Source: Leucosporidium creatinivorum (lineage: Eukaryota > Basidiomycota > Microbotryomycetes > Leucosporidiales > Leucosporidiaceae). From it: DNA of 64,000 nucleotides. The position numbers and the translations under genes were made by a program. Shown in pieces: positions 1 to 64,000 of this stretch. Position 1 is the first letter of the stretch; each line of letters starts with the position of its first letter. Where the stretch lies: positions 171,868 through 235,867 of the forward strand of contig BCKL01000036.1 in the NCBI GenBank assembly GCA_001600635.1, written 5' to 3'. Below the pieces are notes generated by a model. That model saw only the letters and a list, made by a program, of their open reading frames with translations. It ran no database searches and was not told where the DNA came from.

Positions 1-1388
1 GGCTGGACGGTTGGAGGATGAGGAGGCTTAGACTGGTTCGCTTTTCGTTCGCCGAGGGAGTTCGTGAGAGGTGGAGGCGGTTTGCTCGATGTTCTAGACT
101 GTTGCGAGTGGTTGCTGGTTATACTATGATGAGACTTATCCTACAATTGACTCGACGACCGAGGGGAGAAGAGGAGAGGTCGGCGCGGAGATATGATGGG
201 CTTCTCTTCGCTAGCCAAGGAGGCAGATGAGTCGCTTCTTGCGGTCTTCATCATCGATATCATGACTCGAACGTCCTCGCCACCAAGCCAAGCCCTCAGA
301 AGCCTCAGAAAAAAGCAGGGCTGTCGGCGCCGAGCAGGGCCTTCCCCTCGGTCTCGCTCTTTCGCTCTTTTGCGGGAGTAGCCAAGCTTGCTTGGACAGT
401 AGAAAAGCGAGTCAATTGTGGAGATTTACATACCGAGACCTTGTAACTCATCAGCTGATCTGGAGAAATGTCCAACAGCAAGGACTAAGCGCGCTGGCCA
501 ACCGCGAGCGAGTGAGCTCCCTCACCTCTCTCTCTCCTGCCTCTCGCTCGACTCTTGCTCGACTTCGTTACAGCAGGACCCTACAGCTTCCAGCTCTATC
601 GACCTACAGCCTCACAGCTCTCACTCTCGACAGCCCCTCCAAGCCCTCTTTTAGCACCGGCCAAAGGCCCTCAACTCTTCTCGTCAAAGCGACGGGAAGG
701 CTCAGCTAAGCAGCTTCTGAACCGGGTTTTAATACAGCAGAAAAGGTGAGTTGGGTGTTTCTCTACCAGGCCACAGCTATTCTGGTGTGCTACAGAAGGA
801 GCGAGACGGAGAAAGCGCTTGTTTGTGGCGTCTGAGGCATGACGCGAGAAGGGAAGGCGACTGCTGGGGTACAGAGGACTGTAGGGGTGCATGAGGGCTA
901 GGGGAGTGATGTGCTACAGAATTGACTTCTGTACAGCGCCACAGAACTGTCAGCAGGCGACGGACAGGCAGACGTCTCGGAGACGAGAGTGTGCTTGCTC
1001 AGCTAAGCTCAGAGGCAGTGTCCTCTCTGCGCCGAACACCGAGAAGGGCTGACAGGTGCTGAAGGAGATCACAGAACATTATGCTGACTCTCGCTTCTGT
1101 TCCCTACCATATCATAGCTTTCCCTCGCCTGCCCTCCGCGGCGCCAACAGCACCTCGTCCCCGCTCGTCAACACGACAGCGTCAGCTTCCCCTCGCTCTT
1201 CTCCCCCTTCGCCTTCGCAACTCGCGCCGAATCATGCTCATATAGAGTCACAAGACCCCTCCCCAATTACACGATCACAAGTCGCGACGCCTCCGCTAGC
1301 CCCGCCCATCACCCTCACCCTCCCTTCGCGCACTTCTTCGCCCTTCTTCGTCCCTCACGCCGACCACACCACCGACCAGTCAAATACC
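1..1388. other. Intergenic / 5' flank, no gene seen
   Basis: No exon chain with recognisable protein similarity was found on either strand; only short open frames occur. The part just before 1389 is open in the kinase frame from about 1056, so some of it may be 5' UTR or, less likely, extra N-terminal coding sequence without an ATG. Confidence 0.5.
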
Positions 1389-3689
1389 ATGACGTCCGTC
1401 TCTACTCCCGACTCTTCGGCGCCTTCTTCTGCTCTCCCAACTCCCGGCACTTCGACCCCCGCCTCCGGCGCCTCTTCCATCAACGGCGACGTCTCGGCCT
1501 CTCAATCCGAAGCCGAGTCGACGGTGGACCCTCTCCCCACTTTCTCGTCCCTCGACCTCTCCCTCTCGCGAGACCAAGGAACCTTCCACAAAGGCCATGG
1601 AGCCGGCTCCGAGGCGCTCACCATGTCCGCTACGGCGCATTCGAACCACGGCGTCCTCGCGCCGAGGATCCTCTCCACCGCTAGCATCGGCAAGAGCGGA
1701 GGCGGCGCTCTGAGCCCCGAGAACCTCCCCCTCGCGCCCAAGGAGCTGCCCCTCCCTACCATCGACTCTTCCCGCGAGTCGAGCATGCTCTCCACCCCCG
1801 AACCTCGTTCCACTCCCGAACCCACCGCGCCTTCTTCCACCCTCGCCACCCCCGGCGAATCGCGCGCCGGAACTCCCGCCCTCCTCCCTACTGCCCAACC
1901 TCATCTCGCCACCGCCGCCGCCGCCAGCAGCACCATGGCGCCTCCTCCTCTTCCCGCCACGCAAGCGCCCTTCAAACCTCCCCTCAAGGAGAAGAAGTCC
2001 GTCTTCGGCAAGCTGTTCGAGCGCAACAACGCCTCGTCGCAATCCCTCGCTCAGAGCTCGGGAGGTGAGAAGATGGAGCGTGGGGAATCGAGCGCTTCGG
2101 GCTCTGGAGCCAATGGCGGAGGAGCAGCGGCTAATGGTGGAGGAGCGGCGTTGGATCGGAAGGCCAGTAAGAAGGAGAAGGAGAAGGAGGCGAAGGAGGA
2201 GGAGAAGCGCGCGAGGAAGGAACAGAAGGAGAGGGAGAAGGAGGAGTCAAGGTTGTTGAGGGCGCCGAGCGAGGATCGGGGCTCGAAGGAGAGGAGCTCG
2301 AGTGCTGGAGGGTCGAGGCCGCGCTCGGGCAGTCATGGCGAGAAGCACGCCAAGGAGGGCGGCATGGGGCAGGCGTTGAACGACTTTATGCGGCACAAGG
2401 TGCAGCGCAAGAGCTCGCAGACGAGCAAGAAGAGCGATGATGGACGTTCGGAGCGGGGTGGGTCCGAGGCGGGGAGTGCGCACGGTGGGAGTACGAAGGG
2501 GAGGGACGACGATACCAAGAGCCGAGGAGGAGCCAGCAACGCCTCGTTGAGCAAGAAGTACGGCGTGTGCGAGAAGGTCGTCATCGGCAAGGGAGCTACC
2601 GCCGTCGTCAAGCTGGCGCACAAGTGGGATCGCTCGACCGAGAGGCTGTATGCTGTTAAGGTGAGTCCTTGTCTTGGTACGAGTCGGGACGAGCGGGAGC
2701 TGACTTGAGCTGTTTGCACCGAGCAGGAGTTCCGCAAGCGTCGCAAGAACGAGACTGAGAAGGAGTACGTTAAGAAGCTCACCTCCGAGTTCTGCATCTC
2801 GTCGACCCTGCACCAGTATGTCGTGGCTTCTCTCGCGTCGTCAAGCCTCGCAAGCTGACCTTCTCCCGTTCGCCCTTCCCCCTCCCTTCTCGCTCGCCTT
2901 CTACCATCAAAAGCCACAACATCGTCGAGACGGTCGATCTCGTCCAAGACGAGCAGAACCACTGGTGCGAGGTGATGGAGTACTGCCCCGGAGGCGACCT
3001 CTACGCCGCCATCAAAAAGGGCGACATGGCCGCGCCCGAGATCAACTCGTACTTCAAGCAGATCCTCGCCGGCGTCGCTTACCTCCACTCGATGGGAGTC
3101 GCCCATCGCGATATCAAGCCCGAGAACCTCCTCCTCGACGCCAAGGGTCATGTCAAGATTACCGACTTTGGCGTTAGCGATGTGTTCAGGATGTGCTGGG
3201 AGAAGACGACGCATTTGTCCAAGGGATTGTGCGGGTCGGAGCCGTATATCGCTCCCGAGCAGTTTGAGCAGAAGGGTGAGCTGTCTTCCCTCGCCTTGTC
3301 GTCGAGTCGTCGTCGCCGAAGCTGACTCGTTTCTCATTCTCGCAGAGTACGACGCCCGTCTCGTCGACGTCTGGGCCTGCGCCGTCGTCTTCTACTGCAT
3401 GCATTTCCAAGAACTCCCCTGGCGCGTCGCCAAGCCCTCGGACCCCTCCTTCGGCCCCTACCTCCAACTCTACTCGCAATCCTCCTCGCCTCCTCCTTTA
3501 TCCAACCTCGTCCCCCGCGAGTGCAGAAACATCATCAAGAGGATGTTGGACCCGGATCCGAGGACCAGGGCGACGACGGAGCAGATCCTCAAGGACCCGT
3601 GGTTCGATGCCATCAAGGTCATTCCCGCCCTCGAGGGCATCTTGCCCGTACCGCCGGCGACGGGCCTTCCTCCTGCTGCCTTGCCATAG
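1389..3689 (+). CDS. Ser/Thr protein kinase, Sat4/Hal4 type
   Basis: Four exons (1389-2660, 2727-2815, 2914-3275, 3346-3689) join in frame to about 688 residues. Residues 1-385 are low-complexity Ser/Pro/Ala followed by Lys/Glu-rich sequence. The kinase domain runs from about residue 388 to 670: Gly-rich loop [11 protein letters not shown] lysine, catalytic loop [16 protein letters not shown] and a SEPYIAPE segment. This set, with FGVSDVFR and [10 protein letters not shown], is typical of the fungal Sat4/Hal4/Hrk1 group, which in yeast stabilises plasma-membrane transporters and affects ion homeostasis; that role here is inferred from family. The start was put at 1389 because it is the first in-frame ATG of the long open frame (CCATACC-like context); upstream frame is open but has no ATG. 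Long disordered N-terminus is normal for this group. Confidence 0.85.
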
Positions 3690-4773
3690 TACCTCGCCTC
3701 CCTCTTCCTTCCTCGCATTCTTTGCATCCTCTTCACGACCCATATCTCGACTCGCCTCGCCTCGTCGACCCACCCACCAGCCCTTTCTTCGCACTCGCTG
3801 TTCTTCCTTCCCCTCTGTAGCTCTCCCCTCACCATCTCTCCGTTCTTTCTCACACGATCCGTCAGATACAGTGCTATTCCCTCCCTTCCCTTCCATCTCT
3901 TTTCTTTCCCCCCCTTCGTTTGTGTTTACCCCCCTCCCTTTTCCCCTTCGCCGAGCCGTTGCGGCGTTCCCTCCCTTTTTTTTGAAGTGATTCTGAGTTT
4001 CTGTTCCCTATAATGACGGAATGAAGCTTTTCTGGTTTGAGTGTATAACGACCAGGAGATTTGAGAGAGTGAGAGAGCGAGAGGTGCAAGTTCCGCTCAC
4101 ACGAGTTGCCGTGAGACTCCACACCTGACGCGCTACAGAGAATGTGCTTTCTGAGCGGACCGACTGGCTGCTCAGCGAAGAGTCGGCGCCGTCGGACTCG
4201 CGGGGGAAGGGGAGCCGTCGGCAGCTCGTCGCCACTGCTGTTGGCCGCTTAATGGCGTTGTCAACAGATCGCATGAACAGTAGGACAATTTCTAACCAGG
4301 CCAAGCTCACCGGCACAAGCGATCACTGCTCAAGCCTCAAGCGAGACCTTCACCGAGCAGCGGCGGAGCGCGGCGCTCGCTACCCGCCGTCGCTGGTTTT
4401 CTGCAAGCAGGTGAGGGTTGCTTCTCACTGCAGCCTGTACCCGGAGCTGCCCCACGTTACACCGCATGCTTCCGCCGTAGGAATCCCTTTCCTACTTCGG
4501 CGTCCGCTGTCGCCTGGCTTTTCTGGCGTTAGAGGCAAAGTCCTCTGATAGCCTCAGACGAACGCTTACTCACTTTACTCGCTCTTACTCGCAGCTGGCA
4601 TTAATCGACGTGCATCTCAGCCGCGTCTACAAGCAGCAGGCTGAGTCGGCGATCTCGAAGGTGGAGGGTGCAAGTGCGAACTAAGCTTGCCAAATAGAGA
4701 GGAGACCCATATAATACTACACAACCGTCTACCGGCGTCCCATGCGACGCTTTTGACCAACCGAGATACTCCT
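3690..4773. other. Convergent intergenic region
   Basis: Lies between the 3' ends of the kinase (+) and the permease (-). The first 300 bases are strongly pyrimidine-rich, as expected of a 3' UTR. No further gene, RNA gene or repeat was recognised. Confidence 0.5.
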
Positions 4774-7529
4774 CTACATAAGCCAAGCCCAGAACTTCTG
4801 AATGGCGTTCTTGGGCTTCTTGTGCGAGTTGTCCTCCTCCTCGTCGCGGGATCCACTGAACAGATCGGCCTCAAGGTGAGGAACGAGGCTCCAATTTTTG
4901 GAGTAGAGGGAATATCCGACGTAGAGGATGGGGGCAAAGATGATGGGGAAGTAGGCTGTGGGAAGGAGGGGGAGAAGGAGGGCGACAGGGTCAGCGAAAG
5001 GCCCCGAGATGTCCCAATTCAAAACATGGTACAAGACACTCACAAGTGATAAATGTGGCTTTGTCAAACGAATATCCCTCAGAACCGATGCCGGCGAAGA
5101 CCTCCCATCCGTTGAAGAAGAGGATGATGCAGACGAAGATGAGCGAGTACCAGGTGAGGTAGGGCTGGAGGGGAGCCTTGTAGGCGAGGGTGTTGCGGTC
5201 GACGCCCTGGAGACGCATGGACTTGTGGAAGCGGAGGTAGGTCCAGCAGATTCCCTACAGAGCGCGGAGGAGGAAAGTCAGCGCGGAGTCCGAGATTGTC
5301 GCCGAGCAGCGCTGCGAGCGCTCTGTTAGGCGGCTTTGCTCGCCGCAGCTGTACGAGTTGTAACGAGAAATGTAGAACTTACACCCCAGGTCATAAGACC
5401 GCAGACGGAGGTCATGTTGGCGAACCAGTTGAAGACGGTTCCAGCGCCAGAGGCTCCAACGGACATGAACGAGAGGAAGCTGTAGGGCGTTAGAAGCGCG
5501 AGTCAGCAGCGAGTTCTGGTAAAGTCGTCGCAGAGCAATAAGGGCCGCCGAAAGCGGGTGGATCGCGCTCAGGGTAAGGGCTCGGCGAAGACTCACGAGA
5601 AAGCGACACCGACGGCGACACAGATGTAGGGAAGGCCGTAGCGGTTGACCTTGCGGAGGAACTTGGGAGCGTTGCCGTTGAGAGCAAGTCCGTAGAGGGC
5701 GCGAGACGAGGTGTAGAGATCCGAGGAGGCGGCAGACCAGGCCGAGGTCAAGAGGCAGGCGTTGATGATGGAGGGAAGGGCGGGGATACCGGCGTTTTGG
5801 ATGGCGATGACGAAGGGGGAGGAGGCAGCAGTTCCGGAGCCGAGCTTGAGGCGGGTGTCGTTGGAGGCGACGAGGAGACCGATGATGAACTGTGAGAGCG
5901 CCGAACAAGTCAGATCTCGGCTCCTGAAGGTCGCAGAAGGGTGCGGAAAGACCCACAGTGCCCATAATATAGAAGAGGAGAATTCGGATGTACCTAAACG
6001 AGCGTAAACGAGAGGGGAGCGAGATAGGACGTCAGCAAGAAGCAGGAGAGTGAGTCGAGCACCCTCGCCGAAGGGGTTCGGGTCCGAAGTCAGGAAGAAG
6101 CAGACGTACACCCTCTTGATAGCCTTGGGCAAGTTCTTCTTGGGGTTCTTGGCCTCTCCAGCAGCGATGGCGACGATCTGTGGCGGGATGGAGCGGCGAA
6201 GTCAGCTTCGGCGCTCGGTGCTCGGCGAAGGCTTCCAGGGGCCCAAACTCACCTCAGTTCCAATGTAGGAGAAGGCAGCCTGGTTGAGGACAGCCCAGAA
6301 ACCAAGGAATTGTCCTAGTGCAGTGCAGAAGATTAGCAAAGCGTCTCGAAATCAGGCGCCGAAGTAGTCGGAAACTCACCCTTGGCTCCCTGGATGCCGA
6401 GGTGCTGAACGAAGGGTCCGGGGTTGTTCCAGTAACGGAATCCGATGCGGGAGCCATCGGCGTTCTTCTTGGTGTCGAGGATGATACCGAGGAAGATCAG
6501 GCCGACAATGGTGATGACCTTGATGATAGCGAACCCTGCGAAGTGCGAAAGCCGTGGTCAGCGAGTGCTCCTGGTGAGCTGGCAAGGCGAGGTGATGGTG
6601 ACCTACAGAACTCGCACTCTCCGTACACCTTCGTTCCTCCAAAGTTGATGGCGACGGCGACAACGAGGCAGATAGCGATCCAGACTCCGGGGTTGATGTC
6701 CTTCGACCAGTATCCGATGAGAACGGCGGCAGCGTTGAGCTCAGCAGGCAGCACGATAGTCCAGTTGTACCAGTAGTTCCATCCCATACTGCGAGGATGA
6801 AGAGGAATCGGAAGGGAAGGCGAGAATGGAGAGGAAACCAGTCAGCCAAGCTGTTCGCCGAAGGATAGTCTTGCTCCGTTCTAGCTGTACTCGAGCGACC
6901 TAGAGCACTGCAGAGCTGCTGTTGACGTTGAAAAAGAATTGTACAACTCACGTGAACGAGAGAGCGGGCGAGACGAAGCGTTGGGCAAGGGTGATGTGTC
7001 CTCCGGGGATGGGAAGGTGGGCAATCATCTCTCCTAGGGCAACCATGACCGAGAAGCAAATGGATCCGACAGCGGCGAATCCAAGGAGGAGTCCGAGAGG
7101 TCCACCGTGGCGAACTGTGAGCATGGAGGAGCGAGATCAGCATCGCCGAAAGGAGCGCGAGGGGCAACGCCGAGGGAAAGCAACTCACGTCCATTGGCGG
7201 TTCCAAGAAAGAGTCCAGTGCCAATAACTCCTCCCTGTGAAGTGAAGAAGAGTGGCGAAGGTCAGCTCATGGATAAAGAGAGCGAACAACACGCGGCGTA
7301 GCAGGGGCGGGACTGAGCGGATCGTGGGAGACGTCGCCGAGAAGACACCTGGGAGCAAAGGGAGGGATGCACGTACAATAGAAATCATCTGCACATGCCT
7401 GGACTTGAGCTGACGTTGAAGAGGAGCCTCTCCTCCAAGGTCAATGCCATCTCCGCGAGTGGCTACCTCGACCGAGCCCTTCTCAGGGTCCGAGGTGTAG
7501 TGTGGCTTGGGGTCGTACTCGGTGCTCAT
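4774..7529 (-). CDS. Amino-acid permease, AAT/YAT family
   Basis: Twelve exons on the minus strand, from ATG at 7529 to TAG at 4774, all with GT-AG borders, join to 549 residues. The first membrane segment holds the family signature GGVIGTGLFLGTANG followed by LRHGGPLG; later hallmarks are GEMIAHLPIPGGHI, ASNDTRL (fungal amino-acid permease segment), and about twelve hydrophobic stretches. The soluble N-terminus is about 45 residues and ends in RQLKSRHVQMI, as in fungal permeases. It is a proton-coupled plasma-membrane importer of amino acids; substrate cannot be told from sequence. The long first intron region and 1.6 kb upstream may hold its promoter. Very short C-terminal tail, with a Lys-rich end and no clear di-acidic ubiquitin signal seen beyond DEEED. 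Confidence 0.92.
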
Positions 7530-9131
7530 GGGGGGCCTTGAAGTGAAGTGGATGAGTGAAGTGAGGGAAAGGGAAGCAACCTGCAAGAGCAGCGAGAAAG
7601 GCCTCTTTGAGGGGCGGGCGCTATCAAGGGATCGGTCGGGGCCCTCGAGGCCCAACTTTTTCCTTTTTGTCTCAGAGACCAAACGGGAACAGAAGAGCCT
7701 GGGCAATCGGGAGGCGCTTGAAGCTGTTGAAAAAAGCTGCTTGCTGTCGTGTTGGGCTGGTGGCAACGCCGCCGAGCAGCAGTGGCGCCAAGCTACCCCT
7801 CCCTTTGCTCGGTCGAACCAGCTCACTCCCTGCCCTGCTCGTAAAGCCCAATCTTGATACTCGAGCGTATCCTAACCGGGGCCACAGACGCGGACATTTC
7901 AGTACCCGAGCTATAGCGCACCCCTTCGGTGAACGTCGGCCAGAAGCTGGAGAGGTTCGAATCGCGAGCTCACGAGGCTTGCAGCCGGCGAGGCCCCGCA
8001 TCCCTGATACGTTTTTATGCACGGAATGCCTTGCATGACCTCGCGGTCCGCAGGAATCTGCCTACAGCGACGGCTCCCCCTCTCCCGCGAGTCCGACGGC
8101 GCCGAGCAGCTCGGTATGCAGATAGGCGAGAAGGGCCTCACTATCCCGAGCAGATGAGGGGGAGGGCGGCCAGAGCTGGGGTATAACGAGAAGGGCGCCG
8201 AACGGTGCACGAGCCAGTCCGCAAGAAGCCGAGATGGGAGGTCAGAAGGCCCGTGAAGGGCGAGCCCGAACGCCGTCGGCGCCAGCAGAGGTCACGACTC
8301 CCGGTGGGGCTGTTGTGCTGCACATCATGGATTTGGAGAGCAGGTCAGCAGACTGTTGTACGCTTGAATCGTCGCCCTGCTCTGTACTGAAGTGCATCAC
8401 GTCGTAAAATGGCGAGCGACCGAGCTCGTAGAGCTCCAGCTGCTCGGCGACTAGCCTCTAGCTAGGCCAAGGCAAGAAGCAGAGCATAATGGCTCACGTC
8501 TCCAGCTTTTGGAAGCTACAAAGCTCCGTGAGAGCTGCCTCTGTAGCCCACCAGCACTCGACGGCGACGACAGATTGTCCCCCTCCTCGCCACCCCCTTC
8601 GCCGAGCTGCACTCTAACAGCTGCTCCTATAGCCTGAACTTGAGAGAGAGATACTCACCAGTTCACCTCGTTACATTCCTTCACATCCCTGTAACTACAT
8701 GGCGGTCCATCGCCCTCCTGGATGCCTCCTCTCCTGCCCCTGCCCCTCACGAAAGCCCGAAGCCGTTCGGCGGCTCCAGAAAGGTCGAAGGATGGTCAAG
8801 AGCGAAGTCGAAGGCGAAGGTAGCACAAAGAAAGCGAATGCAGAGAGCTCCGAGGTGTTGGACGAGCAAGATGGCGACTAGGCAAGAGTCAAAGAAGCGA
8901 CCGCATGCTTTCGCCGCGAGGTCAAGATTTGGCCGGCGGCCGACCAAAGAGTTCGACTCGGCGCTAAGGCTGCCTTGATAGACGATAGGCCGTCTCGACC
9001 GCGCTGTCGTTCTGTAGCTGCGCGGATCTTCGTCTGCTCCTCCCCGACCCGCCGGTAGATCCTCCGCCTTCTCTTTACTCGAGCCCTTCGCCGAAGTGCT
9101 GAGGTAACGAGGTCCTCCGCTTCGCCTGAAG
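7530..9131. other. Long intergenic region upstream of the permease
   Basis: No convincing gene. A 60-codon open frame at 8699-8881 (+) ends in an acidic Glu/Ser stretch and could be a small protein, but nothing supports it beyond the open frame. The region is rich in the word CGCCGAGC on both strands (for example near 7768, 8098 and 8600). Confidence 0.4.
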
Positions 9132-9527
9132 TCATCCAGCCAGCGAGAGGAGGATGCGAATCACAAGCAAGTCCCAGCCTTTGCCCAGCGCAAGAGTCCC
9201 CTCGACTGCAGCTCCGCCGAGCGTGCCAAGATGCGGAGCCGAAGCGAGCGCGGCGGCCAAGTCGACCGAGAAAGTGTGAGCGGCGACCCAGAGGCGATAG
9301 TGAAGTGCCGTAAACGCCTCGAGCGAGCCGATAACGATGGAAGCGTAATACAGTACAACAGGACGTCGGCGAAGAGTTCGGGGCCGGTCTGCGAGGGGCA
9401 AGGGAGATTAATGAGGCTCGGAGAGACTCTTCATCAGCGAGAGACAGACTTACCTACATTCCGAAAGCTCGTACAACAGAACAGCAGCGCCTTAGCTCCC
9501 TCAATCCTCACCGAGCAGCTCGTCCAT
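9132..9527 (-). CDS. Possible small hydrophobic protein (weak)
   Basis: An ATG at 9527 gives a 16-nt exon (9512-9527), a GTGAGG donor, a CTCGCAG acceptor and a second exon 9132-9388, joining in frame to 90 residues. The product has one or two hydrophobic stretches ([16 protein letters not shown] and later [10 protein letters not shown]) and no known domain. It would start only 6 bases after the APC11 stop codon on the same strand, which is unusual for separate fungal genes, so this may simply be APC11 3' UTR. Listed because the spliced frame is open and hydrophobic. Low confidence. Confidence 0.2.
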
Positions 9528-9533
9528 CCGACC

Positions 9534-10060
9534 TCACGCGGCAACTCTTGCAGCTCGTTGCGGCGCAGGAGGAGCTTCGGGTGGGGGTGCAGCAGCTCCG
9601 GCGGTTACTGTGGGTAGCAGGCGAGTCAGCAGAAGCTCCGGAGAAGAGCGAGAGCGGAACAAACGTACCCCAAGGCCTGCGATCCATGGGACACTGCTGC
9701 TTTGACGACTCGGTGTCCAACCACTTGATGATGCAGTGCATGTGAAAGACGTGCGTGCATTCGCCCCAGACTGTTGGATCGAGTACAGCCTCATTAGCTC
9801 AGCTCTCAGCTCGACGCGCTCGAAACGGACTCACTCAGCGGGCACTCGTCGCCTGGAGTTTTGCAGTCGGGACAGCAGCCATCGTATGCCACCCTACAGA
9901 TTCCGCATACGTCGTCGTCGTCATCGTCGTCCTCTTCTTCCTCCTCTTCCTCGCCCTCAGCAGCTGGTTGAGTGTTGGCGGGCTGCTGCTGCTGTAGGCC
10001 AGCTTTCAGATTCCAGCGCCACAGTGCGATCGCGTGATAGTTGTTGATGGTGATCTTCAT
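9534..10060 (-). CDS. APC11: Anaphase-promoting complex subunit 11 (RING-H2)
   Basis: Three exons (10060-9835, 9770-9669, 9607-9534) join to 133 residues. The N-terminus [18 protein letters not shown] matches the cullin-binding strand of Apc11; the RING reads [33 protein letters not shown] and ends CPMDRRPW. Apc11 is the catalytic RING subunit of the APC/C ubiquitin ligase that acts with Apc2 in the nucleus at mitotic exit. Differences from the roughly 84-residue human form: a Gln/Glu/Asp insert with 14 acidic residues in a row at about residues 37-50, between the N-terminal strand and the RING, and an Ala/Pro-rich tail of about 25 residues. The last RING ligand is Asp rather than Cys, as in Rbx1 and, from memory, some other fungal Apc11 proteins. 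Confidence 0.95.
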
Positions 10061-10488
10061 CCCTGGCGCCCCAGCGAGCGAGTCGAAGTGAAGACGAGCA
10101 AAGTGGCGGAGGAGAAGAGGCGGCGCTGCGGGACTCGAGGGGGCTAGCGAGAAGTCAGCGAGATGGGCTACAGAGTCGAAGGGAGGCGGAAGAGTAGCAA
10201 ATTAACATTGCTCAACACCTCTAAATGCTCACGCATCCTCCCGCAGGTTGATTCCTCGCGAAGCGTCTGCGCCGAGCTCGCTCTCGACGACCCAGCGCAA
10301 GGCATACTGCATAGATTCAAAGCTAATGAAGATAGTACTAAAGCAATCGTCTCTGATAAGGCTCCACTCCCTCAATCCCCTCCAGCACCCACCGAGCTAC
10401 ACCGATGCTGCCCGCCATCGCCGAGCTCATCGAGTCCTCGTCTCAAACACGTCCCTCCCATCCTTTCATTCCTGCAGACCAGCTGCTA
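10061..10488. other. Intergenic, APC11 promoter side
   Basis: Separates the APC11 start from the 3' end of the upstream zinc-cluster gene on the same strand. CGCCGAGC words occur near 10270 and 10419. No gene seen. Confidence 0.4.
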
Positions 10489-12270
10489 TCACCAGAACAT
10501 CCTACTCGCCGAGTCTGCAAGTCCAACAGGCGCCGAATTGGCCCGCTTCCTTCGCTTCGGCGCCGAGTCGACCGGCAACGAGTGGGTGACCGCAGGAGCT
10601 GGGAGGAGTCGAGGGATTGTGGGATACGAAGGGTAGAGCTGAGATGTGTGAGAAGGGTCGGTGTCTTGAGTAGCGATGGTCGTAGGCGAGTGAGGGCGTT
10701 TCTCGCCTTGCCTCGGAGCGAGCGGACGAGGATCCTCTCGGAAGGAAGAAGGTCGACTCTTCTGCACCCTCTCCGGCGCACCGAACGAGTCGAGACTCGA
10801 CTCGACAGGCTCATGCTTCGGTTGAAGGAGTGGCGACTCCTCGCCGGCGTAGAGGACTTCAACCGTCGCGTCGCTGCCTCGGCGATGGATGATGTTCTCG
10901 GGGTCGGCTTGCGGCTTGGGGACGGGCTGAGGCTTGGGAGGGGAAGGGGGAGGCGGACGAGCGAATGGAGGGAAGGCCTTCTGGAATGTAGCGGGAGAAG
11001 GAAGTCTGTAGGGGAGGGGCCTGGAACACGCTGGGCGGGTTCGTCGAGGAGGGGGAGCGGCGGGAGCGGGACCAGGGGCAGGCGGAGGAGGTGCGTGAAG
11101 AAGTGGGCGGGAAGTGAGAGTGGCATAGGAGGCCGAGTAGTAGCTTTGAGGTGGTGTTTGGTAGTGCTGAACAGGAGGAGGAGGAGGAGGAGCCTGAGGT
11201 CGAGATTGCACGGAGGCGATTCGGTGAGGAGGGTGTTGCGTGCCGGAGGAAGCTTGCGGGTAGTAGTGCTGGTTGGGAGCTTTCGACGTCGCATGGAGAA
11301 GATGCTCCATTGACGAGGGCATCGACTGGGGCGTCTGACGCGGCCTGGGAGCGTATTTGCGAGCCGAGGTGACGAGCGGAGGAGGGGCGAGAGGATCCGA
11401 AGGGCGCGTTCTTTGGGCGACGTGAACGGCGTAACGCTTCTCCGCTTCGAGTCGAAGGTTGATGGCGTCCGGCTCCCAGAGACCCAGCGCGGTGGTGAGC
11501 GAGCTCATGTGGCTGCGAAGGCGCTTGATCTCTTGTTGGTTCCGCTCGAGCGCCGAAAGGCCGCTGGAAATGGGTGAAAGGTCAGTTCGGGCTTCCAACG
11601 GTAGATAGACAAGCTTACACAGTCTCCGCGTGCTCGGTAGGAGGATGTCCAGTGTAGGAGCAGACCTCTCCGCGAGTGTGACCTGCGAAGGGAAGCTGCC
11701 GAATTCAGCCGGAGCTCGGCCGGGGGGAGCGACTCGGAGCGAGAGAAGTTAAAACTCACAGTTGGAGCAACCTCCGATGACCCTATCGCACTTGAGCTTC
11801 CTGACCCTACAAAACTCACACGATGTGACCCTCGTCCAATCCCTCAGAGCCCCAGCTGCAAGGTCGCCCTTCGGCTGAGCTCTCCTCGGCGGCTCGGCCC
11901 TCGCCATCGATCTCTGCGCTTCTTCCTTCTTGTACCTCTCTCCCTCCACCTTCGCTCGCTCCCATGCATATCTCATATCGTCCTCCTGCTTCTGCCGAAT
12001 CGCCCGCTCCCACGCTCGCTGCCCTTGCTCCGCCTCCCACTCTTGCTGCTGCCTCGCCGCCGCTTCCGCCTCTCGCTCCGCCCTCCCTTCCTCCCATTTC
12101 TGCAACGCATTTTTCTCTCCCTCGGTCATGTCCTCCACCTCTGGCGAGTCCTCTGACCATTCCGGGCTCGTCAAGGTCGACTCGTCCTCGGGATTGGCTT
12201 CGGCGGAGGAGTGAGCGTTCGAGTTGTGCCCTTGCCTTGGCTGGCTCTCGTGTTCTAGGCGAGAATCCAT
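10489..12270 (-). CDS. Zn2Cys6 transcription factor with internal zinc cluster
   Basis: Three exons (12270-11760, 11682-11619, 11563-10489) join in frame to 549 residues. The zinc cluster CEFCRVRKLKCDRVIGGCSNC continues across the first intron to HTRGEVC, giving the canonical C-x2-C-x6-C-x6-C-x2-C-x6-C. It lies at about residues 152-178, after a highly charged region rich in Glu/Arg/Gln (about residues 50-140) that looks like a long coiled coil or helix; in most family members the cluster is near the N-terminus and the coil follows it. After the cluster comes a short LSALERNQQEIKRLRSHMSSL helix (dimerisation-like), then a Pro-rich low-complexity C-terminal half ending with a KRRKR basic patch. 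No fungal-specific middle homology domain is seen. A sequence-specific nuclear regulator is inferred; targets unknown. It is transcribed divergently from the sugar porter 1.3 kb away. Confidence 0.85.
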
Positions 12271-13596
12271 CGTGTACGAGTACAGAGCGGAAGAGAGAAA
12301 GCGTCCGGTTCGATGTGACGGTGTCCGTGGAGAGACAGGCTCGAGCTCGAAAGGGGGCCGGGAGGGAAGGGAAGCGGAAGGGGAGTTGTAGGCGAAAAGG
12401 CGAGTGTGCTGGAGTGCTGTAGGTGAGCCGTTAATCTAGATATCCTCTCCGGCGAACTGGACGAAGCGGGCGAGTCGAACGAGCTCAGACGAGTGAATGG
12501 CAGGAGGAAGAGAGGCGAGCGTGGCCAATTCCGCTCCTGAAGGGTCAGCTGTGCAGAGGATGAGCGATGGCTCTTGTGTCAGCTCATCCGCTGTACTGGT
12601 CCAGATCTAGTTTGAGGGTACAGTAGAAGGAGAGAATGTTGCTACAGACCTCCCAGCGAGCACCGAGACGAGCGCCGAGGGCCGGAAGGGGGCCAGCGCA
12701 TGCTGAGCCCGTTGAGGGCGACCAGTTGGTCAGTAAAGCGTGGGAACTCCGCCCTTTCGCTGAACTGAAAGCTCAAAGGGAACTGTGTAGCTCTAAAGCC
12801 ATCATTCGCCGCTCTTGAGCGTTGGAACAGCTCGGAGATCTGGAAAGCCGGGCGAGCGCTGCTTTCCCTCTCGCCTCGTCTTTGCGCTCTGCTCTTGACT
12901 ACTATGCTTCACTGCGACAGCTTCAATGCTCTACAGAACGACTACTGATCTCCTACTGCTCTGCGAAAGGTTCTCAGCGACCGGAACCGGCTCGAATAAG
13001 GATGGGCGAGAACTCGCCCGCTGCAGGGCTGTGGGAGGCTCAAAGGAGGGGAAAGGCAGGCTTGAGGGGCCTCCGAGAGGGGGCCCAGAGAGACGAAGGA
13101 GGCCCAGGGATCTCCAGCTGTATCGCAACAGGCTCATGCCGCTCCGCAGATGAAGATTCTGTGGGGGGGAGAGGTCACTCGCTCAGATTCGATTCAGAGG
13201 CCCCACTTGCAGCGTTCCGTGGGGCCTCGCCTGCCAGTGGTTCCAGCAGTGGAAGCGTACAGATGAGCGCAGTGAGGAGGGCGTCGGAGAGGGGAGCAAG
13301 CTCGGCGGTATAGGGTGAGCTTTGGTCTACTCTCGGCGCGATTCGTTCTGTAGCTCACTAGTCTTCTACAGCTCGGCCAATAGATGCCACGCAACGGGTT
13401 GATCGAGACCCGGCCCCCCACAGGAAGTTGATGCTCCGCCGGGGTCGCCCAGGCCCCTCCAGGCAGCACTTTTGTCGCTCGCTCTCTCTCCCTTCTCCTT
13501 CTTCTCCATCACATCAAGCAGCTCTCGCACACCTTCTACACTACTCGAGCTTCCTTCTCCACCACCTACGCTACTCCCCCTCCCCTCTACCTCATA
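12271..13596. other. Divergent promoter region
   Basis: Shared upstream region of the zinc-cluster gene (-) and the sugar porter (+). The last 120 bases before 13597 are pyrimidine-rich, as seen upstream of many starts in this window. No gene seen. Confidence 0.45.
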
Positions 13597-15967
13597 ATGA
13601 AGCCCTTCAGCGCTCCATGGGGCAGCTCGCTCACTGGAATCCCATTGGTGGCCGTATCGACCGTCGTGAGTGACCTGCAGGGTTCTTCTTAGGCGTCGCC
13701 TCAGCCAAAGCTAATCTTCTCTTCGCTCATAGGGATGTGCTGCCGGCTTCCTCCTCTTCGGGTGAGCTTCCATCGCCGACGAGCAGCGGCGACAACCCCG
13801 CCGCGCCGGGCTATTCTGGCTTGTGCTGACCTTGTCACCACGCAGATACGACCAGGGTGTTGCTAATGGTGAGTTTCTTCTCTCTACAGCTTTCTTGATC
13901 TCAGCTGATCTCCTTCTTTCTTTCCCTAGCGCTCACTCAGAACGCCGAGTTCAAGGTCCGATTCGCCTCCCTCTTCACAAATTCGTCTCTTCTTGGAGCT
14001 ACTCTCGGCATGTTCGTCATTGGAGCCTTCGCTGGAGCCATGGCCAACTTCGCCATCGGCAACAAGCTCGGTCGTCGCCCCATGATCTTCTTCGGCGCCA
14101 TCGGAACCCTAATTGGAGCTGCCCTGCAGACTGGTGAGTCCCGCTGGCGACTTGTCGGTATGCAAGCGTTTGCTCTACTCGTACTAGAAGTGTAGCAGAC
14201 GCCTGCATACCGCCCTCGATCCCATTGAGGACAGGAAACTGACCGAGCCTTCCCCTCCCTCCCCTCCCCACCCCTCTCCTCCCCTCGGCCCCTCTACATG
14301 CCACTACACCTCATACAGGATCTATTGACCTAACAATGTTCATCATCTCGCGTCTTATCAACGGATTCGCCGTCGGAATCCTCACTTCCATCGTCCCCGT
14401 CTACGTCGCCGAGATCTCTAAGGCTTCCATTCGCGGCATGATGATGAGCTTGGAGCTCGTCTTCTGCGCCTCAGGTTTAATGACGGCGTTCTGGGTTACA
14501 TAGTAGGCTTTTCCATCATCTCTTGCACGGCCAGAGCGATCTCGCTGACTCGTCTCGCTCGTGAAGTGGCTTCGCCAAAACCCCCGGAGCCCTCGGCTGG
14601 CGCATGCCCCTCGCCATCCAGGCCATCCTCATCCTCATCACCCTCGTCTGCCTTCTCTTCACTCCCGAGAGTCCTCGCTACCTCATCGAGGTCGGTCGCA
14701 AGGAGGAGGGCTTCGAGATCATCCGCCGTTTCCATGGAGAGGAGTACGCCGTCGCCGCCATGGTCGAGATTGAGCAGGCCATCGCTCTTGAGCACGCTAC
14801 TGCTATCAAGGGATGGTCCTCTGCTTTCGCCAATAACGGACAAGGTGAGTGTCGCTCGGCTCGGCGAGGGACTCGGAGCTGATCTCGCCCGCTCTACAGC
14901 TTTCCGCTACCGCACCACCCTCTCGATCGGTGTCAACATTATGCAGCAGGCAACCGGTGTCAACATGGCTACCTACTACGCCGGAACCATCTTCATCGAC
15001 GCCATCAAGATGGAGCCCTCCAAGGCCTCGCTCGCTCTCGGTGGACTCGGAATCGCTGGACTCGCCGCCACAGCCTTCGGATGCTTCTTCCTCATCGACC
15101 GCATCGGCCGTGTCCGCACCCTCATGCTCGGATCCTTCCTCCAAGCCGTGGGCATGTGCCTCCTCGCAGGTGGAATCGCTCACATCGAGATGAAGTCGGC
15201 TGGATACCCCGCCGCTCTCGGTCTCTACCTCTTCATCTGCGCTTTCTCGATGACTTGGCTTCCTGTTGGATGGTCGTACGCTTCTGAGAGTGAGTTGACT
15301 CCCGCTGCTCGGGCCGACGACGGTGGCTGACTCTCGGCGCTCTCTCAGTCTCGGCTCTTGCCGTTCGTTCGCAAGCTGCTGCCCTCGGTGCTGCCGCTCA
15401 GTACATCTTCAAGTGAGTGGTGCTCCCTATTGACATGATCCGGAACTGTTGCTGACTCTCTCTTCCTTCTCCAGCGTGAGTTCTCGACGTCTTGTCCGCC
15501 TTGCCTGCCTTCGCCGAGACCGTAGACTGACCCTCTGCTTCCTCCATACAGTTCCTCATCGTCGAGATCACTCCCATCGGAATCGATGTGAGTGCAGCTG
15601 GTCACGAACAGCTACGGAGCCATGCTGACCTCGAGCTTCCCCTTCCTCAGAACATCGGATGGAAGTTCTACATCCCCTTCGCCATCATCAACGCCGCTCT
15701 CATCCCCATCCTTTACGTGCGTCTTGACACTCGATCGTCTTGCATCGAACCCAAAGCTGACCTTCACCCGTCCTGCACCGACAGTTCTTCTTCCCCGAAG
15801 TCTCCAACCTCTCCCTCGAGGAGGTCGACGGCCTCTTCCAGAACGGCAAGGTCACCATGCGTCGCTCCCCCCACGAGCGCGCCGCCATTTCCTACTCGGC
15901 CGAGGACTCGGCTCGTCACGCCGACAAGTCGGGCGCCGAGAAGGGATCGTTCGTCGAGAACGCTTAG
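13597..15967 (+). CDS. MFS sugar porter
   Basis: Exons 13597-13665, 13733-13761, 13846-13868, 13930-14133, 14319-14502, 14567-14844, 14900-15289, 15349-15412, a single base 15475, 15552-15587, 15651-15716 and 15785-15967 join to 508 residues. Twelve membrane segments are evident. Sugar porter signatures: GYDQGVAN in TM1, NKLGRRP after TM2, PVYVAEIS after TM4, PESPRYL before the central loop, QQATGVNMATYY in TM7, and DRIGRVRTL. These define the hexose/disaccharide/quinate branch of the major facilitator superfamily at the plasma membrane; the exact substrate is not readable. The reading frame across FNFLIVEITP needs one base from position 15475, flanked by a perfect acceptor and donor (see separate entry). 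Confidence 0.92.
15475..15475 (+). other. Apparent one-nucleotide exon
   Basis: Exon 8 of the sugar porter ends AA at 15412 before GTGAGT. The sequence then reads CCTTCTCCAG, one C, then GTGAGT, and the next acceptor CATACAG ends at 15551 before TTCCTCATC. The conserved frame N-F-L-I-V-E needs exactly one base between AA and TTC; the C supplies it. Each half (62 and 76 nt) has typical intron size and its own branch-like GCTGACT or ACTGACC. Skipping the C would shift the frame. Confidence 0.7.
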
Positions 15968-16467
15968 TTTCATCGCGCATCAACAAGGTCAATGGCTTAT
16001 AGTAACTGGTGTAGATTTAAAGGGTATACTGTCATCTGAACGTATCGGATCATCACGGCTCGGCGGCAGAGGTGCGAGGAGGGATGAGTTCGGCTGCTCG
16101 GCGATGGTTTCGGGCTCGCTGCTTCACTTCCTCGGGCTTCGCGCCCTTCGCTGCGCGGCTTCAAGACTGTGGTTGAAATGACTGGCTTCGCTGCGCAAGC
16201 TTCGGCTGCTAGAACGCCCTCCTTCACTGGCAACGGCCACCGAAGCGAGCGCCGAACGCCACTCATGGACCCGTTACGCCCTCTCTCAGCGGTTCCAGTG
16301 AGCTCTGGACGGTGCGAAGAGACTTATCAAGCTCGCACAAGCACGGTCAGTCGCTTTGAAGAGGTCGAGATGTGAGACCCCTCTCCTCAACCGAGCCGCT
16401 CGTCTGTCGTCACAGCTTGACCTCCTCTAAATCGCTTGCTTCGCCAGCAACTTCGATACAGCATCAG
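15968..16467. other. Intergenic
   Basis: 3' flank of the sugar porter and upstream region of the next gene, same strand. No gene seen. Confidence 0.45.
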
Positions 16468-16569
16468 GTGAGCTTCCAAACAGCTACAGATGCAGACTAA
16501 CTGTAGCACTGTAGGCCCGGTCTCGTACGATTACAGCTTGCTAACCCGCCTCTGTCTCTCGTCTCGCAG
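16468..16569 (+). other. Likely 5' UTR intron
   Basis: GTGAGC donor at 16468, GCTAACC branch-like site about 30 bases before a TCTCGCAG acceptor ending at 16569, 11 bases before the ATG at 16581. Fits a leader intron of the following gene. Confidence 0.5.
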
Positions 16570-16580
16570 CTCACGATCCC

Positions 16581-18914
16581 ATGGCCTTTTCGACGGCCGA
16601 CAAGGGCAAAGGCCGAGCGCCGGAAGCTGCAGCACATCAAGCAGACTCTGATACAGCCCCTCTGCTACCGCCCGACTCGCCCAAACCTTCGACTCACACC
16701 TCTTCGACGACGCCTCAGCGCAAGAACCGCCTGCGCCACGGACGAGGCCCTCTCATCCGCGATTCGGACGACGAAGGGTCCATAGGATCAGAGTCGAGTC
16801 GTCGCCCTCGCTCTCGGTCCAACTCGCTGCTGTACAACGCTCGTCGAAGTGGCGCAGCGACGACGACTCAGATCCTGTGCACCTTGCTCGGGGTCTTCTT
16901 CGTCACGCTCCTCCTCGCTCTCGCCCTCCTACACCTCTGGATCGGCCATATCATCTCGGAGCAAGGCAACCATGGCGACATCGAGGAGATGGCGCAGCGC
17001 GGAGTCCTCTTTGCGGGGCCATCCGCGGTTCGCTTCGTCGACAGCAGCAAGGAGGGAAGCAACGCCATGGTCGTCGAGTTAGATGGCATGGCCGGAGTAG
17101 ATGTCAGGAAGGCGCTGGATTGGGAGAGCAAGGACGATGGGGGATGGCTTCGTCGCGCCGAGGGACGGATCGCCAGGTGGGGAGTTCGCCAGCTGGGCTC
17201 CGCCAGCGTTGGAGTGCAGCGGGCCATGCTCTTCGACGCTCACGAGGATATCGAGAATGCTCGCCAGCTCGTCGTCGTCGAGGACGTCGCCCCGATTCGC
17301 CTCCCCCTCTCCTACCCCAGCAAGGTCGACCCTCTACCTCGAATGGAGCCCTTCACCCTTCGCATTCCCATCTCGTTCCCTACGCCCGAAGCTCTAGCTG
17401 AGGTCGCCAAGCAGGCTTGGAAGGACCGAGCTTACCGCGCTCGCGTCGAGGTGGAGGAGGTCGTCGTCAAGCTCGGCGGCGCCGAGGCCAGAGGACTGGT
17501 CGGATCGCTCGTGAGGAAGTTGGGAGGAGTGACTGCTGGAGCCCGAGTGTCTCGCGAGATGCATGGCAAGGGTGAGTCTATCGCACCTTAGTTTGACTCT
17601 CTTGGAGCTGACCCGAGCTTTCTCGCAGTCCCCAACCTCCCAGGCGCATCCGACCCTTCTTCCCTCGTCAACCTCACCTCCTACTCCATCTTCGAGACCC
17701 GCTCGCCTTCCTCTCCCAACACGACCGTCATCGGTCTCTCTGCCAAGGCCGAGCTCAGCAACCCCCTCTCACCTCTCGTCGAAGCCGGTCGACTTCCCTC
17801 CTTCGCCTACGGCATGCCATTCCGCATCCCCGTCGCCGTCTACCTCCCTCTCCCGAGCCCCAACATTCCTCCAGCGTTCCGCCATCGCAAGGAGAACGCA
17901 ACCACTCCCGAACCGCCTTCCTCCGTCCTCCTCGCCAAGCTCTCCACTTCGCCCTTCTCCTTCCCCCTCGAAGCCAAGACCGCTCCTCTCTCCATCGCGG
18001 GCTACCTCATCCCTGCCGGCAACCTCACCCACGCTCGCGGCACCGAGCCTCCCCCTCTCGCCGGCGCTCTGAGTCGGTTCGTCAAGCGCTACCTCGCCGG
18101 CAAAAAGAACAAGGTCCTCGTGCGCTACGATCCCGAGCCAGAGGACAAGAAGGACATCCCTCCGGCAGTCGTCGCCGACGTTCTCGACGGCGTCGACATC
18201 CCCATCGAGTTCCCCGGCAGCGAGAGCCACGAGGAGCTATTCAAGAACCTCAAGATCGAGGACATGAAGATTAAGCTCGCCGGGATGGTATCGACGCCGC
18301 TGAGCATGATGGGATTCGCGACGGGCGAGGATCCAGAAGGCGACTTGCTCTGCTCGGGCAAGGTCGTCGGCGAGGTCAACCTCCCAGCCGAGTTTGCTCA
18401 GCTCGTCAAGAGCCTGGACGTCGGCGCCATCTGGCCTGATGTCTTCGTCTACGATGGAGCTCTACCCCGTGACGTCAAGCTAGAGAAGAGGAGCTTCGAC
18501 AACCAGCAACTCGCCTTTAACTCCCCCGGCTCGGAGGACTCGCCCATCATCCCCTCTTCCTACCCTCCCAACCCCACTCCCGCCTCCGCCTTCGCCCGTC
18601 TCCGACCCTACTCCATCATCCCCGCCACCACGACCCATTTCCCCGGCAACAGCACTCACAACGCCACGACCATCATCTCGGCGACCTTTGTCGACGCGCC
18701 TCTGTACCTCCTCCCTGGCCGCTCGGACGTCTTCCGTCGCTTCGTGGGGAAGATCATTTTTGGGCAACCGGGGTCGAAGGTCAAGGCGGGAGTGAGGGGA
18801 GTGACGGAGGTGCAGGTTGGGCTGGGCGGATGGGGACAGGTTGGAGTCGAGGATATGCCGATTGAGGGAGAGTTTTGGGTCGGTGCTGGAGGCGTTGAGA
18901 GCTTGTTGGGCTGA
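16581..18914 (+). CDS. Single-pass membrane protein, Tag1/DUF3712-like
   Basis: Two exons (16581-17571, 17629-18914) give 758 residues. Residues 1-95 are polar with an arginine-rich patch; a single strong membrane helix follows (ILCTLLGVFFVTLLLALALL, about residues 98-117), so the long C-terminal part faces the lumen or outside. That part is beta-rich, with alternating hydrophobic segments and several N-x-S/T sites (NLTS, NTTV, NATT, NSTH), as in the DUF3712/LEA-like proteins that include yeast Tag1, a vacuolar membrane protein that limits autophagy. Assignment rests on topology and overall pattern, not on a diagnostic motif. In other basidiomycetes such proteins have been annotated loosely, sometimes as pre-rRNA processing proteins, which the topology here does not support. 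Confidence 0.65.
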
Positions 18915-19615
18915 AAGTCGAGTAGTTTGTAGAATAGCGTCGTGCTTGCTTGTCTGTATCCACTACTTTCACATTTTCGCGCCTCGTCGAGCTGAGTGAG
19001 AGCGGAGTCTCTCGGCGAAGCTTTCCCGGCGTCGACTGTTGCGGAAAGTGGGTATATTCGCCAAGACCTATACACAACACAAGGAGCAGTCTTAAACATG
19101 TCTTCCGTCTCTCAGCACCCTCAAGATGCAACCGCAGAGCGAGAGGGGGAGCAGGGCAGGCGCGACGGTCTCGGCCTCCGCAACGGCCGAGGCTTGGTGA
19201 TGTCTTGATGCAGATTCGGTCTCGGCGGTCGGCCCTCCTTGCCGTACGGGATCAGATGCACAATCCGCTCAACATGTCCCATCACGCTGCAGCTCGCGCT
19301 GGGTCAGGCCAAATCGAGGCTTTGCGCCGAGGTGAGCCTCGACAAGCTCGGTAGATGATGCACTGATGCCGTGGAGCAAGCCATCGCGCGCCTGGAGCTT
19401 TTTTGTTTGGGTAACACAGATCGCCCACGGCAGGGAAAGCAGGCGAGACCAGCGATGAGGCAGGATCAGCGACCTCGGCCTGGAGCTGAGAACGACGAGA
19501 GCAGCGAGGGCCTTCTCGTTCGTTCGCGACGTCGGTTGTCCTTCTACCATATCTTGCACCGTCTACCGAGCTACAGCAGGCCACCAAAGTTCTTCGTCAC
19601 TTCTCGCCGCCCTCG
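18915..19615. other. Intergenic
   Basis: 3' flank of the membrane-protein gene and upstream region of the low-complexity gene. No gene seen. Confidence 0.4.
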
Positions 19616-20443
19616 ATGAACCCCTCCTCGGCGCAGCTGCCTTCCGCTCCCCTCGCCCATCAACAACAGCAAGACGCGCCCTCCATGCTCGACCCACCGT
19701 TCCCCCAGAGCTCTCACACCTACCCACTCCCCTCCCTCCACCATCCAACGCCTATCCGAGGCTACTCGACCCCCGCTCCTCAACTCCATGCTCCGCCTCC
19801 TTCGCGGCCGACGCCTCAGGTCTACGCGGCGCTGTATGACCATCTGGTGGCTCAATGGGTGGTGAAAGGGCAGGAGGTTGCTGCGGGTGGGGATGTGAGG
19901 GAAGTGAAGAGGGCGAGGACTCTGAGGGAGGGAAGTGAGGTTGAGTTAGAGGAGGGCGAAGAGGCAGACGGGAAGGGCGGAATGACACCGGATGAGGATG
20001 CTCAGGTAGAGGAGGAGCAGAACGGGGATGAAGCGCCGTCTTCTCGCGACCAGCGGCAGGCATCCCTTCCTCCACCGACTCTCACTCGCCCCGAGTCCAA
20101 CCTCCGAGGCTGCCCCTCCTTCTCCCCTCANCCTCTCCGCCGCAAAGGCTGCACCTCCTCGCCGCCTCTGCCCACCTCCCACGAGNCAACCACCTTACAA
20201 CGCACGACCTCGCCACCCCCTTACTCCGCCGCCGACCACCGCTCCCCTCCTTCCTCCCCACCGCCGAGACCCATCGCTCCCCTCCCCTCCCACCGCCGTC
20301 GATCGAGCTCCGACGCCCTCGTGAACGTCATCAAGAGCTTTGAGGTCGTGCTGCAGTATCGGGCGCAGGGATGGAGGATGTTGGATCAGACGATGGCGAT
20401 GGAGAGGAGGAGGAGCGCTGGGATGGAGGGGGAGAGGCGCTGA
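19616..20443 (+). CDS. Hypothetical low-complexity protein
   Basis: One uninterrupted frame of 275 codons from ATG 19616. Pro/Ser/Gln-rich ends flank an acidic segment (EVELEEGEEADGKGG and EEEQNGDEAP) near the middle, and there is a short conserved-looking helical end, NVIKSFEVVLQYRAQGWRMLDQT, before the basic C-terminus. Two ambiguous bases (20131, 20186) fall inside the frame, so two codons are unknown; the frame before and after them agrees, so they are probably substitutions and not indels. I do not recognise a family. The terminal helix could be a protein-interaction segment, as in small nuclear adaptor subunits, but that is a guess. Confidence 0.5.
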   Translation: MNPSSAQLPSAPLAHQQQQDAPSMLDPPFPQSSHTYPLPSLHHPTPIRGYSTPAPQLHAPPPSRPTPQVYAALYDHLVAQWVVKGQEVAAGGDVREVKRARTLREGSEVELEEGEEADGKGGMTPDEDAQVEEEQNGDEAPSSRDQRQASLPPPTLTRPESNLRGCPSFSPXPLRRKGCTSSPPLPTSHEXTTLQRTTSPPPYSAADHRSPPSSPPPRPIAPLPSHRRRSSSDALVNVIKSFEVVLQYRAQGWRMLDQTMAMERRRSAGMEGERR

Positions 20444-21134
20444 GGCCCGAGGGGCGGGAGAGGAGGGGACAGTGGTCGTGGAGGTGTAGATAGCTCGTGC
20501 AAAGCGTAGTGTTGTATGTCGGTGGAGAAGAGCAGCTGAGAAGCTCTAGTCTGGCGAGCCGCGAGAGTTGACCACCTTCGCCGAGCTGCCGCGCCGACCG
20601 AGACTGCTCTTTTCGCCCGTTGACGACGCCGCCCGTGCCTGAGAGAGCATACATCGACGCCGTTCCTTGAATTAACTGCTCGATTTCTGCACCTGCACGC
20701 AGAAAGCGAGTTAGCTCCGAGTCGCCCTTGCTCTTCCCGCTCTGCAGCCTTTCCAAGTCGACTGACCTGCAGCCCTCAGACCCTACGCTACTCAACTTCA
20801 TCCGACGCTCCTGCTACACCACTCGTACCGATCCAAGATCGCTCCCGCTCTGCCGCAACGCATGCCAATCGCGGTCTTTTCAAGCGCTGATCGTGTNCAG
20901 GCGCTGCAGGCGAGTTGCAGGGTGAGCAGCAGATTGATAGTGAGGTTTGGAAGCTTCGTAGAGCCCGCACCAATCGACCGCCGAGCTAGGGAAGCGAGTG
21001 AGAGTAGCGAGCGAGTTGAGCAAGGCTCAGCTGTTGTGAAGGCGGTGTAGGGCGTTAGAGCGCTGTGCGAAGGCGCAGAGCACTCCCTCGGAGCTGTAGT
21101 ACGATATGTGGTCGGCGAGAAGCGGAAACGAGTN
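20131..21134. other. Four ambiguous bases (N)
   Basis: Single N characters at 20131, 20186, 20897 and 21134. They are isolated, not a gap. They cluster within 1 kb, so this stretch is of lower sequence quality than the rest of the window. Confidence 0.95.
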
Positions 21135-22008
21135 AGATGTGGCCGAAAGGCAAGCGCCGAGCCGAACGACTTGGGCTGAGAAGTTGAGGGACGCTTCTTG
21201 CCCTTCGACGTCTTCCTGCTCGCTTTTCGGCGCCTGTCTTCGGTGCAAAAGATCTCTGAGCTGCTGCCCTACTGAGCTACACGACTGCTGCCCTCCTTAG
21301 CTCGCTACGGAAACCGGCGTGTTTCGAGCTCCGCCAGCGGAAAGGTTGGCGAGCTACTCAGGAGTTTTAGTTGCTGTTGGGCGACTTGGAGCTCGCTCTA
21401 TCACTCTGTAAGCTGCTGCCTTCTGCTTCCCTGATCGTTCTCGCTGACCTGAGACTTGGGCAGCCTCTTCCTGGCTCGGACGAGGTCTCTCGCGCATCTA
21501 CTGGCTATTGACGGGGCAAGAGCAGACTCTCTGAGTGTCCATAAGCTGCCTTGGAAGCTGCTCTGCATCGACCAGCACCATCTGAGGGATCAGAGGTGAG
21601 CTTCAGCCGTTCTCTCTTGCGCCGAACCCGATCCGACGCCGTCTACAGTGCGTTAGACTGACCCTACACTCGTACAGCAGTGCTCTTCGATCGACGAGAA
21701 GACCTTGATCTGTTCCGCCAGCTCGCTCCCGCCGCCGTCAACATCCTCTTGGTCGCCACCCCCTCCCCCTCGGTCGTCAGCCTTCGCCGAAGCTCAGCTC
21801 CGCAGCAGCCCAGGTGCGCCGAGTCCGGTCGTTTCGAAGGATCGACACTCCCTTCCTCACACACCAGCGCATGATAAGTAATCATGGACGGACAGGAGAC
21901 GTCTTCGGTTCGTTCGCCCAGCGCCGAGCTCCGCTGAGCGCGATTCCGGCTCCAGGACTCGCAGACGACCTTGAACTTCGCCTCTTGGCTTCGTTCGATT
22001 CATCAACA
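20444..22008. other. Intergenic, low-quality stretch
   Basis: Contains two of the N bases and no convincing gene. On the minus strand near 20800-20450 an ATG, a GTCAGT donor and a CGTGCAG acceptor give an open spliced frame with no recognisable product; it overlaps the 3' end of the neighbouring gene and I did not call it. Confidence 0.4.
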
Positions 22009-24522
22009 ATGCGTGCTTGTGCTCAGTGCCGGCACAGGCGGATAGCCTGTATCGAGCTCACCTCGGACGGTTGCCGAACCTGCACGAAGAGGCGAGTCCA
22101 GTGTACGGGACCGACGATGCATCAGAAGCACACGAGGGTCGCCAAGGGAGCAAAGATGGCTGAGATCAGGTGAGTTGCCGTTTGCTACACCTCTGCTAGT
22201 CCGCCGAGCTCACCCACGCTATTCGCAGGCAGACTTTCGGGAGCATTGAACCGAAACTGGAGGTGGCGACGATCAACTCTCCAACATCTCTCCTCGTCAC
22301 GACAGAGCTAGCAGCAGCTCTTCACTACCACCTCGTCCAAGCGGCTCGAACAGCTGCCCGCAACACCACGCCCGGCACTCGCTTGGATCCGCTCGCCTAC
22401 CAGCTCGCTCCGACCACTTTCCGCCGAGAGGAGGTCGAGATCCTCTTCAGCGACTGTCCACTTCTCGCCAAGAGAAGGGCCAACCCCCTCCTGCTTTCGA
22501 GCCCCCAAGCCGCCCCTTCCGACGACCGACTCATTTCTAACGCCGTCCAGCGACAAGCGCCCATCTTCTCGGAGCACGCCGACACCGCCGAGCTCGTCCA
22601 CGCGTGTTTCTCGGCATTCGGATCAAGATGGTCTAGTCATTCTGTACGTTATTGACTCTCTCTCCTCGCCCCGGAGCTCACTTCCGCTCCTCGAGCTTCG
22701 CTTTCGCCCGTCGAGCGGAACAACTGTCGCCGGAAGAGCAGTGCTGACCGTCCTTCGCTTCTACAGGCCATCGTCGGATCCTCTTCCACGGCATCCTCTT
22801 CGCAGCAGGGTGCGGAAAGGGAAGGGCCATGTCACGCCCTCATCGACAGAGCCATCGCCGTCGCCGAAGGACAGGGCCTGCTATCCTCCAAGAAGCCGAC
22901 GATCAAGCAAGCTCGAGCTGCCGCTTTCCTTCTTCAAACGGCACATGGTGAGCTTGATTCATTCTCTCGGGTGTGTGTACGAGGCTTTCAGCGACTCGAC
23001 TGGGCCTCGTGAGTCGTCGAGCCTCGAGCTTTCGCTGATGTCTTCTCGCTCGCAGTCGTCGCGCCAAATCATCATGCACTACCTCAAATCGTCAGGGACG
23101 TTCAACGAATACGTCTCGCAGCCTACAGCAACAAGGTGAGTGACAGGTTCGAGCTTCACACGACGGGGCTGCGCCGAGCTCGGCTGAGTGTCGGGTCGAG
23201 GTCAGATCGGGATCTTGCCGTACAATACCCTCGGGCTTACTCCTTCATTCTTCCGCAGGAGAACCTGACGCGAGAAGTACAATGGAGCTGGAACACCCCT
23301 GTACCCGACACCGCAATACTCGACGCTCAGTTCGCTCTTCGCTCGCATTCCTCCTGCACACTGTGAGTCGGTCGCTTAGTCTTCCCTCTCGTCTTTACAC
23401 TGAATTCTCTTCTTTCAGCTCGGACGACGACATCTCGAGCACCTCGGCGTGGTCGCCGAGCGTCGCGCTCAAGTCTGCCGAGTATCTCCAATCGCTCATT
23501 CCGAAGGCGTGGAACAATAGGGAGATGGACCCCGAGTCCTTGTACCTACATCTCTGCGCCGTCAATCTCTACCTTCTCCGCTCTCTCGTCCTACTTCGAC
23601 AAGATTGTAAGCTGCGCCGAGCTGATATCGTGATCCGCCCGCACTGACTCCCGATCCTTGCAACAGGTCACCAACAACCGCCCATCTTCATCTACTCGTC
23701 TTTCACGCATCTTGCCGAGATCTTTGACATCACCATCACTCTCTTCAAAGTCAAGCGCAAGCAGATCGCCGCCTCCACCGCTCTACTCGAGAGCGGATGG
23801 CTCGACATGCTCAACGGCCAGTCGAGGTGCTCCCTCGAGTACGCCAGCCATGTTTGCTCGTCGATCCAAGCCATCGCCAGGGCAAATGAAGCTTGGGGAC
23901 AGAGTGGCTTCTGCGCCGAGTTGAGCGACCGGTTCGCCAGGATCCTTCTTCGGGCCGTCAAGCATCTGATCGAGTCGTCTGCGCTGGTCAGTATTTGAAA
24001 GCTATCTTGGAGCAAGTCGCTCATCCCTCGTCTCTATAGCAAGAGCTCGACGATGTAGCGCGCGTGATGGACGTCGCGCCCCTCGTCGCGACTTGGCTCC
24101 CGACTTTGACTGGCTGTCGCTGGTCGTCTCAGCGGCTAGCCCTTCAAGTTCGTTTGCCGACCTCGGTCTCACCATTGGTCACATCACTCGGTGAGCGCTT
24201 TTCCTCGCCCGAGACAAAGCCGAATCAACGAGCTGATCCTGTGTCCGTCCAATAGGCTGCAAAGTGCTCTCGAACGGATAGGCCAGCTCTACGGGATTGT
24301 GTCTCAGCAGTCCGAGAAGCTCAGTGAGGGTTTGGTGTCGCTGTTGGATGTTTCTCGTGGACCCCACCTTCCCGGCTTCATCGAGGTGAGTTCGGCCGAG
24401 CCGCCTCGTCGTCTGACAGGCGATCTGACTTTCTTATGTGCCTACAGGAGGTGCAAGATGACCAGAGGGATACTTTCGCCAAGCTGATGGTAGAAGTAAC
24501 ACTAGAGGACCTGGAAACTTGA
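22009..24522 (+). CDS. Fungal Zn2Cys6 transcription factor
   Basis: Start at 22009 (CAACA before ATG). The first residues form the zinc cluster MRACAQCRHRRIACIELTSD followed by GCRTCTKRRVQC, i.e. C-x2-C-x6-C-x7-C-x2-C-x6-C. At least nine exons follow; junctions at 22169/22229, 22643/22767, and later ones near 22950, 23132, 23360, 23608, 23996, 24191, 24387 join in frame. The rest is mainly helical and resembles the middle homology region of fungal regulators (ESLYLHLCAVNLYLLRSLVL; CSLEYASHVCSSIQAIARAN). In the exon starting about 24041, one frame fits its start (QELDDVARVMDVAP) and another fits its end (PDFDWLSLVVSAAS); either an unseen small intron or a one-base indel lies near 24080-24100. 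Nuclear activator or repressor by family; targets unknown. Confidence 0.75.
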
Positions 24523-24798
24523 TGCTGCTCGTGTTTCGGTGCTCGGCGCGGATGGTTGTCGATGGTGGAGCAGGTGGCGAGCTTAAGAGTGGACAGCGCG
24601 AATTAGTGGTCTTGTAGCTCTCCAGCCTTGTCTGACTGTGAGACCTTCACACGAGTGCCCGAGAGGAGCCGACGGAGCGAGCGCCGAGCTCCGACTCTCA
24701 GCAGCCGCAGGGACAAGGCCGAGGACGCTGGCTTCCAGCTTTCTGCAACGGCCACGGTAAACAATGCAGTCTCAACTCCAGCTCAACTGAAACCCAAG

Positions 24799-25825
24799 TC
24801 AAGCCCACCTCGCCCTCAGCTCGCCCTCTGATACGCCCGAGCGCCGAGCCTGCCTCGGCGTCAAAGAGGGAAGATGAGTCATGCTCAGCTGCTGCTGCTG
24901 GCGCTGGTGCTCGTCGACGTCCAGATCGTACGCCAAAATGTTTGCAATCAGATCCTGTTGTTGCTGGTGATGTTGGCGCCCGCTCTCGATGGTCTGTCGG
25001 CGAGGCGGAGTTAGCTCGGCGCTTGCAAGGAAGCAGCAAGGTGAAGATGACCCTTCGGTAACGCTTAGCATAAAGAAGAACCTACATAAAGCAGTTTGTT
25101 AGCATCAACACAAGGCTATCACCGCCGAAGGGTATCTCACCACGGCTCGAGTCCACGCCGAGCTGGACTCCCAGTCTCGCAAGCCGACCCAGAGGATAGG
25201 GTAGAAGCCCCCTTGACCTTTTCCGTGATCCATCATCCAATCGACAGCTACATTGACGAAGTTGCGCATCTCAACAGCTGGGAGTGGGGGATAAGAGCGT
25301 CAGCGTCGGAAGCGAGATAGCTCGGGCCTCGGGGATGAGAAGGGACGAAGAGAAGCAGCCCACAACATGCAGGGTCGAACATGAGCTGTATGACGTGGCG
25401 GTCGGTGAGTCACTGAATTCGCAAGAGGAGGGGTGACAACTCACCCGTAAGAAGGGGATTTTAGCGTTGTATTGAGAGATGTCGCGCGCGTAGCGAAATC
25501 CCTTCAGGAAGGGCGTATCATGCGACTTGTTGAGGTGTGCTCTGCCTGGGTGCCTTGGCAGCGTCTCCCTGAGGGTCTTCCTCTTGCCCTCATCATTGTC
25601 CAGGACCAGACGACACCACGATACGGGCTGGCCTTCGCAGCGGAGAATCGCCGAGTGGCCGCCGCCCCCGACAAAGCAGCGCGCGATTGCTGTACTGACG
25701 TCGAGCATGTGCATCAGCATCTCCGGGGTGAGGCGCTCGTCGATGCGAGGCGACGGATAATCCGTGAGCTGATCAGCTGTCGCCGAGCCGGCCCATTGAG
25801 CGGCTTCCTCCCTGGTAATGGGCAT
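24799..25825 (-). CDS. Orphan family copy A, intact
   Basis: Five exons: 25825-25445, 25385-25364 (22 nt), 25277-25141 (137 nt), 25081-25052 (30 nt), 24993-24799; 254 residues, in frame. Family marks: N-terminal MPIT...AAQWAG; RCFV near residue 50; LMFDPAC in the 22-nt exon; PILWVGLRDWESSSAWTRA in exon 3; VLLYAKRYRR in the 30-nt exon; Gln-rich stretch, then SLTPRQARRSGVSEGE and LRARWA at the very end. Intron 4 uses an unusual GTCATC donor. No signal peptide or membrane helix is seen, so a soluble intracellular protein is likely. I do not know a function. Convergent with the zinc-cluster gene 277 bases away. Confidence 0.75.
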
Positions 25826-26632
25826 GTCGGTGTTGTAGAGAGCGTTAGACGATAAACCGAGTGAGGCAGCGGAAGAGAAGCAGCGCGAGAAGGGAGTCAC
25901 CGAGAAGCAGTGTTCTCCGCGGCGGGAGCACAGCAGAGAGGCGTAAGCAGCAGTGCAACGATGCAGGCTCGCAGGGCTGTCTGCTGGACGAAGTCCGCCT
26001 AGACATAGACTCGGAACAGCTGAAGACGAGCAGATCTCGGCAAGGAGCAGGAGCGAGACGGAAGGAGAGAAAGCGAGCCGCTCGCTCAATTCGCCTCTTC
26101 ATCTCTCGCCCTTCGTTTCGCCGCTTCAGCTCGCCCGTTGCGCTCCAAGCGCTCTCGGATTCAGCTACAGGACTATACCAAGCGCTCCCTGCTCCCTCAA
26201 CTTCCCTGCACCTCCCTTTCCCCGACTTGAAAAGCGAAGCTCGACTCGCCTCTCGCTTCCTCCTTCTCTCTCGTCTCGCTGGGCTTCCTAGGAGCGCTGT
26301 GCTAGCAGCAGTAGCAGCAAAGGTGAGTTCTGAGTACCGTGGGCTGGTTGGAGAGGAGCCAGGATTAGGATTGGGTGCAGAACGACAGCTAGAGCCTGTC
26401 CCTCTGGCTGCTCTCTCTGCTGCTGGAAGAAATTGGGCATGCACCTATCTCAAAGCTCTCTCAGCGGAGTCTAGCTGTATTTATGGCTACGTGGGTAGGT
26501 CTCCGACCCAGCTATCGAGGTGCACAACCGCCGAGCCGGGCGAGAACGAGAGCAGGCAACAACGGGCCGACGCGCTGGAGCTGGAGCTCTTGAGCTGACA
26601 GACATCTGGCACACAGTCCTTCTAGCACAGTC
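25826..26632. other. Divergent promoter region
   Basis: Between family copy A (-) and MSH5 (+). Several overlapping open frames on both strands, none coherent. No gene called. Confidence 0.45.
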
Positions 26633-29600
26633 ATGTCCATATTCCCCGGCTCCATCAGCAACCCCGGGGTCAGCAATCGCGGCTCTTCGCACTCGGCCGA
26701 GCACTCACCCTCTCTCGGCGTCGCTCAAACCCACACTCCCACTCCTCAATACTCTCCTCCACCCGATGACTACCTTCGCAAAGTCCACTGGGGCTCGCCC
26801 GAGTTCTTCTCGCAAGCTCAGTCGCAGGAGGGGGGGCAAGCAGCGCCGACCGAGGCAGAGGGGGAGGCCGCCTCGCAAGCTCAGAGCCAGCAAGAAGAGG
26901 AAGAGGAGGAAGGCTGGAACGGTCAAGGGGGTGAGAGTGTGTTGGCAGTCACGGCGATGAAGGGTCTGGTCGGTTGCTGCTACTATGATGGGCAGGCAGG
27001 CAAGCTTTACTTTCTGGAGGATCAGCGCGACTCGGCTTCGTGGGATTTGACCAACATCGGTGAGCCCTCCCTGATCTCTAGTAGCTTTTGATGCTAGCTG
27101 ACGCACACCTCTGTCCTTAGTCCTCGTGCAACTGCTCCCCTCGACCGTCCTCACCTCCGCCAACGCCGACTCCAACTTCCTCGCCTCGCTCGAAGCGACT
27201 CTCCACTCGCTCCCCATCACCAACGCCTCCTCCTCCTCCTCGAGGAACACCACTTCCGACGCCGACCCCTCTGTTCATCTCGAGTACCGCCCAGCCCGCG
27301 AGTTCTACGCCGGTCAAGGGCGCAACGCTCTCACTCAACTGCACGTCGTCGAGGGAGGGATGTACGACGCCGAGGAGAAGGCTGCTTTGGGCGACGAGGC
27401 GGCTGGGGAGAGCTCTGGTGATGAAAGTGAGATGAGGAGTGGGAGTGGAGGGAGGAGGGATGCCTATGAGTTTGGGAGGAGGAAGGGAAGGAGAGGAGCG
27501 GAGAGGGCGGGGGAGTTTCAGGGTGATAGGGCGAGGAGGAATGGCGTTCTGAGGTTGGAGAGCTTTTTGAATGGCTTGGACGCTAGTCCTTTGACGGCGA
27601 GTATCTCTCTCTCGGCGTGGAAGGAGGAGGAAAGCTGACCGGGATTTGATCTGACAGCTCGGTTGCGCTGGGGCTCTGCTCGCTCACATCTCGAGGTCGA
27701 TGAGCTGTGCTGGAGAGCTCGAGGTGCGGGAAGGACTTGCTGTTGCGGGAATCGAGCTCATGCACCTGTATGTGGCGATGAAGGTCTCTCAAAGCGGCGC
27801 CGAGCTCATCTCCCGTCTTGACGCTGCAGGGACAAGGTCATGCACATCAATTCGGACGCTCTTGCGTAGGGCTCAGCTCTGTCCTTGGACACCAGCAAGC
27901 GATCGGTGCTCACACACTCTCCTCACAGCTCCCTCCAGATTTTCAACGACGAATCTCACGCCTCGATGCACTCGGCGAAGACGAAGGAAGGCCTATCGCT
28001 CTTCGGCAAGCTACTCCTGACTCCCGCCCGGCTCAACAGCACTTAATAATACGTTTTGACCTCTCCAGGCATCCTCAACCTCGCTCGTACGCCACTCGGT
28101 CGTCTCCTCATGCGCAACTGGTTCCTTCGCCCTTCGCTCGACCTCGACGTGATTGAAAATCGTCAAGGTGCTGTCGAGTGCTTCCTTCGCTCCGAGAACC
28201 GTGGGTCGCCTCCTGATGTCCTATCTTCCCGTTGAGTCCCTCGCTCACACTCTCCTCTTACAACTCAACAGAGCACGTCGCCGACGCTATCCAAGCCAAC
28301 TTTCGCACGGTCAAGAACGCTCCCAGGAAGATTAGAACGCTCGCGAATGGTCGAGGAGGGATTCCCGAGTGGCAGACGGTGTGGCAGGTAAGCCGTTGAG
28401 CCTCGACGCGGACAAGCGAGTAGCTGAGCGCCGACTCCCCATCGCCGAAGTTTCTCTACAGCGCCATCATGATCCGAGATGCTGCGCTGAGCTTGGTGTA
28501 TCGTCGTGGAGTTGATGTGGTGGAGAAGGTGAGCTTGGGTTTTGCCAGATCGTCTCAGAGGCTCACGCGTCGTCGCTGCAGCTCCTCGCCACCTTCGACG
28601 CCGACGAGTTCAAGGCGCTGGGCAACATGATGAACGACGTCGTGCGTCTCGCCCCATCACCTTGAACTTTGCGTGAAGCTGAGGACCTTCGCCCACAGAT
28701 CGACTGGGAGGAGTCGAGCAATGCCGGCCGAGTCAGTGTCAAGTCGGGGATCGACCACGAGCTCGACGAGCTACGCAGGTCTTACGCTGGTCTCCCTTCG
28801 CTGCTGGTGAGCTTGCTGGAACGTTTCTGAGGCTGTTCCCGCCTTGTTGACGTGCTCGCTGCTCTGCTGCAGTCCCGTGTCGCGAAAGAGATCGGCGCCG
28901 AGATCCCGCCTGGCTTCTCCCCGACGCTCTCCGTCGTTTACTTCCCTCAGCTCGGCTACCTCATCAACGTCCCCTACTCTGATGGAGTTACCGATCCCGA
29001 GCGCTGCGAAGCCATCGGCTGGGAGTTTCAGGCGAGTCGGAGCGTGGGTGAGGGACAGAGGAAGCTGACCAGGCTGCTCGCTCTGCACCGCAGTTCGTTA
29101 CCGAGCAGTTCGCCTATTTCAAGAGCGACAAGTGCAGGGATTTGGATCATCATCTCGGCGACATCCACTCGTTCATGCTGGGTGCGTAGGCTCGAACCGG
29201 CAAGCCCTTTGCTCACCTTTCCCCCCCGCCTCGCGCAGACAAGGAGATCGAGATCTGTAGGTGCCAGCGTAGCTTTGGAGATGCTGAGCATGTAGCTGAT
29301 TCAACTATCTACAGTTCAGTCTCTCCTCAGCCATCTGCTCGACCAGGAGGCTGTCGTTCTCGCGACTTGCGATGTTCTCGCCGAGCTCGACTGGTGCGCC
29401 TCGCTTCTCTGCATACCCTTGACGCGCCCTGACCGTTCTCTCCTTTAGTCTGCTCGCTTTCGCCGAAGCTGCTCGCCTCTACCACTGGAACAGGCCCAAC
29501 ATGACCGACGAGCCCGTCTGCAGAATCAGTGGGTGAGTCGAGCGCCCGGTGTCGCTCGTCCTCCTGCAGCTCATCAGTCTTCTCTTACACAGCGGACGTC

Positions 29601-31052
29601 ACCCTCTCGTCGAACTTTGCGTCGACTCCTTCGTCAAAAATGATCTGGCCTTGGCAAGTGAATCGTAGACCTTCGGCGATCAGCTCTCACTCATCTCATT
29701 CACAGAGGGGTGGTCAAGGAGCTCCTTGGGGCGCTGCTAAAGAGGACGTCAAGCCTGATATCGAATCGGTCGAAACAGAGTACCTCGACCCCAACAGGAG
29801 CATGCTCATCGTCACCGTGAGCTCGATTCGCTCAATCCCACCGAGCTGCACTCACCTGACGAACGAGCAGGGCGCCAACTACAGCGGCAAGAGCATCTTC
29901 CTCAAGCAAATCGCGTTGATCACGTTCATGGCTCATATTGGTGTGCTCCAGCCAGTCAGAGAAGCTCTTGAACCCGCTGACTCTCGCCCATTCAGGCTCC
30001 TTCGTCCCCGCCGAGCGAGCTCAGATTGGGATCACCGACCGCATCCTCACCCGTGTCTCGACGAGGGAGTCTGTCACGAGGGTGAGAATTCGCTGCTCGG
30101 TACCCAGCAAAGCGCATGGACTCATTTGTTCGCTGTACAGGGATCCTCGGCGTTCATGATCGACTTGCAGCAGATCTCGTAAGCTCGTGGTCTCGTCCGC
30201 ATCTTTATGCGGTTCACTAAGCGCTACCAAATCTACAGTTTCGCGCTACGCAACGCTACGGCTCGCTCTCTTCTCATCATCGACGAGTTCGGCAAGGGCA
30301 CCGAGAGCGACGATGGAGCGGGACTCTTCTGCGCCGTCATGGAGCACTTGATCTCGAGGGGAGAGGATACTGTGAGCTCGTTTCTGCCTGATATCTAGCT
30401 TGAGCCGAGCTAACCCTTGTCACTCCACCACAGCCTCGCATCGCCGTCGCGACTCACTTCCATAGTGCGCCGCAGATGCCTCGCCCTCGTACTCTCGTCG
30501 CTGACCTGCCCTCCTCCGCAGACATCTTCGCCAACAGCTTCATCTCCAAGTCACTCCCCATCAGCTACACTCACATGGAGGTCCTCATCCACGAGTCGAC
30601 GACGGGCTCCTCGATCGCTTCATCGGCCGACTCAGACCTGACCTACCTCTACCGGTGAGCTCTCCCTCTTCCTTGAAGCAAATTATTCTTACACGCTGGA
30701 GGCTCTGCTGACCCATCAAGCCAGCCTCCGGCCCTCGCTCGCTCTCATCTCCCACGCCGCTGCCTGCGCCTCGCAATTCGGCATCCCCTCCTCGGTGCTC
30801 AATCGCGCCAACAAAGTCTCCACCGCTCTCCTCAAGTTCGAGATCGACTCGATTGTCAACGAAGCGCTCACCGAGGAGGAAGCGGAGGAGCTGAAGTGCG
30901 GTGAGGCGGTCGGAAGGAAGTTGCTCGAGTGGGAGATGGGCGAGGAGGAGTGGGCGGATGAGGATGTGGGGAGGGAGCAGGTGAGGAGGAAGCTTGCGTG
31001 GGTGTTGGGGCTGGAGGAGAAGGAGAATGAGTGTGGGGGAGCGGAGATGTAG
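26633..31052 (+). CDS. MSH5: Meiotic MutS homologue 5
   Basis: Twenty-four exons join in frame to 1012 residues, spanning 4.4 kb. Residues 741-748 are the Walker A GANYSGKS, followed by FLKQIALITFMAHIGSFVPA, TRVSTRESVTRGSSAFMIDL and the Walker B region LLIIDEFGKGTESDDGAGL and ATHFHNIF. The SFVPAE and FMIDLQQ segments are those of Msh5, not Msh2/3/6, and there is no mismatch-recognition FYE motif. Msh5 pairs with Msh4 to stabilise crossover intermediates in meiosis. The N-terminal 300 residues carry extra Gln/Glu/Ser-rich sequence. Four introns (27597, 28006, 29032, 29654) start with GC instead of GT, and exons of 36, 18, 38 and 31 nt occur. The splicing-dependent integrity suggests a functional gene, so the organism probably has a sexual cycle. 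Confidence 0.93.
27597..27657 (+). other. GC-AG intron (MSH5)
   Basis: Donor GCGAGT after ACG, branch-like GCTGACC at about 27634, acceptor CTGACAG. Joins LT to LGCAGALLAHIS in frame; no GT donor nearby keeps the frame. Confidence 0.75.
28006..28068 (+). other. GC-AG intron (MSH5)
   Basis: Donor GCAAGC after TTCG, acceptor CTCTCCAG. Restores the conserved frame LFGILNLARTPLGR. Confidence 0.75.
29032..29093 (+). other. GC-AG intron (MSH5)
   Basis: Donor GCGAGT after TTTCAG, branch-like GCTGACC near 29064, acceptor CACCGCAG. Joins GWEFQ to FVTEQFAYF. Confidence 0.8.
29654..29705 (+). other. GC-AG intron (MSH5)
   Basis: Donor GCAAGT after TTG, acceptor TTCACAG. A GT two bases on (GTGAAT) would shift the frame into a stop, so the GC donor is preferred. 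Confidence 0.7.
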
Positions 31053-31263
31053 CGAGAGATCAAGGGCGCCGAGTTGCCGTAGAATCGCTTGTGCTTGACA
31101 GATCTCACCACTTTCACGCCAGCTCTCGAGAACAGGCGAGCAAGGAGCGCAGAGCAATGACCGTAGAGAGAAGCGAGTAGATTACTATCTTGCCTTCCAG
31201 CTACAAGCTCGGTCGTTAAGCCAGCCCATCTTCGAGAAAGCAGCGTCGTCGCCTCGGCCAGCC

Positions 31264-33331
31264 TCATCCCTCGCTCTTGATCTTGATCTTCGGCGCCAGG
31301 GGATCTGAAGACGAAGGGGGATCCTGTGCCGTTTCCTCATCGAACTTAGGCTTGGAGTCCTCCCCCTCGGCGGAAGAGAGGACGAGTCCGAGGTCGACCA
31401 TATCGAAGGTGCTGATTGGAGGAGAGGACGCGCGACCGTCGGCGATGGCGGAGAAGGTGATAGTGGCTGGTTGGTTGGTAGGTGAGGATGAGGGCGTGGG
31501 TTGAGGGGTCTCGGGACAGAGGATGATGGGGCCGGCTGTTGGAGGGGGGGATGGGATCAGCTCGGCCGTGGGAGGAGCGAGGAGATGTGAGACAAGCTCA
31601 CGCTTGACATCCTTGGCCGGCTCGACGGCAGGCTCGACGTCCCTCGACTTGACAGCGAACTTCCAAAGCCCCTGCTGGTCGACCACCTCACCCGGATCCT
31701 CGCCATCGTCATGCTTGCCCTCCCCCTCACTCTCAGCGCCCTCATCCCACCCCTCCCACCCCCTATTGAGCATCAACTCATCCAATCTCCCCGCCTCCTC
31801 CCTCCTAACACCCCTACATCCCACCCCCATCCTCTCCTGCACGACCAGTTCCTCCTCCCCCTCATCCTCAGGAGGCGGCTCCAGATCCTCCACCTCAAAT
31901 GCATCAAACACGAACACCTCCTTCAATTCCTCCCGCTGCTGTCCAGTGGCGCAGCAGGGTCCTGTCCAGCCGATATACTCGGGGTCGACGAAGGAGGGTG
32001 AGAGTGGGGGGAGGGACATGGAGGAGGCGAGAGCGGACCAGTAGGCGTGGGAGGAGGGGGCGAGGTAGTAGGGAGCGAGAGGGTCGTCCGGTTCGGCGGG
32101 AGCGGGAGGAGCGGGAGGTGGTGGAGCAAGCGTCGAGAGCGAGTCGGTGGTTGCGTGGCTCCCGCTGGCGGCAGCGGCGGCGGAGAGAGCGGTGAGCGTC
32201 GAGGAAGATCCGATAGTAGCTGCTGTAGCGGAAGAAGAAGGAAGCTGCGCCGTTTCAAGCTTCAAAGGGGCGGTCGGCGCGCCATCCTGCGAGAACTCGA
32301 GGATCTCAGAATCCCCTGCATCTCCTTCATCGGAGCCAAAGTCCATGGGCTCAGAACTGAGATGAGGAGACGGGTCGTAGGCAAGCGGCTGGGGGTCGTA
32401 AGCAGGGTGAAGGAGCGGCGAGGGAGCTGCGAGGGCGGGGAGTTGGCCGAGCTGGGAGTAGTCGGCTGGGATCCAGGGCTCGGGAGCTGTTACGAGTGCT
32501 TCGAGGGTGCGAACGTCGCGGTCAGGATCTACTTCAGCGGTAGGGCTTCGAGGACGACGAGCTTGGTAGCGAGGTTTCGAAAGAGCTGGAGTGGGAGGAG
32601 TGGGAGGTCGACCGACATCTGTAGTCGTGCTACCGTGCGACCCACGACGAGAGGGAATGAACAGCCGTTTGGCGGTTTTAGCGCGATCTTCTGCGCTAAG
32701 CTGTCCTTGGGCCGAGGGGCGTTTGAGAGCTGGCTTGAGGTGCGAGGGAGGCGCGGGTTGCGAGGTTTGAGCCCAGTTCGGGGTGTTGAGCAAGGCGGCG
32801 CGAGCTCGAGGATCAGTCAGCACTGTGGAGAGAAATCGTCAGTGGCTGAGTAACCGATTCGACGCAAGACTCACCTCCGGTATCGCTCGTCTGCTCGACC
32901 GAGCTCGTCAAGCGTCCCTTAGCAGCTTCCTGGCGCAACACGTCCTGATATCGTCGCTGCATCTCGTAAGCTTCTTCCTCGGGGAACTCGCTAGGCGGAG
33001 CTTCAAACTCGAGCGGCTGAGCTTTAGGACGAGGCGGAAAGGGCGAAGGACCGAAAGCGAAGCCAGGCTCGGACGGCGCCTGCTTGAGACCAACTGGTCT
33101 ACCGAGACCGCGATTCTTGTGGGTGTTTGTGCGCAAGCCTGTAGTCGCCTTGTGGGCTTGGTGTGAGCGAAAGCGTGGCGTACCCGAGACGTCTTCTTGG
33201 CTGTTGAGCGAGTGGGGGAGAAGCGAGTCAGCTCGGCGTGGGCGGAGAGCTGCAGGACTACAGAGCCCGACGTACTGACGCACAGCCTTCTTTTGATGCG
33301 CCCTCTTCCCGCCTCCCATCCAGTTCGACAT
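31264..33331 (-). CDS. Hypothetical protein with SUMO-type motifs
   Basis: Three exons (33331-33276, 33200-32875, 32822-31264) give 646 residues. The N-terminal 60 residues are basic (MSNWMGGGKRAHQKKAVRH and later KATTGLRTNTHKNRG), then a short helical, Glu/Arg-rich segment (EEEAYEMQRRYQDVLRQEA) and a long Pro/Ser/Ala-rich, acidic remainder with Trp-containing patches. Sequences of the form hydrophobic-K-x-E recur: LKLE, VKRE and, at the extreme C-terminus, IKSE, which fit SUMO attachment sites. I do not recognise a family; a nuclear, mostly disordered protein is the best reading. It converges on MSH5, with 211 bases between the stop codons, and diverges from LPD1. Confidence 0.7.
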
Positions 33332-33717
33332 CCTAGCGAGCTTCGAGCTTGACCTGATGCGGCGGGCTGTGGTCAGCTCTGTACGTCTTCAAACGCTGCG
33401 GTACAGCACAGGAGGGAGCTCCACATACCTCAGTACAGCCTGACGCGCTCAAACAGCAGCTTCGAGTCCTGTAGCGCGAGATCGAGCTTCCAACACGGTT
33501 CCAAGCTCAGCAGCTCGTTCTGACGGGCAGCAGCTGGTAGGAAGCAAGCGAGGGGTCGTGTAGGCGGTACTAGCGAGTCCTGCAGTCGATTGGCGAGAGC
33601 GAGACGAGAGCAAAAGATGTAGCAGGAGGTCAAGCCTGGGACACTTCGAATCGCCTCGGGCAAGCTCGCTCTGAGCCTCTCTTTCTCTCCCCCTTTCGCC
33701 ACCTCTTTCAACTCGTT
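33332..33717. promoter_or_regulatory. Divergent promoter (unknown gene / LPD1)
   Basis: 386 bases between two divergent start codons; must hold both promoters. CT-rich tract directly upstream of the LPD1 ATG. No specific factor site is claimed. Confidence 0.5.
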
Positions 33718-36500
<2,783 letters not shown>

Positions 36501-37088
36501 ATGATGATGTAGTAGGATGTACGTTCGGCTCGTTCTCACCCTCAGCCGTCGCCGAAAGCTGACCCTTCGCTTCTCGGCTCGAACAGGTGGTTTAGTCGGT
36601 TTTAGTAGTCACGATCAAATGCACAGATCTCTCGTACACAGGACTACGGTGTTAACACGCCTCGCAACCGCCAGCCTCTATTTCTCGTTCTCGACGGACA
36701 GCTCGGCGATGAGGCTCAGCTCAAGAGCGAGACCTTCGCAGCGGCTCGACCTCGCCCGACCTACAGCCGATTTCTCTGTACGCGCTCACAGGAAGGTGGA
36801 GCCAATGCAAGACCTCAGAGCCCTGCTTACAGCTCTTCTGACATGCACCTGGCTCCTCGGCGATGGCTGCTCTGCGCCTCGACTCTCCGTCTTGCTCCCT
36901 CTTGAAGCTCTCTTAGCCGCTCTTCTTTACGCCCAAACCGGACTGCACTGCACTTCCCCCCTTGCGGATTCCTAGATCGGAAGGAGTTCAACGTCGCGCT
37001 CCGCTGAGAGCCAAGCGGAGCGCCGAGCATCGGTTCAAGCGCGCTCTCGTTTCTTGCTCGTCTTCCTGCCTCCTTCTTGCTTTCAAAC
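36501..37088. other. Intergenic
   Basis: 3' flank of LPD1 and leader of family copy B. No gene seen. Confidence 0.4.
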
Positions 37089-38143
37089 ATGCTCACCGAC
37101 GCTCAAATCCTCGAATGGGCTGGGCACGCGAACGCCGAGACCCTCGTTCCCCTTCCGACCGAGCCCGTCTCTTTCGTCCACCTTCAGCAGCTCGTCGACT
37201 TCAGCTCAGCGGTGGCTCACTGCTTTGTGGTCGCATACCATACGTTTCCCCTGGACGTGTTTCACGGACCGGATGGTACCCACCTCTTCCAACATGAGCA
37301 TGATTTGGCTGATCATGTGCTGAGGGATGACGAGATCATGGTGGACCGCTTCAAGCTCCATCACCGTGACATCTCTGTCCGCCTAGGTGCTCCGGTGCAG
37401 GCAGAGGTGAATGCTTATCTCAAGAACTTCGGCCACGACCACCGACAGCCTCTCCCGAAGGTGAGTCGACTCAGCTTTCCCTCAAGGGTCACCAGACTGA
37501 CTGAGTTGCTCTACTGAGTACAGTTGATGTTTGAGCCAGACTTGAGTAAGCAGCGAGGCCTGCACATCCACTTGTCAAGCTCCAAGTCGGTCGACCGGGG
37601 CTGACGCTCGTGTGGTTCTTTGCTTCGCAGGCAAGACGATGCATCGCTACATCAACAAAGCAGTCAGGGATCTCAAGACCTATGCATTGGAGCGCAAGAA
37701 CTTCATCCTTTTCTTGTGGGTTGGCTTGAGAGAGTGGGAAAGCTGCTCGGCGTGGACGAGGGGCAAAGTGAGTTGGTTGAGTTTAGATCTGCCTGCTGGT
37801 TTGTGCTTACACGCTATATCCTTACACCAGTTACTGCTGCTTGCAAGGGCAGTCGTGAAGGTGAGCACACTCCAGCCCAATCACGCTGCAGCTGACCTTC
37901 CGCGATCAGTTCGGAGCATCGACTTACTGGCAGCCGGCCGACCCTCACCACATCGACGGAAACCCGAGTCTTGCGGAGCTCAACCGTCTACTAGGATCTA
38001 TGGGACTCTCGCCTTTCCAACCTGTACTTGGTGCACCGTATCTCAGCATGGCTCATCTCCCATTCCTTTCGCCGAGGCAGGCTCGGCGTTCGGGCGTATC
38101 GGAGGAGGAGCTGAGGGCGAGGTGGGCCTTGAGCTACTTGTAG
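37089..38143 (+). CDS. Orphan family copy B, intact
   Basis: Five exons: 37089-37460, 37524-37545 (22 nt), 37631-37767 (137 nt), 37831-37860 (30 nt), 37910-38143; 264 residues. Most divergent copy: N-terminus MLTDAQILEWAG, HCFV near residue 46, LMFEPDL, LWVGLREWESCSAWTRGK, LLLLARAVVK, then a longer last exon before PFLSPRQARRSGVSEEE and LRARWALSYL. It alone has four extra residues after the motif. The identical exon plan shows common descent despite weak protein similarity in the first exon, where the central part differs greatly from the other copies. No signal peptide or membrane helix. Function unknown. Confidence 0.78.
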
Positions 38144-38617
38144 GGGTACCATGGTTAAGGTGAGATGTAGGATTGTGCAAGCCTTGCAGGCTGGAGGATG
38201 GTGGATAGCTGGAAGAGAAGAGAGTCGACCAGAGAGCCAACGCCGAGCGCCGAGCAGGCGAAGAGAAGAGGCCTGAATAATTGCTGTCCCGCAGTGCTAC
38301 AAGCCTCTGACAACCTGTATTTACTCTCTGCACGCCCGAATCGCCGTCCAAGCTCGACACACACATGGAGCAGAAGACTCGATTCGAGCTCGGTGCCGAA
38401 AGGGGCTCTCCCACTTCGCCCCGGCGCGAGGCTCTCTGGCACGGCGAGGCCGGTTAGCTGCTCCAGATTGCGAGCTCAGCAGCTACTTGAGACCCATTGG
38501 CTCACTCCAGCGACTTGCTCTCGCTCGCTGACTTCGCTCGCTTCGAGCCTTCTGCCTCTCTCCTTCTCTCTCTCCCCACTTCTTCTCTTCTTCACCTTAG
38601 CTCGTTTCCAACGAACC
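38144..38617. other. Intergenic
   Basis: Between family copy B and CAF16, same strand. CT-rich stretch just before the CAF16 ATG. No gene seen. Confidence 0.4.
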
Positions 38618-40632
38618 ATGTCGGACCTCGCGCTCGAAGTCAACTCGCTCCGGTTCGCCTACACGCCCATCAACGCTCCTCCCGGCCCTCCCGTGCTCGA
38701 CGACGTGACGCTCAACCTGCCCAAGGGGTCGAGGTGCATCTTGGTGGGAGCTAACGGTGCTGGTGCGTTACATCTTGGGTCTGTGTGGTGCAGCTGCGGG
38801 GGGAGCTGGCCCGGTGCAAAAGCAGCAGAATGGCGGATGAGACGAGTTGCGGTTGGCAAGGCGAGCTGGGAGGAAGGGACGAGAAGGGGGGCTGGCAGCT
38901 GTAGCTGAGCAGCAGTGGGAGGCGCTGTTGAGGTACAGCTGTCATTCACTGCTCTCCCCGAGCGGTAGGAGCAGGATTCGCCGATCCTCAGCTCGAGCTG
39001 TCTGACGGCGATGGACAGCTGGGGATCGAGACGATGGTGAAGTGGAGGATTGGTGATCGCGGTGAATGAGGACCGAGGGCTTTCGGAGGTGTTGCAGTGT
39101 CTTTTGAGATGTAGTAGAGCTGCTCGCTGACCTCCTTCTTCTTCCTTCCCCTTTCACTCGGCGCTCCTTCACCCTTCCTGCTCATTCCTGTCACCCTCCC
39201 CCTCGTCTCCCCACCTCCTCGACCCGTACCATCAAACAGGCAAATCCACCCTCCTTCAAATCCTCGCGGGCAAGAAGCTCACCCGCAGCGGCGCCAAGGT
39301 GCTCGGGCAGGACGTCTTCTTTAGCACTCCCGCCGGCGTGACTTACCTCGGTTAGTCGCTGCTCTTTCGAGTCGAGGCAGATGGATGGCAGCAGAACGAA
39401 TGCTGATGGAGCTCGGCGGCGGTCTTTATAGGAACTGAGTGGGCCGCCAACCCTGTCGTCAGATCCGATCTCGTCGTTTCGCACTTCCTGTGAGCTTCGG
39501 CGCTTGCCCTTCGCTTGCTCTCGAGTCGGCATGCTCATGAGCGACTTCTTCTTCGCATCTACAGTGACTCGGTCGGAGGATACCGTCACCAGGAGCGCAG
39601 GGATAGGCTGTTGGACATCCTGTGAGTTTGAGTCGAGCTCGGCAAGAGCGATCGAGACGGATGGCTGATTTGCTTGCGATTGAATAGCGATGTCGACCTC
39701 AACTGGCACATGCACGAGGTAAGCTTCGTATCTCACTGTGTCCCTCCCCGCTCTTCGCCGCTTTGAGTCTCGGGCGAGGCTGCGAGCACGAGTCGACCGA
39801 GCCGAGCTGACGAGCTACCCTCTTCCCCCTTCTTCGTACTGGCCAACAGGTCTCGGATGGAGAGCGCCGTCGTGTGCAGATTGTTAGTGGACTGATGGCT
39901 CCTTGGGAGGTCCTCTTGCTCGACGAGGTGAGTTCTGGTGGCCCTCTCACATCCCTCTCTCTCCATTGCTCCCTTCTCGTTCTCCGATCTCCGCTCCCTC
40001 CTCTTCCTACTCTCTCGACTACCTGTACATCGTCTCTTTACTGAACGCTGACCACTCCCTCAACCCCCACAGGTCACGGTTGACCTGGACGTGCTCGTCC
40101 GTTCCCGCCTGCTCGCCTTCCTCACCGAAGAGACCCAACTCCGGGGCGCCTCGATCCTATACGCCACGCACATCTTCGACGGGCTCGACTCGTTCCCAAC
40201 ACACCTCTGCCACCTCCAACTCGGCTCGACGCTCCCTCCTTCGCCTCTCTCCTGGCCCGTCATCTTCCCTTCCTCTGACCCTACGGCCACTGTCCCCGGT
40301 GTGCCAGAAGGAGTGAGGCAGCGGATGGAGGACCCCGAGAGGCCGGGCAGTAAGTTGTTGGAGTTGGCCCTCGCTTGGTTGGGAGAGGATAAGGAGAAGA
40401 GGATTGAAAAGGAGATTGAGGTGGGAGGGATGAGGAAGAGGGGCGCGGCGAAGAGGGCGGAGGGGGAGACGACGGAGAGTGAGGCGTTTTATAGGAAGTG
40501 AGTGAAAGTTTCGCATGAGTGTGAGGATGGGAATCGGGAGGGTGCGAGGAGGGGGAGGAGGGCTCGGCGATGGAGGACGAGAAGCTGACCTTCCTTCTCG
40601 AACGCAGGTACGACTACAACGCCGGCAAGTAA
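38618..40632 (+). CDS. CAF16: Caf16-type soluble ABC ATPase
   Basis: Eight exons (38618-38762, 39240-39350, 39432-39489, 39565-39621, 39688-39718, 39850-39927, 40073-40497, 40608-40632) join to 309 residues. One ABC domain: Walker [20 protein letters not shown], then the Caf16-like stretch [17 protein letters not shown], signature [11 protein letters not shown], Walker B VLLLDEVTVDLD, and the His-loop YATHIFDGL. There are no membrane segments. Yeast Caf16 associates with the Ccr4-Not complex and with Mediator-linked proteins. The first intron, 477 nt, splits Walker A between GANGAG and KST. The C-terminus is basic and charged, ending YDYNAGK. Confidence 0.93.
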
Positions 40633-41094
40633 TCAACACGCCTCCTTCCCCTTCCGGTATCTCGTTCAACACCCTCAACAGCAGCTCAACGCCGCCCCCC
40701 TTCTTTCGTTCTTCAACGCCGAAAGCCCCAAGTTCTCCCTTACCTGCATCTCAACAGCATACCTCGATACCCCCACACATACAACATGTAGCATTCAACC
40801 GCCCGTTTCCCACACACACCCTTGTCGTAGAGCTTCAACAATCTCTTACAAAGTCGGTCGTTTCTCGTCTCCGAGCGAGCGAGCTCGGCGCAAGAGCTGC
40901 GAAGATAGAGGAGCAACTGAAGCGAGTTATGCGAGCTGCAGGGTGTTTTTGGAGCTCATATCGTATTACTAGGCTACTTGACTACGCCCTAGCCCACTCT
41001 GTAGCTCACCACCCTCTCCGCCCTTTCGACCTCCCGCTTCGCCGTGTTTTGCTCCTCTCTCGCTCCCACACTTTCTCGTCTCTTGTACTACACG
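40633..41094. other. Intergenic
   Basis: 3' flank of CAF16 and upstream region of RRP17. CT-rich leader directly before the start. No gene seen. Confidence 0.4.
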
Positions 41095-42459
41095 ATGCCC
41101 GCCCCCTCGAAGCGCGGCCGCGGCGGCAAATCCGGCGCATCTAAACCCAAATCCTCCGGTCGACCAGCCAAGATCCGTAAAGTGAAAGAAGTCGTCTTTG
41201 ACGAAGAGGCGAGGAAGTGCGTTCCCTCTTAATCCCCTTTCGCTTTGCTCGATGAGGGGCTGTAGGGCTACAGGAAGCTGATCGGGAATGATTGGACTAC
41301 AGGGAGTACCTCACTGGCTTTTCCAAGAGGAAACAAGCGAGGCATACGGCTGTGCGCAATAAGGCGATTGAGAGGGAAAGGGAAGAGAAGAATGAGGCTA
41401 GGAGGGCGGTGAGTTATTCAGTACAGGACTGGCTGGACAGCTGTTTGGAGATGGTTGGTGCTGTGGGAGAGCTGTGGGGAGGCAGGGATCAGCTGCAGGA
41501 GCGGGCGGGCGAGGAGCAGGAGCGGCTGCTGTTGGATGGCTGCAGGCGGCTGTAGGGCAGGTTTACAGTTGGGGATAGCTCGGACTTGCCTCATCGAACT
41601 GCGCAGGCCGAGCCTGTGCGGGAGGTGCTGGCTAGTTGCTGTTGTGCTCCCGCTGTCTCCTCACTCGACAGCAGAGAGGCGATGACTTCGGGTACATATT
41701 GGGCTCGGCTGTGCCGTCTTGTATCGCCGGATTGCTGCCGCTTGTATTTGTGCTGTCGCCGCTTCGCGAGAGACCTCGGCGCCGAGCAGGTCCTATTTCT
41801 CTTCGCCGAGGTCTCGATTCCAGCACGGTCGTTCGCCGAGTTACATGTCGCTGATCGTTTCTTTCCTCAACAGCTTCGTGACGAGCGTAAGGAGCGAGCA
41901 GCACTGAACGTTCGCAACGCCAAGGAGCTCTACGGCGGTTCGTCTCTTCCCCCTCGTCTCTTCTCGCTCGCCTTACTGATCTGCAATCACTTCAACGACC
42001 TCTCACACCTTCCTCATCATTTACCTCCCCCTCTCGACACCTCTCACACACCCAACAGACGCCGGCTCCCCCGACGAAGAAGAGCTCGGCTCGGACGCCT
42101 CTGGCTCAGATTCGGATTCGGAGGACGACAAGCCCGACGAGACGAAATTCGAGTCCACCGACCTCGTCTCCACGGTCGTGATTGAGCCCTTCTCCCTCTC
42201 GCGCACTCCCTCGCCTGCACCTCGCGCCCGCTCGGCCTCAGGATCACCAGCACCCGGCGCCGACGATGGAGAAGGAGGAGAGAAGAAGCAGCCCAAGATA
42301 ACGCTCCCGAGTCATAAGAAGCGGATCAAGAATAAGCCGCAGAATAGGATGAAGATGACGAGGGAGGATAAGAAGGAGAGGGCCAAAGGAGGGAAAAAGG
42401 TCAAGGCCAAGTTGGCGAAGAGTGGGAGTGGGACCAAGGGGAGGAGTAATAAGGGCTGA
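41095..42459 (+). CDS. RRP17: rRNA-processing protein Rrp17/Nol12
   Basis: Four exons (41095-41216, 41303-41408, 41874-41937, 42059-42459) join to 230 residues. The family core is EVVFDEEARKEYLTGFSKRK followed by QARHTAVRNKAIEREREEKNEARRA and LRDERKERAALNVRNAKELYG, a charged helix typical of Nop25/Rrp17/Nol12. The middle is acidic and Ser-rich; the C-terminus is strongly basic (KKRIKNKPQNRMKMTREDKK, then GGKKVKAKLAK), a nucleolar-type signal. Yeast Rrp17 is a 5'-3' exonuclease acting in 5.8S and 25S maturation. The second intron is 465 nt, far longer than its neighbours; its acceptor at 41873 is the one that keeps the helix in frame. Confidence 0.88.
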
Positions 42460-42674
42460 GGAGGAGAAGGAGGAGTGCTGTAGGATCATGTCGTTGGAGT
42501 GTATCATCAGTGCGCATTTCACGAACGAGCAGCGCCGAGACAAGGGCGTCGGCTTGCAGCGCCCAGGAGCTGTCCGAGGGTGGTCCGCATCCGTCCTGTG
42601 CATTGCCTTGTTCACATTCATCTCGTCTCGCTCGCTTTTTGCTTTTCTCCTACGCTTCGTTCCCTCTCGTCAAC

Positions 42675-43690
42675 ATGCCCCTCACCTCGGCGCAAGCTCA
42701 AGCATGGGTCGGCGACACCTCGGCCAACAAGCTCGTCCCCTTCCCTGAGGGCCCTGTTGGGATCATCACTTGGGACATGTTGAAGCCCATTTTCGATTTC
42801 CGAGCCGATGTTTACCATTGCTTCGTCCCCAGCGGGCCCACCGAGCCTCTCTTTCCCCTCCAGTCGTCCGCACTCATTGACCGCTGCAACAGGATGTTGG
42901 AGGCGGACAGAAAGAAGCTGGCGCATGTGAGCGAGCACTAACCCAAGAGCCGAGCATACCCGGCGGATCAAGAAGGGAATCTCCTCAAGAGCTTCAGCTA
43001 CATCGAGACGGATCTCCCTTTGCCCGGTCTCAAGAACACCACTTTTGCTACGGTAAGGGATTGCACCGGAAATATATAGTAATACAAGCTCAACCTCCTC
43101 CACTCCTGCAGCTCATGCTCGACAAAAGCCTTTGTAGGTGTCTGCCCCTCGGCGCTCGGCGTTGGAAGCTTCGGGGCTAATCTTTTGTCGGGCAACACCA
43201 GCTGAGCAGGTGCATACGTACATCAAGAAGGCAGTGAGAATCATGATGACGTATGATCTATCTCCTCGGTCGTTCAATCCGCTGCTTTGGGCGGGCTTGC
43301 GAGACTGGAAAACCTGCACGGCGTGGACGAGGGGCAGGGTGAGTCGGTCTTGCTGCTTTTGCTTCTCATTAATCGCTTGGCTGACGCGTTTGTAATGTAT
43401 ATTAGGTGCTCATTGCTGCTAAGGAATACCGAGAGGTGAGACGACAAGCTGGCTGCTCAGCTCGGCAGCCTTCTTTGCCTGCGCCGAGACGACCTTGAGC
43501 TGATCTCTCCGTCCGTACGCAGAAAATTACAGCGGCAGCCCAGGCGCACGATACCGCAGAAACCAACCGCCTTCTTGGGCTCATGGGCATGGACCCCGTC
43601 CCCAGCTCGGCTCACCTTGCTTCGTTGACGGCGAGGCAGGCTCGGCGCTCGGGTGTTTCGGAGGAAGAGCTGAGGGCGAGGTGGGCTTGA
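42675..43690 (+). pseudogene. Orphan family copy C, one in-frame stop
   Basis: Full five-exon family structure: 42675-43052, 43112-43133 (22 nt), 43202-43338 (137 nt), 43406-43435 (30 nt), 43523-43690. All junctions are clean and every family block is present: MPLTSAQAQAWVG, YHCFV, LMLDKSL, FNPLLWAGLRDWKTCTAWTRG, VLIAAKEYRE, and SLTARQARRSGVSEEE with LRARWA. However, TAA at 42939-42941 interrupts exon 1 after KKLAHVSEH; the frame continues unchanged after it and still aligns with the other copies. An intron bridging it would be only 21 nt, so a nonsense mutation is the simplest reading. Otherwise undamaged, which means the lesion is recent, or the stop is read through, or it is a sequencing error. 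Confidence 0.7.
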
Positions 43691-44033
43691 GGAGGGTTCA
43701 GGAGTTTGGGGAAAGATCGCGAGCGTAGCAGGGTACAACTAGAGCCTTATCATGGCTCAAAGCGAGGCGGTTCGAGAGTCCCCTCCGAACACCGAGAAGG
43801 CGAAATGACTCGGCGAGGTCCAAAGAGCCTCTCAGTCGACTTGCGTCCGCTCCTACCCTTGATACAGCTCACTCAACCGCGCCTCGTAGTTGATGGGTGA
43901 TTCATTCTGATCATTTTCGGTGGGGTTGGGGTTGACGCGCCAACTCGGCGGTCCTGTACACTCTGCTGCTACTCCTTCGGCTTCCATATCATCTCTAGGT
44001 CGTTTTCCGTTGCTGTGCGAGGGGCGTGGGAGT
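43691..44033. other. Convergent intergenic
   Basis: Between family copy C (+) and TIM9 (-) 3' ends. Nothing recognised. Confidence 0.4.
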
Positions 44034-46202
44034 TTACTGCCTCTGCTGGGCGCGGGCCTGCTGGTGAGGAGAGGGAGCGAGTGGGGGAGGCAGGGAAGAA
44101 GGTGAAGGGACAGGTGGTCAGCGGCTGCACGGGAGAGACAAAGCAGTAAGAATCACGCACCATCATCTCGGCGTTCTGCTCGGTGAACCTGAAGGCGTAC
44201 AGAAGCGAAAATGTGGTCAGCGAAAGTGCTCGGCGATGATGGATCGGCGCTTCGGTGGGTCGGCTGAGGCGAAGCATTAGATACTGCGAGTTGAGCTAGG
44301 CTTACCGGAGTCCAACACGCTGTGAAAGATCGAGAGAAAGTCAGCAAAAGCCCGCTGAGCGAGTGAAGAGACCGTCGAAACTCACCTCGGAGTGCTTGAG
44401 GAACTTGTCGGCGCAGGTGTTGACGCAGTTCTCCTGCGCGGTCAGAGAAAATGGAGAGTCAGCGTCTGCCTTCGGCGAGTAGGGAATGTCGTTCGGAGGA
44501 TGATGGACGAGAGCGCCTCATGACGGATCGAGAGCCAACCCTCGACGCGAGGGCGCACTGCTCACCCGACGGTGCTAAGCGTTCCCTCCGTTCACACTTC
44601 AAGCTGCACGTCACAGAGGAGCGAGCCTTGCTGGTGGAAAATCGGTCGAGCGAACGCTGACCTTCAAGGAAGGGCCAACGATCGCTACCTTGCCACCCGA
44701 ATCTCGCCTCTGCGCTTCGAATAGACGGAGAGAGCGGCGGGAGAGGGGTTCGAGACTGGGCGCGAGCAACAAGGCGGGAACTGACCCTTATTCGGAGTAG
44801 CCCTAGCGCTCGTATCCTCGGTCTTCGTGTTCCTTCGTCCCCGCGAGGCGAGACTCCGAGAATGGAGAACGGGCAACAGCGAACAGCATCAAGGCGAGCA
44901 AGCGCCAAACGCCTGCAAGGCATCGACGCTCGCCGAACTTCTGCCCGCGCTGCACTCCCGGCTCCAGCCGTGGGCGAGACATCGCCGAGGGATGAACCGA
45001 TGCGCGGAGGGAGCAGGAAGGCCAGAAGGAGAAGAGGAAGAGTCTAGGCCTCTACGCGAGAGCCAACTTCCCACTCGTCCCGCGCCTTCCTCTCCTCGCG
45101 ATCTCGTCTCCTCTCGTCAAGGGTGTCGAGCGAAAAAGGCCATCGAAAGAGCAGATCAATGCGAGAGCCAACCTACTCCATGTAGGCTAGCCTCTCGATA
45201 AATCCTGTTCGTGGTCCCTGCCCCGTCCAGTGGCTCCTGCCTCCGCCGAGCTCTCGCCACTGCCGGCCAATCACTTCCCCTCTTTCATCGCCTGCCGATG
45301 TTGCCCAGCCCCTCCACCTTAAAGCCGCCCGCAAAAAAACCCATCCGTAACGAGAAGAACTCACCTCCTTGGAACTCAACGCCTTGGAGGTAAACTCGTG
45401 GGTGCACGAGGTGAAGCACCGCTCGACGAGGTTGGTGTAGAGCGACATGAAGTCCTTCATCTGTTTTATGTTGGCGAGTTGGACAGCAGGCGAGTGAAGG
45501 TAGCGTGTGAGGGTCGAGGGGAGCGAGGAAAGGAGCGCCGAGAAGAGGGAGTGGAAAGAGTGGGAGGGCGTTGAGGTGAGGTGAGGTGATGAAGTCCGTG
45601 GGAAGGGGGGAGAAAGGAGAAAGGAGAGAAAAATGTCAGCAACCTGTCCCCGTAGTAGAAGCAAAAGATGGCATGGAGGATATCAAGACCGAAGCCGAGC
45701 ATCTCCCTTCTCGTCGACCGAGCCAGGGGCAGGCCGAAGCTCGGAAGGAACGAGGATAGGATGTTAGCTCCTACAACTTCCGCCTCGTCCAGTCCAGCTA
45801 GCGCGGGTTGCACCTTCCCCTCCACCCCCAAACCTCAGCAACTCCCTTCGGCGCCCTTCCGCGCCTCATCGCCGAGCCAGCCCCTTCCAGGCTGCTCTCT
45901 CCTCTCACTCCGCTTCTATACCTCTCTATACCTGCTCCCTTCCCTCTGTAGCCCTCTTCTGCACACGTCTACCGCTCCTGCCTGCTTCAACCCTTCGATG
46001 ATGCACTTCTCCTTCTCTCCTCGCCCTCGCGCTACGCCTGCTTCCTTCAGCCAAGAGCAGTCCCGTACAGACCATCCCGACACAGCACCGACAAAGCGAG
46101 CCTGCACCACAATAGAGAGGCGCTGTCGAAACGCACCTGCTTGGCCTGCATCATGCCTTCGAAAGCTTGAGCCGTGGCGGGGTTCATTCCGGAGGCGTCC
46201 AT
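44034..46202 (-). CDS. TIM9: Mitochondrial intermembrane-space chaperone Tim9
   Basis: Six exons: 46202-46137, 45460-45365, 44433-44386, 44319-44306 (14 nt), 44188-44161, 44060-44034, giving 92 residues, close to the usual 87-89. Twin CX3C motifs CFTSC and CVNTC are spaced as in small Tim proteins; the helix [16 protein letters not shown] and the end [14 protein letters not shown] are Tim9-like. Tim9 and Tim10 form the hexameric chaperone that escorts carrier precursors to TIM22. The gene is odd in using 2.17 kb for 92 codons: introns of 931 and 676 nt flank exon 2, and the 14-nt exon 4 encodes only RVGL plus part of a codon. Shares a 440-base divergent promoter with TIF6. Confidence 0.92.
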
Positions 46203-46642
46203 TATGTAGCAGAGTAGGTGTGGGTGTAGAGTGGTAGTGCGAGAGAGCTGTAAGACGGTACAGAAGTGTCAGCCTTAAGCTCAAGCTCGGAGCAAGAAGG
46301 AGCCGGCAGCTCTAAAGCAGCGGGCTGCCCTTGAGCTCCAAGCGCCGAGACTGTAGAGGCTGTAAGAGCTATCGCCGAGCTCAGCAGCGAGAGAGACTTA
46401 CAGAGAGATGTGACTCGACGAGAAGGGATTAGGAATATGGTAAGAAGGCAACGAATTGCGGGTCAGTAAATCGCCTTTCGACTTTGTTGAACTTTCAAAA
46501 ACTCGCCCAGGTCCTGGCTTACGCTCTTACGCTCACCTCGTCTCGTCTCTTCCCGCTTCGACTCGAATCGCCTACAGCTTCCGATACATACCGAAGCTAT
46601 CTTTCTCTCCTCTACCGCCCTACACACCTAAACACCTACACA
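46203..46642. promoter_or_regulatory. Divergent promoter TIM9/TIF6
   Basis: 440 bases between the two start codons, so it serves both a mitochondrial import gene and a ribosome-biogenesis gene. CT-rich run just upstream of the TIF6 ATG. No specific site claimed. Confidence 0.5.
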
Positions 46643-49255
46643 ATGGCCGTCCGTACGTCTTTTGAAGCTCTCACATCGACTCATTGCGTCCTGCTCAAGA
46701 GCGCTGACTTTGCCGGTCTAATCCTCTGCAAATCGCTGTACTACATCTGGGTAAAACTGGACTACAGGCTGCCGCTTTGAGAACTCGTCCGATGTACGTT
46801 GTTAGCTCTGACTGAGGTACGGCCGCTGAGCGCCGAAGAGCTGACATTTCTGCCTTCGCATCATCTGTCATCTCGTCCTCGGTCCTCCGCCAATCTGTAC
46901 CCTCTTCACCTCCGCCCCTCTTCGCCGACATTATGTACCCTATCACTTCTCCCTCTCTCCGCCCTCTTCGCTCGGCGCTCGGCTCGGCTCCCTACAGATC
47001 GGCGTCTTCGCCTCCCTCACAAACTCCTACTGCCTCTCCTCGGCCTCTACTGGATCCACCAATTTCTACTCCACCTTCGAGGCCGAGTTGGGCGATGTGA
47101 TTCCCGTCATTCAGACGTCGATTGGTGGAACTAGGATCATTGGACGGTTGGTCGCTGGTGAGTTCTTGATTTCTCGGACTGGGAGGCTCGGCGCGAGTTG
47201 GGAGGGGATAGACGGGAAAGATGGGGCCAAGCTTCGGAAGGGTCCGCTCGGAGCAGAACTTCGGGCTGCCTTGCCGTCGTTCGCCTCAGCGCGAGCTCGC
47301 CTGCCGGCTTCGTCTCAACGCCGAAGCAGTGTGGAGCCTCGATCCTTCGCTTTACGGCATCGACTTCAGGCTTCGCAGCTCGAGGTCGGCGTTGTTGTTG
47401 TGCGGGGGGGGGACAGTGGCCAGACGTGACACTGAGCCGCGTAGAGTCGAGGGCTCCAGGGAGTTTCGAGATTCGCGTGGGGACAGCTGCAGGCAGGCGA
47501 AGAGGTCGAGCCCTTCAGCGGGCTAGCTCGGAGCGTCAGCTCTGGGCTGTCCTCCTGTGGTAGGCTCCTCCGATCCGGTTGCGGTCGTCCCATCCGACTC
47601 GGTGCCAGGGGCAGGTTCGCTGGATTCCTCAGCGTCTCATTGCCTTCGAGCTCATCTCGAGGGCAGTAGCGCTGTACTCGTCCAAGCAACGGCCTTCTTC
47701 GTGCCGTCCCTTGCATGGGCGTATCGTGGGGTGGGCCAAGTCAACGTCGGGTTTTGCTGAGGGTCGAAGGACAGGCGCGGGGACGAGTAGAAGCTCAGCA
47801 GTGCTCTTGAAGCGGCCAGCCTCGACTGTCCTGCTGTTTCGTCTTCGTCCCTCGCTATGCGTTCGACTAGCTCGATAGCTGCGCCTTCTGAGGCAGAGGA
47901 GACTTCGCCTACCGCCTTGCCATGTCGATCTTGGGCTCAGAGCTGGAGATGTTCATGGCTGCACGACCGGGCTCAACCTGTCCGTTATGTCTGACGTAGT
48001 CGGACTTTGAAGGGCTTGAGAAGCACCCCGGAACTCGGGGCTCCTAGTCGGCGAGGGGGGAAGCAGTGAGTCGGCGCCGAGGTCTCAGCAGAGGTCTCTG
48101 GAGCGATGCTTTAGGCGCCCTGTTGTACGATCTCGGCTTGCTCTCTTATGCCCAGCCGTCGACGCTTTGCGATGGCTTCGCTCTCTTTGTTAGAGCGGCG
48201 AGGGAGGGCGTTGCTGCCGCTCAGTGGTGTTGACTCTGCCGTGTGGTGGAGTCGACGATGCTGTTGGTGGCGCTGCTGAGGCCTTTGCTGTCGTGCTCTC
48301 ATGATCCTAGCGGCTAGCGGATCGTGTCTAAAATCTCGGTTGGCTCGGCGCGCGCACCCCGAGCAGAGGTGCGAGCTGGCTGCTTCGGGTACGATGAGTC
48401 CCACGCTAGTCATCTGCAGCGCGAGAACTCTGCATCGCACGCACTCCATTCTTGCCTAGTCCCACCCCCCTTCACACGCTGTCTCTCCTCGCCGAGCAAA
48501 AGCTAACTCCCTCTTCTTCACCTCACAGGAAACCGCCACGGCCTCCTCGTACCCTCGACCACGACCGACCAAGAGCTGCAACACCTCCGCAACTCGCTCC
48601 CCGAATCCGTCGCCCTCCAGCGCATCGAGGAGCGCCTCTCGGCCCTGGGCAACATCATCGCCTGCAACGACTACGTCGCGCTCGTGCACCCCGATATCGA
48701 CAGGGAGACGGAGGAGATCATCGCCGATGTGCTCAAGGTCGAGGTGTTCAGGCAGACGGTCGCGGATAACGTCCTTGTCGGAAGTTACTGCCGGTTAAGC
48801 AATCAGGGAGCGCTGGTCCACCCCAAGACGAGCATTCAGGATCAGGATGAGCTTTCGAGTTTGTTGCAGGTGCCGCTTGTGGTGAGTTGGAAATGAGGGG
48901 AACTGATGAGGAGCGCCGAGTGGAGAGCTGACTTTCGGCGCGCTCGACAGGCTGGAACCGTCAACCGTGGATCCGACGTCCTTGGAGCCGGTCTCATCGT
49001 CAACGGTGCGTCTCTGTCTTCTCTCTGCGTTCAGCTCTCGCTGACCCTCCTTCTCCTTCCTCATCTCCCCTCTCATCTTCCCTCTCCTCCTCGCTCGCTC
49101 CCTCCTCTCTTCTTTCAACAGACTGGGCCGCCTTCACCGGACTCGACACCACCGCCACCGAGATCTCGGTCCTCGAGGCGGCGTTCAAGCTCGGCGGACA
49201 GGACACCAGCAAGATTGCGGGCATGAGGGAGACTCTTGTTGAGGGCTTCGCATAG
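46643..49255 (+). CDS. TIF6: Ribosome anti-association factor eIF6
   Basis: Six exons: 46643-46652 (10 nt), 46768-46793, 46998-47157, 48529-48881, 48951-49005, 49122-49255; 245 residues, the same length as yeast Tif6. Near-invariant segments: [111 protein letters not shown]. eIF6 binds the 60S subunit during nucleolar and cytoplasmic maturation and blocks premature 40S joining. The start exon holds only three codons and one base. Intron 3 (47158-48528) is 1371 nt, about twenty times the usual size, and contains a minus-strand open frame listed separately. Confidence 0.97.
48111..48449 (-). CDS. Possible nested antisense gene inside the TIF6 intron
   Basis: A 112-codon frame starts [12 protein letters not shown] and has a second cysteine pair at [11 protein letters not shown], i.e. 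CxxC and CxxC about 24 residues apart, followed by a basic, Gln/His-rich stretch and KRRR. On the same strand at 47652-47936 another open frame looks protein-like ([20 protein letters not shown] then [14 protein letters not shown]). A spliced gene linking the two was not resolved: the candidate junctions do not agree in phase. It may be a small zinc-binding regulator nested in the intron, or a decayed one, or chance. Confidence 0.25.
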   Translation of the reverse strand: MECVRCRVLALQMTSVGLIVPEAASSHLCSGCARRANRDFRHDPLAARIMRARQQRPQQRHQQHRRLHHTAESTPLSGSNALPRRSNKESEAIAKRRRLGIREQAEIVQQGA

Positions 49256-49613
49256 ACGGTTCCGCCGAGATGGGGAGAGAGACGAGGAATGTTTACGTGT
49301 ACCAGCAGCGATCGCTCGTGCGAGAGGGAGAATGAGTGAGAGGGCCGAGAGAGAGCTCGGCGAACTTATAACGTCGCGCTTCAAATTCGTTCAGTCAACA
49401 CAATCGAGGTCGGTCGAGGAGCTTTCCCAGGCCTCCTCGCTGTAGTCCGTTTATCGCCTCCTATGCCACCAATTGCTCTTGCCGACCGCTCACTTCTCGG
49501 CGCCGCATTCGCCACCACCGAGCAGCGGGGAGCATGCCAAACACCTGCTCTTGGTCCAGCGCAGCCCAAAGGCGGTTTACACTCCTTCTTATATCTAAAA
49601 CCCTACGCCGAGC
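49256..49613. other. Convergent intergenic
   Basis: Between TIF6 (+) and family copy D (-). Nothing recognised. Confidence 0.4.
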
Positions 49614-50617
49614 TCACGCCCACCTTGCCCTCAGCTCCTCCTGCGACACTCCCGAACGCCGAGCCTGCCTCGGCGACAATGAAGGAACATGCTTCCTCAA
49701 GGAGTGGAGATGATCTGAGCTGGGGACTGGGTCCAAGGCCATCTCCGCAAAATTCTTGGCGGTCTCAGCAACGTTGTGCGTACGAGCTCTCTCCAATATC
49801 TAGGTGCGAAGAGGTCAGCTCACGTTCGGCGCAACTTGCACAGGCGTTTCCGAATCTACTAGCACGCAAATCTTACACCTTTGTACTCCTTAGCCAGGAG
49901 CAGAACCTATTAAAGAGATGACCAGTGTTAGATAAGCTCTACAACGACCGTTCAACCTCTCACCCTGCCTCGCGTAAACGCCGAAGTCGTCGTCCAATCT
50001 CGAAAGCCTGCCCAGAGGAGCGGCATAAAAGCTAGCTCCGACCGTCCATACGTCATCATAATCCTCAGGGCGTCCTTAAGGTATTGGTACATGAGCTCGC
50101 CTGGGAAGAGTGCATCAAGATCAGTGAAGCCGCTCAAACAAGTGAACGCCGAGCGCCGCCACCGCTCACCGAGGGCCTCGTGGAGCATGAGCTGAAGAGG
50201 AAGAGTGAGCTCATATACGAGGCAAAGGTAAAAGACTATACACACCCTTGCAAAACCCGTCGTGCCGCTAGAAGGTATTGGCAAGTCCTTCTCGGCGTAG
50301 CTACACCCTTCCCGAAAGGTCTGCTCGTCTCGCGCCCGGAATGCGTGGCTCGAACCATCTTTGTCCTTGATCCGAATGAGCTTATCACTGTCCCTCCCCA
50401 GCACCTTTCGACACTGAGTAATGAAGCTCAGCGGAAGTCGATCTTGAAAGAGAGGTGGGGATTCTCCTCCGTCGACAAAGCAGTGAACGACGGCTATGCG
50501 ATAGACAAGAATCGACTTGAGTGTAGAGATGGTCATGGGCCCAGCGGGATAGCCGGCCAGTGCGTCGGCTGAAACGCCCTTTGCCCATTTTCTCGCTTGG
50601 TCCGAAGTGATGGGCAT
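49614..50617 (-). CDS. Orphan family copy D, intact
   Basis: Five exons: 50617-50246, 50191-50170 (22 nt), 50100-49964 (137 nt), 49906-49877 (30 nt), 49799-49614; 248 residues. Reads MPITSDQARKWAKG, HCFVDGGESPPLF near residue 47, AFRARDEQTFREGCSY, LMLHEAL, MPLLWAGFRDWTTTSAFTRG, VLLLAKEYKG, DPVPSSDHLHSL and finally SLSPRQARRSGVSQEE with LRARWA. Closest to copies C, E and F. A leader block upstream (about 50693-50754) matches the leader of copy E. Soluble by appearance; function unknown. Confidence 0.78.
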
Positions 50618-50692
50618 CTCGTCGCGGAGGAGTGTTAAAGAGAGAGATGAAGAGCAGAAGGGACAAGGGCAGCAGCAGAGACTGGAGAAATT

Positions 50693-50754
50693 GTCGAGCA
50701 AAGCCTCGGACCGCCCCTCTGAGGCGCGGAGATGCAGACAGCGCCCTCGGCGAT
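50693..50754 (-). repeat. Leader block shared with family copy E
   Basis: Read on the minus strand: CATCGCCGAGG, then TCTGCATCTC, CTCAGAGGGGC and GTCCGAGGC in the same order and similar spacing as at 55587-55640, about 80-90 bases before the start codon in both. Confidence 0.6.
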
Positions 50755-50871
50755 GCCGTCGCTCGAGTTGTACGGCCGAGCTCAGTAGCCGAAGAAACGG
50801 CAAGCTTCATCTATGCTCGATAATCAGTACCAGAGTAATCGCACTACGCTGTCTTTCCGTCATCCCGACCA

Positions 50872-52980
50872 TCAACCACCCCTCACGCTCCTCTCCCAAC
50901 CCCTCACCCTCCGCCTCACCAACTTCAAGTTGTCCTCCCGGAATACCTGCTCATCCCTCCTCCATTCTTCCCTTCTAACACCGTTTCCATCTAATGCCGC
51001 CGCAAGGTTGGGAGTGGAAGACCGAGAGTGAGGTTGGTGGACGAGGGCGTCGATATCTCGGACGAAGGAGAGGGCAAGGTTGATGGAGTGGAGAGAGGGT
51101 GGTGGGAGGGTGGCGAGGGCGAGGGAGGCGGTGGGTGGCAGAAGGGCGATGAGGTGCTGTCGAAGGGTCGAAGAGCGTGAGAGGAAAGGCAGGGAGAGGC
51201 AGAGGGAGGGTGAGGCGAAGTCAGCGCGAATCCGAGCCAGCGAGGGAGGTCGCTCGAAGTCGACAGGAAGAGCAGGGGTCAAAAAACATCACGCACCTGC
51301 GCCACTGCGAGCGCATCTACCGGCGACCCCTCGAGGTGCAGTGGCCGCTCGTTGTGCTCCACCCTCGGTGCTGGAGGCGGTGCAGGATCCCTCCCCCTCC
51401 TCATCTCGGCGGGCGAGCCATTCGAGCTGTTAGAGCAAGAAGTCGTCAGCATTATTCGAGGGGAATGGGCTTGAAGCCAGAGCGAGATGAACGCACCCTC
51501 TCAATCCACCTACTACCTCTCCCAGCTCCCTCAGCTCGCCTTGTAGACGGGCGATGTAAGACCGAGCTTCACGGAGTTCGGCGAGGAGGTCAAGTTGGGG
51601 CTGGTTTGGAGGCTGTTGGCGCTGTGGGGAAGGGTTGCCGTTCGGTTGTTGAGGGAGAGGTGGAGGGGGGAGCTGAAAACCCGGGAAAGGAAGATGCTGG
51701 TCAGCTTTCGGGAATCCGAAAAGTATGACCTAGCAAGTAGCGCACCCCATTGCCATGCCCTGCCATCCCATTCCCTCGCCAGCTCCCGCCGACCTTCTTG
51801 CCTCGCCTCGCCTCATCTCCCTCCTCCTCGCTACTCGCCTCCCGCTCCCGCTCCTCCTCTACCTCTACCGGAACTTGCTGTTCTGGAGAGCCAGCAGAGG
51901 ATGAAGGCGAAGGAATGTTCCGCAGTCGAGAACGAGGGCGGTTTTGTTGAGGAGAGGTGGGGGCCGAGTTGATGATGGAGGTGAATTCGGAGAGGACCTT
52001 TGTCGTAGCGATGGAGATTGAAGTCAGTCATAGAGACTTTGTGAGCTCCTTACAGTCTGATTACAGTCTGAACGTACCTCATCCGCCAACTCGGCGATCT
52101 CATCCTGCTCGCCTGCCCTCGGCCGAGCAGCCTCCCACTGACCTCCCCCGCCCGCTCCTACCCCTCCCTCGTACAGCAGTGTTACATCCTCCTCTTCTTC
52201 TTGCTCCTCTTCCCTTCCCGCCGCTTCTCGCCGTCCTCCATTTCCGCCGAGCGCCGACCCCTGCGCCTGCCTCCAACTCAAGCCCGCCATGCTCCCAGGT
52301 AGAGGGCTCGGGCTATCCGGCAGCTCCTCTCCTTCCCCATCAAGTTGAGCCTGTCTCGCTGAAGGAGGCGGCGGAGGAGCCTTCGAGTTGGAAGCGGCCG
52401 AGAGGGAGCGATCCCTTCGGAGTTGGGAGCGCGAGTGGGCGCGAATGGAAGGGGAGGTGGTCGATTCCGAGGCGGGGAGCGAGGAATGAGTGTCGGTAGG
52501 TTCGTCGCGCTGATGAGGTGCAGCAGGGGAGGCGACGGGCGGAGTGGAGCTCCGGGGAAGTTGCTGTTGCCGCTGGTGAATGTAGGAGAGTGATGGGGAG
52601 TAGCTCGACTGTCGCTGTGGCTGCTGTTGCTGTAGCCTTGTATCCTCCTGATCGTCCTCCTCGTCGTCCAAGAAGGCCATCAATCTGCTCAACGAGGGCA
52701 TGCTCCGCTCGTCGCCGCTTGCTCCTGCTCGGCTGCTGTAGCTCCCTCCGCTCGTGACGCTGCTTCCACTCTCTCCTGTAGCTTTATAATTCTTGCCACC
52801 CCTCGGCCCATGCGAAAGCGGTGTATCCCCTCGAGGATGCCGATTGTTTGTCGTCGAGTGAGAGGCTCCAGAGCGATGCGATGTAGCCGAGGACGAGGCT
52901 GTATCCCGATAGGTGTCGGTGAGATCTTGATCCGTGAAAGCGAGCGTGTGCTGCTGTACGAGAAGAGGCGAACGAGACAT
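50872..52980 (-). CDS. Hypothetical coiled-coil protein
   Basis: Exon 1 (52980-52078) encodes 301 residues of Ser/Gln/Pro-rich sequence with an acidic patch (REEEQEEEEDVTLLYEGG). Four further exons follow to the stop at 50872. They hold an acidic stretch (PVEVEEEREREASSEE), a clear heptad helix (QLDLLAELREARSYIARLQG then ELRELGEVVGGLRG), a Pro-rich linker and a final helical part (HLIALLPPTASLALATLPPP, then INLALSFVRDIDALV and a basic end VRRRVRGWERSVRGG). Most junctions agree in phase; the donor of exon 2 (GTCATA assumed) is uncertain. I do not recognise a family; a scaffold or spindle-pole/cytoskeletal coiled-coil protein is possible but unproven. Confidence 0.6.
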
Positions 52981-53355
52981 GACGAGGCGAGCGAGAAGTC
53001 AGCTGTCAGAGGGAGAGAGAGAGGCGAGCTGAGCGCGTCGCGTATGAGGTGCAGGTGTAGAGAATAGCAAAGGGGGAGGACAGACCTGCAGTATCCTGAG
53101 CAGAGGCATTCTGTCTTGCTTTATAATAGCTGCAGCTCGCAAGGAGCCCACAGCCCCTCTTCGGCGATGGTTCGCTCCGACCATTCGCAGCTCTCGGCGC
53201 TCTGCTCCAAGACTAGCAGACAGGTGATATAGTAGTGACAAGATCAAGAAAACATCAGACACTTCAAAAACAAATCCACAGCGCGCGTCGCCCAGCGCCT
53301 CCAACGTCGGCGCCGAGCTCAACCCGAGCGGCCCCAACTCCTCGACGACCACCAC
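52981..53355. other. Intergenic
   Basis: Between the start of the coiled-coil gene and the stop of the stress-protein gene, both minus strand. CGCCGAGC occurs at 53311. No gene seen. Confidence 0.4.
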
Positions 53356-55088
53356 CTAACTAAACGTCTCGAACCTCTTCATCTCCTTGCCACTCTTCTC
53401 CTTCTTCTCCTCCTTGCCTCCACAACTCCAGAACCCACCCTTCCCACTGCTGGACTCCTCACTCGTCCTCCCCCTCTCCTTCTCCTTCTCCCGATTCCGG
53501 TCCTCCGGCGCCGTCGTCACTCGCTCGAGACTAGCTCCTCGACTATGGCCCAGCATGGTGGTGGAGGTGGTGGCGGAGGAACCGAGGAGAGAAACGTAGG
53601 ACCGTTTCCGGTCGGAGCGTTGTTCGAGCGATTCGCGCACTTTGTCCACGGGCTTGACCACGATGACGGGGACGGGGGAGCGGGCGACGGACCATCTGGT
53701 GTTGAGCAGAGTGGGGAGGTGGCGAGATGGTGAGGAAAGTGGTGGGGATGAGATTAAGACGGGGAGAGGGACCGAGGGAGGGCGATGAGGGCGAGAGAGA
53801 GCGAAGAGGACAAGGGCGGAGCAGAGGATGCGTGTGGAAGGGGAAGCAAAGAAATGGAGTGCGGACACGAGAAGTCAGCCCCCAGTCTCGAACATCAAAC
53901 ACTTCAGCCGCAGCTCCCGAGCCTTTGGATCCTCGGCGCTCGTTGCTGCAACCCTCGAACTCACTTTGAGATGCTGCCCATGTACGCGCCCATCTTGAAG
54001 ATGCTCTCTTGTCGTCCACGGGTGCCGACGATGAGGGAGTCGGGTCGGTAGATCTCGATCATGCTGTTGGGAGGGGGAGGGAGTGAGCGAGCGCCGAGCT
54101 GAAGGCCGCGAGAGACCGACATACCGGTGAATCGTCTCCTCGATGGGACCGATGGCGAATTCGACGATGATGGAGATCTGTAGTGTAGCAGCAAGGTCAG
54201 CATCATGTCTTAGTCGTCCTCGGCGCTTCCGCTCCGAGCTCAGACGTCGAATTCACCTGCTTCTCCTCCCCATTCCTCTTCATCACTCCCTCCAATACAC
54301 CTTCCGCCTCTTCCCTCGCCTCTTCCATCCCGCGCTGTCCCGCCTTCCAAGTACTATGCGCCGAGCTGCCGGGATCAATCACTCGGAGCACAACAATCTC
54401 ATCGTGGTCCTCGGTTATGGAATCGAGGGTCCAGTGTAGGGCGTGCACCGAGTATTCTGGTGTAGTAGACGAGTCAGGGGGGAGCTGCAGGAGAGGAAGG
54501 AGCCTATGGCTCACCGTTCAGATCGGTAGCGACGAGATAAGTCCGAGTGGCCCTTGTGCGGATGAAGCAGGACGATTTGGCGCTGATGGTGAATGAGTAG
54601 TTGACGCCTGTGATTTACGCGAAGGTCAGCTCTGTAGCTGTGCACGATCCTCAGCCGAAACACGCACCCGTCCCTCCGCCCGTCGACCCGCCCTTCTCCT
54701 CCAAATCTGCCCCCGAGTCGAAGGTATCGAAGCCGACACGTCTGCTGTACTGCGGTAGACTCCCGTTGCTCTGATTGCCCGGTCCCAGCCCGCTGGAAGG
54801 CAGCTCGTTGCCCGTCGTCGTCGTCACCTGTTCTGAAGCCGGCGGCGGGCTGCAGGGCGCTTGAGGAGCAGCTGCCGTGTCGTCCAGGTCGACGCCTTCT
54901 CTCGGCTCAGGGTGGACATGCCCGTGCTTCAACGCCGAGCGGAGATGCAAAACGCCGTTGGAGGAGGGAGGCGAGTTGGCGGGCGAGTTTTGAGGTGAAG
55001 CCTCGCGTGAGTAGGAATGTAGGGCTCCACGGTCCCGTGAGGAAGTGCGCCGTCTATCGATCAACGGCCGGATTGGCTGAGCGGACAT
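53356..55088 (-). CDS. Universal stress protein (UspA) domain protein
   Basis: Six exons from ATG 55088 to TAG 53356. The N-terminal 140 residues are Ser/Pro-rich and disordered. The Usp fold follows: VNYSFTISAKSSCFIRTRAT, VHALHWTLDSI, DEIVVLRVIDPGSS, the helix GMEEAREEAEGVLEGVMKRN, ISIIVEFAIGPIEETIHR, YRPDSLIVGTRGRQESIFKM and the nucleotide-loop end GSISKWSVARSPVPVIVVKP. This layout is that of fungal Usp proteins such as those of S. pombe. A basic, Ser/Lys/Glu-rich tail of about 100 residues ends GGKEEKKEKSGKEMK. Cytosolic stress-response role inferred from family; nucleotide binding is plausible because the G-x2-G motif is present. Confidence 0.88.
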
Positions 55089-55726
55089 GCTGAGGTGCAG
55101 AACCGAGGTAAAGAATGAGAGAGAAGGGAGAGAGGCGGGCGCGGCTGGGTGGGGTTCAAGAGGAGGGCAGGAGCTGCAGGCTACTGCAGAGCTGCACAGA
55201 TAGCTAGTCGAGTATATTTAGACCGTGTCTGCTCTGCTGCAGCTGAAACCAGCGAGCAGCGCCGACCCCTGACCGAGACCGAGCTTCCTGAGCCAGTTCA
55301 GGACTATATGAGGGACTCAGAGGGCCATTGAGGAGGATGGTCGTGTACAAAACGCTGTCTATGATACATTGAGACTGCCGCTGCCGTTCAAAACGTACCA
55401 CGCGCTGAGCGAGATAGCGCCGAAGTCCTTCGCCGAGCAGAGTCAAAGGCTGGCGCTGCTTACTAACAGGGACGAGGAGCTTTCAGAATGCGTCGATACG
55501 TCTCGTTATATGCTCTCCCGCATCTGTGGATGTGCATCCTCCCAAGCTCTTCGGCCGCCTACCAGGTGCCGGTTGTCCAGCGCCGACATCGCCGAGGTTT
55601 CGTCTGCATCTCAGAGGGGCTGTCCGAGGCCTTGTCCGACGTCGGTTCCGGATCCTGCAGCTTCTTGCGCTCCTCTTTCTTCCTCCAATTTTCCGCCACC
55701 TTCTGCCGCTCTTCCATTCCCCGAGG
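55089..55726. other. Divergent region, leader of family copy E
   Basis: Between the Usp gene (-) and family copy E (+). Contains the leader block shared with copy D at 55587-55640. No separate gene seen. Confidence 0.5.
55587..55640 (+). repeat. Leader block shared with family copy D
   Basis: CATCGCCGAGG, TCTGCATCTC, TCAGAGGGGC and GTCCGAGGC in the order and spacing seen upstream of copy D. Confidence 0.6.
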
Positions 55727-56749
55727 ATGCCCATCAGCTCGGCACAGGCGAGGGCTTGGGTCGGCGAGAAGTGAGTGGACAACTACGTCCCCCTGCCGAA
55801 TGACCGCATCACTTACGGAACACTGGCACCAATACTTGAGCTGCAGTCCGCAATGATGCACTGCTTCATTTCTGATGGGTCAGCTCCGCCCCTTTTTGCA
55901 CTCGAAGCCCCGACCGTCGTCGCCCGCTGTCAAGAGGTGGTGAACAAGGCTAAGGAGAAGCTCAAGCTGTGTGAGGAGGAAGAGGTGCATAAGTTTGCCT
56001 TCAGGAAGCAGGATGAAGGGATCTTGCAGACAGGGCTTAGCTACACCGAGCTGAAGCCTCCTGGACCCTCGGCCAAGGCTGGATTCGCCAGGGTGAGTAC
56101 TGTAGCTGACAGCGTACTTGAGGATCTCAGCTCACTCTGCACTCCCTGTGCCCCCTTGCAGATCATGCTCAATGGTGGCCTGAGTGAGTTGGAATGCTCG
56201 GCGCTTGGCGCGGCGGCTCGGCTAATGCTCGCTTTCCGGCTGTCAGGCCAGCAAATGTACAAGTACATCGAGCGTGCGGTGGGGCTCATGATGATTTACG
56301 GCGGATCGGATCGGTCGTTCAACCCGCTGCTATGGACAGGCTTGCGAGACTGGAAGAGCTGCTCGGTGTGGGCAAGGGGCAGGGTGGGTCAATTTCTACG
56401 CGTTTGGTCCTTGCCGAGCAACAAGCTGACGCATAGTTTACATACTGTAGGTCCTACTGGCTGCCAAAGAGTATAGAAAGGTGAGAAAGACAGAGCACAC
56501 AGCAGCTTTCCCCTCCGAGCGTGTCGGCCGAGCTTTGCAGCTGGCTGACCTCCGCTTTCACAGAACCTTGAGGCTATTAAGGCGCACGACACAGCCGAGA
56601 CGAACCATCTTCATGCGCTCATGGGTATGGACCCTGTGCCCGGCTCGTCCCACCTCCACTCCTTGGCACACCATATCCCCTCGCTAACGCAAAGGCAGGC
56701 TCGGCGCTCGGGCGTATCAGAGGGGGAGCTGAGGGCGAGGCGGGCTTGA
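55727..56749 (+). pseudogene. Orphan family copy E, one in-frame stop
   Basis: Five exons: 55727-56092, 56162-56183 (22 nt), 56247-56383 (137 nt), 56451-56480 (30 nt), 56564-56749. TGA at 55772-55774 interrupts the frame after MPISSAQARAWVGEK; the same frame then continues VDNYVPLPNDRITYG and aligns with the other copies. The TGA lies inside a donor-like GTGAGT, but splicing there would leave the frame and delete a conserved block. Later blocks are intact: HCFISDGSAPPLF, AFRKQDEGILQTGLSY, IMLNGGL, FNPLLWTGLRDWKSCSVWARG, VLLAAKEYRK, DPVPGSSHLHSLAHH, and SLTQRQARRSGVSEGE, ending LRARRA (W to R). An in-frame ATG downstream of the TGA (about 55853) could give a shorter product. Confidence 0.7.
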
Positions 56750-57628
56750 GGAGTAGAGAAGCTGCTAGAGCTGAGGGAATTTTAGCCTTTGGTACAGCTC
56801 TAGCGGGGAGCTTTTTCAAGCGAGCGGCGCCACAGCGAGCTTAAAGCGAGATCATCAGTCTTTCAGCCTGAGAGTGTGAGGTAGGTCGCGTTGCTGCTCC
56901 TGTTTCGGCGCTTCTGCGATGATTGATCTCGCTTTGAGAGAGACAATGCCACAGCTTCCCGTATCAGACCTCTAGCCCTCTCTCATACAGCAGTCCTCAG
57001 GCTGCTAAGTTCCCGCTCGGCGATCGCTGCTCCCTGTTCACACGCCCTTCAGCTCTCTCCTGGGCCGCTCGCTGGTGAAGAAGAGAGTGTACAGATCATG
57101 CTGTAAGCCTACGATTTTACGTCTGACAGCTGCCCTCAATGTCAACGCCCCTTACGTCGCGCCTTGCAAAGCGTCAAGTTACTTCGGCTGCGCCGAGCAG
57201 CTCAAACGCACTCACGCTCGAATGGAACCGGAGACAAGATTTGAAGGCTCTCCATGCCCCAGTAACATCATTCTCATCTAGAGTTGTAGCAAGCTAGATC
57301 CGAGTCATCTAAGCGTGCGAAGAGCGAAAAGGAGAAGCCAACCCGGCGGCTCCGAGTCGAAGCAAGTCCGAGTCTCTTCTTCTCGCCCCCCGTCGTCCAA
57401 GCTTGCTTCTGCTTCATCTCCGTTTTTCAAACGCTGTTTCCAAGCTCTGCCTGCCGCCCGACGCTTGCTGGAGGCGGTGTACGTCGGCGCCCGAAGTCCC
57501 GAAAAGCGCTCCGCCGAGACCTGCTGGCGGAGCGCGAGGCTGGCCAGTGCAGTGCAAAGCGCAACGCTCTCTGGCTTCTCTTCTGCTTCTCCTTCTTTTC
57601 TTTCATTTCTTCTCTTACGTCTTTCAGC
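56750..57628. other. Intergenic between family copies E and F
   Basis: 879 bases between two same-strand family members. No gene seen; CT-rich stretch directly before copy F. Confidence 0.4.
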
Positions 57629-58655
57629 ATGCCGGCAGCAGGCATTCGCTGGGACGAGTCGGCCAACTCACTGTTTCCCAACCCGACGAAGCGCCTCACC
57701 GGGGCCACCTTGCTGCCAATCCTGAAGGTCACTACAGACGTGGCTCACTGCTTCGTGCCCGGAGGATCATCCCCTCCCATCATCCCGCTTCATAAACCTG
57801 ATGTCAACTGGGACCGCTGTCAGGCGGTGCTCAAGGACGATGGGGAGAAGCGGGCTCAGTGGCCGGACCACAGGAAGAAGGAAGAGTTGGCGTTCCGGCC
57901 TGCACAGGACACTAACTTTCGCAGGACCCTCGGCGACGTGAAGGAGGTTCCGACTAGCGGCGGTGCCTCCTGCGCCTTCGTCAAGGTAAGTTGTGTCCTC
58001 CCTTCAGATCCTTCACATGCAGAGCAGCTCACAATCCCTCTCAAAACCTAGATCATGTTTGACCTAGCGCTTGGTGGGGCCATAAGAACTCTGCGGTCGG
58101 AAATTGAATCTCGGCGCTGACCTTTCGCGACTTCCACTCCACTTCTTAGCTGAGCGGATGTTCAAGTACGTTGATGCGGCAAAGGACACTATGATCCAGT
58201 GTGGGGCGGGCCAAGGACAGTTCCACAAGGTGCTCTTCATTGGCTGCAGAGATTGGAAGTCGGAGCACATCACGGCTTGGGCACGAGGAAATGTGGGTGA
58301 TGCGCCAGCTGAGATGAGACTGCTCGCTGCCGCCGCTGACGCCTCTACCCTCGACAGATTCTACTGCACGCTAAACAGTACAACCAGGTGACCTATCACC
58401 CCGCCTTCTGCGCCTCAGACCTCTAGCCGAAGCCTGTGAGCTGACTTGCTTCCTTTCATTGTTCAGCTGCCCGAAGTTATCGAGTACCACCGTCGGCAGC
58501 AGGCCCAAGAGCTGGACAGCTTCCTATCTTCCCTCAATACCAATACCTTCGAGCACTGCCTCTCGCATCGTCACGTCCCTTCGTTGTCGCCGAGGCAGGC
58601 TCGGCTCTCGGGCGTATCAGAGGGGGAGCTGAGGGCGAGGTGGGCTGAGCAGTGA
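57629..58655 (+). CDS. Orphan family copy F, intact
   Basis: Five exons: 57629-57985, 58052-58073 (22 nt), 58150-58292 (143 nt), 58358-58387 (30 nt), 58467-58655; 246 residues, in frame. MPAAGIRWDESANSLFPNPT, HCFVPGGSSPPIIPLH near residue 42, LAFRPAQDTNFRRTLGD, IMFDLAL, a more divergent exon 3 (VLFIGCRDWKSEHITAWARG, two residues longer), ILLHAKQYNQ, and SLSPRQARLSGVSEGE, LRARWAEQ. Follows copy E by 0.9 kb in the same direction, the only tandem pair in the set, although F is not its closest relative by eye. Function unknown. Confidence 0.78.
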
Positions 58656-59014
58656 GGGAGCGGGGGGCCGGGGCTTTGGCTAGTGAAACAGAAAGAAGTG
58701 TTTTAGAGATCGAGGGACCGGTCTGCGAGCTTGGAAGCCGTCGCCGAAGAGCGCCGAGCTGCCGGTCCGAGCTCCTCCTCTAGTTTGGCTGGTTCTCACA
58801 GCTCTTCTCCGAAGTCCATCATCGGCATTTCTTTCACGGTTCTATCGTTTATCTCAGCCTGGACGTCTCCCCCGAGTCTTCACCTGGCCAGTCCCTGGCC
58901 GAAACTCGAGGCCTCTCGGATTTCGACTTCGCCGCTCGCTCTCTCTCCTTCCGCCACTTCGCTTTCTCTCGTCTTTTCGCCTTTTCGCCAGTGTCGATCC
59001 GAACGGCTACAGGA
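58656..59014. other. Intergenic
   Basis: Between family copy F and the phospholipase-like gene. CT-rich near 58900-58990. No gene seen. Confidence 0.4.
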
Positions 59015-60878
59015 ATGGCCCCGCTGCCCTCGTCTGCACCTGAGCTCACTCTCGTCAACCTCACCTCGACCCCGCTCCACCTTCGTCATCCTTTCGCCAC
59101 TTCGTCGCTATCTCTCGTAGCAGGATCTACTACATCAACAGTACAGAAAGCTGCTGTAGACGAGCATGGCCAGCTCTACATTGCAGTAGAAGCAGCATCG
59201 ACGAACGAGGGCAAGAGCAAGGGACGCTCGCTTGACAGCTTCTCTACCGCCGTCGACGAGGAGATTCGAGTACAGCTCAAGCTGGGCAGATGGACAGCTC
59301 GGACGCTGCTGCTCGAGAGTAGTACAGAAGCGCCGTTTCGTGTGTGGCAGCAGGTGCGTTTGTCAGAGAGAGGGCGGGGTCGCTAGCCTGAGGATGAGCG
59401 AGCTGATCCTCGGTTACATCCTACAGCGCACTAAGGGAAAGCGATACACTCTTACTTTCGTCCCCCGAGTCGATACGGCGAGATGGATGGCTTCGCTGCC
59501 CGACGAGACGCCGCTGTCCTCGCTCTACCTCCCCGGGACTCACGTGAGCTCTTTCACACCCTTTTCTAGAGTATAGTAATCATATTCGATCACATACAGG
59601 AATCCCTTGCCTTCTACGGCGGTCCCATCTCGACCTGCCAAACCGCTCGGCTCCCGATTCGGTCGCAGCTCGCCAAGGGCGGCATGCGCTTCCTCGACTA
59701 TCGATTCTCGCTCAAGGGCGGAGTACTCAAAGCCTACCATGGCATTCAGAATGAGTATGTTGATGCCGAGGAGGCGTTCGAATACGTCTATCGGTTCCTC
59801 GAGGGAGAAGGCAAGGGCGAGGCGGTCATCATCTCGGTGAAGCAGGTGAGTGCGGTCTCTGGGCTGTTCAAGACTGCACTAGCTGATAACTGCCCGTTTC
59901 TCATCACAGGAGGACGCTACCCCCGACTTCGAAGCGGCGCTCAACAAGCTAATCGAGAAGCGCCGAGACTTGTGGTATCGCGAGGATCGCTGGCCGACGC
60001 TGGGAGAGGTGCGAGGTCGAGCCGTCATGTTCTGCAGATTTGGGTTCGAGTCTTCGCGTAAGTCTCTCTTCTCTGTTCGCTGTATGCCGCCCCGAGCGCT
60101 CGGACTGACTCTCGCTCCGCGCTTGCTTCTCACTCACAGCAAACGGTCTGCACCCTCCTGTATGGCCCAACAACTCGGCGGAGGCGTTTGTCACACCGAT
60201 CGGAGGTCAAGACTGTGTCATCCAAGATTGGGTAAGCACTCTGCCTGCTTGCCCTCCCACCTCGGCCGACCCTCCCCGCCACGCCGCTCACTCTTCGGCT
60301 CTCGCTGACCTCGTTCATACCCACAGTACTCGATTGGCTCCTTCCTGCGCATTCCAGAGAAAGCGGCCCTCGCCCTCTCCCTCTTCCGACCACCACCTCG
60401 CTCCTCTCCTTCGCCCACTCCCTCGCCTCTTCCTCCCCCTCCACCCTCAGCCCTCCCTACTCCAACCCGCCGGCCACTCCGCATCTCCTTCCTCTCGGGC
60501 GCTACATTCATCACCGCCTTCCCTTACCTCGTCGCCAAAGGATTGGGCTATCCCGCCGTCTCGAGCCTGACGGGCTTCCCCGGCGTGAATCAGAGGGTGT
60601 TGGATGGGTTGCTGGCGAGGGGGGCTTTGGGGGAGGAGGGAGGGTGGGTGGCTGGGGCTGGTGGAACGGAGGAGGGAAGAGTAATGGAGGAGAGGGAGGA
60701 GGGGAGAAGGGAGAAGGCAGAGGGAGGGATGATCCTCTTGGCTGACTTTTGGGAGTTCCCCGGAGGGCTGAATGAGCTGTTCATCGCTTGGAACATGGCA
60801 GAGAGGTGAGTGGTTGTGATGGGTACCTGTACAAGCCTTCAATCGAGAGCTGAGTTGACCTTTTGCTTGCGCAGATGA
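59015..60878 (+). CDS. PI-PLC X-domain phospholipase-like protein
   Basis: Exons 59015-59353, 59427-59543, 59600-59845, 59910-60057, 60140-60231 and 60327 onward. The PI-PLC X signature is LPGTHESLAFYGGPISTCQT (first catalytic His in PGTH), GMRFLDYRFSL, AYHGIQNEY (second His), and AVIISVKQEDATPDFEAALN. This matches bacterial-type/PLCXD phosphatidylinositol phospholipases, which cleave PI without a calcium EF-hand/C2 context; no PH, Y or C2 domain is seen. An N-terminal beta-rich part of about 110 residues precedes the catalytic domain. No signal peptide seen. The last intron (donor 60806, acceptor 60874) leaves a final exon of just A plus TGA; without splicing TGA at 60807 ends the protein at the same arginine. 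Confidence 0.82.
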
Positions 60879-61460
60879 ACGCCGACCAGCTCTTGGCACA
60901 CTTCTCACGCTACATCATCTCACCAGCTCACTCGGCACTCGAGATCGGTCAGCGTCTCGCTACAGTCTCGCCCGTCGAGTGCCAACTACGAGGTTCCGAC
61001 CACTGGTTCCGACCACTTTAACGGATCGTTGGCGTTCGGCTGCCGTCCCTTAAGCGCTTCGAGCAGCCCTCGACTTTCTTTCGACCCCATATAAAGTCAC
61101 TTTCCCTCGGTTGACTCTCATGGATGCTATCTCTATCTCACATCTCAATAGACTGCACAGCGCCGGAAAAGCCTGCCAACACGAGCTCGGAGTGGGCGCC
61201 GAACGACATGCGAAGGCAAGGCCAGAGGCCACAGCAGACGAACGGCTAGGGAGCGAATAAGAAGTCTTTGATCAGGCGGAACAAGCTCGAGCTCGTCACG
61301 AACGACCTACATGCGAGTTCGCCGTCCTCACGCTCTTCGACGGACGAGAGACATCGTCGCGCCCCGCCTGCCTTCGCTCTTCGAACTTCTCCCTCACCTC
61401 GTCGCCCAACTCAGCAGCACCAGCGTATCGACGTACAGCTTTTGAAGACTACAGCCCGCG
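60879..61460. other. Intergenic
   Basis: Upstream region of the AAAP transporter. No gene seen. Confidence 0.4.
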
Positions 61461-63830
61461 ATGGCGCTGTCTACTCCGCCTTCTACTACAGAATCGCTCC
61501 CTCTCACTCCCCGCGACTCCTCAGAATCGGCTCGCCCTGCCTTGTCCCCTTCGCCTCCTTCATCGCCTACAGCAGTCAAACCCTTCACAACCAGACCACA
61601 GCCGCCTTCACGGGAGAGCTCTTCAGGCGATTCTGTAGCCGATTCTGCAGCAGGAGGGGAGCAGTCGCCCATGCTCGCGCGAGAGTCGGAGGACGGCGAC
61701 TCGGATTCGGACGACTTGGACGCTGGACAGAACATCAAAACGCCGAGGCCGTGGGGAGAGGGTACATGGGAAGCTGGGAGCGGTGCAGGACTACCGACGA
61801 GCAGCTCGAACAGCTCTCACGCAACCTCTGGGCGGAATCGACGAGTCTATGGCGGAGGGAGGCATGGCGAAGGGTTGCAAGGGGGTAGTAGAACTACAGG
61901 AGAAGTAGCGGGTATGATATTGGCCGGCACGTGAGTCTCTGCGCCGCTACAGCTGCGTTTGTGCTGGATCCAAGTGGGGAAGCGAAGCGCAGCAGCTGAC
62001 CCTTCGCTCTCCTCTCGCTGTAGGCTATCCCCGACTCCGTTACTCCTCCCGCACGCTGCTGCACTACTCGGATTACCGCTGTTCCTACCGCTTCTCTTCC
62101 TCACGGGAGGGCTCAGTTGGTTCGCCTACGTCGCGATTGGAGTTGAGGCTCGTTATGTCGGCTCAAGGTGCGTCCTGAGATTGTTCAGATGGAGCAAAGC
62201 CGAGCTGACATTTGCCCTCCACCTCAGATCATGGCCCTCGCTCACCTCGGCCGTCTTCCCTCACCGCTTCCATGCCCACCGAGTCGGCGAGCTGCTCGCT
62301 TCCCTCCTCGTCTTTCTCGGATCCATCGCTCGTGGAGTGCTAGGCGTCGTAGCGGCTAGCGAGGTCGTCATCGATCTATTTGTACCAGAGGGAGGTCGCA
62401 GGTGGTGGGAGCGAGTCATCGTTGTTGGAGTCGTCGCCCTAGTCTGGGTAAGTAGCAAGTCGGTTCTCTCTCGACTCTCAAGCTGACCTTCGCTGCTGAA
62501 CAGGTCCTTCTTCCCCTCGTCTTCCTCCCTCTCATTCGAGCTCAACTGCGCCGACGACCAAGCACCACCCACTCGGCCATCGCCTCCCTCCTCCGCCTCC
62601 CAGCGTGGCTCGCTCTCCTCCTCTGGCCTCTGTCCCTCCTCATTCTCGCCGTTCGCCTCAAGCAACTCAACATCGATCATCCTCATCCTGGAATGGGGCT
62701 TTCAAATCGAGACCTCACCTTCCCTCCTGCGCCGCAACCGCCTGCCGAGCATGGAAGTGCGGGAGAGGCGATGGGCCTCAGCATCTGGGGAGGTGTGTCG
62801 TCGGTCCTCGAAGCTTTTCTTAACTTCAAATCTGACCCTCTAACACCAACAGGAATCGCTATCGTCATCTTCTCCCTTTCCTGCCACCACGACGCCTTCA
62901 AGTTCTTCGGCTCGCTCGCTCGTCCTCCTTCTACCGCACCTCGCCGTCGGTCCTCTCTCGCACCAGGCGAAGAGCCTTCTACATCATCCCCCTCCGCCGT
63001 CGAAGGTCGTCGAAATCAATGGCCTCTCGCCTGCGCCATGGGAGTCTTCGGCGCCACCATCATCCAACTCGGCTGGGGCTTGGTCGGCTACCTCGGCCTA
63101 CCCAATGGAGGAAGAGAGGGCAACCTTCTCGCTTCGCCTGCACTCCCTCGCGGCGATGGATGGTTGATCCTCGTGAGAGGTTTGGTGCTCCTCGCTGTAG
63201 TAGCTCAGATCGAGGGCAACCTCTCGTCGGCGTATGTGAGGATGGGCAAGGCCGTCGAGTTGGTCGTAGGGAAGAGTAGTGGAGGCGAGGGCGAGGCGAG
63301 GGAACGGCGGAGGAGCAGCTATGTTCGAGTAGCAGGAGGGCAGGACGCCGAGGGAGCAAAGCAGGGGTGGGATTGGCGCTCCGGGTTGGCGAGAGTGCTT
63401 GTTTGGAGCGTGGTGGTGGCGCTGTCGGTGTTGGTGTGCTCTTGGGGAGAGTCGGGGGAAGGGTTGGTGAGCGTCGCCGAGATCGGTGGAGCTGTCTTGT
63501 CGAGCTTGACGGGCTTTCTCGTGCCCTGTGAGTTGTCTCGCCTCTTCCCCTGTAGGAGCTCAGTCGCTGACTCGCTCTCTCTACCCCATAACAGCCCTCT
63601 TCTTCATCGCCCTCTTCCACCTCCGCCGCCCTCGCTCCATCTTCATCTCCGACCCCTCCCTCCCCGCCTTCGCCAGCGACACCCTACTCCTCCGCAAAGA
63701 GCGCGAGGTACAACGTCGCCTCTCGGGTCGACGCATCTGGCAAGATGTGCTCGTTTTCGGTGGGCTGCTACCGTTCGGAACGGTTACGCTCGTGAGGGGT
63801 TGTATTGCGTTGGCGACGAAGGAGGATTGA
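61461..63830 (+). CDS. Amino-acid transporter, AAAP (Aa_trans) family
   Basis: Six exons (61461-61930, 62024-62167, 62228-62447, 62504-62792, 62853-63527, 63595-63830) join to 677 residues. A Ser/Pro-rich, acidic cytosolic N-terminus of about 140 residues precedes some eleven membrane segments. The core carries GMILAGTLSPTPLLLPHAAAL in TM1 and IAIVIFSLSCHHDAFKFFGSL, which corresponds to the AAAP FsCh-like segment of vacuolar (Avt) and SLC38-type carriers. The TM1 glycine motif is divergent and the loops are long. It probably moves neutral amino acids across the vacuolar or plasma membrane; direction and substrate are not readable. The stop at 63828 is 170 bases from the window end. Confidence 0.75.
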
Positions 63831-64000
63831 TTGCCGTGGGAGTCGGGGTGTAGCTGTTCTGACATTATATACGGATTACATGTGTCTCTTTTTGGCCAGT
63901 CGCGCTCGCTCGAGACTCCTTGGAGTGCGGAGAGGTAAAACTGAGGCTCGGAGCTACAGCGGCGTGAACCGAACGACTTGGGCGGCAAAGAGGCTCGCAC
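63831..64000. other. 3' flank at window end
   Basis: Nothing recognised in the last 170 bases. Confidence 0.4.

What the first reader, a model, noticed from the sequence alone, without database searches (positions are those of the whole stretch)
24799..58655. Dense orphan multigene family with a locked exon plan
Six copies (24799-, 37089+, 42675+, 49614-, 55727+, 57629+) lie between unrelated housekeeping genes on both strands. All have five exons: exon 2 is 22 nt and exon 4 is 30 nt in every copy, exon 3 is 137 nt in five and 143 in one. Shared blocks are HCFV near residue 45, LMxD in exon 2, PLLWxGLRDW and AWTRG in exon 3, LLAAKEYR in exon 4, and the C-terminal RQARRSGVSEGELRARWA. I recognise no known domain; six copies in 34 kb suggests a large lineage-specific expansion. 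The C-terminal motif has a helix-turn-helix-like spacing that superficially recalls wing-helix heads of bacterial AbiEi-type proteins, but this is only a resemblance.
Basis: partly seen in the sequence, partly recalled or inferred. Interest (0 to 1): 0.88.

Follow-up and report, generated by a model that had tools for sequence, protein, structure and literature searches.

The report
Clustered orphan yeast gene superfamily
This yeast carries a large family of clustered, fast-changing genes for which no relatives were found in named organisms outside its own lineage; nearly all found copies end in the same short protein tail, several share a mirror-image DNA element in their promoters, and what they do is unknown.

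Summary
All six copies have GT-AG introns and the stated exon plan (22, 137/143, 30 nt). They belong to a superfamily: 92 C-terminal tail matches in this 27.7-Mb genome, 82 at E<1e-5, strongly clustered. Subfamilies keep the tail and a 'GxRDW' core. Relatives were found only in Leucosporidium creatinivorum and in three proteins of unnamed organisms. Pfam and NCBIfam give nothing above cut-off. A confident, all-helical AlphaFold model of an L. creatinivorum relative (pLDDT 90) matches no solved fold. dN/dS is 0.22-0.55 in eight pairs. New: copies of several subfamilies share a promoter dyad, CGCTCCGC-N-GCGGAGCG; five of its six exact places in the genome lie upstream of family genes, though four of those helped define it. 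The tail resembles a helix-turn-helix, but AbiEi membership is not supported. Best reading: intracellular helical proteins with a variable front half and a constant docking tail, partly co-regulated, evolving by birth and death. Expression and role are untested.

The parts
24799..25825 (-). Copy A: exons 25445-25825, 25364-25385, 25141-25277, 25052-25081, 24799-24993; 254 aa, open
37089..38143 (+). Copy B: exons 37089-37460, 37524-37545, 37631-37767, 37831-37860, 37910-38143 (exon 5 may start at 37934); open, divergent
42675..43690 (+). Copy C: exons 42675-43052, 43112-43133, 43202-43338, 43406-43435, 43523-43690; one in-frame stop in exon 1, likely pseudogene
49614..50617 (-). Copy D: exons 50246-50617, 50170-50191, 49964-50100, 49877-49906, 49614-49799; 248 aa, open
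55727..56749 (+). Copy E: exons 55727-56092, 56162-56183, 56247-56383, 56451-56480, 56564-56749; in-frame stop at codon 16, likely pseudogene
57629..58655 (+). Copy F: exons 57629-57985, 58052-58073, 58150-58292, 58358-58387, 58467-58655; 246 aa, open
24802..24855 (-). C-terminal tail of A (18 codons)
38075..38128 (+). C-terminal tail of B
43634..43687 (+). C-terminal tail of C
49617..49670 (-). C-terminal tail of D
56693..56746 (+). C-terminal tail of E
58593..58646 (+). C-terminal tail of F
36996..37023 (.). Promoter dyad of B: perfect 10-nt inverted repeat, loop 8; last base 66 nt before the A of the ATG
57506..57535 (.). Promoter dyad of F: perfect 10-nt inverted repeat, loop 10; last base 94 nt before the A of the ATG

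Best explanation
A lineage-restricted superfamily of intracellular, all-helical proteins of about 250 residues. Shown by sequence: exon 1 (the front half) changes fastest, the core around GxRDW (exons 3-4) changes less, and a final 18-residue tail is nearly constant; copies sit in clusters, some are disrupted, dN/dS is below 1, and part of the copies in several subfamilies have a common promoter dyad. Modelled: the helical fold. Inferred: the tail, a short helix-turn-helix-like hairpin, docks on one common partner (a protein machine or DNA), while the variable front recognises differing targets; a common regulator acts through the dyad on part of the set; birth-and-death turnover keeps the targets changing, as expected of a recognition or conflict system. 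My odds: real family with these sequence features 0.93; constant-dock and variable-sensor architecture about 0.5; recognition or conflict role about 0.3.
For: Six models and the recurring exon plan. 92 tail matches, 71 of the 79 within-contig neighbour gaps 50 kb or less. Core likeness beyond the tail between window type and C5 copies (E down to 2e-6) and four C5 loci not used to build the core profile (E 6e-14 to 5e-12). dN/dS 0.22-0.55 in 8 chosen pairs; exon-1 dN above core dN in 7 of 8. Body tree: one supported split (97/90) with L. creatinivorum and own-genome members on both sides, so the variety predates the species split. Fold model with mean pLDDT 90.3, five models 88-90, no PDB match (best E 0.72). 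No membrane span or hydrophobic start in A, B, D, F by hydropathy. Dyad within 2 mismatches in 13 of 42 family promoters against 1 site in 94.9 kb elsewhere in those loci; about 200 shuffled-arm dyads hit 0.53 promoters on average, 5 at most.
Against: No expression, binding or phenotype data. The tail region is modelled at lower confidence (block means 55-77 over residues 211-245). 29 of 42 promoters lack the dyad at this threshold, all 6 C9-type and the C15 one among them. The dyad was defined on some of the same promoters, and related copies (such as the two C19 ones) are not independent. At 3 mismatches the contrast is weaker: 19 sites in 14.0 kb of promoters against 28 in 96.0 kb elsewhere, and 17 sites in the window besides B and F. 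No significance test was made for dN/dS. A constant tail could equally be a localisation or stability signal.
Confidence: 0.5

Rival explanations
1. Selfish conflict genes that work like the fission-yeast wtf spore killers: multicopy, rapidly diverging, with dead copies, kept by biased transmission rather than by use to the cell.
For: Lineage restriction, clustering, in-frame stops in C and E, a stop in C36:72710 that lies at the exon 4/5 junction and may be a misplaced border, and one pair with no synonymous difference in exon 1 but diverged later exons, as gene conversion would give.
Against: No membrane spans, whereas wtf proteins are multi-span (recalled). dN/dS below 1, mostly lowest in the core (6 of 8 pairs). 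No tails on the contigs with the STE3 match (C25) or the best homeodomain match (C24), though a weaker homeodomain match on C13 lies about 109 kb from two tails. No drive data.
Confidence: 0.12
2. DNA-binding regulators: the tail is a working helix-turn-helix that binds the promoter dyad, so members regulate themselves and each other.
For: Tail spacing A-x3-G-V-x4-L typical of helix-turn-helix motifs (recalled pattern), two modelled short helices at 227-232 and 237-244, the only recurring Pfam match is a helix-turn-helix model, below cut-off, and dyad sites at family promoters.
Against: Below every curated cut-off, and shuffled tails score as well with other families; the tails are near copies of each other, so the recurrence is not independent. 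Only two short helices, no wing. C9-type copies have the tail but no dyad in the 6 promoters examined. The dyad also fits a fungal zinc-cluster CCG..CGG site (recalled).
Confidence: 0.15
3. A domesticated or still mobile element family rather than ordinary genes.
For: Many copies on several contigs and DNA-level likeness of the tails (33 matches at 81-97% over up to 60 nt).
Against: Conserved multi-intron structure argues against retrocopies; no Pfam domain of any element was met; tail likeness is confined to a short coding stretch. Target-site duplications were not looked for.
Confidence: 0.05
4. Chance frames or a gene-finding artefact.
For: Long open frames occur on both strands in this GC-rich window.
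Against: Matching splice plans, similar annotated proteins in another species, dN/dS below 1.
Confidence: 0.02

Closest known systems
Hypothetical proteins of Leucosporidium creatinivorum (BCR35DRAFT_335118, 336595, 335126, 335113, 336152)
   Same: Clear relatives, E 4e-33 to 8e-130; 335113, 335118 and 335126 lie on a contig of the same listed length (111,370); two records (458 and 413 aa) are double, apparently tandem copies merged by annotation.
   Different: Named only 'hypothetical protein'; five found, none of the C9 type (one search scored only the 8000 candidates sharing most words).
[quoted passage not shown]
   Same: Works-like comparison only: a large, rapidly evolving fungal family.
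   Different: No sequence or fold comparison with wtf was made; the present proteins lack membrane spans by hydropathy.
AbiEi_4 (PF13338), bacterial antitoxin helix-turn-helix
   Same: Spacing of the tail motif; weak match over 20-27 of 49 profile positions.
   Different: Best E 0.026, 12.7-14.6 bits against a cut-off of 25; no wing; no AbiEi match elsewhere in the four window proteins.

Membership tests
AbiEi_4 (PF13338) | Pfam score above the curated cut-off (25 bits) | tested here: not met
   4 of 17 tails match, best E 0.026; 3 of 10 C-terminal pieces at 12.7-14.6 bits; 3 of 10 shuffled tails reach E 0.025-0.16 with other families
AbiEi_4 (PF13338) | Complete winged helix-turn-helix | tested here: not met
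   Two short C-terminal helices of moderate confidence and no wing in either model
wtf-type meiotic drivers | Multiple membrane spans (recalled) | tested here: not met
   Highest 19-residue hydropathy 1.14-1.57 in A, B, D, F
wtf-type meiotic drivers | Transmission bias | not testable with these tools
   Needs crosses
Secreted effector families | N-terminal signal peptide | tested here: not met
   No hydrophobic N-terminal stretch by simple hydropathy in A, B, D, F; no dedicated predictor was used
Mating-type genes or MAT-linked family | Linkage to STE3 or homeodomain loci | tested here: not met
   STE3 on C25 and best homeodomain match on C24, contigs without tails; a second homeodomain match at its cut-off on C13 is about 109 kb from two of the 92 tails
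Myb/SANT DNA-binding proteins | PF00249 match at the tail loci | tested here: not met
   None of the 37 matches coincides with a tail
L. creatinivorum orphan family | Significant similarity of body, and tail | tested here: met
   tails present in P0001, P0003, P0004

The most novel reading that the evidence does not exclude
A eukaryotic repertoire of some ninety one-component-style regulators or recognisers with a new all-helical fold, whose constant C-terminal hairpin binds the dyad placed before many of the family's own genes. The set would form a self-regulating network, with variable front domains sensing non-self or environmental signals.
Probability: 0.1. Interest if true: 0.85.

Novelty: new variant of a known kind. 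Interest (0 to 1): 0.6.

Why it matters
Large orphan families are where new folds and new conflict or recognition systems are found. Here a little-studied yeast holds some 80-90 tail-bearing copies (some disrupted) of an unnamed family with a confident fold model that has no match among solved structures, a near-constant C-terminal tail, and a promoter element found in subfamilies whose front halves do not match each other. The dyad and the tail give two concrete handles for testing function.

Tried and rejected
Known-domain searches: Pfam on four window proteins, on ten pieces and relatives and on tails; NCBIfam on four L. creatinivorum proteins; PDB sequences (best E 0.088, best E 0.00059 from a designed repeat protein in which no single stretch passed). 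PHROGs and PADLOC were not run. Foldseek against PDB and viral models: nothing below E 0.5. None usable.

Protein searches: a tail-only query found 9 candidates, none scored. The C9-type profile gave one 158-aa protein of source 'lgn' (only 8000 candidates scored).

Mating-type linkage was rejected on the main loci, with the C13 exception told above.

Gene conversion as the sole cause of tail DNA likeness is disfavoured: of 47 tails compared (of the 92), codons 1-6 agree between C36 and C5 (codon identity 0.83; 0.26 expected) but not between C36 and C9 (0.18), while codons 7-17 are about equally alike (0.52 and 0.51; about 0.32 expected). Exact CARGCTCGGCGYTCGG has 48 places in the genome (reversed control 0); 31 are at listed tails and 17 are not, so the likeness is not wholly family-specific.

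Dyad: a first pattern written from four C36 promoters has 9 places, those four and 5 elsewhere (reversed control 3). With 7-nt arms there are 8 places, fewer than the 17 of the reversed control, so the dyad is not overabundant; it is the position that is special: 5 upstream of tails, 1 (C17) beside a gene with the core domain, 1 in the C6 cluster region about 10 kb from the nearest listed tail, 1 (window 9211) unrelated.

Paper searches listed no paper that I could see to describe this family; I saw listings and abstract starts, and passages of PMC12093110, no full text. This does not show that it is absent from print.

Full report
Observation. The six copies and their exon plan are real; all 24 introns are GT-AG. 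The 22/137-143/30 plan came out for B and F with only L. creatinivorum protein P0003 as guide. Over 18 loci of the window's neighbourhood type (6 in the window, 12 elsewhere), 14 show the full plan. The four exceptions are two very similar copies with an irregular exon 2 (C36:137197, C36:152832), one with a degenerate 5' part that keeps 22/137/30 (C36:128953), and one locus that did not model and looks C9-like (C38:92246). In-frame stops occur in C and E; one in C36:72710 lies at an exon junction and may be a misplaced border.

Extent. Window protein D gives 108 matches in the own genome. A 35-residue tail query gives 92 matches, 82 at E<1e-5 and the weakest at 0.007. The tool calls its counts lower bounds; the ten weakest, on C6, C7, C13, C15 and C26, may include chance. 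By contig: C5 25, C9 19, C36 15, C19 9, C8 5, C6 5, C15 3, C38 3, C52, C13 and C7 2 each, C30 and C26 1 each. Of 79 within-contig neighbour gaps 71 are 50 kb or less; random placement on one line gives 14 on average and 24 at most in 1000 runs. A core profile also finds a gene on C17 without a recognised tail, so tails undercount the family.

Subfamilies. Between window type and C5 copies the core matches beyond the tail (E 2e-6 to 8e-4), and four C5 loci not used to build the core profile match it at E 6e-14 to 5e-12. A C9-type query reaches a C5 core only at E 7.5e-4. C9 and C19 copies are joined to the window type mainly by the tail and the RDW motif, read by eye; their membership of the core profile is by construction. 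A 30-nt fourth exon appears in C9-type models of L064 and of L020, L046 and L061, but the scoring and the templates favoured that length, and other models of L061 and L017 lack it. Some C5 and C19 copies appear to have exons 3 and 4 fused.

Distribution. A profile of the six copies finds seven proteins: five L. creatinivorum and two of source 'jgi' (7548 candidates scored). A C9-type profile finds one more of source 'lgn'. In the body tree 7 of 20 inner branches are starred and 10 are open; one supported split (97/90) has L. creatinivorum and own-genome members on both sides, so at least two lineages are older than the split of the two yeasts. From these relatives I infer that the genome is a Leucosporidium or close kin; it is not named.

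Selection. For eight chosen pairs dN/dS is 0.22-0.55; it is lower in the core than overall in 6 of 8, and exon-1 dN exceeds core dN in 7 of 8. This is a counting method, with dS near or above 1 in several pairs, no significance test, and three pairs that hold a disrupted copy (C or E) or an irregular model. The pair C36:137197 and C36:152832 has no synonymous difference over the first 125 codons but dS 0.28 in the core, as partial gene conversion or a collapsed assembly would give; both hold ambiguous bases.

Structure. Two AlphaFold models were made, both of L. creatinivorum relatives. The first has mean pLDDT 82.1, with the five models ranging from 82 down to 49. The second, with 24 alignment rows, has mean pLDDT 90.3, pTM 0.81 and all five models at 88-90. 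Both are helical throughout, with short C-terminal helices of lower confidence. Foldseek finds nothing better than E 0.5 in PDB or viral models. 'New fold' therefore means unmatched in those two libraries by that program. Hydropathy shows no membrane span or signal-like start in A, B, D and F.

Tail. Its spacing recalls helix-turn-helix motifs. Pfam's AbiEi_4 is met only below cut-off and shuffled tails give equally good chance matches to other families. I do not file it there.

Tail DNA. In 38 compared tails of C36, C38, C5, C19 and C52, codons 1-6 read AGG-CAR-GCT-CGG-CGY-TCG with few exceptions (33 to 37 of 38 per codon), far beyond codon usage, while the 8 C9 tails encode the residues with other codons. 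The stretch holds GCTCGGCG, which occurs 77 times in the window against 5 expected from base composition and 196 times against 23 under a second-order model in the pooled sequence. Given its own 7-mers the 8-mer is not in excess (78 against 73), so the enriched unit is a shorter core such as CTCGGCG. It is also enriched in eight loci fetched without regard to the family, at a lower rate (16 in 24.1 kb against 2.1 expected). Why is unexplained.

Promoter dyad. In the window three perfect inverted repeats have arms of 9 or more with loops of 4-16; two are in the promoters of B and F. Similar repeats were then seen before C5 copies. CGCTCCGC-N6-20-GCGGAGCG has six exact places in the genome: B, F, three C5 copies, each upstream of a family tail, and C17 (reversed control two places). 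Four of the six were known when the pattern was written; the new ones are one C5 promoter, where the dyad starts 148 nt before the likely ATG, and C17, where it lies downstream of a gene with the core domain and upstream of frames that look to me like a glutathione transferase (by eye). With up to two mismatches 13 of 42 family promoters carry it (C36/C38 5 of 16, C5 5 of 15, C19 2 of 2, C52 1 of 2, C9 0 of 6, C15 0 of 1), against 1 site in 94.9 kb elsewhere in those loci; about 200 shuffled-arm dyads hit 0.53 promoters on average and 5 at most. The window has two further non-family sites at that level. Outside the window the promoter was taken as 1000-1420 nt before the tail, a range chosen after seeing the first repeats. 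C5 and C36 front halves gave no match to each other, so a shared regulator is the simplest reading, but recombination of promoters is not excluded.

Mechanism. Shown: a clustered, lineage-restricted family with dN/dS below 1, a faster front, a slower core, a constant tail and a dyad in part of the promoters. Inferred: the tail docks on a common partner and the front recognises changing targets. A role in recognition or conflict is my preferred guess (about 0.3); DNA-binding self-regulation and wtf-like selfishness are the main rivals.

Noticed in passing
whole window; examples 24842, 37021, 43154, 56699: GCTCGGCG (core CTCGGCG) occurs 77 times in the window (5 expected from composition) and is enriched in other sampled contigs too, in exons, an intron and promoters. 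No explanation found.
   Followed up: partly
L087 (C17:580297): A dyad lies between a gene with the family core but no recognised tail and frames resembling a glutathione transferase.
   Followed up: partly
L025 and L022 (C36:137197 and C36:152832): Two copies on opposite strands with no synonymous difference in exon 1, shared ambiguous bases included, but diverged later exons: recent gene conversion or an assembly collapse.
   Followed up: no
L041, L043, L047: A second inverted repeat, CTCGGCGC..GCGCCGAG, sits about 1.22-1.25 kb before the tail in two C5 copies and one C52 copy.
   Followed up: no
upstream of D (about 50703-50737) and E (about 55604-55630): D and E share an upstream block (CTGCATCTC..CAGAGGGGC.GTCCGAGGC) although their coding sequences are strongly diverged.
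   Followed up: no
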